DNA of 64,000 bases, from positions 1 through 64,000 of the forward strand of contig JBAIAA010001144.1 in NCBI GenBank assembly GCA_037893245.1, written 5' to 3'. The first letter of the stretch is position 1. The number at the start of each line of letters is the position of its first letter. The notes beneath the pieces were generated by a model. That model was not told where the DNA came from and did not search any database. It was given only the letters and a program-made list of their open reading frames with translations. The position numbers were made by a program, and so were the translations under genes. Origin of the DNA: Crossaster papposus (lineage: Eukaryota > Echinodermata > Asteroidea > Velatida > Solasteridae). Shown piece after piece: positions 1 through 64,000 of this stretch.

Positions 1-468
1 AAGGTAAGCATATAGGCCTAGTAACAGGATAAATAAGCATTAGAGCGACCGGTCCACACAAACGTACGGTAAATTGTTTTTTCTTATTTGTAAGCTAACC
101 CGTTTTTACCTAGAGCTTTTGCCACAAAATTAAAAATCTATAGGGTAATGTACCCAAATCTATCGACATATTCAATACAAATTTAAAACAATTAAATTTT
201 ATCGATTACTTGGGCGCTCGGACGACCGGCAAACGGTCGTCCTAACGACGGTGGTCGTCGTAATACTGTAAAATTACTGCGAATGGTCGCTCTAAGCGCG
301 CATAGTCTATAATATTTATAGTTAGAAAGAGTTGGGGGGGGGGGGGGGGGGGTCCCTGTATATTGACGATGTCATGTTTTAAATAGGCATATTTGTCTTC
401 CTTGTATTTAAATTGTTTTCGTTTCTTTTTCTGTATTTAATGTTGGGACCCCAATGGAAATAAGCCTG
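1..468. other. No recognisable gene; poly-G tract
   Basis: I see no coding sequence. A run of about 19 G lies near 334-352. The rest is AT-rich noncoding sequence. Confidence 0.6.
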
Positions 469-469
469 T

Positions 470-560
470 AAACATTGGTGTAGTTTATCAGCAAAGAGAC
501 GGAATAATTGTGCCAGTATCAAAGCCCATAAGGGGGGTTGAGAATAATTATGTCCTTGAA
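470..560. repeat. Dispersed repeat, copy 1
   Basis: About 90 bp beginning AAACATTGGTGTAGTT and ending near ATAATTATGTCCTTGA. It recurs in the same orientation with a few substitutions at about 2526-2614. It is of unknown class; no terminal structure is visible. Confidence 0.75.
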
Positions 561-1029
561 GTACAAGTACACTGCTGATTCGCCAACTCACGTCACAGTT
601 TGAACAACCTGAATGCACTTGTTATTCTTTTATTTGATATGTCTGAACAATTGAGTTAATAATGAATGCATCTTGCAAATCATGCACCCACCGATTCAGG
701 GGGTGTTCAGTAAACCGCGAAGAGAAACTCACGCAATGTCTGTTTATTTGTATCTAGTATTATGTTTGGTGAAGTGACACGACTTGCAGTACATGACAGT
801 GCAATATCATATTCACTATTTGTGCTTGTACTTATTCAAAGACACCGGGCATTGATAGAGGGCGGGAATGTGGGATGGGAAGTTCTTACGCAGATTTATT
901 TATTTAATTATTAACCACACGCCTAAAAGTTGGAATTTCATACTGCGTCCAAACTGCGGAGGAACCGCCAATTACAGGAATGGGGTCAAACATTAGATAT
1001 AAATATATTGAAAAACAAAACAAAAAACA

Positions 1030-1060
1030 CTTTCTCCCCCCCCCCCCCTCCCCTTCTCCC

Positions 1061-1104
<44 letters not shown>

Positions 1105-1128
1105 CCCTCTCTCTTTCTCTCCCCCCCT

Positions 1129-1176
<48 letters not shown>

Positions 1177-1180
1177 AAAC
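1030..1180. repeat. Compound simple repeat: poly-C, (CT)n, (TA)n
   Basis: A poly-C tract of roughly 60 bases broken by T, followed by about 20 CT repeats and a short TA run. It is a microsatellite and creates spurious Pro-, Gly- and Arg-rich reading frames on both strands. Confidence 0.95.
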
Positions 1181-1189
1181 AAGTAGATT

Positions 1190-1365
1190 ACGTATAGATG
1201 TAGTCAGATTGGCGTCGCCTTCCACCGCTACAGGTACGGTTCGAATCCCGCCTGGGCCAATATGTGGACTGGGTTTCCCCAAGAATACTCTTCTGGTTTT
1301 TTTCTCCCACCTCTAAAACTGCAACTTCTTCACATTGTCTTCTCTCTTTTCTTTCATCCTGTAAT
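1190..1365 (+). repeat. tRNA-derived SINE-like element
   Basis: The sequence contains GGTTCGAATCCCGCC, a good match to the RNA polymerase III B box of tRNAs. An A-box-like segment (AGTCAGATTGGCG) lies about 35 bp upstream. It continues into a body with TGGACTGGGTTTCCCC and a CT-rich stretch (CTCCCACCTCTAAAACT). The tRNA part cannot fold as a full tRNA and no anticodon arm is convincing, so a SINE is more likely than a tRNA gene. The 3' end is uncertain. Confidence 0.6.
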
Positions 1366-1369
1366 TGGC

Positions 1370-2525
1370 ACTCGCGCTGTAGAATAAAACAAAAACCTTT
1401 TACGAGAGCCAATTGTGTTTATCCCCAGTTTGCTTGGCAACTGATAACACGGTCCCCTGTGCTTGCTTATTCCTAGATGGAGAGGGCAAATGAGGGTGAA
1501 CTGCATGGCTTACCGTGGATACAACGGGGAGTTATCATCCGATTTTTTCTCTGTAGGTAGGTAAAGCAACACTGTACAAAGAATTCAATTCTTTGGATGT
1601 GAACAAAATGGTTGTGTGTGCAGATGTGTTCTAGCATACACCTAGTTGTGGGGGCAGGTTCTTTTGTTTAGAAAAAGCTGACCGAGTGGAGGGGACATTT
1701 TCCTGTCCCCATATCATTTTGGGTCTCCACAGTAAAGGGGTATAGAGGTAGAATTGGGTTAGGGTATAATGAAAATAAACGGAGAAGACGACAAATTAGG
1801 GTGATGTTGAAAATGTTATTTTTTGAGTTTGAGTTTAGAGAGATTGTCCTTAGCACACGAACCATATGGAGTGTCTCCATAACGTCATGTACGAAAAGAA
1901 TTGATGGACGTATGTGTGAAAAGAACATCAATTTTGACAGTATTGTTATTGTTACATAAACAGAAGAGCTTTTATCGAGATGTTAGTCGCTTTGGGGATA
2001 GTGGGATGAGCAATGGATGGAAAGATCTATATTTCAAATCCACCACTTTTGCATTGACTCTTTTCATTCTGCATATTGTACCGTTGGAATAATTTAAATT
2101 TAAGGGGAAAGACACAGGGATCTAATGTCTTGCAGTGATTTCAGTGAAACCAGTGAGGTATCCACGAAACTTGCTTCATGCGACTTTCAACTGGAGTCGA
2201 ATCCCTCGCCCACTGATTCATGTGCCATGAACTCTAAAGATTCGGTAACTACTGTTGTATTGAACAGGAAATATTAAACTAGAAATATTGAGCAGGAAAT
2301 ATTGAACAGTACATTCAATACTTGTTTACTTTCATTATGGTTCACGAATGCAAACAAGCTTTACATCAGCAAATGTATGGGATAGGATATTTAAAGGGAG
2401 GGTATTGTGCTTGCGTGGGCAGTTGTTATTTATTTATCGTTGATTATTTGGAATATGTGAAGCAAGTCTGATGGCCTTTTTTCTGTATGGTGAGTGAATG
2501 GTCCATCGTAGTAAATCCTGTTAAT
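1370..2525. other. No recognisable gene
   Basis: Short open frames only, without domains, splice structure or repeat ends that I can support. Confidence 0.5.
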
Positions 2526-2614
2526 AAACATTGGTGTAGTTCATCAGCGAAGAGACGGAATAATTGTGCCAGTATCAAAGCCCATAAGGGGGTTACTAAT
2601 AATTATGTTCTTGA
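2526..2614. repeat. Dispersed repeat, copy 2
   Basis: Second copy of the repeat at 470-560, in the same orientation, with small differences such as TTCATCAGCGAAG in place of TTTATCAGCAAAG. Confidence 0.75.
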
Positions 2615-3001
2615 TAGTCCAGTCAAAATACCAAATTTTGTATTGTTGACCTCAAACAAATTGTAACAAATCTTTTTTTCACCATAGTGCACTTTTATAG
2701 GGTCCCTAGAATTACATACTAAAAATCTTTAAAAATCCAAGTGATGGAAATATGTCTATTTTGCATAAATCGTTAATCCCTGCCGTGTAATATGTTTATT
2801 CCCATATTTGGGTATATATTTTATTTTTATTTTTCGAAAAGTTTATTTTGGTGACTCTACTTACACATCCTTACAATAATAACATTTGTTAAAGCATGTA
2901 AGTGACTGAATAATTTTGAAAATAGACTAATGGTTCAAAATGACTATAATTTTTGCCTATAATTTGCACGCATTTACCTTGTCTTCAGATATCAACAAGT
3001 A

Positions 3002-3483
3002 GTCAGTATGGACGAGCTTCAAATTCACCAAGCTGCTTACTGGCACAGTTATCGTATTAAAACCTTATGGAAACTCATTATGAACAATGATAACATTGTG
3101 ATATTTAGCCCAGCAAACAACAACTGGGGGAAAATCGTGTGTCCATAAATTGGGCTAAAAAGTAGGTGAAGGGTTACCTAAGATGAGAAACTTGAACAAG
3201 TTCAAGGAAACCCCCAAAATTAAAGATTTTTGTTGCTTACAATAATCATATCTACGTTAGAATGTATTTTGAGGATTTTCTTGAACTTGTTCAAGTCTCC
3301 CATGTTAGGTAACCCTTTAACTTCTTTTTCGCCTAGTTTATGAACAAACCATTTTCCCCAAGTTTTGGTTTGCTGGGCTAAATATCACAATGTTATCATT
3401 GTTCATATGATTTTCCATAAGGTTTTAATATGGTAACTGTGCCAGTAAGCAACTTGGTGAATTTGAAGCTCATCAATACTGAC
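3002..3483. mobile_element. Fold-back element, ~480 bp
   Basis: The arms at about 3002-3212 and 3273-3483 are inverted copies of each other. Both start GTCAGTATKGAYGAGCTTC and run through CACAATGTTATCATTGTTCA-like sequence to TGAACAAGTTCAAG, leaving a ~60 bp loop. There is no coding capacity. Target-site duplications are not clear. It lies just downstream, in gene orientation, of the orphan lysozyme exon 1. Confidence 0.85.
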
Positions 3484-3737
3484 GTCACACTCCTTTGTAT
3501 TTATACCAAATGAAGCAAATGCTAATATTCTAGCAAATGCTAAAAAGCAAAAAGTAAATAATTTTGGTGGTAAATGCCTAAAAATTTGTAGTAAAGGCAA
3601 ATGCTATTTTTGTTTATCACCTCCCAACGTTTTACTTCAAAACTGCTATTCAGCATCAAAAGCATAAAGTACTACGTCATGTCATCATTAAAATTTGGAC
3701 GAATTTGATGCCAGAACATTCTGGGCACATTTCTTAC

Positions 3738-3783
3738 CTGCTGCGATCAAAGCCACAACTGCAAGGATAATCCCACGCATCAT
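3738..3783 (-). pseudogene. Orphan i-type lysozyme signal-peptide exon (paralogue exon 1)
   Basis: This 46 bp exon encodes MMRGIILAVVALIAAG followed by a GTAAGA donor. It differs by two residues from exon 1 of the complete lysozyme gene (13280-13325). About 240 bp of upstream sequence is also conserved between the two copies. I could not find matching exons 2 or 3 between here and position 1. Either they lie beyond the window's left edge, leaving a complete tandem paralogue, or only the promoter and exon 1 were duplicated. The TATA-like segment of the intact copy (TTATATAGT) reads TGATATAGT here. Confidence 0.7.
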
Positions 3784-4020
3784 ACTTGTTGGACTTTTAA
3801 GCCCTCCAATGTGTTCAGGGGATCGGGTTATGGTAAACTCAAGCTACTATGAACTATTGTAGATATACCGCTTTCTCTGTTGTACTGCGCTACTGAACTG
3901 ATTTGAACGAGGGAGTGAACTATATCATATCTTGTGACATAGGCCTGAACATGTAAACACTTTGGGGTTCTATGCATTATTCATGAATGTATTATGTCAG
4001 AATCTGTGTTGAACTCTGAA
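3784..4020 (-). promoter_or_regulatory. Duplicated lysozyme upstream region
   Basis: Aligns to about 13326-13570 with small indels, including the shared stretch AGTTCAC..CCTCGTTCAA and the AATGTGTT..GGAGGG block next to the start codon. It is the presumed promoter and 5' UTR of the paralogue exon at 3738-3783. The TATA-like core is altered by one base. Confidence 0.6.
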
Positions 4021-4535
4021 ACTAGCCTTGGCCAAGGCCACCGTCGTTATTTGTTTACCTACCCACAAAGGGCGCTATTACTTGAAAAGAGAGACTATAT
4101 TTTTTACTCCACACCCGTTCAATTTTGTTTCTGAAAATATCATCTTTTATCGCGTACATCCTAAGTTATTTTTATCATGATAGGTAAAAGTGAACATTGT
4201 ACTAACTGTCTACGCACGTTTTGGTCTTTTTTAGCGATTTGAAAGCACAAATTTGGGACTTTTTATCATACTGTCAACCTGTCATTTGGATTTTAAGCTT
4301 ACACTACTGAATTATATTACGGGGAGAAACAATAGACGACTTGCCCATAAACCAGCATTCTTGTCATGGCTTGCCTTTGTCTTTGCCTACTGTATACTGT
4401 CATCTATTCCAGGTTTGAAACAAATATGAAGAAGTCTTTGAGGTTTACGGTAGGAATTTTTCATTTATTGACCTTTCTTCATCCAACTGTTTGACTGAAC
4501 AATGCGCTAATGTTGTAATACCGCCAACCAATGTA
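4021..4535. other. No recognisable gene
   Basis: Noncoding sequence between the duplicated lysozyme promoter and the Tc1-like element. Nothing supportable was seen. Confidence 0.5.
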
Positions 4536-5966
4536 CACTGACAAAAAATATAAACGCCCTATGCGACACTTTGACACCTGTATGAGCCTTTGGGGTTTCA
4601 AAATAGATTAAATCATACAAAATTCATGTTGTTGTTCAATATGCTACAGATTACTGTCCGTTAGAACACTGGTAATAATGGACATGCATGTGGACACGAT
4701 GGGGATCAGGTTGAAACAAATCACCACTCAATATAATTGTGTGTCCACCATTTGCGTCCCGTAGAGCGACACATCTTCTTCGCATCGAGTTGAAAAGGTG
4801 GACGATTGTGGCCTGTTGAATGTTATTCCCCTCCTCGAGGGCTACACGGAGCTGAGGGATGTTATCTGGAACTGGAACACGATCGTGGACACGTCGGTCG
4901 AGAACATCTCATAGGTGCTCTATGGGTGACATGTCCGGCGAATATGCAGGCAAGTCAAGAACTGAAATGTGTTCTGCTTCCAGGAGCTGCATACAGATTC
5001 TGGCAACATGAGGTTGGCCATTGTCTTGCTGGAAGGTGACGTCATGTTGGCGGACAAACGGCGCAACAATTGGTATATGCGAATCTCTTCCCGATATCTT
5101 TGCCCATTCAAGTTTCCCTCAATGAAGTGCAAGAGAGTTCTTTGCCCACTCGTTATGCCTGCCCACACCACCACCTCCATGGGCGATTCTGCGAATAACA
5201 TTTGCTTCAGAAAACCGTTCACCCGCACGTCGCAATACACGCTGTCTTCCATCTGCGCGATACAACTGGAACTGTGATTCGTCCGTGAACATCACTCTTC
5301 CCCAGCGTGCCAAGGGCCATCGAATGTGTGCATTTGCCCATGCAAGTCTGTTCCGACGCCGAAAAGCGGTAAGATCCAGGCCACTAGTAAGACGACGAGC
5401 GTGTAGGTTTGCTTCTCTCAGACGGTTCCAGACAGTTTGTGGTGTGATGCGTCTGTTGTGCTGACCAACTGTTTCATCTGTTGTGCGTGCTGCTGGTCTA
5501 AGACGATCACGCAGGTGGAGAAGCCGTATGTGCAGATCTTGTGCTCGGGTGGACGACGGGGGTGAGGTCGATTTTCTGTACTTTCAGTCTGTCTAAGACG
5601 AACTTTCAAACGACTGATCGTACGATAGTGAACATTAAGCTGTGCAGCAACCGCTCTAGTGGACATCCCCGCATCCAGCATGCCAATGGCACGTTCCGGC
5701 ATTATTTGCGACATCTGTGGCATGGCGACTTCTGATGAAATTTGACATTTTGAGGTGGCCTTTTATTGTCCCCGGTATAAGGAGTGTCTGAGTACTGGTC
5801 ACTGTTAAAGCAGCGTCTGGACATGCCGCATCTGTGTTAAGGGTGGAATCATGACTGAGCAATTCCTCACTGGCAGAGATGGACACGAATGTTGTTTACA
5901 AATCAAGACAAATAACCATTTAGGGGGCGTTTATATTTTGGTGGGCGTTTATATTTTTGTTCAGTG
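4536..5966 (-). mobile_element. Tc1-like DNA transposon (complete ends)
   Basis: The left end is CACTGACAAAAAATATAAAC and the right end, reverse-complemented, is CACTGAACAAAAATATAAAC. These ~25 bp TIRs are flanked on both sides by TA (4534-4535 and 5967-5968), the Tc1/mariner target duplication. The length of 1431 bp is normal for the superfamily. The single gene inside, on the minus strand, is broken, so the copy is non-autonomous today but might be mobilised in trans through its intact ends. Confidence 0.93.
4700..5726 (-). pseudogene. Tc1-family DD34E transposase, degenerate
   Basis: Read 5' to 3' on the minus strand it has an N-terminal helix-turn-helix (RAIGMLDAGMSTRAVAAQLN, HYRTISRLKVR), then a second DNA-binding region reached by frameshift, then the catalytic region. 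The catalytic landmarks are MFTDESQFQL (first Asp), VTFQQDNGQPHVAR (second Asp) and LPAYSPDMSPIEHL (Glu). The 34 residues between the second Asp and the Glu define DD34E. Frameshifts lie near 5560 and 5180, and an in-frame stop follows PIEHL at about 4910. The DDE residues survive but the frame does not, so no functional transposase is expected. Confidence 0.9.
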
Positions 5967-6019
5967 TAACTTTAGATGCCAATAAAAACCTGTAAGGTGT
6001 TTATGTTTGTATACCTATA

Positions 6020-6633
6020 AAGGCCCAGTCCCACTGCACTTGCGCACGAATTACTCATGAATTGCGCATAAAATTTTCTTCGTGCGTGATTCTTCAGTGA
6101 TGTGCGTAAATCCCACGTGTTTCACACGTGGAGCATCAGTTTTTATAAGTGATTGTACGCGGAGACGGGTTTGTGCGCGATCGCCGGTTTTGAACGGTTC
6201 AAAAAAAATTCCACGCACAACGTGCGCGATTATACGCAGTTTATGCGCAGTTTGTACGTAGTTTGGACGTGGAAGGTGCGTGATATGTCCGTGTTCTGTC
6301 AGTGTTCCGTCAGTGCTTGTGCGTCAGGAACTGGCTCCTAGCACGCACATCACTGACGAATCACTTACAGAACACGCACATATCACTTACAAAACACGCA
6401 CAATCCACGTATGTTCCACTTACAATCACTTACCAAAATTATTATTGTGCGTGGAATGTTCTTTGTCAGTGATTGTAAGTGATACATGCGCAGTTTATAC
6501 GCGATTCATCGGTGATTCTGACCACGCACAACCCCAGAAAATGACCAATTTCTCCACGAACAATCACGCACAAACCAATTTTATGCGTGATTTATGCGTG
6601 ATTTATGCGTCATTGGCAATGGGACTGGGCCTT
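6020..6633. mobile_element. TIR element saturated with TGCGTGATT/CACGCACA motif
   Basis: The ends are AAGGCCCAGTCCCACTGC and, inverted, AAGGCCCAGTCCCATTGC, flanked by TA on both sides (6018-6019, 6634-6635). The interior has no coding frame. It is packed with variants of TGCGTGATT, TGCGCAGTTT, CACGCACAA and TCACTTAC in both orientations. It is a non-autonomous element of uncertain superfamily. Confidence 0.8.
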
Positions 6634-6638
6634 TACTA

Positions 6639-6694
6639 AAGGCCCAGTCCCATTGCCAATGACGCATAAATCACGCATAAATCACGCATAAATC
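6639..6694. mobile_element. Truncated second copy, forming a palindrome with the first
   Basis: This begins AAGGCCCAGTCCCATTGCC three bases after the TA flank of the preceding element. It is the reverse complement of that element's last ~50 bp, through three ATAAATCACGC repeats, and then ends abruptly. It looks like either a second truncated insertion in inverted orientation or a fold-back product. Confidence 0.7.
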
Positions 6695-6699
6695 ACACA

Positions 6700-7560
6700 T
6701 ATCAAAGATTTAAACATTCTGGCTATTTTATGTATTTTTTTAAGGACATCCATTGCAAGCATGTAAACATTGAAATCAGTATTGCGCAATACATACATGA
6801 AACAGCAATAGGATACACACTGTACAAATAAAAACGACCAACAGCTCTAACTACCCCCCAGGGGATGTCTGGGTCACAGCTGTGTTTGTTATCTACCCCA
6901 AGGCCGCTCAAAGAGATGTCAGAGACTTTTTTTGACAGCGGCTATACACAAAGGGATCAGATTTCGATTTGTTTGCACAACTCTATGGCTTTTGGCCAAA
7001 ACCATTATTTTGAAGGGATGGTTTTTTTTTTTTCACCCCCTGAATGACCTCCTGGGTTAGAATTTTTTTCCCAGTCCATTCAGCAGGGTCTAGGGATAGA
7101 TGAAAAAAAAGGACAGCTCCATTGACTGAAAAAAAAAAAAAATATAAACAAACACATAGTTTTTGTCCACCCTTTGGAGGCTGGCCGTTTGACTGAGGGT
7201 TAAGCAAAATGTTAAACACAAAACTCATAATTGTCTGTACGTTAAGCTTGGTAAGCATACTGCGTGCGCATATTATTACACAAAAGGTTAACACAAACGG
7301 TAATAGTTGGTGTTGTCTACTATACGTTAAAAAACTACCTCATTAAGTTATTGTAAGTCGCAACATATAACAAAACTGTTTCCAATCACCTGTATATTAT
7401 CCGTCATATTCCTTTTGAAAATACGGTAGATGCGCAGCATCGCATCAGAAATGCGTCATCGCTTGAGAGACGGTCGTATTATTATTAACGTTGTTAATTA
7501 ATGGCTATGATTTAAAGAACTGGTGTGAATGAAAATGGATAATTATTATTTCCGGGTGAT
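6700..7560. other. No recognisable gene
   Basis: The 3' flank of the lysozyme gene. It contains poly-T and poly-A runs near 7020 and 7130. Short open frames have no recognisable content. No canonical AATAAA was found close downstream of the lysozyme stop codon on the minus strand. Confidence 0.5.
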
Positions 7561-10500
7561 CTATTTGTCAGCGAGACACTTCTTGACCTTGCCCCAGTAC
7601 CCAATGGTGTTGGGGTTCTTGAAGCCGTTAGGTCCCCCGTTGTGGATGCGGGCAAAATCCTCACAGGTAGGATCGTGGCCAAGCCTTCTATTGATGGCGT
7701 ACCGCTCCATGTACCCCTGAACAGCATCCTCGCTGCAGTTGAAAGTGGCCGTGCATTTCTTCCAATCTGTATAGGTTTTATTTTAATAAAAGAAGGTATA
7801 CAAATTAACCATGTAGAGTGAATTTCAGACTATGAAATACGGACTCATCGGAATACTGCGCATGCCAAGTGAAGATTTTTGTTTTGGATAAACAAACCTT
7901 TCCGTCCGATAGTAATGGCCCTGTCACACCAGAACGTTTTAGGCCAACGTGTGAGTAACGTGTTGGCATTTCGGCAACACGCTGGCAAACGCTGACCAAC
8001 GCTAGGCCAGCGTTAGCAACACGCTGAGCCCGTTACTCACACGCTAGGACACGCTGGGGCACGCTAAGGCAAAACTAGATTTTTCAAAATACCTACAATT
8101 TCCAGCGTTTGACAGCGTGGCGGCGCGCTGGAGGGTCGCTACTCACGCGTCGAACGCGCTAGACGATCGTTACCAACCCGTTACTCACACGCTGGCGTAC
8201 GCTGGCGACACGCTGGTTGGATGGCTAGAGTACCCCTAGCGTGCCCCAACGCGTTGACAACGGGTTGGTAGCGCGCTTGTAGCGTTGGTCAACGTTGGTC
8301 AGCGTTTGTGTAACGACCCTCTAGCGCGTTCAACGACTGCCTAACGACCAGTTAACGCGTTCAGCGTGTGCTAGCGTATTGATATCGTATTATCCAGTGT
8401 GTTGGGGTATCTGTATATATATAGGGCGCTGCTGGTACCTTTTCATCACTTCATCACTTCATTACTGTATTAGCGCGTCGACTATTTATACAAAAAACAC
8501 GTGGTCGTTACAGTACGCTGGCACGCGTTGAAACGCGCTACTCACGCGCTGGGCAGTCGTTCCTCAGTCGTCGAGCGCGTTACTAACGCGTTACCCACGC
8601 GCTGGCGAACGCTGGCGATACGTTGTCATATTTTATATATAAATCAGTGATGCGTTCTTCACACGCTGAGCGTGTTTCTCACACGCTACTCACGCGCTGG
8701 CATACGCTATGGACCCGTATGGACCCGTTATCAACGCCTTATGGACACGCTGAAATCACGATTCGACTTGACCTTTTTTTCTGTGAAAGTTCAACTTTTG
8801 CCAGCGTATCAATTATTTTTTTACGCGCTACTCACGCGTTGGTCTAAAACTTTCTGGTGTGACAGGGCCATAACGCACGTCATGGACACGCGTTTTCTAT
8901 TTTTATCTTGACATTCTTTATAATGCTGTGAAACAGCAAGTTTTGGTAAATGATACGTAAATAAATTATTCCACAGAACTGTTTTTCAGAATCCTGTAAC
9001 AAAATGAATGACAGTAAAAAGGTGAACAAATGCCCTGTAATGTTAGTGTAAAATGATGTCACGCGTGTCAAACAAAATACAATCCTAACCCTCTTATGGT
9101 TTCACCTTTCAAAACCTTTCAAAATCTGCTTACTGGGCAAAATGGATATAAAAAAGTATGAACCTTTCAAAACGCTCCAGAATTTGTTGCTACTGCACTA
9201 CCACACCTTTCAATACCTTTTGAAAGGAATTGAAAGGTAGAAAAACTGGGCTATGGTATACCCTATGATAAAGGTATGGGAAGTCTATCAGAAAACGGCC
9301 AGACCTTCCAAAACCTTGCGAAAGAAAATGAAAGGTGGAGCTATTGCTCAACCAAATATCAATACAGTTGCTATGCATACATGGTTTGACCTTTCAAAAC
9401 CTTTTGAAATGTTTTGAAAGGTAGAATTACTCCCCAGCACATTATATAGAATATCTCTCACAGTAAACAGCTAAACATTTCAAAACATTTCAACTTTTAT
9501 TTGGTATGGTATGCCCCTATGATAAAGGTATGGGAAGTCTATCAGAAAACGGCCAGACTTTCCAAAACCTCACACCAGTTTGTTCAGAGAGTTGTTTTAC
9601 CTTTCAAAATCTTTCATAGGTTTTTTTTGTCAGACAGCTTTCTCACCTTTCAAAACCCTTTAGTCCAGGAAACTTGAAAGGTTTTGAAAGGTCTGACAGC
9701 TCTATGGTAACTGCACGGTATATAAGAGGGTTAACTGTTAATAACAAACAAATATTAACAGGGTGATACATGTATAAACATAATATAAAAAGAAACAGAA
9801 AATTTGACAAACCATGCGCACTTAGTCCACAACTATTTTGTATAGATCGAGTACAGAAGTAAAACGATTAATTTGTAACAACCCCGAGACATCTTGCGTG
9901 GCGGAAACCAGACTGGTACCGTAAGTGCACTGTGCGCATGATAAGTCTATTGCCAGATTTGGCTCGCGATACGTACGCGACGCATGTTCCGTGTTGCCGC
10001 GTTGTGCGAAGCAAGATTTTGAACTAATTTTGCCCGTGTCTCACGGGCTGGACGTCCGGCATTGTCAGGTCACCTCACAGTGTGGGCCCGGACAATGTGC
10101 GATGGTTCGGGACAAATCTTAACTGTTTTGTTATGAGCGATAAAAAGCTGATTCCAAAATCAATTTATAGTTTATTTAATGAGGTTTCCTATGATATCAT
10201 AATTTTAACAGGTTTAGAAAATTTAGACTTTAAAAAATTCAAAATATGTAGGTCTACGGACAGTGACAGACATTGAAACAGAAACAGATTTGGCCACTTT
10301 TATATTATGTTATATCTCCAAAACGCAAATACATTTCATGCTGATTTTAACGGTATTGATTTTGTTGTATGATTTTCTTTCCCTCCATATAAACTGTGTG
10401 GCAATCTCTTCCAAAACCCCGCTGGATTGGTAGTTCGGTCTGCCCTTGCAGCTTGTATAGTACGCTATGCACAACACGCGCTCACGTGGGTTTGTTTATC

Positions 10501-13325
10501 AAATTTCTACCCTACAATTCCCTGCCGATCCGGACTTATTAAGAGAGTATTCACGTAAAAGGGTTTATCCGATAATAGGAAAAACAAGTCCGATTTCCAT
10601 AATGACACAAAATCTCAGTTGGGGAGCGCAATGGGTGCAGAGGTAGTTAATCGTTGGCATAACGTTTCAGTTTGTTTTGGCTTTTATGTCGAACCCCCAA
10701 AACGTTATATTGAATTTGACAAACCACGATTGTCCATTCGTTGGAATGTTTAGCGATTGGTAGGTAAAGGCCTAAGCAAATACAGGTAGGATACACCATT
10801 TGCAAATATCAAAATAATCTTACTACCAAATTATTAATAAATATTTTACTTATTTGAAAGTAAATAATGATTGTAGGCATTCAGCAAAATAATTGCGCTA
10901 GATATCATGTAATTGTTCCGAAAAATGTATACAATTTATAAAAAATCGCGAACGACAGACGGTGATTTCTTAGCATCTATGATCATAACACTTTAGTTTA
11001 GTAAAACGATATCATTTTACTATAAAATACAACCCGAAAAATCCACCCATTCCTGACAATTCTAGCAATTACCAATGGTGTATCCTACCTTTAACACGAA
11101 CGACCCCACAGTGCATGTCATGATTTTGCAGAACACCTCAGTCCCTTATTGACGGGAACCGAATAATACGGGTGAGCACTTTATTTATCTGAAGTCTTAA
11201 CATTATATTGTAACGTATTATTTGTTCTGATAACGTAGGATTTCCTCGAGCTCTCACTGTGTTGAACAAGTGACGCATGCGCTTTCTACGTTAGCATGAC
11301 AAATTACGGTGCGCGTCATCATTATGAAAATCAGACTCCTATTTGTAGCACAATTTCTACCTCCATCCAGGTCGCCTCCTTTGAGCCTAGCGTCATTCCA
11401 GTACGCATCCTTGATTTGATAGGGCCCACAGGACAGTGACGTGACATCCCAGTGACAAACAGGGTCAGGCATCTTGCAACCAGACTCCACTTTGCAAATA
11501 CATTCCATGCAATTTGCCGGTACGGGGCCCGTCGATGCAGATAAAGTAATTTCTGAAAAACAAAAGGCGTCCTCTGAGTTACATTAAAACGCATGGTCCA
11601 TTTCACCAAGTTGGAACACTTTAATATGGGTTTCCCGGTCAATTTCGGCAAATGAGCAGCCAATTTAATTCCCGTGCGTTCGAATTAAAGCGATATTGCC
11701 TCTTCAGTTTTTACCGTGTTTTAAATTCAGAATTCGGGCATTAAATTTAGGTTTGAGGCGTTCAAATAATTATAGCTTAAAGATGGACTACAACGAAAAC
11801 TCACACATAAAATTTATTATCGGACCTTGTTTATGTTGTGTTCAGGTAACACTTTATTGTTACGGTCATGTTTTTCTCTAAATAATTTTGTTGCAATTTG
11901 ACCGACAAAATTAGACCTCGATTCTTCGATTTTGAAATTTCCCGCCCTGTACTGGTTCCCGGCAAAGATCCACTGAAAACCACAATGAAATCCACGATAT
12001 AGTACCAGCGGACTTGTAAACCAGCGACAAGTGATGACGTACTACCCATGAAAACGCATACATGGTGGCCCTGAAGGGACTCCGCAGATCGCGAATATCG
12101 ACGTCAAATTTGAATTATTCATGAGTTAAGGGCTTTTGCTGAAACTGAGTTTTTCTGGGTCGTAGAACGCCGATAAATTTTGTTGTTTTTGCATGAAGGA
12201 ACAAGATTTATTGAATACTAATGATATATTAGTAATCATTATACATTTCTCGAACAAAAAACAGCAACACAGCCTTTATCATTATTCCGTTGTAGTCCAT
12301 CTTTAAGGTGGGTTTTCACGGGGCACGCGAACGATTCGCAAAAAATGCGAATGGCGAAAAAATGGCGACAATGCAGTTTGTGCGTAGTTCTCACAACGTA
12401 TGTGCGAATGTCGTGTGTAGCGTTGCCGAACTATGGCCAGTTCACATAATACAAAGAACATGCGACTAAAATGCGAAAAACACGAATGTTACACGAATCT
12501 CGGGCAACATTCGTGCGAACTTTTCGCGCATTATTTCTTGAATAACGTCGTGCGACATTCATGCGACATTCGTACATATGTTGCGCGATTATATTACGAC
12601 CGGCGATCCGATGCTTTCTTGGCGAAGTCACCTGTTTTCAAGAAGTAAGCGAACAGTTCGTAAATAGCTCGAGAAATGATCGGGCGAACATGCGCGAGAC
12701 ATTCTCCAAACTGTCGGAATCTGTTTGGGGTTTCACAAAGATTTTGCGAACATCACGCACGTCGTGTGTATGTCATGCGTAGGTTGTGTGCATTATGACG
12801 AAGCTTTTCATACATTTTCGAGGGCAACTCACGAGCAAATCACGACCCAGGATGCTGGAAACGTTCGCAAGAAATTTCTTGAATTTTTTAACAAATTCCC
12901 GCCGAACTAAAAACGACTCCCGCGAACAATTGACGGCGCCTCCGAACCCCCAGGCATGTTTGGCGAACTTTTGGAGCCGAAAATACGAATGTTGGACATT
13001 TGCACACTTCGCGAATTGTCCGCGTGCCCCGTGAAACCATTCGGCTGTGCAATCAATTGCAAGTAAAAAGCATTTACTACTATTTCAGCTAGTAAATGCT
13101 AAACAGTAAAACTTTATTTTATTCATACGAATTGAAGCATTTGCTTTTCTTTAATGCTTTCAATTCGAAATAAATACTTTTACTTTGTGCTTGTACTTCG
13201 TAGCATTTGCTAGTTTTTATTTATACGACATATTGGGTCGTATGAATAAAAACTAGCAAATTCTGGGTTGATTTCTTACCTGCTGCGATCAAAGCCATAA
13301 CTGCAAGGATAGTCCCACGCATCAT
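7561..13325 (-). CDS. Invertebrate-type (i-type) lysozyme, three exons, complete
   Basis: A secreted muramidase of innate immunity or digestion, which in this family cleaves peptidoglycan beta-1,4 links. Exon 1 (13280-13325) encodes a signal peptide (MMRGTILAVMALIAA). Exon 2 (11361-11552) carries MECICKVESGC and HWDVTSLSCGPYQIK. These hold the Glu and Asp at the catalytic positions known for i-type lysozymes. Exon 3 (7561-7766) carries EDAVQGYMERYAINRRLG, PTCEDFARIHNGGPNGF and YWGKVKKCLADK before the stop. All splice sites are GT-AG, and exon phases 1 and 1 join exactly to give 147 aa with 10 cysteines in the mature part. The two introns (1.7 and 3.6 kb) are filled with transposable elements. 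There is no frameshift or stop, so it is predicted functional. A duplicated promoter and exon 1 lie at 3.7-4.0 kb. Confidence 0.93.
7916..8870. mobile_element. TIR element saturated with ACGCTGG/CCAGCGT motif (PIF/Harbinger-like)
   Basis: The ends are TGGCCCTGTCACACCAGAA in inverted orientation, flanked by the 3-bp duplication TAA (7913-7915, 8871-8873). TWA duplications are typical of PIF/Harbinger elements. The 955 bp interior has no coding frame. It consists almost entirely of variants of AACGCTGG, GTTACTCACGCGCT, CAACGCG and GCGCGTT. It lies in intron 2 of the lysozyme gene. Confidence 0.85.
9088..9731. mobile_element. TIR element saturated with CCTTTCAAAACC motif
   Basis: The ends are ACCCTCTTAT in inverted orientation, flanked by TA (9086-9087, 9732-9733). 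The 644 bp interior holds more than a dozen copies of CCTTTCAAAACCTTT or its reverse complement. A longer block (ATGATAAAGGTATGGGAAGT followed by CTATCAGAAAACGGCCAGAC) occurs twice, near 9266 and 9512. It is noncoding and lies in lysozyme intron 2. Confidence 0.8.
10784..11090. mobile_element. Short TIR element (MITE), ~307 bp
   Basis: AGGTAGGATACACCATTTGC at the left end is matched in inverted orientation by GCAATTACCAATGGTGTATC and CTACCT at the right end. The interior is AT-rich and noncoding. Target duplications are not clear. It lies in lysozyme intron 2. Confidence 0.65.
11781..12302. mobile_element. MITE with TTAA target duplication
   Basis: The ends are AGATGGACTACAACG in inverted orientation, flanked on each side by TTAA (11777-11780 and 12303-12306). 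TTAA duplications are characteristic of piggyBac and Kolobok elements. It is 522 bp, noncoding, and lies in lysozyme intron 1. The right TTAA almost touches the next TIR element. Confidence 0.85.
12308..13041. mobile_element. TIR element saturated with TTCGCGA/ATGCGAAT motif
   Basis: The inverted ends share TTTCACGGGGCACGCG followed by a TTCGC-rich segment. The interior (~730 bp) is noncoding and is full of variants of TGCGAATG, CATTCGTGCGA, ACACGAAT and GCGAAC. The target duplication is unclear. It lies in lysozyme intron 1, directly beside the TTAA MITE. Confidence 0.75.
13208..13258. repeat. Perfect-arm hairpin upstream of lysozyme intron 1 donor
   Basis: CTAGTTTTTATTTATACGAC and GTCGTATGAATAAAAACTAG are inverted with one mismatch, around a 6-9 bp loop. 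The surrounding AT-rich stretch repeats GCATTTGCTA/TAGTAAATGC-like words that also occur near 3520-3605. Confidence 0.7.
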
Positions 13326-13570
13326 ACTTGTTGGACTTGTCAACCCTCCAATGTGTTTAGGAGATTGGGTTATGGTAAACTCAGGCTACTATTGTAGATG
13401 TACCGGTTCCAGCTTTCTCTGTTGTACTGCGCGACTGAACTGAATTGAACGAGGAAGTGAACTATATAATGTCTCGTGATATAGGCCTGATAATGTAAAC
13501 ACGTTGGGTTCAATTCCATTATTCATTAATGTATATGTCAGAATCTCTGTTGAACTCTTTACTCTGAAAC
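13326..13570 (-). promoter_or_regulatory. Lysozyme promoter region with TATA-like box
   Basis: On the minus strand a TTATATAGT element lies at about 13462-13470, roughly 140 bp upstream of the start codon. This fits a TATA box with a ~100 nt leader. The whole block is conserved upstream of the orphan exon at 3738-3783, where the core is changed. No transcription start can be proven from sequence alone. Confidence 0.5.
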
Positions 13571-14060
13571 CTGGATAATTGTAGGTACCAGTATGAAACG
13601 ATAAGATGGGATTTTCCAGTTGGCCCCTGATGAACATGAAACCTGAATCGCTTCCTGTTAAAATTGTTGGAAGATAAGGAAGTATACGGTGTTGTTGGTT
13701 TCGTTTCGGTTGCATGATAAGCAGCATTCGTGCTTTACAAGGAACTAAAACGAGTCACATATTTTGTCATTTGGGGTTTTAGTGATAGATTGGTCAACAA
13801 ACAATCCAAATACTTGGATTTGTTCGCATTATAGCGAGGACGAAAAAAAATACTTAGCATTTTGTTTCTGAGTGTTTCCATAAATAAAGCTGGCAGTTAT
13901 GCATAACTTTGTACATCGAGTATTTTCTGCACTCTTTTCAGTTTCAGTATGTGGTAATGGTTTATCCTTGTCAAACAAAACATAAATCATACAAATCAAA
14001 TTTGTCTTCTTCATACAATTGATGACAAATATTGTTCCACGTTTAACGGGGACACTAAAT
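13571..14060. other. No recognisable gene
   Basis: AT-rich sequence upstream of the lysozyme promoter. No supportable gene or repeat ends. Confidence 0.5.
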
Positions 14061-14063
14061 TAG

Positions 14064-14318
14064 GTGTGCTCGTTACGTGTAAAACCATTGTATTTTTTGC
14101 CATGATTATCTGCATGCTTACAATAAAAATTGTTTGAAATTATTTAATTTCTTAAAGTAATTGGTGTGATTACATACTAAAAGAAATTTGGTGTCCTCGT
14201 TACGTTTAAAACAATTGTCTTTTTTGTCATGAATATTTGCATGATTACAATAAAAAAAGTGTAACATTAATATTTTCCATAAAGTAATTGGTACGATTAC
14301 ATACTAAAAGACTATCAG
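14064..14318. repeat. Two-copy direct repeat, unit ~127 bp
   Basis: Each copy runs from about GTGTnCTCGTTACGT through TTTTTGnCATGA to GTAATTGGTnnGATTACATA followed by CTAAAAG. The copies are diverged by scattered substitutions and a small indel. Confidence 0.7.
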
Positions 14319-14825
14319 ATATTTTGAATTGCAATGCAGAGACTTAACGAGAGAGGATTGCGACTCCTGGAATTTGCCATTTGTAACGATCTTGTGATGA
14401 CGAACACATTTGGCCATCATTGTTTTTTGAAATGCTATTAGGTTTTCCCAGACGATATCAGGAAATGTGCACATTCATTTGTAAAGCTGCTTTCAATTTC
14501 GCGCTGATTTTTAGAACGACGTATATCCGGGTTTCATTTTTGCCAAAACGAGCATTCGGTTTCACTTTGTTTTAATTAAATAAATAAATGTGCATAACGT
14601 TTAATTTTAACGATTACAAATACGTGATTAGGCCTTCAGTTTGACGCATGCGTGGCCGATTATTAAGAATGTGCAATCTATTTCGCAGCGTATCGATGTG
14701 TCATTGTGTCACGGCCTGAATTAAATATTTTGTTGCATTTGTTAGAATTAAAATTTGCATAAATTTGCAATATATTGAGTTGTATTGCGCATGCTGTGCG
14801 GCTTGGTCATGGACCAAATGTCATA
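14319..14825. other. No recognisable gene
   Basis: Noncoding sequence between the two-copy repeat and the P-element-like pseudogene. Confidence 0.5.
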
Positions 14826-16150
14826 GGAGTTAATGTGAAAAAACGACGTTGAAACCGGCTGTGCCATGTTTTATGGGCGGAGTCTTCTGATTTTTGAACA
14901 GGATGTTCTTTGTGAGCTTATGTCTGACGCGGTCTCCCTTGATTGCTTCTGTGTAATTCTTTGCAGCAAAGAACCGCCTTATCTTGAGGTATTCCTGCAC
15001 AATCTTTCGCAGTAGTGAAAGCCAATGGTTCTCAATCCCGTCACTGTCGAACATGTGCTCTAATAAATCAGAAAAAAACATCCTACCGGCATACAAACAT
15101 CTCCAGATAAGAAATATTAACTAACAAACACAGCATCTTTTCGCAGATAGCCACCTTTCTTAACTCTTCGATGTACATAGCAATCCTTCACTAGACTTAA
15201 TGTTAAGTAGTATAGTATTAAGTGTTTCCTCCTCCCCGTAAAAAATCCGCGCATACTTGCAAGTATCGCAAAGGAGCTTCGGCATGAGTTTCCGAGCAAC
15301 AAAACTTGAAATGTAAGTGACAACATTTGTAACGAACAGAGTAAGATCTCCCCTGCCGATGGCGTAGGGATGGTCGTGCAGATACCAGGTGTAGTCAATT
15401 GAAGACTCTTCATTTAAAGTAGATTCGCCATCTGTTCTTCTTGTTTGCTTGACATCTAGGAGGTCTGTATAGTGTCAAGAGAATCACACTCCCACTTCTT
15501 CTTGATCTAGGAGCAACATCACAACGGGAAAGTAACTTCCGATATGTCGCTCTAAACTGCTTGCACGTATATGGTTGTTATTATGAGCCCCGGCCGCCCT
15601 AATGGCATCGAAATACAACTCCAGATAATCCTGGGAAAACTTGTGCGTGAGTAACACTGAGCAAGGGATGTCCTCCGCCATCACTAAGTACGTTCAGGCC
15701 AGTTCATGCTATCGATATCAACCAAAAGACCGACGATGCCCATTTTCCTCCTAGATAGAAACAGTGGGTTAGACATCACTTCTGTCACTTCTTTCGCTGC
15801 CCGTCGATTCCCTGAAAACCATCTGTTTGTAGAACATAAGATGAATGCAGTTATTGCGACAGTTTTGGGGTCACTCTTTATACAAACCGCTACAGATCCG
15901 CCAACATAGTTTTCGTGTCGGAGTGTCATAACTCTTCACCATTTAAAAAAAAAGTTAAAACCAAAAATGTCCACACAAGCTAACAGAAAGGTAGCTCTTC
16001 GTTGATAAGCTTCATTTTCACCAACTCTTCGGTGTGAGGGATTTCTCTCGTCTCTTCAGTCGGTTTTTCGTGGCACGCAAGTCTGCTCTTTAGGCCGTTG
16101 ATTTCCTTCACCTAAAAAGGTCGGCACTGCCCCTCGCTTCAGTTTCTTCT
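14826..16150 (-). pseudogene. P-element/THAP9-like transposase, degenerate
   Basis: Pieces in several minus-strand frames follow the order of P-element/THAP9 proteins. LKRGAVPTFL near 16120 resembles the AVPT/AVPS end of a THAP zinc finger. A charged coiled-coil-like stretch follows at about 15975-16100. Next come the LLTHKFSQDYLELYFDAIR motif and HNNN (15590-15650), then VTYISSFVARKLMPKLLCDTC (15260-15330), then the C-terminal segment with YLKIRRFFAAKNY and HKLTKNILFKNQ (14885-15010). Frameshifts separate the blocks and most of the THAP domain is not readable. The family uses RNase H-like cut-and-paste chemistry; this copy cannot encode an active enzyme. TIRs were not identified. Confidence 0.85.
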
Positions 16151-16311
16151 ACTCTCCACTGAAGACACATCCTGGCTTATAATCATTTAAGCACACAGGT
16201 ATCTACATCTCGGCTCCCACAAATTTCTGGTCTTATACGCACAAGCCACCGAATTCGGAGTGATTTCTCCTGGGGAATTCTGATGGATAATAACTCTAAA
16301 TTAATGATGCC

Positions 16312-16645
16312 GCTTAAAGGGATCGTATACGTTTGGTAATTACTCCAAAAATTTATGGCAATAAAAACTTACTTGGTAAGAAGTACAGCAGCTTTGGATA
16401 GTATAATGCATTTTAAGAAACTTTTCACTTCGAAGTACTGCGGTTATGGAAAAAGATATCACTTTTTATCCCCAAAAATTTGAATCTGAGAAGCGTTACT
16501 GCAGTGACGTTTCTCAGACTGTGTATTCCAATGCAGATTATTCTTCCTGCGTGGACATAACCGCTCCAGATTTTCGGCAATATCTCGAAATCGCTACCAC
16601 CTTTTGAAATGAAATTTTTACAGGTTAGTTTTATGGTATATAGGC
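16312..16645. repeat. Fragment of a dispersed repeat beginning TTAAAGGGATCGTATACG
   Basis: The left end TTAAAGGGATCGTATACGTT is followed by TGGTAATTACTCC and then AT-rich sequence with TTTCTCAGA and TGAGAAGCG inverted words. I recall similar sequence as a common dispersed repeat in marine animal genomes, but this cannot be checked here. No matching inverted right end was found, so it is probably truncated. Confidence 0.45.
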
Positions 16646-16661
16646 CCTATCTATAGGGGAG

Positions 16662-17106
16662 AGCGGGGCTAGTCCGCCCTAAGGGCGAGTCCGCCCACCA
16701 CGTTATTTTCCACCACTACAGCCAATGGAGAAGTTTTGATGATGTAATTATATTACGCATGACATGATAAAACTCATATAATAGCTGCACGAGCAGGCTC
16801 AACAAGCTCATAAAGTTATTATCAAAACACTGTTTACATATCATGTAAGTAAAATTTTCTTGCATCACTAATATTGTATAAACCCTAAGACATAAACAAA
16901 GATGGTTTTAGTGGTTATTGTCTTTTAGAAGATAATAGATTTGCCAAAATAATTATGCAGTTATGAACTCGGTTTACTGCGTTAATGATGCATACGACTT
17001 GGTAAAACAAAAGATAAGCCCATGGGGCACGTTCGCCCTGTATAGAGTGGGGCAGGTTCGCCCTGTGGCGGACTCACCCCACGGTGGTGGGCGGACTTAC
17101 CCCATC
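16662..17106. mobile_element. Inverted-repeat element with GTCCGCCC ends
   Basis: The left end has GCGGGGCTAGTCCGCCC and GGGCGAGTCCGCCCACCAC. The right end carries the inverted equivalents (GTGGTGGGCGGACTTACCCC, GGCGGACTCACCCC and two TTCGCCCTGT copies). The interior is AT-rich and noncoding. The inverted ends are imperfect and target duplications are unclear. Confidence 0.6.
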
Positions 17107-17249
17107 AAATGTATATGCCTAATTATACATATTTTAAGGTGAAATAAGCATATCTAAAAAAATAGGTATTTCCAACATAGAAAATTATTGTTGCTATTAT
17201 GTCCAGTGACAGTTTTTTAAAGGAAATTAGAGTTTAGCACTGCCCTGTT

Positions 17250-17625
17250 ATTACATACAAAACGAGTAGAAATGGAATGTACTGGACTGTGTATAGCAAC
17301 AACCTGGCGCATGTTGGCAAATGAATAACAAAACAAGTAGGAATGAAATGGAATGTTCTGGATCGTGTATAAAACCTGGTGCGTGCTGACAACATAATTA
17401 CCATAACAAAACAAGTAGGAATGGAATGGGAATGTGTTGGACTGTGTATACAAAAACTGGTGTGTGCTGATAAAATAATTATCATAACAAAACAAGTAGG
17501 AATGAAATGGAATGTTCTGGATTGTGTATACAAAAACGTGGTGTGTGCTGACAACATAATTACCACAACAAAACAAGTAGGAATGGAATGGGAATGTTTT
17601 GGACTGTGTATAAAAACCCAGTGCC
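17250..17625. repeat. Minisatellite, ~80 bp unit, about five copies
   Basis: The word CAAAACAAGTAGGAATG recurs near 17329, 17407, 17488 and 17569, with a diverged copy near 17258, giving spacings of about 71, 78, 81 and 81 bp. Each unit also carries GGACTGTGTATA(C)AAAA and GTGCTGACAACATAATTA. The overlapping open frames here are by-products of a unit length near a multiple of three. Confidence 0.9.
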
Positions 17626-17649
17626 TCTGGCACTCACCAAGGACTTTAA

Positions 17650-18000
17650 GGCGCTGTCACACTGTTGCGTATGGCACCAGCGTATGATTTGCGTATTAAA
17701 ATTCAAAAAATATTTTGAATACGCAAAACAAGCCCTTGAAAATACAGAATTGTGCGTATACTTACCGTATTGAACCTATTTGTAGCGTATGAGTAGCGTA
17801 CGGCCAGCGTATAGCCTGCGTATAGCATGCGTATGACCAGCGAATGTCAGGACATGTCGGCGTCTGCCAGCGTATGACAAGCGTATGTCAGCGTATAACC
17901 AGCGTATGGGCTGCGTATGGCCAGCGTACTATGCGCATGGATAGCGTATTAGTAGCGTATGGGTAGCGTATTCACAGCGCATGCCTAGCGTGCCGCCTAT
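17650..18000. mobile_element. Left part of a TIR element saturated with GCGTATG motif
   Basis: It begins GGCGCTGTCACACTGTTGCG directly after TAA, resembling the TGGCCCTGTCACACC end at 7916. Some twenty copies of GCGTATGnC/AGCGTATG follow. No inverted right end was found before 19047, so the element is truncated or its right end is lost. The gene fragment that follows may be part of it. Confidence 0.65.
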
Positions 18001-18003
18001 CAC

Positions 18004-18760
18004 GTGACAAGTGGCTATAAGCGGCGGTATTTCCACATTGCAAGATATCTTGATGCTGCCGAGAATGCCTGCGCTGACCTGGAAATTAGCCTGGATGAGC
18101 TCACCCCTACCACCCCCCCCCCCCCCCCCCCCACCCCCCCCCCCCCCCTTCAGCCTCACGCAAGTGACCTCGGGACCCGGACGGCGCCCTCCTTGAGTCC
18201 CTACAGAAGAAAGTTGCTGAGTCACGCACCATCCTCAAGGACCTCTCCAAAGCCCAGAAGCAGCCCATCACAGCCTGAACAGCCTTTGGCCAACTACGTT
18301 CGAGACAGCCTGCTGACCATGTCCAAGGCCAAGTACAAGAAGACAAGGTCCACCATCAACAGGTTGCTGTCTGACCTGATGGATGAGGACAGTGGTTATG
18401 ACATTCCAAGTGCCATGGGAGCTCCCCCATCCAAGAAACCCAGCAAGCCTGCCACTCTCAAGCACCTCACCAACTGCGGCCCAGTTCAGCACCGTCCTTT
18501 GGCTCGTACGGCTCGGCTCCTCAGCACCATCAGCCAGCTCCCCACATGTGGAGAAACGTGCCTCCAGCATCATCAGTGTGAGGTTCACAATCTATGGAGT
18601 ACAATGAGCAGTACCACCAGCAACCCTTACAGAATCCACAGATGCCTCCACATCCTTCTCTACATCACATGATGCCTTCTCCTCTGTACACGCACACGTA
18701 CATCCACGCGCTATACAGTGCAGCGATACTAGACTTGATCCAAGTCGGGATTCTGTGGTA
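18004..18760 (+). pseudogene. Broken gene with BESS/MADF-like motif (possible transposon accessory protein)
   Basis: Readable pieces lie in different frames. An acidic N-terminal fragment (AENACADLEISLDELT) is interrupted by a poly-C tract. The next piece is DPDGALLESLQKKVAESRT, which ends in a stop at about 18278. Frame-shifted from it is PLANYVRDSLLTMSKAKYKK followed by TRSTINRLLSDLMDEDS (about 18285-18390), then a Pro/Ser/Gln-rich tail. The F/L-x-x-Y-V-x-x-x-L-x-x-M...L-L pattern resembles BESS motifs at the C-terminus of MADF proteins. Such proteins can accompany PIF/Harbinger transposases, which would fit the adjacent truncated TIR element. The family assignment is tentative; the disruption is clear. 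Confidence 0.45.
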
Positions 18761-18779
18761 ACATTGCTCATGGTCATCC

Positions 18780-19047
18780 ACACCGTGCGCCTCGCGTCAC
18801 GTCCACGCTCATCAGTAGCGCGCCCTCATGCGCCGCCCATGCTCATGTGTGGTTCAGAAACCCCGACTTGACGAATCTGCCACACGTTTGTACACAACCT
18901 ATGAGCTCATCTACCGAAAACGGTAGCGGCCAATCAAATTGCAGAATTGTATAAATTAGCATATATCTGTAATAATAAGAACTTTGACACAGTTGCGTGA
19001 CGTACGTACCTGGACATGTACGTGTACACAATGTACATGTACACACA
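18780..19047. other. Left flank of the Helitron array
   Basis: Noncoding sequence, ending in overlapping GTACATGTAC-type palindromes and ACACACA directly against the array. No gene seen. Confidence 0.6.
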
Positions 19048-19558
19048 CTAGCGGGATGCCGCGCTTCGCGCGGCACCCATTAGCTGGGTGGAATCGTAAC
19101 TTATAGATACACCTTGTTGACGTCCTAAAAACATAATGGATTGTATGACAAACAAACCGAGAAAATTTCGAGCTCACGAAAATATTTTTTTCGAGTGCAC
19201 GAAATCATTTAGTGTGCACGAAATCATTTCGAGCTCACGAAATATTTATTTCGAGTGCACGAAATGATTTCGTGGGCACGAAATGGTTTCGAGCGCACGT
19301 TTTGAAATAATCAAATGATTTCGTCACGGTGATTTGTATTCGTCAAATGTCCCTTTAGGGGCTCCGTAGGATACCATTGACTCTAAATAAAAACAATCTG
19401 CTGCGTAATGCAGTCACGTTTCTAAATTGAATATTCATATCCACGATCGCCATACAATTTGGCGACATTTTTGCACGATCAAAGGTAACATTGAGGCAAT
19501 AGCGATGACAAACAACGCCCAGGGACAAGATGGCGCATTTAACATCTTTTATAGTATA
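19048..19558 (-). mobile_element. Helitron unit 1 (3'-most, internally deleted)
   Basis: 511 bp. The terminal hairpin arms are CTAGCGGG and CCCATTAG rather than the perfect CTAGCAGG/CCTGCTAG of the others. The central ~0.9 kb is missing: sequence jumps from GCAATAGCGATGACAAACAA to CGCCCAGGGACAAGATGG. Its junction to unit 2 lacks the 5' TC (CTAG then TATACTATAAAAG). Confidence 0.9.
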
Positions 19559-21652
19559 CTAGCAGGATGCCGCGCTTCGCGCGGCACCTGCTAGCTGGGT
19601 GAAATCGTAACTTATAGATACACCTTGTTGACGTCTTAAAAACATAATGGATTGTATGACAAACAAATCGCGAAACTTAGCGAGTAGAGTACCAGCTAGA
19701 AAGTATTTCGAGCGCACGAAATTATTTCGAGCTCACGAACAGATATTCTTGGAGCGCACGAAGTCATTTCGTGGCCACGACAACATTTCGAGCTCACGAA
19801 ATAAGTTATTTTGAGTGCACGAAATAAAATACTCAAATTATTTCGTAACGGTGATTTTTATTCGTCATATGTCCCTTTAGGGGCTCCGTAGAATACCATC
19901 GACTCTGAATAACAAACAATCTTTGTAAAAATACTTCCCGACTTCCGAACTAATAATACTCAATAGGCAGTTCATCTTCGCTTGCATGCTGCCTGCGTCT
20001 CGTGATTTTTAACAGGAATCGTACGGGAAACAATACGAACCACTTCGGGATTTCTGATTTCCATCATCGTGAAAATCATGATTGAAAAAACCAACAGACC
20101 GGCCGTCTGACAGTGCGCCCTCAACTGACGTAATGCAGTCACGTTTCTAAATTGCATATTTATATCCACGATCGACATACAATTTCGCGACATTTTTGCA
20201 CGATGAACGTTAACATTTGCGCAATAGCGATTGTTTTTAGAAAGATAATGTAGTATTTAAGTATTGACAATGTGAAAGGAACATTGAGGCAATAGCGATG
20301 ACAAACAAACCGCGAAACTTAGCGAGTAGAGTACCAGCTAGAAAGTATTTCGAGCGCACGAAATTATTTCGAGCTCACGAACAGATATTCTTGGAGCGCA
20401 CGAAGTCATTTCGTGGCCACGACAACATTTCGAGCTCACGAAATAAGTTATTTTGAGTGCACGAAATAAAATACTCAAATTATTTCGTAACGGTGATTTT
20501 TATTCGTCATATGTCCCTTTAGGGGCTCCGTAGAATACCATCGACTCTGAATAACAAACAATCTTTGTAAAAATACTTCCCGACTTCCGAACTAATAATA
20601 CTCAATAGGCAGTCCATCTTTGCTTGCATGCTGCCTGCGTCTCGTGATTTTTTAACAGGAATCGTACGGGAAACAATACGAACCACTTCGGGATTTCTGA
20701 GTTTACATCATCGTGAAAATCCTGATTAAAAAACCCAACAGGCCGGCCATCTGACAGTGCGCCCTCAACTGACGTAATACAGTCACGTTTCTAAATTGCA
20801 TATTCATTTCCACCATCGCCATACAATTTCGCGACATTTTTGCGCGATCAAAGTTGAAATTGAGGCAATAGCGATATGTTTCGGAGTGTTTTCAGACAGA
20901 TAATGTTGTAATATTTAAGTATCGACGATGTGAAGCAAAGACATTTGCCCAAAAGGCAACACGAAAGGAATAAATCATTTTTTAACGTTCCCAAGCTGTG
21001 ACTGAAACGTGGTAGACGCGCACGAATTCGAAGCCGGCGCTCAACTGGTACTATGTTTACTCCGCAATAACCAAGGAAGTATAAATCGGGGCACCAGCTC
21101 AAATAACACGTGACGGGGCCGCCCAATCGCGAAAAAACAAACTCGGCACCAACTCGGCCACCGCGCAAGCAAGGCGGATACAATCAATTTGCGAAGGCTT
21201 CGCGTAACGCATGTAGCCGCCGCTTAATCGCAAACAGCCAACAATTCGGCAACCGAGTTACGGTTGTACGATTTCGGGAAGGCTTCGGCCCGAACTCCGG
21301 GCAAGGACAATGCAAAAATAACGCAATAGTTCACGCAAAAAGGCCCGCAGACATCGACAGGCAATCGAAAAGCGATTACGCGTTTATCGGTAACGTCCGT
21401 TTCTTTTATATCTCACTTTCAAATCTGATTCCCCGGGGGATTCCCCGTCGCGAACGATCCGGCACCCCGCCGCACCGACGCCGGCGGCACACGCGCGCGG
21501 CGACGAGTCGCCCGACCAAAAGCCAACATGGCGCCAACCACGCGCCAAGATGGCGCGGCCCTGTGTTCCAAGATGGCGCGGCCCTGCGTTCCAAGATGGC
21601 GGCGCCCAGGGACAAGATGGCGAATTTAACATCTTTTATAGTATAGATAAGA
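19559..21652 (-). mobile_element. Helitron unit 2 with 642 bp internal duplication
   Basis: 2094 bp. The TGACAAACAAA..GAGGCAATAGCGA segment occurs twice, at about 19657 and 20299. The 5' boundary reads CTAG then TCTTATCTATACTATAAAAG, a six-base longer start than usual. Confidence 0.9.
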
Positions 21653-23070
21653 CTAGCAGGATGCCGCGCTTCGCGCGGCACCTGCTAGCTGGGTGAAATC
21701 GTAACTTATAGATACACCTTGTTGACGTCTTAAAAACATAATGGATTGTATGACAAACAAATTGCGAAACTTAGCGAGTAGAGTACCAGCTAGAAAGTAT
21801 TTCGAGCGCGCGAAATTATTTCGAGCTCACGAACAGATGTTCTTGGAGCGCACGAAGTCATTTCGTGGCCACGACAACATTTCGAGTTCACGAAATAAGT
21901 TATTTTGAGTGCACGAAATAAAATACTCAAATTATTTCGTAACGGTGATTTTTATTCGTCATATGTCCCTTTAGGGGCTCCGTAGAATACCATCGACTCT
22001 GAATAACAAACAATCTTTGTAAAAATACTTCCCGACTTCCGAACTAATAATACTCAATAGGCAGTCCATCTTCGCTTGCATGCTGCCTGCGTCTCGTGAT
22101 TTTTTAACAGGAATCGTACGGGGAACAATACGAACCACTTCGGGATTTCTGAGTTTACATCATCGTGAAAATCCTGATTAAAAAACCCAACAGGCCGGCC
22201 ATCTGACAGTGCGCCCTCAACTGACGTAATGCAGTCACGTTTCTAAATTGCATCATATCCACCATCGCCATACAATTTCGCGACATTTTTGCGCGATCAA
22301 AGTTGAAATTGAGGCAATAGCGATATGTTTCGGAGTGTTTTGAGACAGATAATGTTGTAATATTTAAGTATCGACAATGTGAAGCAACGAAATTTGCCCA
22401 AAAGGCAACACGAAAGGAATAAATCATTTTTAAACGTTCCAAGCCTGTGACTGCAATGTGGTCGACGCGCACGAAATTCGAAGCCGAAAATGAAGCTGGC
22501 GCTCAAACTCCGCAATAACCAAGGGAGTATAAAGCTCAAATAACACGGGACGGGCCGCCCAATCGCGAACAACAAACTCGGCACCAACTCGGCCACCGCG
22601 CAAGCAAGGCGGATACAATTAATTTGCGAAGGCTTCGCGTAACGCATGTAGCCGCCGCTTAATCGCAAACAGCCAACAATTCGGTAACCGAGTTACGGTA
22701 GTACGATTTCGGGAAGGCTTCGGCCCGAACTCCGGGCAAGGACAATGCAAAAATAACGCAATAGTTCACGCAAAAAGGCCCACAGACATCAACAGGCAAT
22801 TGAAAAGCGATTACGTGTTTATCGGTAACGTCCGTTTCTTTTAAATCTCACCACGGACGAATACGATTTTTTTTTAAATCTTATTCCCCGGGGGATTCCC
22901 CGTCGCGAACGATCCGGCACCCCGCCGCACCGACGCCGGCGGCACACACGCGCGGCGACGAGTCGCCCGACCAAAAGCCAACATGGCGCCAACCATGCGC
23001 CAAGATGGCGCGGCCCTGTGTTCCAAGATGGCGGCGCCCAGGGACAATTTAACATCTTTTATAGTATAGA
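21653..23070 (-). mobile_element. Helitron unit 3
   Basis: 1418 bp, standard structure. A shortened 5' region (CCCAGGGACAATTTAACATC) lacks one AAGATGGCG copy. Confidence 0.9.
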
Positions 23071-24562
23071 CTAGCAGGATGCCGCGCTTCGCGCGGCACC
23101 TGCTAGCTGGGTGAAATCGTAACTTATAGATACACCTTGTTGACGTCTTAAAAACACAATGGATTGTATGACAAACAAATCGCGAAACTTAGCGAGTAGA
23201 GTACCAGCTAGAAAGTATTTCGAGCGCACGAAATTATTTCGAGCTCACGATCGAACAGATATTCTTGGAGCGCAAGAAGTCATTTCGTGGCCACGAAAAC
23301 ATTTCGAGCTCACGAAATAAGTTATTTTGACTGCACGAAATAAAATACTCAAATTATTTCGTAACGGTGATTTGTATTCGTCATATGTCCCTTTAGGGGC
23401 TCCGTAGAATACCATCGACTCTGAATAACAAACAATCTTTGTAAAAATACTTCCCGACTTCCGAACTAATAATACTCAATAGGCAGTCCATCTTCGCTTG
23501 CATGCTGCCTGCGTCTCGTGATTTTTTAACAGGAATCGTACGGGAAACAATACGAACCACTTCGGGATTTCTGATTTACATCATCGTGAAAATCGTGATT
23601 AAAAAACCCAACAGGCCGGCCACCTGACAGTGCGCCCTCAACTGACGTAATGCAGTCACGTTTCTAAATTGCATATTCATATCCACCATCGCCATACAAT
23701 TTCGCGACATTTTTGCGCGATCAAAGTTGAAATTGAGGCAATAGCGATATGTTTTGGAGTGTTTTGAGACAGATAATGTTGTAATATTTAAGTATCGACA
23801 ATGTGAAGCAAAGAAATTTGCCCAAAAGGCAACACGAAAGGAATAAATCATTTTTTAACGTTCCCAAGCTGTGACTGAAACGTGGTAGACGCGCCGAATT
23901 CGAACCCGAAAACGAAGCCGGAGCTCAACTGGTACTATGTTTACTCCGCAGTAAACCAAGGAAGTATAAATCGGGGCACCAGCTCAAATAACACGTGACG
24001 GGGCCGCCCAATGGCGAATAACAAACTCGGCACCAACTCGGCCACCGCGCAAGCAAGGCAGATACAATTAATTTGCGAAGGCTTCGCGTAACGCATGTAG
24101 CCGCCGCTTAATCGCAAACAGCCAACAATTTGGCAACCGAGTTACGGTAGTACGATTTCGGGAAGGCTTCGGCCCGAACTCCGGGCAAGGACAATGTAAA
24201 AATAACGCAATAGTTCACGCAAAAAGGCCCACAGACATCAACAGGCAATCGAAAAGCGATTACGCGTTTATCGGTAACGTCCGTTTCTTTTAAATCTCAC
24301 TTCGGACGAATACGATTTTTTGTTAAATCTTATTCCCCGGGGGATTCCCCGGGGATTCCCCGTAGCGAACGATCCGGCACCCCGCCGCACCGACGCCGGC
24401 CGCACACACGCGCGGCGACGAGTCGCCCGACCAAAAGCCAACATGGCGCCAACCACGCGCCAAGATGGCGCGGCCCTGTGTTCCAAGATGGCGCGGCCCT
24501 GCGTTCCAAGATGGCGGCGCCCAGGGACAAGATGGCGCATTTGTCATCTTTTATAGTATAGA
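23071..24562 (-). mobile_element. Helitron unit 4
   Basis: 1492 bp, standard structure with both termini. Confidence 0.9.
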
Positions 24563-26033
24563 CTAGCAGGATGCCGCGCTTCGCGCGGCACCTGCTAGCT
24601 GGGTGAAATCGTAACTTATAGATACACCTTGTGGACGTCTTAAAAACATAATGGATTGTATGACAAACAAATCGCGAAACTTAGCGAGTAGAGTACCAGC
24701 TAGAAAGTATTTCGAGCGCACGAAATTATTTCGAGCTCACGAACAGATATTCTTGGAGCGCACAAAGTCATTTCGTGGCCACGAAAACATTTCGAGATCA
24801 CGAAATAAGTTATTTTGAGTGCACGAAATAAAATACTCAAATTATTTTGTAACGGTGATTTTTATTCGTCATATGTCCCTTTAGGGGCTCCGTAGAATAC
24901 CATCGACTCTGAATAACCATGGAGCTATGAAGAGAAGCTCCATGGAATAACAAACAATCTTTGTAAAAATACTTCCCGACTTCCTAACTAATAATACTCA
25001 ATAGGCAGTTCATCTTTGCTTGCATGCTGCCTGCGTCTCGTGATTTTTTAACAGGAATCGTACGGGAAACAATACGAACCACTTCGGGATTTCTGAGTTC
25101 AGTTTACATCATCGTGAAAATCCTGATTAAAAAACCCAACAGACCGGCCATCTGACAGTGCGCCCTCAACTGACGTAATGCAGTCACGTTTCTAAATTGC
25201 ATATTCATATCCACCATCGCCATACAATTTCGCGACTTTTTTGCACGATCAAAGTTGAAATTGAGGCAATAGCGATATGTTTCGGAGTGTTTTGAGACAG
25301 ATAATGTTGTAATATTTAAGTATCGACAATGTGATGCAAAGAAATTTGCCCAAAAGGCAACACGAAAGGAATAAATCATTTTTTAACGTTCCAAGCCTGT
25401 GACTGCAATGTGGTGGACGCGCACGAAATTCGAAGCCGAAAACGAAGCTGGCGCTCAAACTCCGCAATAACCAAGGGAGTATAAAGCTCAAATAACACGT
25501 GACGGGGCCGCCCAATGGCGAATAACAAACTCGGCACCAACTCGGCCACCGCGCGAGCAAGGCGATACAATTAATTTGCGAAGGCTTCGCGTAACGCATG
25601 TAGCCGCCGCTTAATCGCAAACAGCCAACAATTCGGTAACCGAGTTACGGTATACGATTTCGGGAAGGCTTCGGCCCGAACTCCGGGCAAGGACAATGCA
25701 AAAATAACGCAATAGTTTACGCAAAAAGGCCCGCAGACATCAACAGGCAATCGAAAAGCGATTACGCGTTTATCGGTAACGTCCGTTTCTCCTAAATCTC
25801 ACCACTTTTTTTATTAAAAATCTTATTCCCCGGGGGATTCGCCGTCGCGAACGGTCCGGCACCCCGCCGCACCGACGCCGGCGGCACACACGCGCGGCGA
25901 CGAGTCGCCCGACCAAAAGCGCCGCGCCTCTCCAACATGGCGCCAACCACGCGCCAAGATGGCGCGGCCCTGTGTTCCAAGATGGCGGCGCCCAGGGACA
26001 AGATGGCGCATTTAACATCTTTTATAGTATAGA
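24563..26033 (-). mobile_element. Helitron unit 5, carrying a 27 bp palindromic insertion
   Basis: 1471 bp, standard ends. An insertion near 24919 is absent from all other units (see separate entry). Confidence 0.9.
24919..24945. mobile_element. 27 bp palindromic insertion with 7 bp direct duplication
   Basis: CATGGAGCT..AGCTCCATG, perfect 9 bp arms around a 9 bp loop, lies between two copies of GAATAAC. All other units read CTGAATAACAAACAATC uninterrupted, so the empty site is seen many times over. Confidence 0.8.
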
Positions 26034-27505
26034 CTAGCAGGATGCCGCGCTTCGCGCGGCACCTGCTAGCTGGGTGAAATCGTAACTTATAGATACACCT
26101 TGTTGACGTCTTAAAAACATAATGGATTGTATGACAAACAAATCGCGAAACTTAGCGAGTAGAGTACCAGCTAGAAAGTATTTCGAGCGCACGAAATTAT
26201 TTCGAGCTCACGAACAGATATTCTTGGAGCGCACGAAGTCATTTCGTGGCCACGACAACATTTCGAGCTCACGAAATAAGTTATTTTGAGTGCACGAAAT
26301 AAAATACTCAAATTATTTCGTAACGGTGATTTGTATTCGTCATATGTCCCTTTAGGGGCTCCGTAGAATACCATCGACTCTGAATAACAAACAATCTTTG
26401 TAAAAATACTTCCCGACTTCCGAACTAATAATACTCAATAGGCAGTTCATCTTTGGCTTGCATGCTGCCTGCGTCTCGTGATTTTTTAACAGGAATCGTA
26501 CGGGAAACAATACGAACCACTTCGGGACTTCTGAGTTTACATCATCGTGAAAATCCTGATTAAAAAAACCAACAGGCCGGCCATCTGACAGTGCGCCCTC
26601 AACTGACGTAATGCAGTCACGTTTCTAAATTGCATATTCATATCCACCATCGCCATACAATTTCGCGACATTTTTGCACGATCAAAGTTGAAATTGAGGC
26701 AATAGCGATATGTTTCGGAGTGTTTTGAGACAGATAATGTTGTAATATTTAAGTATCGACAATGTGAAGCAAAGAAATTTGCCCAAAAAGCAACACGAAG
26801 GGAATAAATCATTTGTTAACGTTCCCAACCTGTGACTGAAACGTGGTAGACGCGCACGAATTCGTACCCGAAAACGAAGCCGGAACTCAACTGGTATTAT
26901 GTTTACTCCGCAATAACCAAGGAAGTATAAATCGGGGCACCAGCTCAAATAACACGTGACGGGGCCGCCCAATCGCGAAAAAAACAAACTCGGCACCAAC
27001 TCGGCCACCGCGCAAGCAAGGCGGATACAATCAATTTGCGAAGGCTTCGCGTAACGCATGTAGCCGCCGCTTAATCGCAAACAGCCAACAATTCGGCAAC
27101 CGAGTTACGGTAGTACGATTTCGGGAAGGCTTCGGCCCGAACTCCGGGCAAGGACAATGCAAAAATAACGCAATAGTTCACGCAAAAAGGCCCGCAGACA
27201 TCGACAGGCAATCGAAAAGCGATTACGCGTTTATCGGTAACGTCCGTTTCTTTTAAATCTCACTTTTAAATCTTATTCCCCGGGGGATTTCCCGGGGGAT
27301 TCCCCGTCGCGAACGATCCGGCACCCCGCCGCACCGACGCCGGCCGCACACGCGCGCGGCGACGAGTCGCCCGACCAAAAGCCAAGATGGCGCCAACCAC
27401 GCGCCAAGATGGCGCGGCCCTGTGTTTCCAAGATGGCGCGGCCCTGCGTTCCAAGATGGCGGCGCCCAGGGACAAGATGGCGAATTTAACATCTTTTATA
27501 GTATA
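26034..27505 (-). mobile_element. Helitron unit 6
   Basis: About 1472 bp. The 3' (CTAG) end is normal. At its 5' side it is fused to the interior of unit 7 instead of to a CTAG terminus. Confidence 0.85.
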
Positions 27506-28596
27506 GATACTTCCCGACTTCCGAACTAATAATACTCAATAGGCAGTCCATCTTCGCTTGCATGCTGCCTGCGTCTCGTGATTTTTTAACAGGAATCGTA
27601 CGGGAAACCATACGAACCACTTCGGGATTTCTGAGTTTACATCATCGTGAAAATCCTGATTAAAAAACCCAACAGGCCGGACATAATTGTGAGAGTGCGC
27701 CCTCAACTGACGTAATGCAGTCACGTTTCTAAATTGCATATTCATATCCACCATACCATCGCCATACAATTTCGCGACATTTTTGCACGATCAAAGTTGA
27801 AATTGAGGCAATAGCGATATGTTTCGGAGTGTTTTGAGACAGATAATGTTGTAATATTTAAGTATCGACAATGTGAAGCAAAGAAATTTGCCCAAAAGGC
27901 AACACGAAAGGAATAAATCATTTTTTAACGTTCCAAGCCTGTGACTGCAATGTGGTCGACGCGCACGAAATTCGAAGAAGAAAATGAAGCTGGCGCTCAA
28001 ACTCCGCAATAACCAAGGGAGTATAAAGCTCAAATAACACGGGACGGGCCGCCCAATCGCGAACAACAAACTCGGCACCAACTCGGCCACCGCGCAAGCA
28101 AGGCGGATACAATCAATTTGCGAAGGCTTCGCGTAACGCATGTAGCCGCCGCTTAATCGCAAACAGCCAACAATTCGGCAACCGAGTTACGGTAGTACGA
28201 TTTCGGGAAGGCTTCGGCCCGAACTCCGGGCAAGGACATTGCAAAAATAACGCAATAGTTCACGCAAAAAGGCCCACAGACATCGACAGGCAATCGAAAA
28301 GCGATTACGCGTTTATCGGTAACGTCCGTTTCTTTTAAATCTCACCTCGGACGAATACGATTTTTTTAAAAATCTTATTCCCCGGGGGATTCCCCGTCGC
28401 GAACGGTCCGGCACCCCGCCGCACCGACGCCGGAGGCACACGCGCGCGGCGACGAGTCGCCCGACCAAAAGCCAACATGGCGCCAACCACGCGCCAAGAT
28501 GGCGCGGCCCTGTGTTCCAAGATGGCGCGGCCCTGCGTTCCAAGATGGCGGCGCCCAGGGACAAGATGGCGCATTTAACATCTTTTATAGTATAGA
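27506..28596 (-). mobile_element. Helitron unit 7, 3'-truncated
   Basis: About 1091 bp. It lacks the hairpin/CTAG end and the CACGAAAT block. The fusion reads GTATAGATACTTCCCGACTT, where both parents share ATA, consistent with deletion at microhomology. Confidence 0.85.
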
Positions 28597-29970
28597 CTAG
28601 CAGGATGCCGCGCTTCGCGCGGCACCTGCTAGCTGGGTTAAATCGTAACTTATAGATACACCTTGCTGACGTCTTAAAAACATAATGGATTGTATGACAA
28701 ACAAATCGCGAAACTTAGCGAGTAGAGTACCAGCTAGAAAGTATTTCGAGCGCACGAAATTATTTCGAGCGCACGAACAGATATTCTTGGAGCGCACGAA
28801 GTCATTTCGTGGCCACGACAACATTTCGAGCTCACGAAATAAGTTATTTTGAGTGCACGAAATAAAATACTCAAATTATTTCGTAACGGTGATTTTTATT
28901 CGTCATATGTCCCTTTAGGGGCTCCGTAGAATACCATCGACTCTGAATAACAAACAATCTTTGTAAAAATACTTCCCGACTTCCAAACTAATAATACTCA
29001 ATAGGCAGTTCATCTTTGCTACCACTTCGGGATTTCTGAGTTTACATCATCGTGAAAATCCTGATTAAAAAACCCAACAGGCCGGCCATCTGACAGTGCG
29101 CCCTCAACTGACGTAATGCAGTCACGTTTCAAAATTGCATATTCATATCCACCATCGCCATACAATTTCGCGACATTTGTGCACGATCAAAGTTGAAATT
29201 GAGGCAATAGCGATATGTTTCGGAGTGTTTTGAGACAGATAATGTTGTAATATTTAAGTATCGACAATGTGAAGCAAAGAAATTTGCCCAAAAGGCAACA
29301 CGAAAGGAATAAATCATTTTTTAACGTTCCAAGCCTGTGACTGCAATGTGGTCGACGCGCACGAAATTCGAAGCCGAAAATGAAGCTGGCGCTCAAACTC
29401 CGCAATAACCAAGGGAGTATAAAGCTCAAATAACACGTGACGGGGCCGCCCAATGGCGAATAACAAACTCGGCACCAACTCGGCCACCGCGCAAGCAAGG
29501 CGGATACAATTAATTTGCGAAGGCTTCGCGTAACGCATGTAGCCGCCGCTTAATCGCAAACAGCCAACAATTTGGCAACCGAGTTACGGTAGTACGATTT
29601 CGGGAAGGCTTCGGCCCGAACTCCGGGCAAGGACAATGCAAAAATAACGCAATAGTTCACGCAAAAAGGCCCACAGACATCGACAGGCAATCGAAAAGCG
29701 ATTACGCGTTTATCGGTAACGTCCGTTTCTTTTAAATCTCACTTCGGACGAATACGATTTTTTTTTAAATCTTATTCCCCGGGGGATTCCCCGTCGCGAA
29801 CGACCCGGCACCTCGCCGCACCGACGCCGGCGGCACGCACGCGCGGCGACGAGTCGCCCGACCAAAAGCCAACATGGCGCCAACCACGCGCCAAGATGGC
29901 GCGGCCCTGCGTTCCAAGATGGCGGCGCCCAGGGACAAGATGGCGAATTTAACATCTTTTATAGTATAGA
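28597..29970 (-). mobile_element. Helitron unit 8
   Basis: 1374 bp, both ends present. About 60-70 bp is deleted near 29020, where GTTCATCTTTGCT joins ACCACTTCGGG directly. Confidence 0.9.
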
Positions 29971-31701
29971 CTAGCAGGATGCCGCGCCTCGCGCGGCACC
30001 TGCTAGCTGGGTGAAATCGTAACTTATAGATACACCTTGTTGACGTCTTAAAAACATAATGGATTGTATGACAAACAAATCGCGAAACTTAGCGAGTAGA
30101 GTACCAGCTAGAAAGTATTTCGAGCGCACGAAATTATTTCGAGCTCACGAACAGATATTCTTGGAGCGCACGAAGTCATTTCGTGGCCACGACAACATTT
30201 CGAGCTCACGAAATAAGTTATTTTGAGTGCACGAAATAAAATACTCAAATTATTTCGTAACGGTGATTTGTATTCGTCATATGTCCCTTTAGGGGCTCTG
30301 TAGAATACCATCGACTCTGAATAACAAACAATCTTTGTAAAAATACTTCCCGACTTCCGAACTAATAATACTCAATAGGCAGTTCATCTTTGCTTGCATG
30401 CTGCCTGCGTCTCGTGATTTTTTAACATGAATCGTACGGGAAACAATACGAACCACTTCGGGGTTTCTGATTTACGTCGTTACGATTGAAAAAACCAACA
30501 GACCGGCCGTCTGACAGTGCGCCCTCAACTGACGTAAGGCAGTCCCGTTTCTAAATTGAATATTCATATCCACGATAGGCCTTACAATTTCGCGACATTT
30601 TTCAACGATAAAAGTTAAAATTGAGGCAATAGCGATACGTTTCGGAGTGTTTTTAGAGAGATAATGTTGTAATATTTAAGTATTGACAATGTGAAAGGAA
30701 GAAATTTTGCCAGAAGGCAACACGAAAGGAATAAATCATTGTTTTTACGTTCCAAAACTGTGACTACAAAATGGTCGACGCGCAGGAATTCGGAGGCAAA
30801 GCCGAAGCCGAAACGTAGTCACGTTTCTAAATTGCATATTCATATCCACCATCGCCATACAATTTCGCGACATTTTTGCACGATCAAAGTTGAAATTGAG
30901 GCAATAGCGATATGTTTCGGAGTGTTTTGAGACAGATAATGTTGTAATATTTAAGTATCGACAATGTGAAGCAACGAAATTTGCCCAAAAGGCAACACGA
31001 AAGGAATAAATCATTTTTTAACGTTCCAAGCCTGTGACTGCAATGTGGTCGACGCGCACGAAATTCAAAGCCGAAAACGAAGCTGGCGCTCAAACTCCGC
31101 AATAACCAATGGAGTATAAAGGTCAAATAACACGGGACGGGCCGCCCAATCGCGAACAACAAACTCGGCACCAACTCGGCCACCGCGCAAGCAAGGCGGA
31201 TACAATTAATTTGCGAAGGCTTCGCGTAACGCATGTAGCCGCCGCTTAATCGCAAATGGCCAACAATTCGGCAACCGAGTTACGGCAGTACGATTTCGGG
31301 AAGGCTTCGGCCCGAACTCCGGTCAAGGACAATGCAAAAATAACGCAATAGTTCGCGCAAAAAGGTCCGCAGACATCGACAGGCAATCGAAAAGCGATTA
31401 CGCGTTTATCGGTAACGTCCGTTTCTTTTAAATCTCACCACGGACGAATACGATTTTTTTTAAATCTTATTCCCCGGGGGATTCCCCGGGGGATTCCCCG
31501 TCGCGAACGGTCCGGCACCCCGCCGCACCGACGCCGGCGGCACACGCGCGCGGCGACAAGTCGCCCGACCAAAAGCCAACATGGCGCCAACCACGCGCCA
31601 AGATGGCGCGGCCCTGTGTTTCCAAGATGGCGGCGCCCTGCGTTCCAAGATGGCGGCGCCCAGGGACAAGATGGCGCATTTGTCATCTTTTATAGTATAG
31701 A
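29971..31701 (-). mobile_element. Helitron unit 9 (1731 bp class)
   Basis: 1731 bp. It contains an extra ~281 bp diverged internal duplication (the CACGTTTCTAAATTG..GAAACG segment twice). Its hairpin loop region reads CCTCG instead of CTTCG. Confidence 0.92.
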
Positions 31702-33432
31702 CTAGCAGGATGCCGCGCTTCGCGCGGCACCTGCTAGCTGGGTGAAATCGTAACTTATAGATACACCTTGTTGACGTCTTAAAAACATAATGGATTGTAT
31801 GACAAACAAATCGCGAAACTTAGCGAGTAGAGTACCAGCTAGAAAGTATTTCGAGCGCACGAAATTATTTCGAGCTCACGAACAGATATTCTTGGAGCGC
31901 ACGAAGTCATTTCGTGGCCACGACAACATTTCGAGCTCACGAAATAAGTTATTTTGAGTGCACGAAATAAAATACTCAAATTATTTCGTAACGGTGATTT
32001 GTATTCGTCATATGTCCCTTTAGGGGCTCTGTAGAATACCATCGACTCTGAATAACAAACAATCTTTGTAAAAATACTTCCCGACTTCCGAACTAATAAT
32101 ACTCAATAGGCAGTTCATCTTTGCTTGCATGCTGCCTGCGTCTCGTGATTTTTTAACATGAATCGTACGGGAAACAATACGAACCACTTCGGGGTTTCTG
32201 ATTTACGTCGTTACGATTGAAAAAACCAACAGACCGGCCGTCTGACAGTGCGCCCTCAACTGACGTAAGGCAGTCCCGTTTCTAAATTGAATATTCATAT
32301 CCACGATAGGCCTTACAATTTCGCGACATTTTTCAACGATAAAAGTTAAAATTGAGGCAATAGCGATACGTTTCGGAGTGTTTTTAGAGAGATAATGTTG
32401 TAATATTTAAGTATTGACAATGTGAAAGGAAGAAATTTTGCCAGAAGGCAACACGAAAGGAATAAATCATTGTTTTTACGTTCCAAAACTGTGACTACAA
32501 AATGGTCGACGCGCAGGAATTCGGAGGCAAAGCCGAAGCCGAAACGTAGTCACGTTTCTAAATTGCATATTCATATCCACCATCGCCATACAATTTCGCG
32601 ACATTTTTGCACGATCAAAGTTGAAATTGAGGCAATAGCGATATGTTTCGGAGTGTTTTGAGACAGATAATGTTGTAATATTTAAGTATCGACAATGTGA
32701 AGCAACGAAATTTGCCCAAAAGGCAACACGAAAGGAATAAATCATTTTTTAACGTTCCAAGCCTGTGACTGCAATGTGGTCGACGCGCACGAAATTCAAA
32801 GCCGAAAACGAAGCTGGCGCTCAAACTCCGCAATAACCAATGGAGTATAAAGGTCAAATAACACGGGACGGGCCGCCCAATCGCGAACAACAAACTCGGC
32901 ACCAACTCGGCCACCGCGCAAGCAAGGCGGATACAATTAATTTGCGAAGGCTTCGCGTAACGCATGTAGCCGCCGCTTAATCGCAAATGGCCAACAATTC
33001 GGCAACCGAGTTACGGCAGTACGATTTCGGGAAGGCTTCGGCCCGAACTCCGGTCAAGGACAATGCAAAAATAACGCAATAGTTCGCGCAAAAAGGTCCG
33101 CAGACATCGACAGGCAATCGAAAAGCGATTACGCGTTTATCGGTAACGTCCGTTTCTTTTAAATCTCACCACGGACGAATACGATTTTTTTTAAATCTTA
33201 TTCCCCGGGGGATTCCCCGGGGGATTCCCCGTCGCGAACGGTCCGGCACCCCGCCGCACCGACGCCGGCGGCACACGCGCGCGGCGACAAGTCGCCCGAC
33301 CAAAAGCCAACATGGCGCCAACCACGCGCCAAGATGGCGCGGCCCTGTGTTTCCAAGATGGCGGCGCCCTGCGTTCCAAGATGGCGGCGCCCAGGGACAA
33401 GATGGCGCATTTGTCATCTTTTATAGTATAGA
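31702..33432 (-). mobile_element. Helitron unit 10 (1731 bp class)
   Basis: 1731 bp. By eye, identical to units 11 and 12 throughout. Confidence 0.92.
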
Positions 33433-35163
33433 CTAGCAGGATGCCGCGCTTCGCGCGGCACCTGCTAGCTGGGTGAAATCGTAACTTATAGATACACCTT
33501 GTTGACGTCTTAAAAACATAATGGATTGTATGACAAACAAATCGCGAAACTTAGCGAGTAGAGTACCAGCTAGAAAGTATTTCGAGCGCACGAAATTATT
33601 TCGAGCTCACGAACAGATATTCTTGGAGCGCACGAAGTCATTTCGTGGCCACGACAACATTTCGAGCTCACGAAATAAGTTATTTTGAGTGCACGAAATA
33701 AAATACTCAAATTATTTCGTAACGGTGATTTGTATTCGTCATATGTCCCTTTAGGGGCTCTGTAGAATACCATCGACTCTGAATAACAAACAATCTTTGT
33801 AAAAATACTTCCCGACTTCCGAACTAATAATACTCAATAGGCAGTTCATCTTTGCTTGCATGCTGCCTGCGTCTCGTGATTTTTTAACATGAATCGTACG
33901 GGAAACAATACGAACCACTTCGGGGTTTCTGATTTACGTCGTTACGATTGAAAAAACCAACAGACCGGCCGTCTGACAGTGCGCCCTCAACTGACGTAAG
34001 GCAGTCCCGTTTCTAAATTGAATATTCATATCCACGATAGGCCTTACAATTTCGCGACATTTTTCAACGATAAAAGTTAAAATTGAGGCAATAGCGATAC
34101 GTTTCGGAGTGTTTTTAGAGAGATAATGTTGTAATATTTAAGTATTGACAATGTGAAAGGAAGAAATTTTGCCAGAAGGCAACACGAAAGGAATAAATCA
34201 TTGTTTTTACGTTCCAAAACTGTGACTACAAAATGGTCGACGCGCAGGAATTCGGAGGCAAAGCCGAAGCCGAAACGTAGTCACGTTTCTAAATTGCATA
34301 TTCATATCCACCATCGCCATACAATTTCGCGACATTTTTGCACGATCAAAGTTGAAATTGAGGCAATAGCGATATGTTTCGGAGTGTTTTGAGACAGATA
34401 ATGTTGTAATATTTAAGTATCGACAATGTGAAGCAACGAAATTTGCCCAAAAGGCAACACGAAAGGAATAAATCATTTTTTAACGTTCCAAGCCTGTGAC
34501 TGCAATGTGGTCGACGCGCACGAAATTCAAAGCCGAAAACGAAGCTGGCGCTCAAACTCCGCAATAACCAATGGAGTATAAAGGTCAAATAACACGGGAC
34601 GGGCCGCCCAATCGCGAACAACAAACTCGGCACCAACTCGGCCACCGCGCAAGCAAGGCGGATACAATTAATTTGCGAAGGCTTCGCGTAACGCATGTAG
34701 CCGCCGCTTAATCGCAAATGGCCAACAATTCGGCAACCGAGTTACGGCAGTACGATTTCGGGAAGGCTTCGGCCCGAACTCCGGTCAAGGACAATGCAAA
34801 AATAACGCAATAGTTCGCGCAAAAAGGTCCGCAGACATCGACAGGCAATCGAAAAGCGATTACGCGTTTATCGGTAACGTCCGTTTCTTTTAAATCTCAC
34901 CACGGACGAATACGATTTTTTTTAAATCTTATTCCCCGGGGGATTCCCCGGGGGATTCCCCGTCGCGAACGGTCCGGCACCCCGCCGCACCGACGCCGGC
35001 GGCACACGCGCGCGGCGACAAGTCGCCCGACCAAAAGCCAACATGGCGCCAACCACGCGCCAAGATGGCGCGGCCCTGTGTTTCCAAGATGGCGGCGCCC
35101 TGCGTTCCAAGATGGCGGCGCCCAGGGACAAGATGGCGCATTTGTCATCTTTTATAGTATAGA
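33433..35163 (-). mobile_element. Helitron unit 11 (1731 bp class)
   Basis: 1731 bp. By eye, identical to units 10 and 12. Confidence 0.92.
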
Positions 35164-36894
35164 CTAGCAGGATGCCGCGCTTCGCGCGGCACCTGCTAGC
35201 TGGGTGAAATCGTAACTTATAGATACACCTTGTTGACGTCTTAAAAACATAATGGATTGTATGACAAACAAATCGCGAAACTTAGCGAGTAGAGTACCAG
35301 CTAGAAAGTATTTCGAGCGCACGAAATTATTTCGAGCTCACGAACAGATATTCTTGGAGCGCACGAAGTCATTTCGTGGCCACGACAACATTTCGAGCTC
35401 ACGAAATAAGTTATTTTGAGTGCACGAAATAAAATACTCAAATTATTTCGTAACGGTGATTTGTATTCGTCATATGTCCCTTTAGGGGCTCTGTAGAATA
35501 CCATCGACTCTGAATAACAAACAATCTTTGTAAAAATACTTCCCGACTTCCGAACTAATAATACTCAATAGGCAGTTCATCTTTGCTTGCATGCTGCCTG
35601 CGTCTCGTGATTTTTTAACATGAATCGTACGGGAAACAATACGAACCACTTCGGGGTTTCTGATTTACGTCGTTACGATTGAAAAAACCAACAGACCGGC
35701 CGTCTGACAGTGCGCCCTCAACTGACGTAAGGCAGTCCCGTTTCTAAATTGAATATTCATATCCACGATAGGCCTTACAATTTCGCGACATTTTTCAACG
35801 ATAAAAGTTAAAATTGAGGCAATAGCGATACGTTTCGGAGTGTTTTTAGAGAGATAATGTTGTAATATTTAAGTATTGACAATGTGAAAGGAAGAAATTT
35901 TGCCAGAAGGCAACACGAAAGGAATAAATCATTGTTTTTACGTTCCAAAACTGTGACTACAAAATGGTCGACGCGCAGGAATTCGGAGGCAAAGCCGAAG
36001 CCGAAACGTAGTCACGTTTCTAAATTGCATATTCATATCCACCATCGCCATACAATTTCGCGACATTTTTGCACGATCAAAGTTGAAATTGAGGCAATAG
36101 CGATATGTTTCGGAGTGTTTTGAGACAGATAATGTTGTAATATTTAAGTATCGACAATGTGAAGCAACGAAATTTGCCCAAAAGGCAACACGAAAGGAAT
36201 AAATCATTTTTTAACGTTCCAAGCCTGTGACTGCAATGTGGTCGACGCGCACGAAATTCAAAGCCGAAAACGAAGCTGGCGCTCAAACTCCGCAATAACC
36301 AATGGAGTATAAAGGTCAAATAACACGGGACGGGCCGCCCAATCGCGAACAACAAACTCGGCACCAACTCGGCCACCGCGCAAGCAAGGCGGATACAATT
36401 AATTTGCGAAGGCTTCGCGTAACGCATGTAGCCGCCGCTTAATCGCAAATGGCCAACAATTCGGCAACCGAGTTACGGCAGTACGATTTCGGGAAGGCTT
36501 CGGCCCGAACTCCGGTCAAGGACAATGCAAAAATAACGCAATAGTTCGCGCAAAAAGGTCCGCAGACATCGACAGGCAATCGAAAAGCGATTACGCGTTT
36601 ATCGGTAACGTCCGTTTCTTTTAAATCTCACCACGGACGAATACGATTTTTTTTAAATCTTATTCCCCGGGGGATTCCCCGGGGGATTCCCCGTCGCGAA
36701 CGGTCCGGCACCCCGCCGCACCGACGCCGGCGGCACACGCGCGCGGCGACAAGTCGCCCGACCAAAAGCCAACATGGCGCCAACCACGCGCCAAGATGGC
36801 GCGGCCCTGTGTTTCCAAGATGGCGGCGCCCTGCGTTCCAAGATGGCGGCGCCCAGGGACAAGATGGCGCATTTGTCATCTTTTATAGTATAGA
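35164..36894 (-). mobile_element. Helitron unit 12 (1731 bp class)
   Basis: 1731 bp. By eye, identical to units 10 and 11. Confidence 0.92.
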
Positions 36895-38626
36895 CTAGCA
36901 GGATGCCGCGCTTCGCGCGGCACCTGCTAGCTGGGTGAAATCGTAACTTATAGATACACCTTGTTGACGTCTTAAAAACACAATGGATTGTATGACAAAC
37001 AAATCGCGAAACTTAACGAGTAGAGTACCAGCTAGAAAGTATTTCGAGCGCACGAAATTATTTCGAGCTCACGAACAGATATTCTTGGAGCGCACGAAGT
37101 CATTTCGTGGCCACGACAACATTTCGAGCTCACGAAATAAGTTATTTTGAGTGCACGAAATAAAATACTCAAATTATTTCGTAACGGTGATTTGTATTCG
37201 TCATATGTCCCTTTAGGGGCTCCGTAGAATACCATCGACTCTGAATAACAAACAATCTTTGTAAAAATACTTCCCGACTTCCGAACTAATAATACTCAAT
37301 AGGCAGTTCATCTTTGCTTGCATGCTGCCTGCGTCTCGTGATTTTTTAACATGAATCGTACGGGAAACAATACGAACCACTTCGGGGTTTCTGATTTACG
37401 TCGTTACGATTGAAAAAAACCAACAGACCGGCCGTCTGACAGTGCGCCCTCAACTGACGTAAGGCAGTCCCGTTTCTAAATTGAATATTCATATCCACGA
37501 TAGGCCTTACAATTTCGCGACATTTTTCAACGATAAAAGTTAAAATTGAGGCAATAGCGATACGTTTCGGAGTGTTTTTAGAGAGATAATGTTGTAATAT
37601 TTAAGTATTGACAATGTGAAAGGAAGAAATTTTGCCAGAAGGCAACACGAAAGGAATAAATCATTGTTTTTACGTTCCAAAACTGTGACTACAAAATGGT
37701 CGACGCGCAGGAATTCGGAGGCAAAGCCGAAGCCGAAACGTAGTCACGTTTCTAAATTGCATATTCATATCCACCATCGCCATACAATTTCGCGACATTT
37801 TTGCACGATCAAAGTTGAAATTGAGGCAATAGCGATATGTTTCGGAGTGTTTTGAGACAGATAATGTTGTAATATTTAAGTATCGACAATGTGAAGCAAC
37901 GAAATTTGCCCAAAAGGCAACACGAAAGGAATAAATCATTTTTTAACGTTCCAAGCCTGTGACTGCAATGTGGTCGACGCGCACGAAATTCAAAGCCGAA
38001 AACGAAGCTGGCGCTCAAACTCCGCAATAACCAATGGAGTATAAAGGTCAAATAACACGGGACGGGCCGCCCAATCGCGAACAACAAACTCGGCACCAAC
38101 TCGGCCACCGCGCAAGCAAGGCGGATACAATTAATTTGCGAAGGCTTCGCGTAACGCATGTAGCCGCCGCTTAATCGCAAACGGCCAACAATTCGGCAAC
38201 CGAGTTACGGCAGTACGATTTCGGGAAGGCTTCGGCCCGAACTCCGGTCAAGGACAATGCAAAAATAACGCAATAGTTCGCGCAAAAAGGCCCGCAGACA
38301 TCGACAGGCAATCGAAAAGCGATTACGCGTTTATCGGTAACGTCCGTTTCTTTTAAATCTCACCACGGACGAATACGATTTTTTTAAAATCTTATTCCCC
38401 GGGGGATTCCCCGGGGGATTCCCCGTCGCGAACGGTCCGGCACCCCGCCGCACCGACGCCGGCGGCACACGCGCGCGGCGACAAGTCGCCCGACCAAAAG
38501 CCAACATGGCGCCAACCACGCGCCAAGATGGCGCGGCCCTGTGTTTCCAAGATGGCGGCGCCCTGCGTTCCAAGATGGCGGCGCCCAGGGACAAGATGGC
38601 GCATTTGTCATCTTTTATAGTATAGA
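36895..38626 (-). mobile_element. Helitron unit 13 (1732 bp)
   Basis: Same class as units 9-12, with scattered differences, such as AACTTAACGAG, CGCAAACGGCC and one extra A in the GAAAAAAACC run. Confidence 0.92.
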
Positions 38627-40994
38627 CTAGCAGGATGCCGCGCTTCGCGCGGCACCTGCTAGCTGGGAGAAATCGTAACTTATAGATACACCTTGTTGAC
38701 GTCTTAAAAACATAATGGATTGTATTCTCACGGTCGGAGGCTGTTCCACCTATTGCACACGCCGTCGGGCAAAGGGGTAGCCCTCCATTCAATTTGTACA
38801 GGGAATTACGTGTTTTCCATATTTTTTTACAGCAATAAAAACATGCATACTTTCTTTTCCGGTGTATCGTGTGAGATTTTGTTACTTCATAAAACAATGA
38901 AATTTGGAAATATTTCGGTGTAGTGTTTAATAGATATTAGACAATAATTAATTATTTAGATTTTTTTCACATAGACCACAACGCTATTTATTGCTATTCA
39001 TTCCCCTTTGAGTCCAGAGGGGGTGATAACTAACAGCCACCACTGACCAATCAGAGACAAGAAACAGGGCCCGGTGACGTCATGCCGACCGCGAGAATGA
39101 CAAACAAATCGCGAAACTTAGCGAGTAGAGTACCAGCTAGAAAGTATTTCGAGCGCACGAAATTATTTCGAGCTCACGAACAGATATTCTTGGAGCGCAC
39201 GAAGTCATTTCGTGGCCACGAAAACATTTCGAGCTCATGAAATAAGTTATTTTGAGTGCACGAAATAAAATACTCAAATTATTTCGTAACGGTGATTTGT
39301 ATTCGTCATACGTCCCTTAATTTAGGGGCTCCGTAGAATACCATCGACTCTGAATAACAAACAATCTTTGTAAAAATACTTCCCGACTTTCGAACTTATA
39401 ATACTCAATAGGCAGTCCATCTTCGCTTGCATGCCTGCGTCTCGTGATTTTTTAACATGAATCGTACGGGAAACAATACAAACCACTTCGGGATTTCTGA
39501 TTTACGTCGTCACGATTGAAAAAACCAACAGACCGGCCGTATGACAGTGCGCCCTCAACTGACGTAAGGCAGTCACGTTTCTAAATTGAATATTCATATC
39601 CACGATAGGCCATACAATTTCGCGACATTTTTCCACGATAAAAGTTAAAATTGAGGCAATAGCGATATGTTTCGGAGTGTTTTTAGAGAGATAATGTTGT
39701 AATATTTAAGTATTGACAATGTGAAAGGAAGAAATTTTCCCAGAAGGCAACACGAAAGGAATAAATCATTGTTTTTACGTTCCAAAACTGTGACTACAAA
39801 ATGGTCGACACGCAGGAATTCGGAGGCAAAGCCGAAGCCGAAACGTAGTCACGTTTCTAAATTGCATATTCATATCCACCATCGCGATACAATTTCGCGA
39901 CATTTTACCACGATAAAAGTTAAAATTGAGGCAATAGCGATATGTTTCGGAGTGTTTTTAGAGAGATAATGTTGTAATATTTAAGTATTGACAATGTGAA
40001 AGGAAGAAATTTTCCCAGAAGGCAACACGAAAGGAATAAATCATTGTTTTTACGTTCCAAAACTGTGACTACAAAATGGTCGACACGCAGGAATTCGGAG
40101 GCAAAGCCGAAGCCGAAACGTAGTCACGTTTCTAAATTGCATATTCATATCCACCATCGCCATACAATTTCGCGACATTTTTGCACGATCAAAGTTGAAA
40201 TTGAGGCAATAGCGATATGTTTCGGAGTGTTTTGAGACAGATAATGTTGTAATATTTAAGTATCGACAATGTGAAGCAACGAAATTTGCCCAAAACTCCA
40301 AAAGGCAACACGAAAGGAATAAATCATTTTTTAACGTTCCAAGCCTGTGACTGCAATGTGGCCGACGCGCACGAAATTCAAAGCCGAAAATGAAGCTGGC
40401 GCTCAAACTCCGCAATAACCAATGGAGTATAAAGGTCAAATAACACGGGACCAATCGCGAACAACAAACTCGGCACCAACTCGGCCACCGCGCGAGCAAG
40501 GCGGGTACAATCAATTTGCGAAGGCTTCGCGTAACGCATGCAGCCGCCGCTCAATCGCAAACGGCCAACAATTCGGCAACCGAGTTACGGTAGTACGATT
40601 TCGGGAAGGCTTCGGCCCGAACTCCGGGCAAGGACAATGCAAAAATAACGCAATAGTTCACGCAAAAAGGCCCGCAGACATCGACAGGCAATCGAAAAGC
40701 GATTACGCGTTTATCGGTAACGTCCGTTTCTTTTAAATCTCACCACGGACGAATACGATTTTTTTCCCCAGGGGATTCCCCGGGGGATTCCCCGTCGCGA
40801 ACGGTCCGGCACCCCGCCGCACCGACGCCGGCGGCACACGCGCGCGGCGAGGAGTCGCCCGACCAAAAGCCAACATGGCGCCAACCACGCGCCAAGATGG
40901 CGCGGCCCTGTGTTCCAAGATGGCGGCGCCCTGCGTTCCAAGATGGCGGCGCCCAGGGACAAGATGGCGCATTTGTCATCTTTTATAGTATATA
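38627..40994 (-). mobile_element. Helitron unit 14, expanded and interrupted
   Basis: 2368 bp. It carries a 371 bp TIR insertion near its 3' end and an additional copy of the ~275-280 bp internal duplication (starts near 39560, 39841 and 40116). Confidence 0.9.
38726..39096. mobile_element. 371 bp TIR insertion inside Helitron unit 14
   Basis: The ends are TCTCACGGTCGG and, inverted, TCTCGCGGTCGG, with AT on both sides. Every other unit reads GGATTGTATGACAAAC at this point, so the insertion is exactly bounded by comparison. The interior is noncoding. Confidence 0.85.
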
Positions 40995-42731
40995 CTAGCA
41001 GGATGCCGCGCTTCGCGCGGCACCTGCTAGCTGGGTGAAATCGTAACTTATAGATACACCTTGTTGACGTCTTAAAAACACAATGGATTGTATGACAAAC
41101 AAATCGCGAAACTTAGCGAGTAGAGTACCAGCTAGAAAGTATTTCGAGCGCACGAAATTATTTCGAGCTCACGAACAGATATTCTTGGAGCGCACGAAGT
41201 CATTTCGTGGCCACGACAACATTTCGAGCTCACGAAATAAGTTATTTTGAGTGCACGAAATAAAATACTCAAATTATTTCGTAACGGTGATTTGTATTCG
41301 TCATATGTCCCTTTAGGGGCTCCGTAGAATACCATCGACTCTGAATAACAAACAATCTTTGTAAAAATACTTCCCGACTTCCGAACTAATAATACTCAAT
41401 AGGCAGTTCATCTTTGCTTGCATGCTGCCTGCGTCTCGTGATTTTTTAACATGAATCGTACGGGAAACAATACGAACCACTTCGGGGTTTCTGATTTACG
41501 TCGTTACGATTGAAAAAAAACAACAGACCGGCCGTCTGACAGTGCGCCCTCAACTGACGTAAGGCAGTCCCGTTTCTAAATTGAATATTCATATCCACGA
41601 TAGGCCTTACAATTTCGCGACATTTTTCAACGATAAAAGTTAAAATTGAGGCAATAGCGATACGTTTCGGAGTGTTTTTAGAGAGATAATGTTGTAATAT
41701 TTAAGTATTGACAATGTGAAAGGAAGAAATTTTGCCAGAAGGCAACACGAAAGGAATAAATCATTGTTTTTACGTTCCAAAACTGTGACTACAAAATGGT
41801 CGACGCGCAGGAATTCGGAGGCAAAGCCGAAGCCGAAACGTAGTCACGTTTCTAAATTGCATATTCATATCCACCATCGCCATACAATTTCGCGACATTT
41901 TTGCACGATCAAAGTTGAAATTGAGGCAATAGCGATATGTTTCGGAGTGTTTTGAGACAGATAATGTTGTAATATTTAAGTATCGACAATGTGAAGCAAC
42001 GAAATTTGCCCAAAAGGCAACACGAAAGGAATAAATCATTTTTTAACGTTCCAAGCCTGTGCCTGCAATGTGGTCGACGCGCACGAAATTCAAAGCCGAA
42101 AACGAAGCTGGCGCTCAAACTTCGCAATAACCAATGGAGTATAAAGGTCAAATAACACGGGACGGGCCGCCCAATCGCGAACAACAAACTCGGCACCAAC
42201 TCGGCCACCGCGCAAGCAAGGCGGATACAATTAATTTGCGAAGGCTTCGCGTAACGCATGTAGCCGCCGCTTAATCGCAAACGGCCAACAATTCGGCAAC
42301 CGAGTTACGGCAGTACGATTTCGGGAAGGCTTCGGCCCGAACTCCGGTCAAGGACAATGCAAAAATAACGCAATAGTTCGCGCAAAAAGGCCCGCAGACA
42401 TCGACAGGCAATCGAAAAGCGATTACGCGTTTATCGGTAACGTCGGTTTCTTTTAAATCTCACCACGGACGAATACGATTTTTTTAAAATCTTATTCCCC
42501 GGGGGATTCCCCGGGGGATTCCCCGTCGCGAACGGTCCGGCACCCCGCCGCACCGACGCCGGCGGCACACGTGCGCGGCGACAAGTCGCCCGACCAAAAG
42601 CCAAGATGGCGCCAACCACGCGCCAAGATGGCGCGGCCCTGCGTTTCCAAGATGGCGCGGCCCTGCGTTCCAAGATGGCGGCGCCCAGGGACAAGATGGC
42701 GAATTTAACATCTTTTATAGTATAGATAAGA
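40995..42731 (-). mobile_element. Helitron unit 15 (1737 bp)
   Basis: 1.73 kb class. The 5' boundary carries the longer TCTTATCTATAC start, as in unit 2. Confidence 0.92.
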
Positions 42732-44463
42732 CTAGCAGGATGCCGCGCTTCGCGCGGCACCTGCTAGCTGGGTGAAATCGTAACTTATAGATACACCTTG
42801 TTGACGTCTTAAAAACACAATGGATTGTATGACAAACAAATCGCGAAACTTAGCGAGTAGAGTACCAGCTAGAAAGTATTTCGAGCGCACGAAATTATTT
42901 CGAGCTCACGAACAGATATTCTTGGAGCGCACGAAGTCATTTCGTGGCCACGACAACATTTCGAGCTCACGAAATAAGTTATTTTGAGTGCACGAAATAA
43001 AATACTCAAATTATTTCGTAACGGTGATTTGTATTCGTCATATGTCCCTTTAGGGGCTCCGTAGAATACCATCGACTCTGAATAACAAACAATCTTTGTA
43101 AAAATACTTCCCGACTTCCGAACTAATAATACTCAATAGGCAGTTCATCTTTGCTTGCATGCTGCCTGCGTCTCGTGATTTTTTAACATGAATCGTACGG
43201 GAAACAATACGAACCACTTCGGGGTTTCTGATTTACGTCGTTACGATTGAAAAAAACCAACAGACCGGCCGTCTGACAGTGCGCCCTCAACTGACGTAAG
43301 GCAGTCCCGTTTCTAAATTGAATATTCATATCCACGATAGGCCTTACAATTTCGCGACATTTTTCAACGATAAAAGTTAAAATTGAGGCAATAGCGATAC
43401 GTTTCGGAGTGTTTTTAGAGAGATAATGTTGTAATATTTAAGTATTGACAATGTGAAAGGAAGAAATTTTGCCAGAAGGCAACACGAAAGGAATAAATCA
43501 TTGTTTTTACGTTCCAAAACTGTGACTACAAAATGGTCGACGCGCAGGAATTCGGAGGCAAAGCCGAAGCCGAAACGTAGTCACGTTTCTAAATTGCATA
43601 TTCATATCCACCATCGCCATACAATTTCGCGACATTTTTGCACGATCAAAGTTGAAATTGAGGCAATAGCGATATGTTTCGGAGTGTTTTGAGACAGATA
43701 ATGTTGTAATATTTAAGTATCGGCAATGTGAAGCAACGAAATTTGCCCAAAAGGCAACACGAAAGGAATAAATAATTTTTTAACGTTCCAAGCCTGTGAC
43801 TGCAATGTGGTCGACGCGCACAAAATTCAAAGCCGAAAACGAAGCTGGCGCTCAAACTCCGCAATAACCAATGGAGTATAAAGGTCAAATAACACGGGAC
43901 GGGCCGCCCAATCGCGAACAACAAACTCGGCACCAACTCGGCCACCGCGCAAGCAAGGCGGATACAATTAATTTGCGAAGGCTTCGCGTAACGCATGTAG
44001 CCGCCGCTTAATCGCAAACGGCCAACAATTCGGCAACCGAGTTACGGCAGTACGATTTCGGGAAGGCTTCGGCCCGAACTCCGGTCAAGGACAATGCAAA
44101 AATAACGCAATAGTTCGCGCAAAAAGGCCCGCAGACATCGACAGGCAATCGAAAAGCGATTACGCGTTTATCGGTAACGTCCGTTTCTTTTAAATCTCAC
44201 CACGGACGAATACGATTTTTTTTAAATCTTATTCCCCGGGGGATTCCCCGGGGGATTCCCCGTCGCGAACGGTCCGGCACCCCGCCGCACCGACGCCGGC
44301 GGCACACGTGCGCGGCGACAAGTCGCCCGACCAAAAGCCAACATGGCGCCAACCACGCGCCAAGATGGCGCGGCCCTGTGTTTCCAAGATGGCGCGGCCC
44401 TGCGTTCCAAGATGGCGGCGCCCAGGGACAAGATGGCGAATTTAACATCTTTTATAGTATAGA
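42732..44463 (-). mobile_element. Helitron unit 16 (1732 bp)
   Basis: 1.73 kb class with the internal ~281 bp duplication; both ends standard. Confidence 0.92.
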
Positions 44464-45898
44464 CTAGCAGGATGCCGCGCTTCGCGCGGCACCTGCTAGC
44501 TGGGTGAAATCGTAACTTATAGATACACCTTGTTGACGTCTTAAAAACATAATGGATTGTATGACAAACAAATCGCGAAACTTAGCGAGTAGAGTACCAG
44601 CTAGAAAGTATTTCGAGCGCACGAAATTATTTCGAGCTCACGAACAGATATTCTTGGAGCGCAAGAAGTCATTTCGTGGCCACGACAACATTTCGAGCTC
44701 ACGAAATAAGTTATTTTGAGTGCACGAAACAAAATACTCAAATTATTTCGTAACGGTGATTTTTATTCGTCATATGTCCCTTTAGGGGCTCCGTAGAATA
44801 CCATCGAGTCTGAATAACAAACAATCTTTGTAAAAATACTTCCCGACTTTCGAACTAATAATACTCAATAGGCAGTCCATCTTCGCTTGCATGCTGCCTG
44901 CGTCTCGTTATTTTTTAACAGGAATCGTACGGGAAACAATACGAACCACTTCGGGATTTCTGAGTTTACATCATCGTGAAAATCCTGATTAAAAAACCCA
45001 ACAGGCCGGCCATCTGACAGTGCGCCCTCAACTGACGTAATGCAGTCACGTTTCTAATTTGCATATTCATATCCACCATCGCCCTACAATTTCGCGACAT
45101 TTTTGCGGGATCAAAGTTGAAATTGAGGCAATAGCGATATGTTTCGGAGTGTTTTTAGACACATAATGTTGTAATATTTAAGTATCGACAATGTGAAGTA
45201 AAGAAATTTGCCCAAAAGGCAACACGAAAGGAATAAATCATTTTTTAACGTTCCCAACCTGTGACTGAAACGTGGTAGACGCGCACGAATTCGAAGCCGG
45301 CGCTCAACTGGTATTATTTTTACTCCGCAATAACCAAGGAAGTATAAATCGGGGCACCAGCTCAAATAACACGTGACGGGGCCGCCCAATCGCGAAAAAA
45401 CAAACTCGGCACCAACTCGGCCACCGCGCAAGCAAGGCGGATACAATCAATTTGCGAAGGCTTCGCGTAACGCATGTAGCCGCCGCTTAATCGCAAACAG
45501 CCAACAATTCGGTAACCGAGTTACGGTAGTACGATTTCGGGAAGGCTTCGGCCCGAACTCCGGGCAAGGACAATGCAAAAATAACGCAATAGTTCACGCA
45601 AAAAGGCCCACAGACATCGACAGGCAATCGAAAAGCGATTACGCGTTTATCGGTAACGTCCGTTTCTTTTAAATCTCACTTCGGACGAATACGTAAATCT
45701 TATTCCCCGGGGGATTCCCCGTCGCGAACGATCCGGCACCCCGCCGCACCGACGCCGGCGGCACGCACGCGCGGCGAGGAGTCGCCCGACCAAAAGCCAA
45801 CATGGCGCCAACCACGCGCCAAGATGGCGCGGCCCTGCGTTCCAAGATGGCGGCGCCCAGGGACAAGATGGCGAATTTAACATCTTTTATAGTATAGA
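44464..45898 (-). mobile_element. Helitron unit 17
   Basis: 1435 bp short class, most like unit 2's second half and unit 6. Confidence 0.92.
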
Positions 45899-47324
45899 CT
45901 AGCAGGATGCCGCGCTTCGCGCGGCACCTGCTAGCTGGGTGAAATCGTAACTTATAGATACACCTTGTTGACGTCTTAAAAACATAATGGATTGTATGAC
46001 AAACAAATCGCGAAACTTAGCGAGTAGAGTACCAGCTAGAAAGTATTTCGAGCGCACGAAATTATTTCGAGCTCACGAACAGATATTCTTGGAGCGCACG
46101 AAGTCATTTCGTGGCCACGACAACATTTCGAGCTCACGAAATAAGTTATTTTGAGTGCACGAAATAAAATACTCAAATTATTTCGTAACGGTGATTTGTA
46201 TTCGTCATATGTCCCTTTAGGGGCTCCGTAGAATACCATCGACTCTGAATAACAAACAATCTTTGTAAAAATACTTCCCGACTTCCGAACTAATAATACT
46301 CAATAGGCAGTTTATCTTTGCTTGCATGCTGCCTGCGTCTCGTGATTTTTTAACATGAATCGTACGGGAAACAATACGAACCACTTCGGGGTTTCTGATT
46401 TACGTCGTTACGATTGAAAAAAACCAACAGACCGGCCGTCTGACAGTGCGCCCTCAACTGACGTAAGGCAGTCCCGTTTCTAAATTGAATATTCATATCC
46501 ACGATAGGCCATACAATTTCGCGACAGTTTTGCACGATCAAAGTTGAAATTGAGGCAATAGCGATATGTTTCGGAGTGTTTTGAGACAGATAATGTTGTA
46601 ATATTTAAGTATCGACAATGTGAAGCAACGAAATTTGCCCAAAAGGCAACACGAAAGGAATAAATCATTTTTTAACGTTCCAAGCCTGTGACTGCAATGT
46701 GGTCGACGCGCACGAAATTCAAAGCCGAAAACGAAGCTGGCGCTCAAACTCCGCAATAACCAATGGAGTATAAAGGTCAAATAACACGGGACGGGCCGCC
46801 CAATCGCGAACAACAAACTCGGCACCAACTCGGCCACCGCGCAAGCAAGGCGGATACAATTAATTTGCGAAGGCTTCGCGTAACGCATGTAGCCGCCGCT
46901 TAATCGCAAACGGCCAACAATTCGGCAACCGAGTTACGGCAGTACGATTTCGGGAAGGCTTCGGCCCGAACTCCGGTCAAGGACAATGCAAAAATAACGC
47001 AATAGTTCGCGCAAAAAGGCCCGCAGACATCGACAGGCAATCGAAAAGCGATTACGCGTTTATCGGTAACGTCCGTTTCTTTTAAATCTCACTTTTAAAT
47101 CTTATTCCCCGGGGGATTCCCCGTCGCGAACGGTCCGGCACCCCGCCGCACCGACGCCGGCCGCACACGCGCGCGGCGACGAGTCGCCCGACCAAAAGCC
47201 AAGATGGCGCCAACCACGCGCCAAGATGGCGCGGCCCTGTGTTTCCAAGATGGCGCGGCCCTGCGTTCCAAGATGGCGGCGCCCAGGGACAAGATGGCGA
47301 ATTTAACATCTTTTATAGTATAGA
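45899..47324 (-). mobile_element. Helitron unit 18
   Basis: 1426 bp. The middle reads as a hybrid. It begins like the 1.73 kb class (TTCATATCCACGATAGGCC) and then continues as the second copy (GCACGATCAAAGTTG), as if the internal duplication had collapsed by recombination. Confidence 0.88.
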
Positions 47325-48774
47325 CTAGCAGGATGCCGCGCTTCGCGCGGCACCTGCTAGCTGGGTGAAATCGTAACTTATAGATACACCTTGTTGACGT
47401 CTTAAAAACATAATGGATTGTATGACAAACAAATCGCGAAACTTAGCGAGTAGAGTACCAGCTAGAAAGTATTTCGAGCGCACGAAATTATTTCGAGCTC
47501 ACGAACAGATATTCTTGGAGCGCAAGAAGTCATTTCGTGGCCACGACAACATTTCGAGCTCACGAAATAAGTTATTTTGAGTGCACGAAATAAAATACTC
47601 AAATTATTTCGTAACGGTGATTTTTATTCGTCATATGTCCCTTTAGGGGCTCCGTAGAAGTACCATCGAGTCTGAATAACGAACAATCTTTGTAAAAATA
47701 CTTCCCGACTTTCCAACTAATAATACTCAATAGGCAGTCCATCTTCGCTTGCATGCTGCCTGCGTCTCGTGATTTTTAACAGGAATCGTACGGGAAACAA
47801 TACGAACGAACCACTTCGGGATTTCTGTTTTACATCATCGTGAAAATCGTGATTAAAAAACCCAACAGGCCGGCCGTCTGACAGTGCGCCCTCAACAGAC
47901 GTAATGCAGTCACGTTTCTAATTTGCATATTCATATCCACCATCGCCATACAATTTCGCGACATTTTTGCACGATCAAAGTTGAAATTGAGGCAATAGCG
48001 ATATGTTTCGGAGTGTTTTGAGACAGATAATGTTGTAATATTTAAGTATCGACAATGTGAAGCAACGAAATTTGCCCAAAAGGCAACACGAAAGGAATAA
48101 ATCATTTTTTAACGTTCCAAGCCTGTGACTGCAATGTGGTCGACGCGCACGAAATTCAAAGCCGAAAACGAAGCTGGCGCTCAAACTCCGCAATAACCAA
48201 TGGAGTATAAAGGTCAAATAACACGGGACGGGGCCGCCCAATCGCGAACAACAAACTCGGCACCAACTCGGCCACCGCGCGAGCAAGGCGGATACAATCA
48301 ATTTGCGAAGGCTTCGCGTAACGCATGTAGCCGCCGCTTAATCGCAAACGGCCAACAATTCGGCGACCGAGTTACGGTAGTACGATTTCGGGAAGGCTTC
48401 GGCCCGAACTCCGGGCAAGGACAATGCAAAAATAACGCAATAGTTCACGCAAAAAGGCCCGCAGACATCGACAGGCAATCGAAAAGCGATTACGCGTTTA
48501 TCGGTAACGTCCGTTTCTTTTAAATCTCACTTTTAAATCTTATTCCCCGGGGGATTCCCCGGGGGATTCCCCGTCGCGAACGGTCCGGCACCCCGCCGCA
48601 CCGACGCCGGCGGCACACGCGCGCGGCGAGGAGTCGCCCGACCAAAAGCCAACATGGCGCCAACCACGCGCCAAGATGGCGCGGCCCTGTGTTTCCAAGA
48701 TGGCGGCGCCCTGCGTTCCAAGATGGCGGCGCCCAGGGACAAGATGGCGCATTTGTCATCTTTTATAGTATAGA
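47325..48774 (-). mobile_element. Helitron unit 19 (5'-most)
   Basis: 1450 bp. Its 5' TC end at 48774 is the outer boundary of the array and is preceded by A on the minus strand. It ends 83 bp before the RecQ-like start codon. Confidence 0.92.
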
Positions 48775-48857
48775 TGATATAATTATGATATGTACATTGT
48801 ACATGTACGAGCTATCGTGTACATTTTCCGGCCGGCTAATAACTAAATAAACGAAGT

Positions 48858-51744
48858 ATGGACGCAGCAATTGAATTTGCAAAAGGCATCCTTTGCCTTG
48901 CGGACGACTTCAAACCCAAGCAGATTGAAGCACTCCAAAGTTTCCTTAGAGGTGAAGACACGTTTGTCAACTTACCAACTGGTTACGGGAAATCGTTGGT
49001 TTTCCAAGCTGCACCATTTTGCAGTAAGTTCCAGCGGCAGTCGGTAAGTGGACTGCAGTTCTGCCTGCCTACATAGTACATGTACATTCCGAACTTGCAC
49101 ATTGTTTGACCATAGACATGGATTTTTTTTTGATTTTTTTCCATGTCTATGGTTTGACTGTCGCCATTTTTATTTCACATTTGACTTGAGTGTGTGCGTT
49201 TGTGCACCGTCGTCATTTTCACCCTGCCCACTTTCCACAAAATTAATCCTGGAGGTATTCACTATGGTTTGGTTTGAGTGACATCTCTCACACATTGTCA
49301 TTGCTTTTACTTTTAGTTGTAAACAATATTTTGTGCCGGATTTTTCTAGTTTCATTCTTTATAAAACTAAAGAAATGGAGGAATAATTAATTGATGTATT
49401 GACAAAACCATCAATAATGTTTTTAATTCCATGGAGCCCCCAAAACTCATTATCAAATATGTGTGCACATGAAATACTTTAGCCTTAGGGCCGGGGCCAG
49501 TTTGGCAGTTGTCAAAAGAAGACACTGCTGAAGTTGTTATCTCCATACCTAATTGTTTTCAACACGTTCAATAATTTGCAATGCATCATTACAAAGTATA
49601 TTTTTGAAAATGTGGTAGCATTCGTTTGGCATTGATGTTTTTATCAGGATAAATCCATCGCCATAGTCATATCTCCTCTTGTGGCTTTGATGCGAGACCA
49701 AGTGGCGGCATTACATGCTAAAGGTGCTACAGCTGGATATGTGGCAGATCTGAGACGTAGTCCTTGTGAGAAGACCAAGCTGCTAAATGGTGAATTGGCA
49801 GTGGTGTTTGCAAGTCCAGAGAGTCTGCTAGGTTCCTTCGGCAAAGAGTTGCTCAGATCTACAACCTACCAGGACAATATTTGTGGCTTCTTTGTTGATG
49901 AGAGCCACTGTGTGGCTAAGTGGTAAGTATATTAAAATAATCAATGCATTATGCACCCAATATCTCTAATTATATAAAACTTTTGCCTGAAATATAAAAA
50001 GCCTCGCCGTGTACAATTTAATGCACACTTAATTCTAAATCCCATTTGGCACACCCCCCCCCCCCCCCCCCCCCCCCCCACCACAAATTGTATGAAATTA
50101 TTGCAATGAAAACCAGTGACAAATGACCCAAAAACAAAAGCAACAATGGGCAAAAAAAAATATTTCTGAATGCACTTTGCATCTCAATAAAAGAGTATTT
50201 TAGCACAGTTTTGAATAAAATTTTCTCTGGACCCTGGTATTTGTCTTTCATACTCATTTCATTTAGCACACTGGCGAATTTTCTTGGAACCTGAAAATGA
50301 AATATCTCAGAATATTTAAACATACCAAATCTTTCAAAACTGAACTCCTCTATAACTTTGTTTACATTTTCTATTAAGCCCTTCCTCCATCCAACCAACA
50401 TTTTCTGGTACTCATGTGCTCTCTTCCTATATCTGCCTTTGTCTCTGCAGGGGTTTCAAGTCGGGAAAGGTCAAGGCTTTTAGGGAATGCTACTGCAGAC
50501 TTGCTGAACTGAGATCATTTGTCCCTAGCTCAGTCCCAATGATGGCATTAACAGCTACAGCTTCACCGGATATAAATAAGCTTGTAATTGACACACTTGG
50601 GATGACAGAGCCGTACAGTGTAGAAATTTCACCAGAGAGACCTAACATCAGATACTCTGTCGTAAGTACACTCGTAAAATCTCAAGACAGACAATTTGGA
50701 TGGCTGATAGAGGAAATTAAGCAGCACCAGGGTGAAAGCAGAAAAAGTATCATCTTCTGCCAGTCGCACAGACATTGTAGAGAACTTCATGCAACATTTG
50801 ATGAAGCACTAGGGGAAGAAATGTGCAAGCACATTGCCATGTTCCACTCATGCACAGAGGAGACAATAAAAACAAAAGTGTTGAGTGATTTCTCAAGAGC
50901 AGACGGTAACATAAGAGTACTGATAGCCACAGTAGCATTCGGGATGGGTGTGCATGTTGAAGGATTGTACACTGTTATTCACTATGGTCCTTCTAGGAAT
51001 ATCAATGACTACTTCCAGGAAAGTGGCAGAATTGGACGGGATGGTAAAAAGAGCCATGCTGTTATTCTACTGTATCCCCGATGCTTCACGACATGTCGAG
51101 TAGATCAAGCAATGAAGCAGTACCTCAACACAACTGAATGCCGGCGTAAAACCCTACTAGAACATTATGGACACCCTGTGACATCAACTTTGGGGAAACA
51201 GCTCTGCTGTGACAATTGTGCAGATGATTTTACTGGTGTCGGGTGGGCAGAAGACCTACTGCAGAAACTGCAACTGCTGATCAATCCGAACGATAAAAAT
51301 ACAGTGACCATCCGAAAGGTTACTGATGAACAAAGGCAGGAACTCAGGCAACAAATATTTGCATATCGGGACTCCCTGCTTAAAGGAGAAGCATCTGCAA
51401 TGTATACAGGAGTAGATATGGCAAGTGGGCTAGCAGTTCCACTTATTGATGCCATTATTAAGGACTGTCATACCATAAGGTCCAAAGAGCATCTTGAAGC
51501 CAGCTTTTCATTTTTTGAGAGAAGCCATGCACACCAAGTGTGGCTTTTAATGTCAAATACCCTATCCGATGACTTTGACACAACCAATGACGAGGAACAG
51601 AACTCCAACAGTAGTACTAGCAGTAGCAACAGTGAGGATGAGCACGAGTTGCAGGATGCAGCTGAAGCTAGTGATTCATCAGTATTTTTAGATACGGACA
51701 AATTATCCATTGGAACTTCAGATTCCCAAACATCTACATCATAG
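48858..51744 (+). CDS. RecQ-like ATP-dependent DNA helicase, three exons
   Basis: A superfamily 2 helicase predicted to unwind DNA 3' to 5'. The exons are 48858-49043, 49648-49922 and 50451-51744, all GT-AG, joining in phases 0 and 2 to ~584 aa. Landmarks in order are a Q-motif region (FKPKQIEALQSF), Walker A (LPTGYGKSLVFQ), motif Ia (VISPLVALMRDQV), motif II FVDESHCVAKWG (DESH in place of DEAH), motif III (ALTATAS), motif V (IATVAFGMGV) and motif VI (QESGRIGRDG). A RecQ-type zinc-binding region with LCCDNCADDF follows, and then an acidic Ser-rich tail. It lacks the long N-terminus of BLM/WRN-type host RecQ enzymes and looks like the short lineage-expanded invertebrate class. The frame is open throughout. 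The stop codon lies in the first bases of a large inverted repeat, so the native tail may be trimmed. The Helitron array ends 83 bp upstream. Confidence 0.9.
49105..49155. repeat. Hairpin in RecQ-like intron 1
   Basis: ACCATAGACATGGA and TCCATGTCTATGGT are inverted around a T-rich ~20 bp loop. It resembles a very small fold-back insertion. Confidence 0.75.
50056..50090. repeat. Poly-C tract in RecQ-like intron 2
   Basis: More than 25 consecutive C. It generates spurious Gly-rich frames on the minus strand. Confidence 0.95.
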
Positions 51745-52636
51745 TCGGCAGGCCAACCCCGGGAAATATGCTTAAACAAACTTTTGATGGCATTTTTTGT
51801 TCAAAGCTGGCAACCATGCTAGAAAGTATCACTATGGTCCAGGCTTTCAGAATCACTCGGTTGCCAAAATGCCATTTGACCTTGAAGGTCAAATTTGGGG
51901 GTCAAAAGGTCAAACTTTTAATTGTTTTTATTTTGTCTTCTACTTTCATATAACATCAAGTTTGGCACGAACAATTGAATATTTAATGAGTTATAAGGGT
52001 TTTAACTTCTAAAATAATAGGTAAATATTAAGCGATTTATGAATATAAATGCTTTTTACTCATTTATGCTTTGGAATACGCATAATGTAAGATGCATTCA
52101 TTTTAAAGTTACTTTTACCAGAAATTATCCTTGCTTCTTCATCAACAAGGCACCACAGTGGCTGGAAGCCATATAATTGTCTAGTTTCAAAAGGTATGTA
52201 TGACATTCAAGGTCAAATTTCAAGGTCAAAAGGTCAAATTTTACTTTTATACCAAAGAAGAATCGACTTGTTCCTGTTGTTTTTTCTTGGTTAAGCAGGT
52301 AAGTATACAGCGCCAATGATGTGTTTTAAAGGATAAGCAGCTGTACATTTGAAGACAAAACACATCATTTTCCATAGATCTAACCCATCACCAAATCACT
52401 TCTGTTCAAGCTCCATCCCCTGTCGTGTTCATGCATCCTTCAGCATCACAGCCACATGCAGGTATACATAATTATGTTTGTCCCATCTTGTGCCAATGGC
52501 AAGCTTGTGTGCGGCACTTGCTTTTGCACCCACAAGTAACTATAGTTCCAAACAGCTACTTAGTACTTGGAACAGATGGTTTCCGCAACCACACCACTTC
52601 TAACCGTCTGTCAGTTGCCTGCCAACCTCCAGTCCC

Positions 52637-53464
52637 CTAAGGATCAGGAACACCTACGTCAGCCTTGTTTGCCTGCAGCCATACTTGTGCCTGGTAGTTC
52701 GCACGCAACACATGCAATTCCAGAGCGTCACTTAATTGTTGGTGGCAACATTCAAGTGCCTTCTTCCCTTTCTGGAAGAAGTCATGCATAGCTCTGTCAA
52801 CACCTGAACTAGAGAGTGGCGATTTGTAAAGCATACATACCAACCCCTTGACATCGCTTAATGTCCCATCTCGGCCAACGCCATGCAACAGTTCCGGGTG
52901 TTGCAAGTATACATTCCAGCATTATTTGTTGCCATGGCCAGCGAGCGATGACACAGTATCACAACCAGTTATGGCATGGAACCCAAGAACATTCTCCACA
53001 ACCGCTGGAGGGAGGGTCTCGTTGATGATGGCCTGAACTGGAAAACACTCTTGCTCTTTGGACGTGCCACTCATCATCCACACCTGGCAGAGTTTTTCCC
53101 TGGTGAAGTAAAGGAGCAAGAGCAGGACATCTGTGTCACGGCTATGCTTTCAAGTTTCATACCCTGCATCAATAGCTTTAAGGGCATGGAAGATGATCCT
53201 TGTGTCGGCCTGCTCGTGGTTTGCATTCAGTGTTGGGATGACTCCCCTTGTCGTTGACAATCCGTTTGTTTTGCTGCCACCAACTACTACTTCGTTGACT
53301 GTGTCATTGTGCGTTGCCAGTTTGCCACTGAGGAACTGTGCAAGATCTTCCTAATTGTTTTCACCTAATGCGATGAAGTTCTTCCATGCTTAGGGAAGTG
53401 GAAGATCATCCCGGTTGATCACCTTACGGATTGGTCTCGTTTTCCCAGCTCTTTTGCTTCCGAA
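52637..53464 (-). pseudogene. PIN/XPG-like nuclease gene, left copy, degenerate
   Basis: Minus-strand blocks in order: RAGKTRPIRKVINRDDLPLP, a stop, WKNFIALGEN, a stop, EDLAQFLSGKLATHNDTVNE, then HEQADTRIIFHALKAIDAG, then SRDTDVLLLLL, then FHAITGCDTVSSLAGHGNK, a stop, then the helical C-terminal region with FFQKGKKAL and LRANYQAQVWLQANKADVGV. The spaced acidic residues (EQADTR, SRDTDV, GCDT) match the pattern of PIN/FEN-type metal-dependent nucleases seen in a lineage-expanded invertebrate family. At least four in-frame stops make it non-functional. The nuclease assignment is from motif pattern only. Confidence 0.75.
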
Positions 53465-55470
53465 AAACCGGTATCATAATAGATGGTCATGCATTGATAC
53501 AGTCCCTAGGGAAGCAACCGAAGTGCAAGACGTTTGGTGACTATGCCAAAACCTTCGAGAAGACTGTGGTGAAGCAGTTCCGTGGCACAGTGTCCAGGAT
53601 CGATGTTGTATTTGATCAATATAGACCTCTATCGATCAAGTCGACTACACGAAGCAAAAGAGCTGGGCAAACGAGACCAATCCGTAAGGTGATCAACCGG
53701 GATGATCTTCCACTTCCCCAAGCATGGAAGAACTTTATCGCCTTAGGTGAAAACAAGGAAGACCTTGCACAGTTCCTCAGTGGCAAACTGGCAACGCACA
53801 ATGACACAGTCAACAAAGTAGTGTGGATGATGAGTGGCACGTCCAATTATAGGAGCAAGAGTGTTTCCCAGTTCACGTCATCATCAACGAGACCCTCCCT
53901 CCAGCGGTTGTGGAGAATGTTCTTGGGTTTCATGCTATAACTGGTTGATACTGTGTCATCGTTCCGCGCTGGCCATGGCAACAATTATGCTGTAATGTCT
54001 ACTTGCAACACCCGGAACTGTTGCATGGCGTTGGCCGAGATGGGACATTAAGCGATGTCGAGGAGGTCGTATGTATGCTTTACAAATGGACACAATCTAG
54101 TTCAGGTGTTGACATAGCTACACTGTTAAAAATTGTGTAACTTCACAGTTGTTTTTCTGTTGAAAATGTCAATATATAACAGTAGATATTACTGTTTTGG
54201 GATTTCTTTGTATATAAACAAAACTAGTACTGTCTATGTACATTTTTCTGAATTTCTCTGTTTGGTTACAGAATGTTCGCTGTTAAATTAAAGTTTTGTA
54301 CTGGAACAAGAAACATCATCTTTTGAACAAGCATTTTCTTCCGTTATGTTAAGACACATCAACATTACTGTTTTATAACAACACATTTTGCTGTAAATAT
54401 ACAGCAACGCCAACGAAGTATTTATTTACAGAGAATCTATTGTTCTCCTACACGAATCTCATTACGCAGCAACTGACCAATCAGAAGTGAGGAAATTAGT
54501 GTTCACAAAAGTCATGTTAAACTGTGTTGTTTTACCACAAAACACACTTTTTTTACCACTTTGTGTAATTATTAAAGCTATTCCCTGATACAATTTAGAT
54601 TTTTAGCAAATAAATCTGAAGAATTGCATCTCATCTCCCTCCGCATTTAAATATTGAAATTATTCATTTGAAAGCGTGACTTCATCATTGCGGGAAAAGC
54701 TGAATATAAAAGTAACTCACGACAATGGTTGAAGTGTTAGTAGGTTATCGTAGCATTTGTACTATACGTAATACATGTAGTAAAGTGTAATAACTATTAC
54801 TTATAATAGGTCTGGTTCCCATTCTCATTCCCACTTCATTCATCGATGTAAATTGCCGCAATACGCGTAACAGAAAACTGTACTTCAACAGGAGCGTTCG
54901 TTTTTGGACAAAACTTCGACATAAAACTTGCCGTTATATTAACAAAACAACAACGGGTTAATCACTGTTGCAAAACAGGGGAATCCATGTAGGTGTACAG
55001 TACTCAATACAGTAGAATCTCTGTTAATAAACAGAGATAAAAACAACAGTAGAATGTACTGTTAAAAAACAGTAACTACTGTAATGCCAATTGACAATAG
55101 AATGTACTGTTAATTAACAGATATTTTTTTAACAGTGTAGGCATGACTTCTTACTTCTTCCAGAAAGGGAAGAAGGCACTTGAAATGTTGCCACCAACAA
55201 TAGACGCTCTGGAATTGCATATGTCGCGTGCGAACTACCAGGCAAAAGTATGGCTGCAGGCAAACAAGGCTGACGTAGTTGTTCCTGATCCTGAGGAGAC
55301 AGACGGTTATAAGTGGTGTGGTTGCGGAAACCATCTGTTCCAAGTAGCTGTATGGAACTATAGTTACTTGTGGGTGCAAAAGCAAGTGTTGCACACAAGC
55401 TTGCCATTGCCACAAAGATGGGACAACCATGTACCCCTGCATGTGGCTGTGATGCTGAAGGATACATGAA
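53440..55470 (+). pseudogene. PIN/XPG-like nuclease gene, right copy, degenerate and interrupted
   Basis: It starts near GIIIDGHALIQSLGK, the N-terminal strand of the PIN-like fold with its first acidic residue. It runs openly through VVFDQYRPLSIKS and DDLPLPQAWKNFIALGENK to HNDTVNKVV. It then jumps to WMMSGTSN, missing the EADTR and RDTDV segments present in the left copy, and is frameshifted. It is interrupted at 54121-55137 by a transposon and resumes with FFQKGKKALE, RANYQAKVWLQANKADVVV and a Cys-rich tail split over two frames (CKSKCCTQACHCHKDG, then CTPACGCDAEG). Together the two copies show the family's full layout, but neither is intact. Confidence 0.75.
54121..55137. mobile_element. 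TIR element with TA duplication, rich in ACTGTTA motif
   Basis: The ends are CACTGTTAAAAA in inverted orientation, flanked by TA (54119-54120, 55138-55139). The left palindrome arm supplies the empty site (GACAGAGCTATGCATGAC), confirming both boundaries. The 1017 bp interior has no coding frame. It carries many ACTGTTA, AACAGTA and CTGTTAAT(A)AACAG words, densest near the right end. Confidence 0.88.
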
Positions 55471-56163
55471 CACGCGTAGGGATGAAGCTTGAACAGAAGT
55501 GATTTGGTGATTGGTTAAATCGATGGAAAGTGTTTTGTCTTCAAATGTACAGCTGCTTATCCTTTAAAACACATCATTGGCGCTGTATACTTACCTGCTT
55601 AACCAAGAAAAAACAACAGGAACAAGTTAATTCTTCCTTGGTACATGTATTATAAAAGTAAAATTTGACCTTTTGACCTTGAAATGTGACCTTAAATGTC
55701 ATACATACCTTTAGAAACTAGACAATTACGTGGCTTCCAGCTACTGTGGTGCCTTGTTGATGAAGAAGCAAGGATAATTTTTGGTAAAAGTGACTTTAAA
55801 ATGAATGCATCTTACATTATGCGTATTCCAAAGCATAAATGAGTAAACAGCATTTATATTCATAAATCGCTTAATATTTACCTATTATTTTAGAAGTTAA
55901 AACCCTTATAACTCATTGAATATTCAATTGTTCGTGCCAAACCTGATGTTATATAAAAATACAAGACAAAATTTAAAAAAAATGAAAATTTGACCTCGTC
56001 TGACCTTTTGACCCCTAAATTTGACCTTCAAGGTCAAATGCCATTTTGGCAACTGAGTGATTCTGAAAGCCTGGACCATAGTGATACTTTCTAGCATGGT
56101 TGCCAGCTTTGAACAAAAAATGCCATCAACATTTTTTTGGAGGGTCTTGGCCTGCCGACTATC

Positions 56164-57591
56164 AAGTTGTGATGATGAATAGTTTATATTTGTAAAACGT
56201 GCAGCTGTAAAAAAGTAGAGGATAATTTTTCGAAATTGGCCTAATACATCAGATATGCTGTATTCAATGTCTCGAAAGAAGATTTGTTATCATAAAAATA
56301 TAAGTTGTCAACTTGCAATTTAACACGCCAGGATTATTATTTGAATTTGAACTCCCCCACCCTATGAAACTGATTGTTCACATTCAAGTAACCCATCACA
56401 TGAACAAAGTGAACAGTTACAGTGGCTATGCATTTATCAGCTATTATTATAAGCTGCTTTAATTCTGTTGCAGAACTTTAATACGTGGTTTTTATACCTT
56501 TTCTTCATTTTACGACCATAATAACAATGTAATTTAATAAATAACAATGTAATTTAATAAATAACAAAGTTAAATTAAGTCGTTTTTCTTTAATCGCATG
56601 TACACCTGAACTTTGGTGTTTTTGTTATGTTTATTGTCACCATGTAATAAATTACCTCCAGAAAGATCTAGCCCCACAAATTTTGTTTAGTTGGTGAACA
56701 TTTATTTTTTAATAAATAAACTTTGACAGTCTCTACAGTCTTGTCTACAACAACCAGAAGATAAAAAAACTACACTCCAATCGTTGCTGGGGATGAAACA
56801 CTTCAAAATGGTAACTTTTGGGTATACAAACTTTGGGGGTGACCATAGCCCACCTAGACTTCATTCTACAACCCCACGTAGAATATTGTTCAAAGAAACA
56901 ATATTTATCCACCTTGACATGTATAGGTACAAGTATCATGTAAAACTTGGAAGTATTCGATTGTTATTCAACTGATAAACCCAGAGTTGATTGTGAAGTC
57001 AATAAATGCTGTAATCGTGCCGTTTAATACAATATTTGTTCAAACTATTAATTAAAAGCCCTGTATAAACCTATCCAAAGTCAGATATAGCACCTGTATC
57101 AAGGTAACATTTATAACCAAGACTTGACAATTTCAATGTCAAAGGTTATGTGTTAAAAACAAAAACGAATTTTAATTTCCTTGCCTTTTGTATGGGAGGG
57201 GGGTGTTAGTGGTGTTCACTTTGCACCAACCCCATGCCCTGTCAATGTCAGCCCTGAATCCGTTTTAAAAAGTGAATTTCCTCTTCTTTTTTCTTATCAA
57301 ATTGGATAATTCAAAGATGACCGATCTACATGTATGCTAAATCCATGCCTTGACTAGGTCATGAAGATTATCCACTATTCATAAATACCTAAGAAAGTTT
57401 ACCCATTCCTAATTGGTCGAGAGCCTGTCACGTGGCTGGTCTTAAACAGTCTGGGTGCTGATAATTACCAGAGCCGATGGTGAGGGTAATTACAGCACCC
57501 AGACCCCAAGCAGTGTTGAATAGAGCGATTAAAACCTCCCAAGCACACATTTACTCCCTTACTGAAAACTTTGACAACATACATGGAAGAG
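56164..57591. other. No recognisable gene
   Basis: AT-rich noncoding sequence between the palindrome and the zinc-finger gene. A short tandem repeat of AATAACAATGTAATTTAATA lies near 56518-56570. Confidence 0.55.
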
Positions 57592-58648
57592 CTACACCTT
57601 GTAAACCTTCAATTTATAAAACTTCTTTAATGTTTCAGTCATCCATGTGTGGAGAGCGCCTTGGTCTAGCTGTGACAAGGGGTTTCTTGAGAAGTTGAGG
57701 AAGGCATGAAGTTTTCGTCCTGGATTGCGAGAAAATATGCATTCTTTATGCATATGTGCCAGTAGGGCTAGAACGTCTTCTTCAGCAGTCTTACTCTTGT
57801 GCTTCCCTGAAGGCTTCTTGACGTTGGCAGCCTTGTCTGCATGGTACAGGACTTTGTCAAGTGTATGAGCAGCCTGTCCCACCCTTTCAATGGACTTCAC
57901 AGTGACTTTCCCATGAAAACCCCGACACTCTTGTTTAAGCAGTTTGTTCTTGTGCTCCATTACCCTGTCCATTTCCACGTTGGTGTTCGGTTTTCCCTTA
58001 TGATTGATGAACCTGTTCCAAGTGAGTTGATGTGCCATTCTAGGTGAAAGGAGGCATTTGATTTGTGCCAAAAGTCGTAATATCTGGTAGGCATACTTTG
58101 ATTTACCAGCTACTCTGAAGTGGTACAGCATGAACTTGTACAGAAGTAGGATTCTGCCACCATCACCGTGTTTTCTTGCATCGGTGAAATCTTGTGCCAA
58201 CAGACATAGACCGAGGCTTGCACAGCAGTAATTCTGCACCGAGTCTTCTTGGAGATCAAGTGTTGGTTGACACTTTTCCTTCAGTGACAGTCCTTCATGT
58301 TTTGTACTGAAATGCTTCTTCAAGCTTGACATACGCTTATAGGTCTTGGTGCACTCTGGGCATTTCAGTTTGTTATCTTTGAGTGGTGTTGGTGTCGAGA
58401 ATATTGCATACTGATTAAGAAGCTCTCCCATCACTGTCTTGAAGTACTCCTGTTTTTCCATTGTTGAAATGTCGAAACCGTGACGCAACACCTGTCCATT
58501 TGGTCCATCCATCCCAAAGAATTCCAAGGCAGCACCGAGGATGAGGGCTTCTGTGTACCTGCAAGAAGTATAAGAAAAACACGGCAAAAACCTTTAGTGG
58601 GTCATGTGAACACAAATTTCAGTCAATAGCAGTGGTGGTGGAAGGTGT

Positions 58649-58666
58649 CCCCCCCCCCCCCCCCCT
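58649..58666. repeat. Poly-C tract in intron
   Basis: A run of about 18 C in the last intron of the DUF6589-like gene. Confidence 0.9.
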
Positions 58667-59417
58667 CCTCATCATGTGAATCGGTAAACCGTTAAGGCAA
58701 GAACAGGTTATGGTTCATAACAATCCTATCATTTATTGCCACAAAACCCATCTCTTGGAAACATGAAAACTACCCACTTGATTCAGTTAATAATTCAATA
58801 GAGTTTCAACAAGGACTGTTTGGTGTGGCAAACACTTACACATTACAGTTTCTTTGTGTCATTCATTCACTTTGGGATTCATTTGTGGATTTTGGCCCCT
58901 TCAATCAGTTCTGTCAGCTTGTACTCATTTACAAAAGAGCTACTTACTTGTTCAGGAAGTCACTGCAGGCATTGATGTATTTCATGGGATCATTTGGCAC
59001 ACTGTAGGCTTTGAGGAAATTCCTAGCAGCATACAGGGTGCAGACATCTTAGCTCTGGAGCCTACTTGGTCAGTAGAGTACAACAATTTCCACATCACCT
59101 GTTAAACAAAAGTTGTAAAAATCTTCATAATCAACGTCGTACCACAGCAAAGGTAAAGTATTTACTACATTTATATAATAAAATATCACTATTCAGTATT
59201 GATACATACTTGAGCTACAGGTTATAATGATACGTATTTGTAGTTTGGTTTTAAGGTTTCATAATGATACAAAAATGTATACAACTTTTGAAAAGACTTC
59301 AGATTTAGTACTTGGGCCAATAACCAATTTCAATATTTGCTCGCCACATTTTTCTTGTGCTGTTTCTCCTGGTGCCTGTCCCTTTTTTCTACATGTATTC
59401 ATCTTTTTTGGTTGGCT

Positions 59418-59635
59418 CATTAATCGTTACCCTAAAATATAAAGCAATATACGCTGTGCCCCCCCCCCCCCCCCGCCCACAAGAGGTGACGTGACAGTAA
59501 AAACATAGCATGGCTATATACACACTATCGTGGACGCATATAGCCATGCTATGTTCTTACCGTCATCTTTCGTCATCTTTTGTGGGCGGGGGCACGGCGC
59601 ATATATTGCTTTTCATTTTAGGGGTACGATTAATA
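59418..59635. mobile_element. Fold-back element (~218 bp) in intron 4 of the DUF6589-like gene
   Basis: Both arms start TTAATCGTnnCCCTAAAAT, pass through a C-rich stretch and GCCCACAA, and meet at AACATAGCATGGCTATATA around an ~18 bp loop. It is noncoding, with a hairpin over nearly its whole length. The poly-C tract at 59459-59475 is inside the left arm. Confidence 0.85.
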
Positions 59636-61698
59636 AGCAAACAAAAACAGATATGAAATTTTTTTTAGCAGTTGTTAAGTTTTAAGCATTATTAAAGCGT
59701 ATATTTTGCCATATTCAAGTTTTGAATTTCAGGTACCCTTTAATGCAGTGCATACCTGGTAGAAATTACCCAGACCATGGAAATCTTCAAACGCCGGTAT
59801 GAGGCCTCCCCATCGAGCCCCTTTTGGTGAATCCCGTCTGTCTTCCTGGATGTTCTCCTGGCGTTCTGTAGTTAGTTGATCTCCTCCACTGATGACTTGC
59901 ATAGGGTGGTTTGTGTCGGAGTCTGGAACGTACACGTTAATGTAATCCATAATCTTGGCAATTCCCTCGTTGGCAAGGCCGATCTGGCAGTAAAAAGAAA
60001 GAAAAAAATACACATGTCAGTTGAATGTGAAATGCTTCTAAGGAATTTACTAATTGAAAAAGCTGAAATTTTCTTGGGATTCAGAATTATTAACAATAAA
60101 GCATGGTTGAAAAATCAATTGCACTTTATGTCAATTTGTTTTCTTCTTTTGATCCAATCAAGCTTGAAAATTGGGTTATTGGAAAATGTATCTTATATGG
60201 CTTGAATGACAACAAAGACACACTAGGTTTTGGAAGAAACACTTCAGTAACATTTGCTTACCACTTCAGACTTCTGATGGGTTATATTACTATACATGTG
60301 AGCTCGATGAACAGGAACAAACTGCCTGAAGTCTGAAAAGGCTGGCAGGTAATTCACAATAACTTTGCCAACGAGGTAGATCCAACCCTTCCTCAATTCA
60401 AGGTTGTCCTGAACATCTGGGACAAACTCTGCTAAGTCGACTGTATTGAAGTCTCTGGTAGGACAGTCATCAGGCAGATGATTACCGGATATCTGTTGAA
60501 TATTCATGACAATTTGAATTAATAATTAGGTATAAATTTAGAATTAAAACAAGTGTAAATTTTATTGAAATTTTATTCGAAACTGCTGCAAACTGCTCAC
60601 TAAAAATAAAGACCTGAATTACATAAATCAAAACATTAATGTGGCCTGACGTTTCGAAGTTAGCAAGTTCTTCAGAGGCTAGAAGACAATTTGTGTTTGT
60701 TTATAGATAATTCCTACCCTGTTCTTAATTGCCATGGCATTACAGTAGTGAAGATCCTTTGCTCCATGATGCATTGTTGCTTGCCTGGGTGTGATTCTGA
60801 AGTCAACATTGTCGGTTATTATTCTGAATCCAGGGTGTCTGGTTAACTTCTGTTGTTTCAGTTGCTCCACTAGTTTCTCAACATGGTCCTGATCCTCTGG
60901 CTGAGCCAACCCCATTTCTACTTCCGTCTTGAGGAAATCAATGGAGAGAGTTTCTTCAGCATGATCCTTTTCATATTTCATCTGCTCTGCCCACTTTCTT
61001 ACACTTGCATCAAAATCTGTGCTAAGACTTGTCTGTCTAGATATGATAGTGTCATACGCTATTGTCAGCCCTCTGGAATGGAGTCTTTGCACTGCTTGTT
61101 TGGTAATGCCTCCCCGTTTCAGTTGTAGCCCTGTCATAGTTTGGTGACTGTTCATGTGTCTGTTCCTGCAGTGTAGAAGGGAACCAACTGCTGTCATCCT
61201 TGCAGGGAGGGTGTCTTCTTTACCTCTCATCTTGCTCCTCTCTCTCCGGGGTCCCACTGCCACAGTCTCTATAATCTCCAACAAAACAGGGGCTTGTCTT
61301 TGAAGTTCTTCTTCTTGCTGTTTGTATGACCAATTCTGGAGTTTAAGAAAACAAATTTATGCTCCCGTTTCTAGGAGATTTGCAACTTTCCTAATGATCA
61401 TGATATAGGATCTTTAACTTGTGCAAACAGTAAACATCAAAACCACCTCTAGTCAACTTGCAATGTCCAAAAAAAGTTACTTACATAAACTTTTGCGAAT
61501 ATCACAACTATCACATGATGGAGTGCATTTATTAAACATAATTGTTTTGTTGCAAGGGCCTGTATAAGATGTTTTGTGTGGAAACCTACCTCCAGAGCAT
61601 CTTTGTCAGTCCTTCTGAATAGGGAATGATTGCTTGTGCTGCACAAATTCTGTGCTTCTTCCGCGTTAAACCATTGCTATGACGTCACGCTATTGTTA

Positions 61699-61830
61699 AA
61701 AGTGTGGATTCGTATCTACGAATCAACGCTTTGGACAATAACAGTGGATTCGTATCTACGAATCTTTAGTAAAGTGTGGATTCGGAACGGTTTTTATCTT
61801 GCCTACATTTGTAACAATTACGAATCCACG
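61699..61830. repeat. Cluster of GTGGATTCGTATCTACGAATC palindromic words
   Basis: GTGGATTCGTA occurs near 61706, 61743 and 61778 (the last as GTGGATTCGGA), with the inverted TACGAATCCAC near 61820. The same word forms the ends of the fold-back at 63413-63533, so these are probably fragments of that family. Confidence 0.65.
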
Positions 61831-63412
61831 GTTATTCAATTCCTCAACCCTAATCCAACCCTGATTACGTAAGAGCCTCGAGAACCTCACTTTAGGCCAA
61901 ATAATAAAATAAACATGTTTGTCTTTTTTTTAGAAGGAAGGAGGAGGCCTTTTTTTCTTTCTTTTTTAATAGCCGCTCGACACATTTTAATATGGGTCAT
62001 GTAGTGAACATGTCACGCCCTATCATTCTATTTGAAATTAAAACATGTCTCACCCACGAATAAAAATCTAAATTCATGTGGGTCGATCATGTATGCACCA
62101 TACACCTCACACCCTAGCCTTCCCATTAGAAACAAATATATTTTCACAGCATGTACACAGTGATGCTAAAGTCCAAATTACGATCTTAAAATTGTATTAT
62201 CTTTTTTAATTGGCTTTTTCGCAATTTTGAGAAAAAGCCTTTGTTTTTGTTCTGATTTTTGTTTTACTTCTTTTTTCTTTTTCTTTTTGGGACCAAAATG
62301 CAATAGACTTTGTACACGTTCTTTCGTACAAGCACTTTTCATAACAAGTCGTATCCAAACAAAACTTTACCCAAGCGAAGACCCTATAGTGAGCTCGTGT
62401 CTAGCAGACAGACATCATGGTGACGTCATCAGGGGGTAACGTGACGTCATATTAAATTTATTTAATCTTTGAAAATCAATAACAAATCACGCGCAAAAGA
62501 CCGGGACTTTAGGTTTGTGGCAATTGATAGGATAATCCAGGATCTTCATTTTATTTCGTGTGTGAGAAATCACGTGACCCTTCCTTTCGGTCCAAACCGA
62601 AAGTGCCTTGTAATTTGAAAGTGAAAAATGATATGAACTTACTTTAAACGATGTTAGTGTTTGGCTAGTGTACTTTTCAAAAACATTACCGGCGACGTCA
62701 TAACATGTTATAGCACCCTCTGGCGGCAGGTTCAAAATTGATATTCAGTTGATGTGTGTGGCGAAGTTTGCTGAAATCACTTTATAATTGATGTATATAA
62801 TAGCTTCATGTTAGAAACAATTTGACCGGGAGAAAAAAAATATGACGTCACCAGACCGGAAGTTAGAATGAAAAGACTTGAAGCCATCATTCAATTGTAT
62901 GTGATTTATTACGTTTTAAGACCTTGAAGCCATATCTCAGCAACGGATCATGTTAAAATAAAAATAATTGTGTATTGGGTTGGTTAGGTAGTTCACCAAA
63001 AGTTTACAAATGTGTGACGTTATCGTTTTAATCACCTTTAATCTGTAACCTAAATTCGTTTTGATTACTTTTAATGTGTTTAAAAAATTTTCCTTTTGAA
63101 TGGTTTTTACGGGGGGGGGGGGGGGGGGGGTGCGAAAAGGCCCTATATGTTCTGTTCCTCGAACAGACGTAGTTCTAGTTATTATTATTTATTTTTTTTA
63201 AAGATAATAAAAGTTATTATTTTTGTGAAAAAAAAAGAAAAGGAGGCGGCCTCTAAAAAAGAAGCGGGCGGTGACGCTAAACGTATTTTTTTTTTAGTTG
63301 GCCTTATGTAAATTACGTCTATGGCCACGATACATGCATGCCTTTTCATCTCCACTCAACTGGGTAGTTAATAACAATACTTCTTTTGACGCAATGGTTT
63401 AAGTCAGAGAAT
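61831..63412. other. No recognisable gene; poly-G tract
   Basis: Noncoding, AT-rich, with a poly-G run near 63111-63131 and purine-rich stretches near 63225-63290. Open frames here are short and lack motifs. Confidence 0.55.
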
Positions 63413-63533
63413 ACACTCGCAAGTGTGGATTCGTATTTAAGAATTTAAGAATTTAAGAATTTAAGAATCCACTCGGCGCTTCGCGCCTCGTGAATTCGTA
63501 ATTACGAATCCACACTTTCTCGTGTATTCTCCT
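63413..63533. mobile_element. Small fold-back element (~120 bp)
   Basis: The inverted ends are GAGAATACACTCGCAAGTGT plus GGATTCGTA on the left and, reverse-complemented, GAGAATACACGAGAAAGTGT plus GGATTCGTA on the right. The interior has four AATTTAAG repeats and a GGCGCTTCGCGCC mini-hairpin. Confidence 0.8.
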
Positions 63534-64000
63534 ATACATAATGTACAAGATCTCCTATATCAAAATAAATCAAAGAAAAACAGTTCTATTGTTCAGTGAC
63601 TAATAAAATTGAATACTAATTTTATATATTTCTTTATTTATCTTTAATTGCAAACTTACTAGGGATATATACAAGTAAACATTATGCAAATCGCAAACAG
63701 TTTATGCTCATTTGCTCATACTTGTCAAAAATAAAAACACTGGGACCCAATAAGTTGGGCTTTCTTTCATTGTGGACAAGTTTATAACCATGGTCTTGCA
63801 TCAACCCCTTACTTGGAGCCCGATTGGTGACTATATTGAAGGTAATTATCAGCCCAGATTTTCTATTTTTACTGAAAATAAACTGCATAATATGCCCTTA
63901 TCATGAATAAAAAATAAAAAAAATTGACAGTTTGGGCAAATTTAAAAAAGAAAGACAAACCAACAAAAAAAGATCCATATAAAGTGCAAAGGGAACTGAG
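63534..64000. other. No recognisable gene
   Basis: AT-rich noncoding sequence to the window edge. Confidence 0.5.

Follow-up and report, generated by a model that had tools for sequence, protein, structure and literature searches.

Head-to-tail arrays of a non-autonomous Helitron in Crossaster papposus and their probable origin by serial insertion at resident 5' ends

Introduction

Several systems with adjacent or tandem Helitrons have been described. In maize, the account in PMC2267711 presents two adjacent head-to-tail Helitrons and proposes successive insertion, including at a site made of the host A and the resident's first T. Fusarium Helitrons with several 5' termini and one 3' terminus are explained in PMC5148889 by self-insertion followed by composite transposition. 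The tandem Helitrons of bats (Pritham and Feschotte 2007) and of plant centromeres (Xiong 2016) are attributed, as these sources are presented in PMC2267711, PMC5876387, PMC12628747 and PMC4067079, either to read-through during rolling-circle replication or to a lost 3' terminator. McGurk and Barbash described dimers of transposable elements derived from repeated insertion at a preferred site as a possible seed of satellites (PMC12628747). In the literature cited here, the choice between read-through and successive insertion is argued from few cases.

The locus analysed in this study lies in a 64,000-nucleotide stretch of the Crossaster papposus genome (the window) and consists of non-autonomous Helitron units joined head-to-tail. 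It shares the CTAG|TC junction with the maize dimer as described in PMC2267711; however, the maize partners are unrelated Helitrons forming one dimer, whereas the present genome contains 699 exact junctions, a 19-unit array in the window and nested copies flanked by both scars. The self-insertion described for Fusarium fits the 5' stubs found here, but the Fusarium account reports Helitron2-like termini and duplicated 5' pieces typically <200 bp, in contrast to long perfect arrays (PMC5148889). Tandem arrangement is common to the window and to the bat and plant centromeric elements; many plant arrays, according to the same sources, are built of truncated units in which several 5' ends accompany a single 3' end, whereas 18 of the 19 window units keep the CTAG 3' end. 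The tandem copies of McGurk and Barbash are likewise ascribed to insertion-site preference (PMC12628747), but that account concerns Drosophila transposable elements generally, whereas the elements described here seem to favour their own 5' end as the target. Relative to these sources, the scale and the paired scars are new, with adjacent insertion (maize) and self-insertion (Fusarium) as precedents. The question of origin becomes testable in a genome that offers junctions by the hundred, subfamilies that can be told apart, single copies and nested insertions with matching scars.

Results

The array contains 19 non-autonomous units, all on the minus strand, at positions 19048-48774 of the window (Table 1), in agreement with the coordinates and unit count given by the earlier sequence-only reading. 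The outer flanks are an A at the 5' (right) side and a T at the 3' (left) side. Unit lengths range from 511 to 2368 bp, and pairwise likeness is 92-100% without the diverged U19 (77-92%). U6 carries an extra 275-bp repeat and a 372-bp insert. U8, U9 and U10 are the same in sequence and U11 is one base off, so this block reflects either a recent local duplication or the copy number of the assembly. The window units look mosaic.

Table 1. Units and stubs of the Helitron array (window positions)
Feature	Position	Strand	Description
U1	47325..48774	-	1450 bp, 5'-most unit; host A precedes TC
U2	45899..47324	-	1426 bp
U3	44464..45898	-	1435 bp
U4	42732..44463	-	1732 bp; 8/1732 bases differ from single copy L035 (other contig)
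TCTTA stub	42727..42731	-	5 bp; U4 CTAG upstream, U5 TC downstream
U5	40995..42726	-	1732 bp
U6	38627..40994	-	2368 bp, more diverged; 5' end TATATAC
U7	36895..38626	-	1732 bp
U8-U11	29971..36894	-	4 x 1731 bp
U12	28597..29970	-	1374 bp
U13	27508..28596	-	1089 bp; 3' truncation at GGGAAGTA; adjoins U14
U14	26034..27507	-	1474 bp; start is A/T site within U13
U15	24563..26033	-	unit borders
U16	23071..24562	-	unit borders
U17	21653..23070	-	unit borders
TCTTA stub	21648..21652	-	between U17 and U18
U18	19559..21647	-	3' region present twice
U19	19048..19558	-	3'-most, most diverged; 5' end TATAC; CCCGCTAG 3' end, then host T
U19 3' terminal hairpin and CTAG	19048..19084	-	similar, longer hairpin in internal units

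The family is a non-autonomous Helitron of the Helitron1 type. Its units run from TCTATAC to CTAG and so carry the canonical termini (5' TC, 3' CTRR), and the hairpin core GCCGCGC-GAA-GCGCGGC stops 10 nt before the 3' end, in line with the approximately 10-12 nt of Helitron1. Folded as single-stranded DNA, the 3' end of an internal unit reached -20.1 kcal/mol (z = -6.4), with a stem extending into CTAG; the corresponding z for U19 was -3.5. The TC 5' ends, CTAG 3' ends and GC-rich hairpin were confirmed, and the Helitron identity proposed by the sequence-only reading is supported. Insertion occurs between A and T without target duplication, as in Helitron1. Host-side 3' flanks start with T in 15/15 cases, and an A stands ahead of TC at six of the seven array fronts, a count restricted to fronts chosen independently of the A-initial pattern (thus without L033-L038) and lying neither behind a stub or another unit nor inside a unit. 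Joining the sequences on either side of each of three inserted units regenerates the usual TCTA|TAC 5' end with no duplication. A Helentron or Helitron2 identity was rejected, the target being A|T rather than T|T. Self-comparison of the one unit examined (U8) revealed no inverted pair linking its 5' and 3' ends, in contrast to the asymmetric terminal inverted repeats of that group.

The sequence-only reading had all units joined as CTAG|TCTATAC without filler, which is true of 13 of the 18 internal junctions; the 11-mer spanning this junction has 13 matches in the window, against approximately 0.04 predicted from base composition (both strands). The other five junctions are imperfect. Those of U4/U5 and U17/U18 carry 5-bp TCTTA ahead of TCTATAC, U5/U6 reads CTAG|TATATAC, U18/U19 reads CTAG|TATAC, and U13/U14 has no CTAG. 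We read U5 as having landed close to the 5' end of U6, and U18 close to that of U19. U14 is preceded by an A at the place where intact units read GGGAAGTA|TTTTTAC, which is an A|T site; U13/U14 is a nested-type junction within the window. The remainder of U13 was not found beyond U14. The outermost A...T flanks are present as previously noted, but the claim that they occur nowhere else does not hold for U14.

The proposed search for further CTAG|TCTATAC junctions was extended over the whole 1.02 Gb genome and returned the 699 exact matches, with none for the reversed-pattern control. Among 1066 exact 18-base 5' ends, 376 are preceded by A (a mixture of single copies, array fronts and stubs) and 690 by another base, which was G in 97/100 among the matches listed. 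The exact GCGCGGCATCCTGCTAG 3' ends continue into TCTATAC in 699/1119 cases. On contig C549, a 3201-3202-bp spacing recurs. Short filler, mostly a 5' piece of a unit, is present at 38 junctions, and at 40 the unit lacks its first bases; both searches covered the region near the 5' end, so these counts alone do not prove that insertions cluster there. An apparent excess of host flanks at CCCGCTAG over CCTGCTAG ends (3/5 versus 10/104, Fisher P 0.012) was rejected as biased, because a CCT-containing junction had been used to choose the stretches and the number of tandem CCT ends is therefore inflated.

Insertion into the first few bases of a resident unit does occur. At three loci, which were fetched for this very feature, matched scars of the form CTAG|TCTA|unit|TACTATAAAAG mark where one unit entered another at TCTA|TAC. 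The inserted units are 1.9-4.2% apart and the host remainders 2.8-4.6% apart, so the three insertions look like separate events.

Kinship was compared among 83 units from 20 fetched stretches and the window, the set being confined to stretches in which both a start and an end were recognised, at 300-2600 bp from each other, which excludes U13. The nearest relative lies in another locus for 65/83 units and in the same locus for 18/83, versus approximately 6 expected with random partners (from pair counts). Mean divergence is 4.4% within loci (263 pairs) versus 4.9% between loci (3140 pairs), and neighbours are not more alike than the remaining pairs of their locus (median 3.7% for adjacent units versus 3.8% for other pairs of the same locus). 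With most units closer to relatives elsewhere, the arrays lack the within-array homogenisation of a satellite, local blocks excepted. A single copy with A...T flanks, L035, diverges by 0.3-0.8% from units of the window and of loci L009, L011, L015/16, L018, L020, L026/27 and L028. Near-identical units are found within L026/27. Ordered pairs shared between loci numbered 11 versus 6.5 by chance at a 1% threshold (P 0.18), 23 versus 10.3 at 1.5% (P 0.04) and 39 versus 17.7 at 2% (P 0.004), an excess that some block transfer would give.

In the window array, identity drops with distance over 18 aligned units (Mantel P 0.01); the effect was weaker once U8-U11 were left out (P 0.06), and a group of nine older window units did not show it (P 0.43). 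The 5'-to-3' age polarity of arrays is weak and window-dependent: permutation gave P 0.025 for 19 arrays and 0.40 without the window, and a second age measure gave 0.038 and 0.64, respectively. Young units are found within arrays beside older ones. L015/16 and L026/27 each contain a unit that is young over its full length, TC to CTAG, between older stretches of 200 bases on both sides. This contrast is clear in only a few of 19 rows; many upstream 200-base stretches have ≤3 differences and do not discriminate.

Discussion

The head-to-tail arrays probably grow chiefly through the arrival of one copy after another at the 5' end of a resident copy. The host A and the resident's first T together form an A|T target, so that insertion there yields CTAG|TC joints and a single outer A...T pair; the earlier objection that nested insertion lacks an A/T target was mistaken. 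In published Helraiser work, the RepHel nuclease is reported to initiate transposition by cutting flank|TC at the 5' end, and it would probably also use the flank|TC of a resident as the target for another copy or for a CTAG|TC circle. Insertion at position 0, between the host A and the TC of a resident, would then leave perfect CTAG|TC and one outer A...T pair. There is no direct sighting of position-0 insertion; a single such junction looks identical to one made by read-through. Subsequent unequal exchange and deletion between near-identical units would duplicate blocks such as U8-U11, remove scar partners and create mosaic units. If units were added serially at the host A, their age should decrease toward the 5' end, and the weak polarity counts against such addition; young units next to older ones inside arrays would need G|T insertion or reshuffling.

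Repeated read-through into one site, which the sequence-only reading had favoured, now seems unlikely. It holds that missed termination at the 3' hairpin produces rolling-circle concatemers, which then enter a single A/T site as ready-made arrays. Perfect CTAG|TC junctions are consistent with it, as is the surplus of ordered pairs that loci share at the looser thresholds; approximately 11.7% of Helraiser events are reported in PMC4778049 to capture flank, and bat and silkworm tandem arrays are attributed to bypassed termination in the account of PMC4067079. However, the units of a given array fall into different length classes and most of them have nearer relatives elsewhere, and concatemers from a single donor should begin identical, whereas only 8/61 adjacent pairs are <1% apart. 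Read-through also leaves the TCTA and TAC scars unexplained, and the nested scars at other loci and the U13/U14 junction speak against it. Read-through of mixed arrays may be a minor route.

It is improbable that unequal crossing-over from one initial dimer built the whole array in the manner of a satellite. The identity of U8-U10 with the nearly identical U11, the near-identical L026/27 units, the repeated spacing on C549 and the fall of identity with distance in the window would all be expected from such growth. That fall, however, is weaker once U8-U11 are set aside and is not seen in the older nine units, and most sampled units have closer relatives at other loci, so that crossing-over already fails as the sole origin. 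The suggested growth by unequal exchange stands for some local blocks (U8-U11), but not for the whole array.

Slightly less probable still is homologous recombination of circular Helitron intermediates into residents, each event adding a unit with perfect CTAG|TC. Circles bearing a CTAG|TC junction exist for Helraiser according to PMC5876387, and the mosaic look of the window units agrees with such recombination. However, one crossover event should flank each young junction with chimeric units, whereas the young units of L015/16 and L026/27 are whole with older flanks (among the few clear rows), and the nested scars are not accounted for. On the unit relationships, one-donor read-through, single-dimer growth and circle recombination were rejected as main origins; each may contribute. 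A misassembled array or copy number is very improbable: the exact copies U8-U10 are where assemblers are least reliable, but most window units are several percent apart and the junctions recur on many contigs.

Returning to serial insertion at resident 5' ends, we infer that the transposase homes on such ends. A broader version, in which it prefers any resident 5' end of the family, including CTAG-preceded ones in arrays, so that the family homes onto itself, is possible, if rather doubtful. If self-homing is true, tandem Helitrons would not need read-through to form, and a perfect CTAG|TC junction by itself is no proof of rolling-circle concatemers. It would provide a direct route from transposon to satellite-like array, in which stacks of 5' stubs (TCTA/TCT repeats, array fronts) record past insertions and seed microsatellites.

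The target enrichment required by the self-insertion model is very large. To our knowledge, no tethering factor for such targeting has been described.

The autonomous partner was traced in part. Rep (PF14214) matches are present in the genome. When the longest open frames of the Rep loci L039-L048 were compared by tblastn with L001-L038 and the window, none matched at 1e-5, so that the sequence read yielded no RepHel. Eight of the ten best Rep matches had no related 5' end just upstream among the 100 places listed out of 105. On the minus strand of contig C17, a related 5' end (883866), a Rep match (878786-878247) and a 3' end (870530-870507) follow in order; this candidate, read over a minor part of the intervening sequence, comes directly after the CTAG of array L014. 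On C245, the same 5' end lies 6.1 kb upstream of a Rep match.

Array structure and genome-wide junctions

The array was recovered as the sequence-only reading had described it, with TCTATAC (5') and CTAG with a hairpin (3') as unit termini and outer flanks of A on the right and T on the left. The statement that units join without filler held for the 13 of 18 internal junctions (CTAG|TCTATAC) that were exact; the other five deviated, and one of them (U14) showed that an A in front of a unit is not confined to the outermost ends. Since each aberrant 5' end comes directly after a filler-bearing unit, the sequences suit an insertion of U5 close to the 5' end of U6 and of U18 close to that of U19, the alternative being a substitution and a deletion in U6 and U19. 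The hairpin stem of an internal unit ran into the terminal CTAG (fold -20.1 kcal/mol). The insert within U6 is a MITE-like element: its ends are inverted (TCTCGCGGTCGG / CCGACCGTGAGA), and AT appears to be duplicated.

A genome search for further junctions, proposed in the same reading, returned 699 occurrences versus 0 for the reversed control (1.02 Gb, 1841 contigs, the window being contig C1143; junction and end counts are exact matches only). The same number of the 1119 CCTGCTAG-type 3' ends led directly into TCTATAC. The 18-base 5' end was preceded by A in 376 instances, which include stubs and single copies besides array fronts and do not give the number of arrays, and by another base in 690 (G in 97 of 100 among the matches listed). 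The early CTAG end in L013 suggests alternative termination.

Features of the window (units U1, 5'-most, to U19), other contigs (C) and fetched genome stretches (L, with position in the stretch)
Feature	Location	Strand	Detail
Array	window 19048-48774	minus	19 head-to-tail units
Junction exception; scar near 5' end	before U5		TCTTA filler
Junction exception; scar near 5' end	before U18		TCTTA filler
Junction exception	U6, directly after U5		altered 5' end TATATAC
Junction exception	U19, directly after U18		altered 5' end TATAC
Junction exception; insertion away from 5' end	U14		begins after an A, inside U13
U19 hairpin	window 19048-19084		weaker fold (-14.2), end unpaired
Insert	window 38725-39096		372 bp, within U6
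Flanking domains	window 50356-51744	+	helicase C-terminal, RecQ zinc-binding
Flanking domain	window 57592-58593	-	DUF6589, weak C2H2 zinc finger
Flanking fragment	window 5119-5583	-	Tc3-type transposase
Scars near 5' end	L010 1304; L014 2217; L014 7205; L018 4344
Insertion away from 5' end	L021 5131		in antisense unit
Early unit end	L013 7991		CTAG in hairpin's 5' arm, then TCTATAC
Stacked TCTA and TCT	L014 789; L023 172; L024 3598; L025 550; L036 122		ahead of array or element fronts
5' ends with preceding A	C90:1162867-1166877	one strand	three; spacing 1994 and 1998 bp
3' remainders	C549:106209-131885		eight; 5 of 7 spacings 3201-3202 bp

Origin of the arrays

These units represent a canonical non-autonomous Helitron family whose arrays probably arose mainly through self-insertion, with local duplication later. 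Nested insertion had been considered less likely on the grounds that CTAG|TC offers no A/T target; however, the 5'-most unit always keeps the host A and the T of its TC. With these as the target, a copy inserted there yields A|TC...CTAG|TC...CTAG|T, an identical structure, and insertion at the front of the 5'-most unit would recreate its own target site. This argument, with host A and resident T as target, was already made in maize for one dimer (PMC2267711). The homing chemistry would, by analogy, build on features described for Helraiser: flank|TC cleavage, AT as target and circles joined at CTAG|TC (PMC4778049, PMC5876387). No genome-wide case of this kind was noticed in the excerpts of open-access literature searched; published cases may exist.

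Relationships were evaluated for 83 aligned units, extracted from 20 stretches fetched around listed junctions and from the window. The nearest unit belonged to another locus for 65 of them (68 by BLAST score), mean divergence was 4.4% within loci (263 pairs) versus 4.9% between loci (3140 pairs), and adjacent units were no more similar than other pairs from the same locus. Units of ~1730 bp almost identical to U4, U5 and U7-U11 were present on several contigs, and one such unit (L035) was a single copy with A...T flanks. Because nearest relatives lie mostly elsewhere, adjacent pairs are not closer and near-identical units recur on several contigs, the arrays are, judged from these alignments, mixtures of units. 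This composition favours self-insertion over the repeated read-through into one site previously advanced, even though any single junction from insertion at the host A|TC looks identical to a read-through product. Against self-insertion stand a weak 5'-to-3' polarity, ordered pairs common to several loci that exceed expectation at loose thresholds, and the 18 of 83 units with their nearest relative in the same locus. The proposed growth by unequal exchange was retained for local blocks (U8-U11; units in L026/27), exceptions to the mixing, but not for the bulk of the arrays. The C549 remainders form a higher-order array that probably grew through unequal exchange.

Pattern searches covering the region near the 5' end identified 38 junctions in which a short filler, mostly a fragment from the unit's 5' end, separates CTAG from TCTATAC (TCTA 11, TCTATACTATAA 9, TCTTA 3, TCT 3, others 12), and a further 40 cases in which CTAG was followed by a unit without its first bases (TACTATAAAAG 25, including 8 on C549; TATACTATAAAAG 14; one other). 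In L029, L030 and L031, chosen because the scar lists showed paired scars there, two scars bracket one unit (CTAG|TCTA|unit|TACTATAAAAG), the ordinary 5' end being restored; their sequence differences appear large enough for separate events. The stretches fetched regardless of scars, together with the window, held six scars near a 5' end and just two insertions elsewhere in a unit, yet each of three units examined contains 102-128 AT dinucleotides. For stubs without remainders, a proposal from Fusarium (PMC5148889) offers a possible route, and recombination between neighbouring units can provide another. The stacks of TCTA and TCT may have built up from 5' stubs or through microsatellite slippage.

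Candidate autonomous partner

The PF14214 (Rep) profile search of the genome gave 150 scored matches from 273 candidates. On contig C17, a related 5' end, TCTATACTATTAAT, directly followed the array of L014, and downstream, in the same orientation and over 13.4 kb, lay a Rep match and then a CCCGCTAG 3' end; from their positions, these three constitute a candidate autonomous partner. A second, larger class of PF14214 matches, at about 124-131 bits and with many in open frames >3000 aa, is apparently another Helitron-like family.
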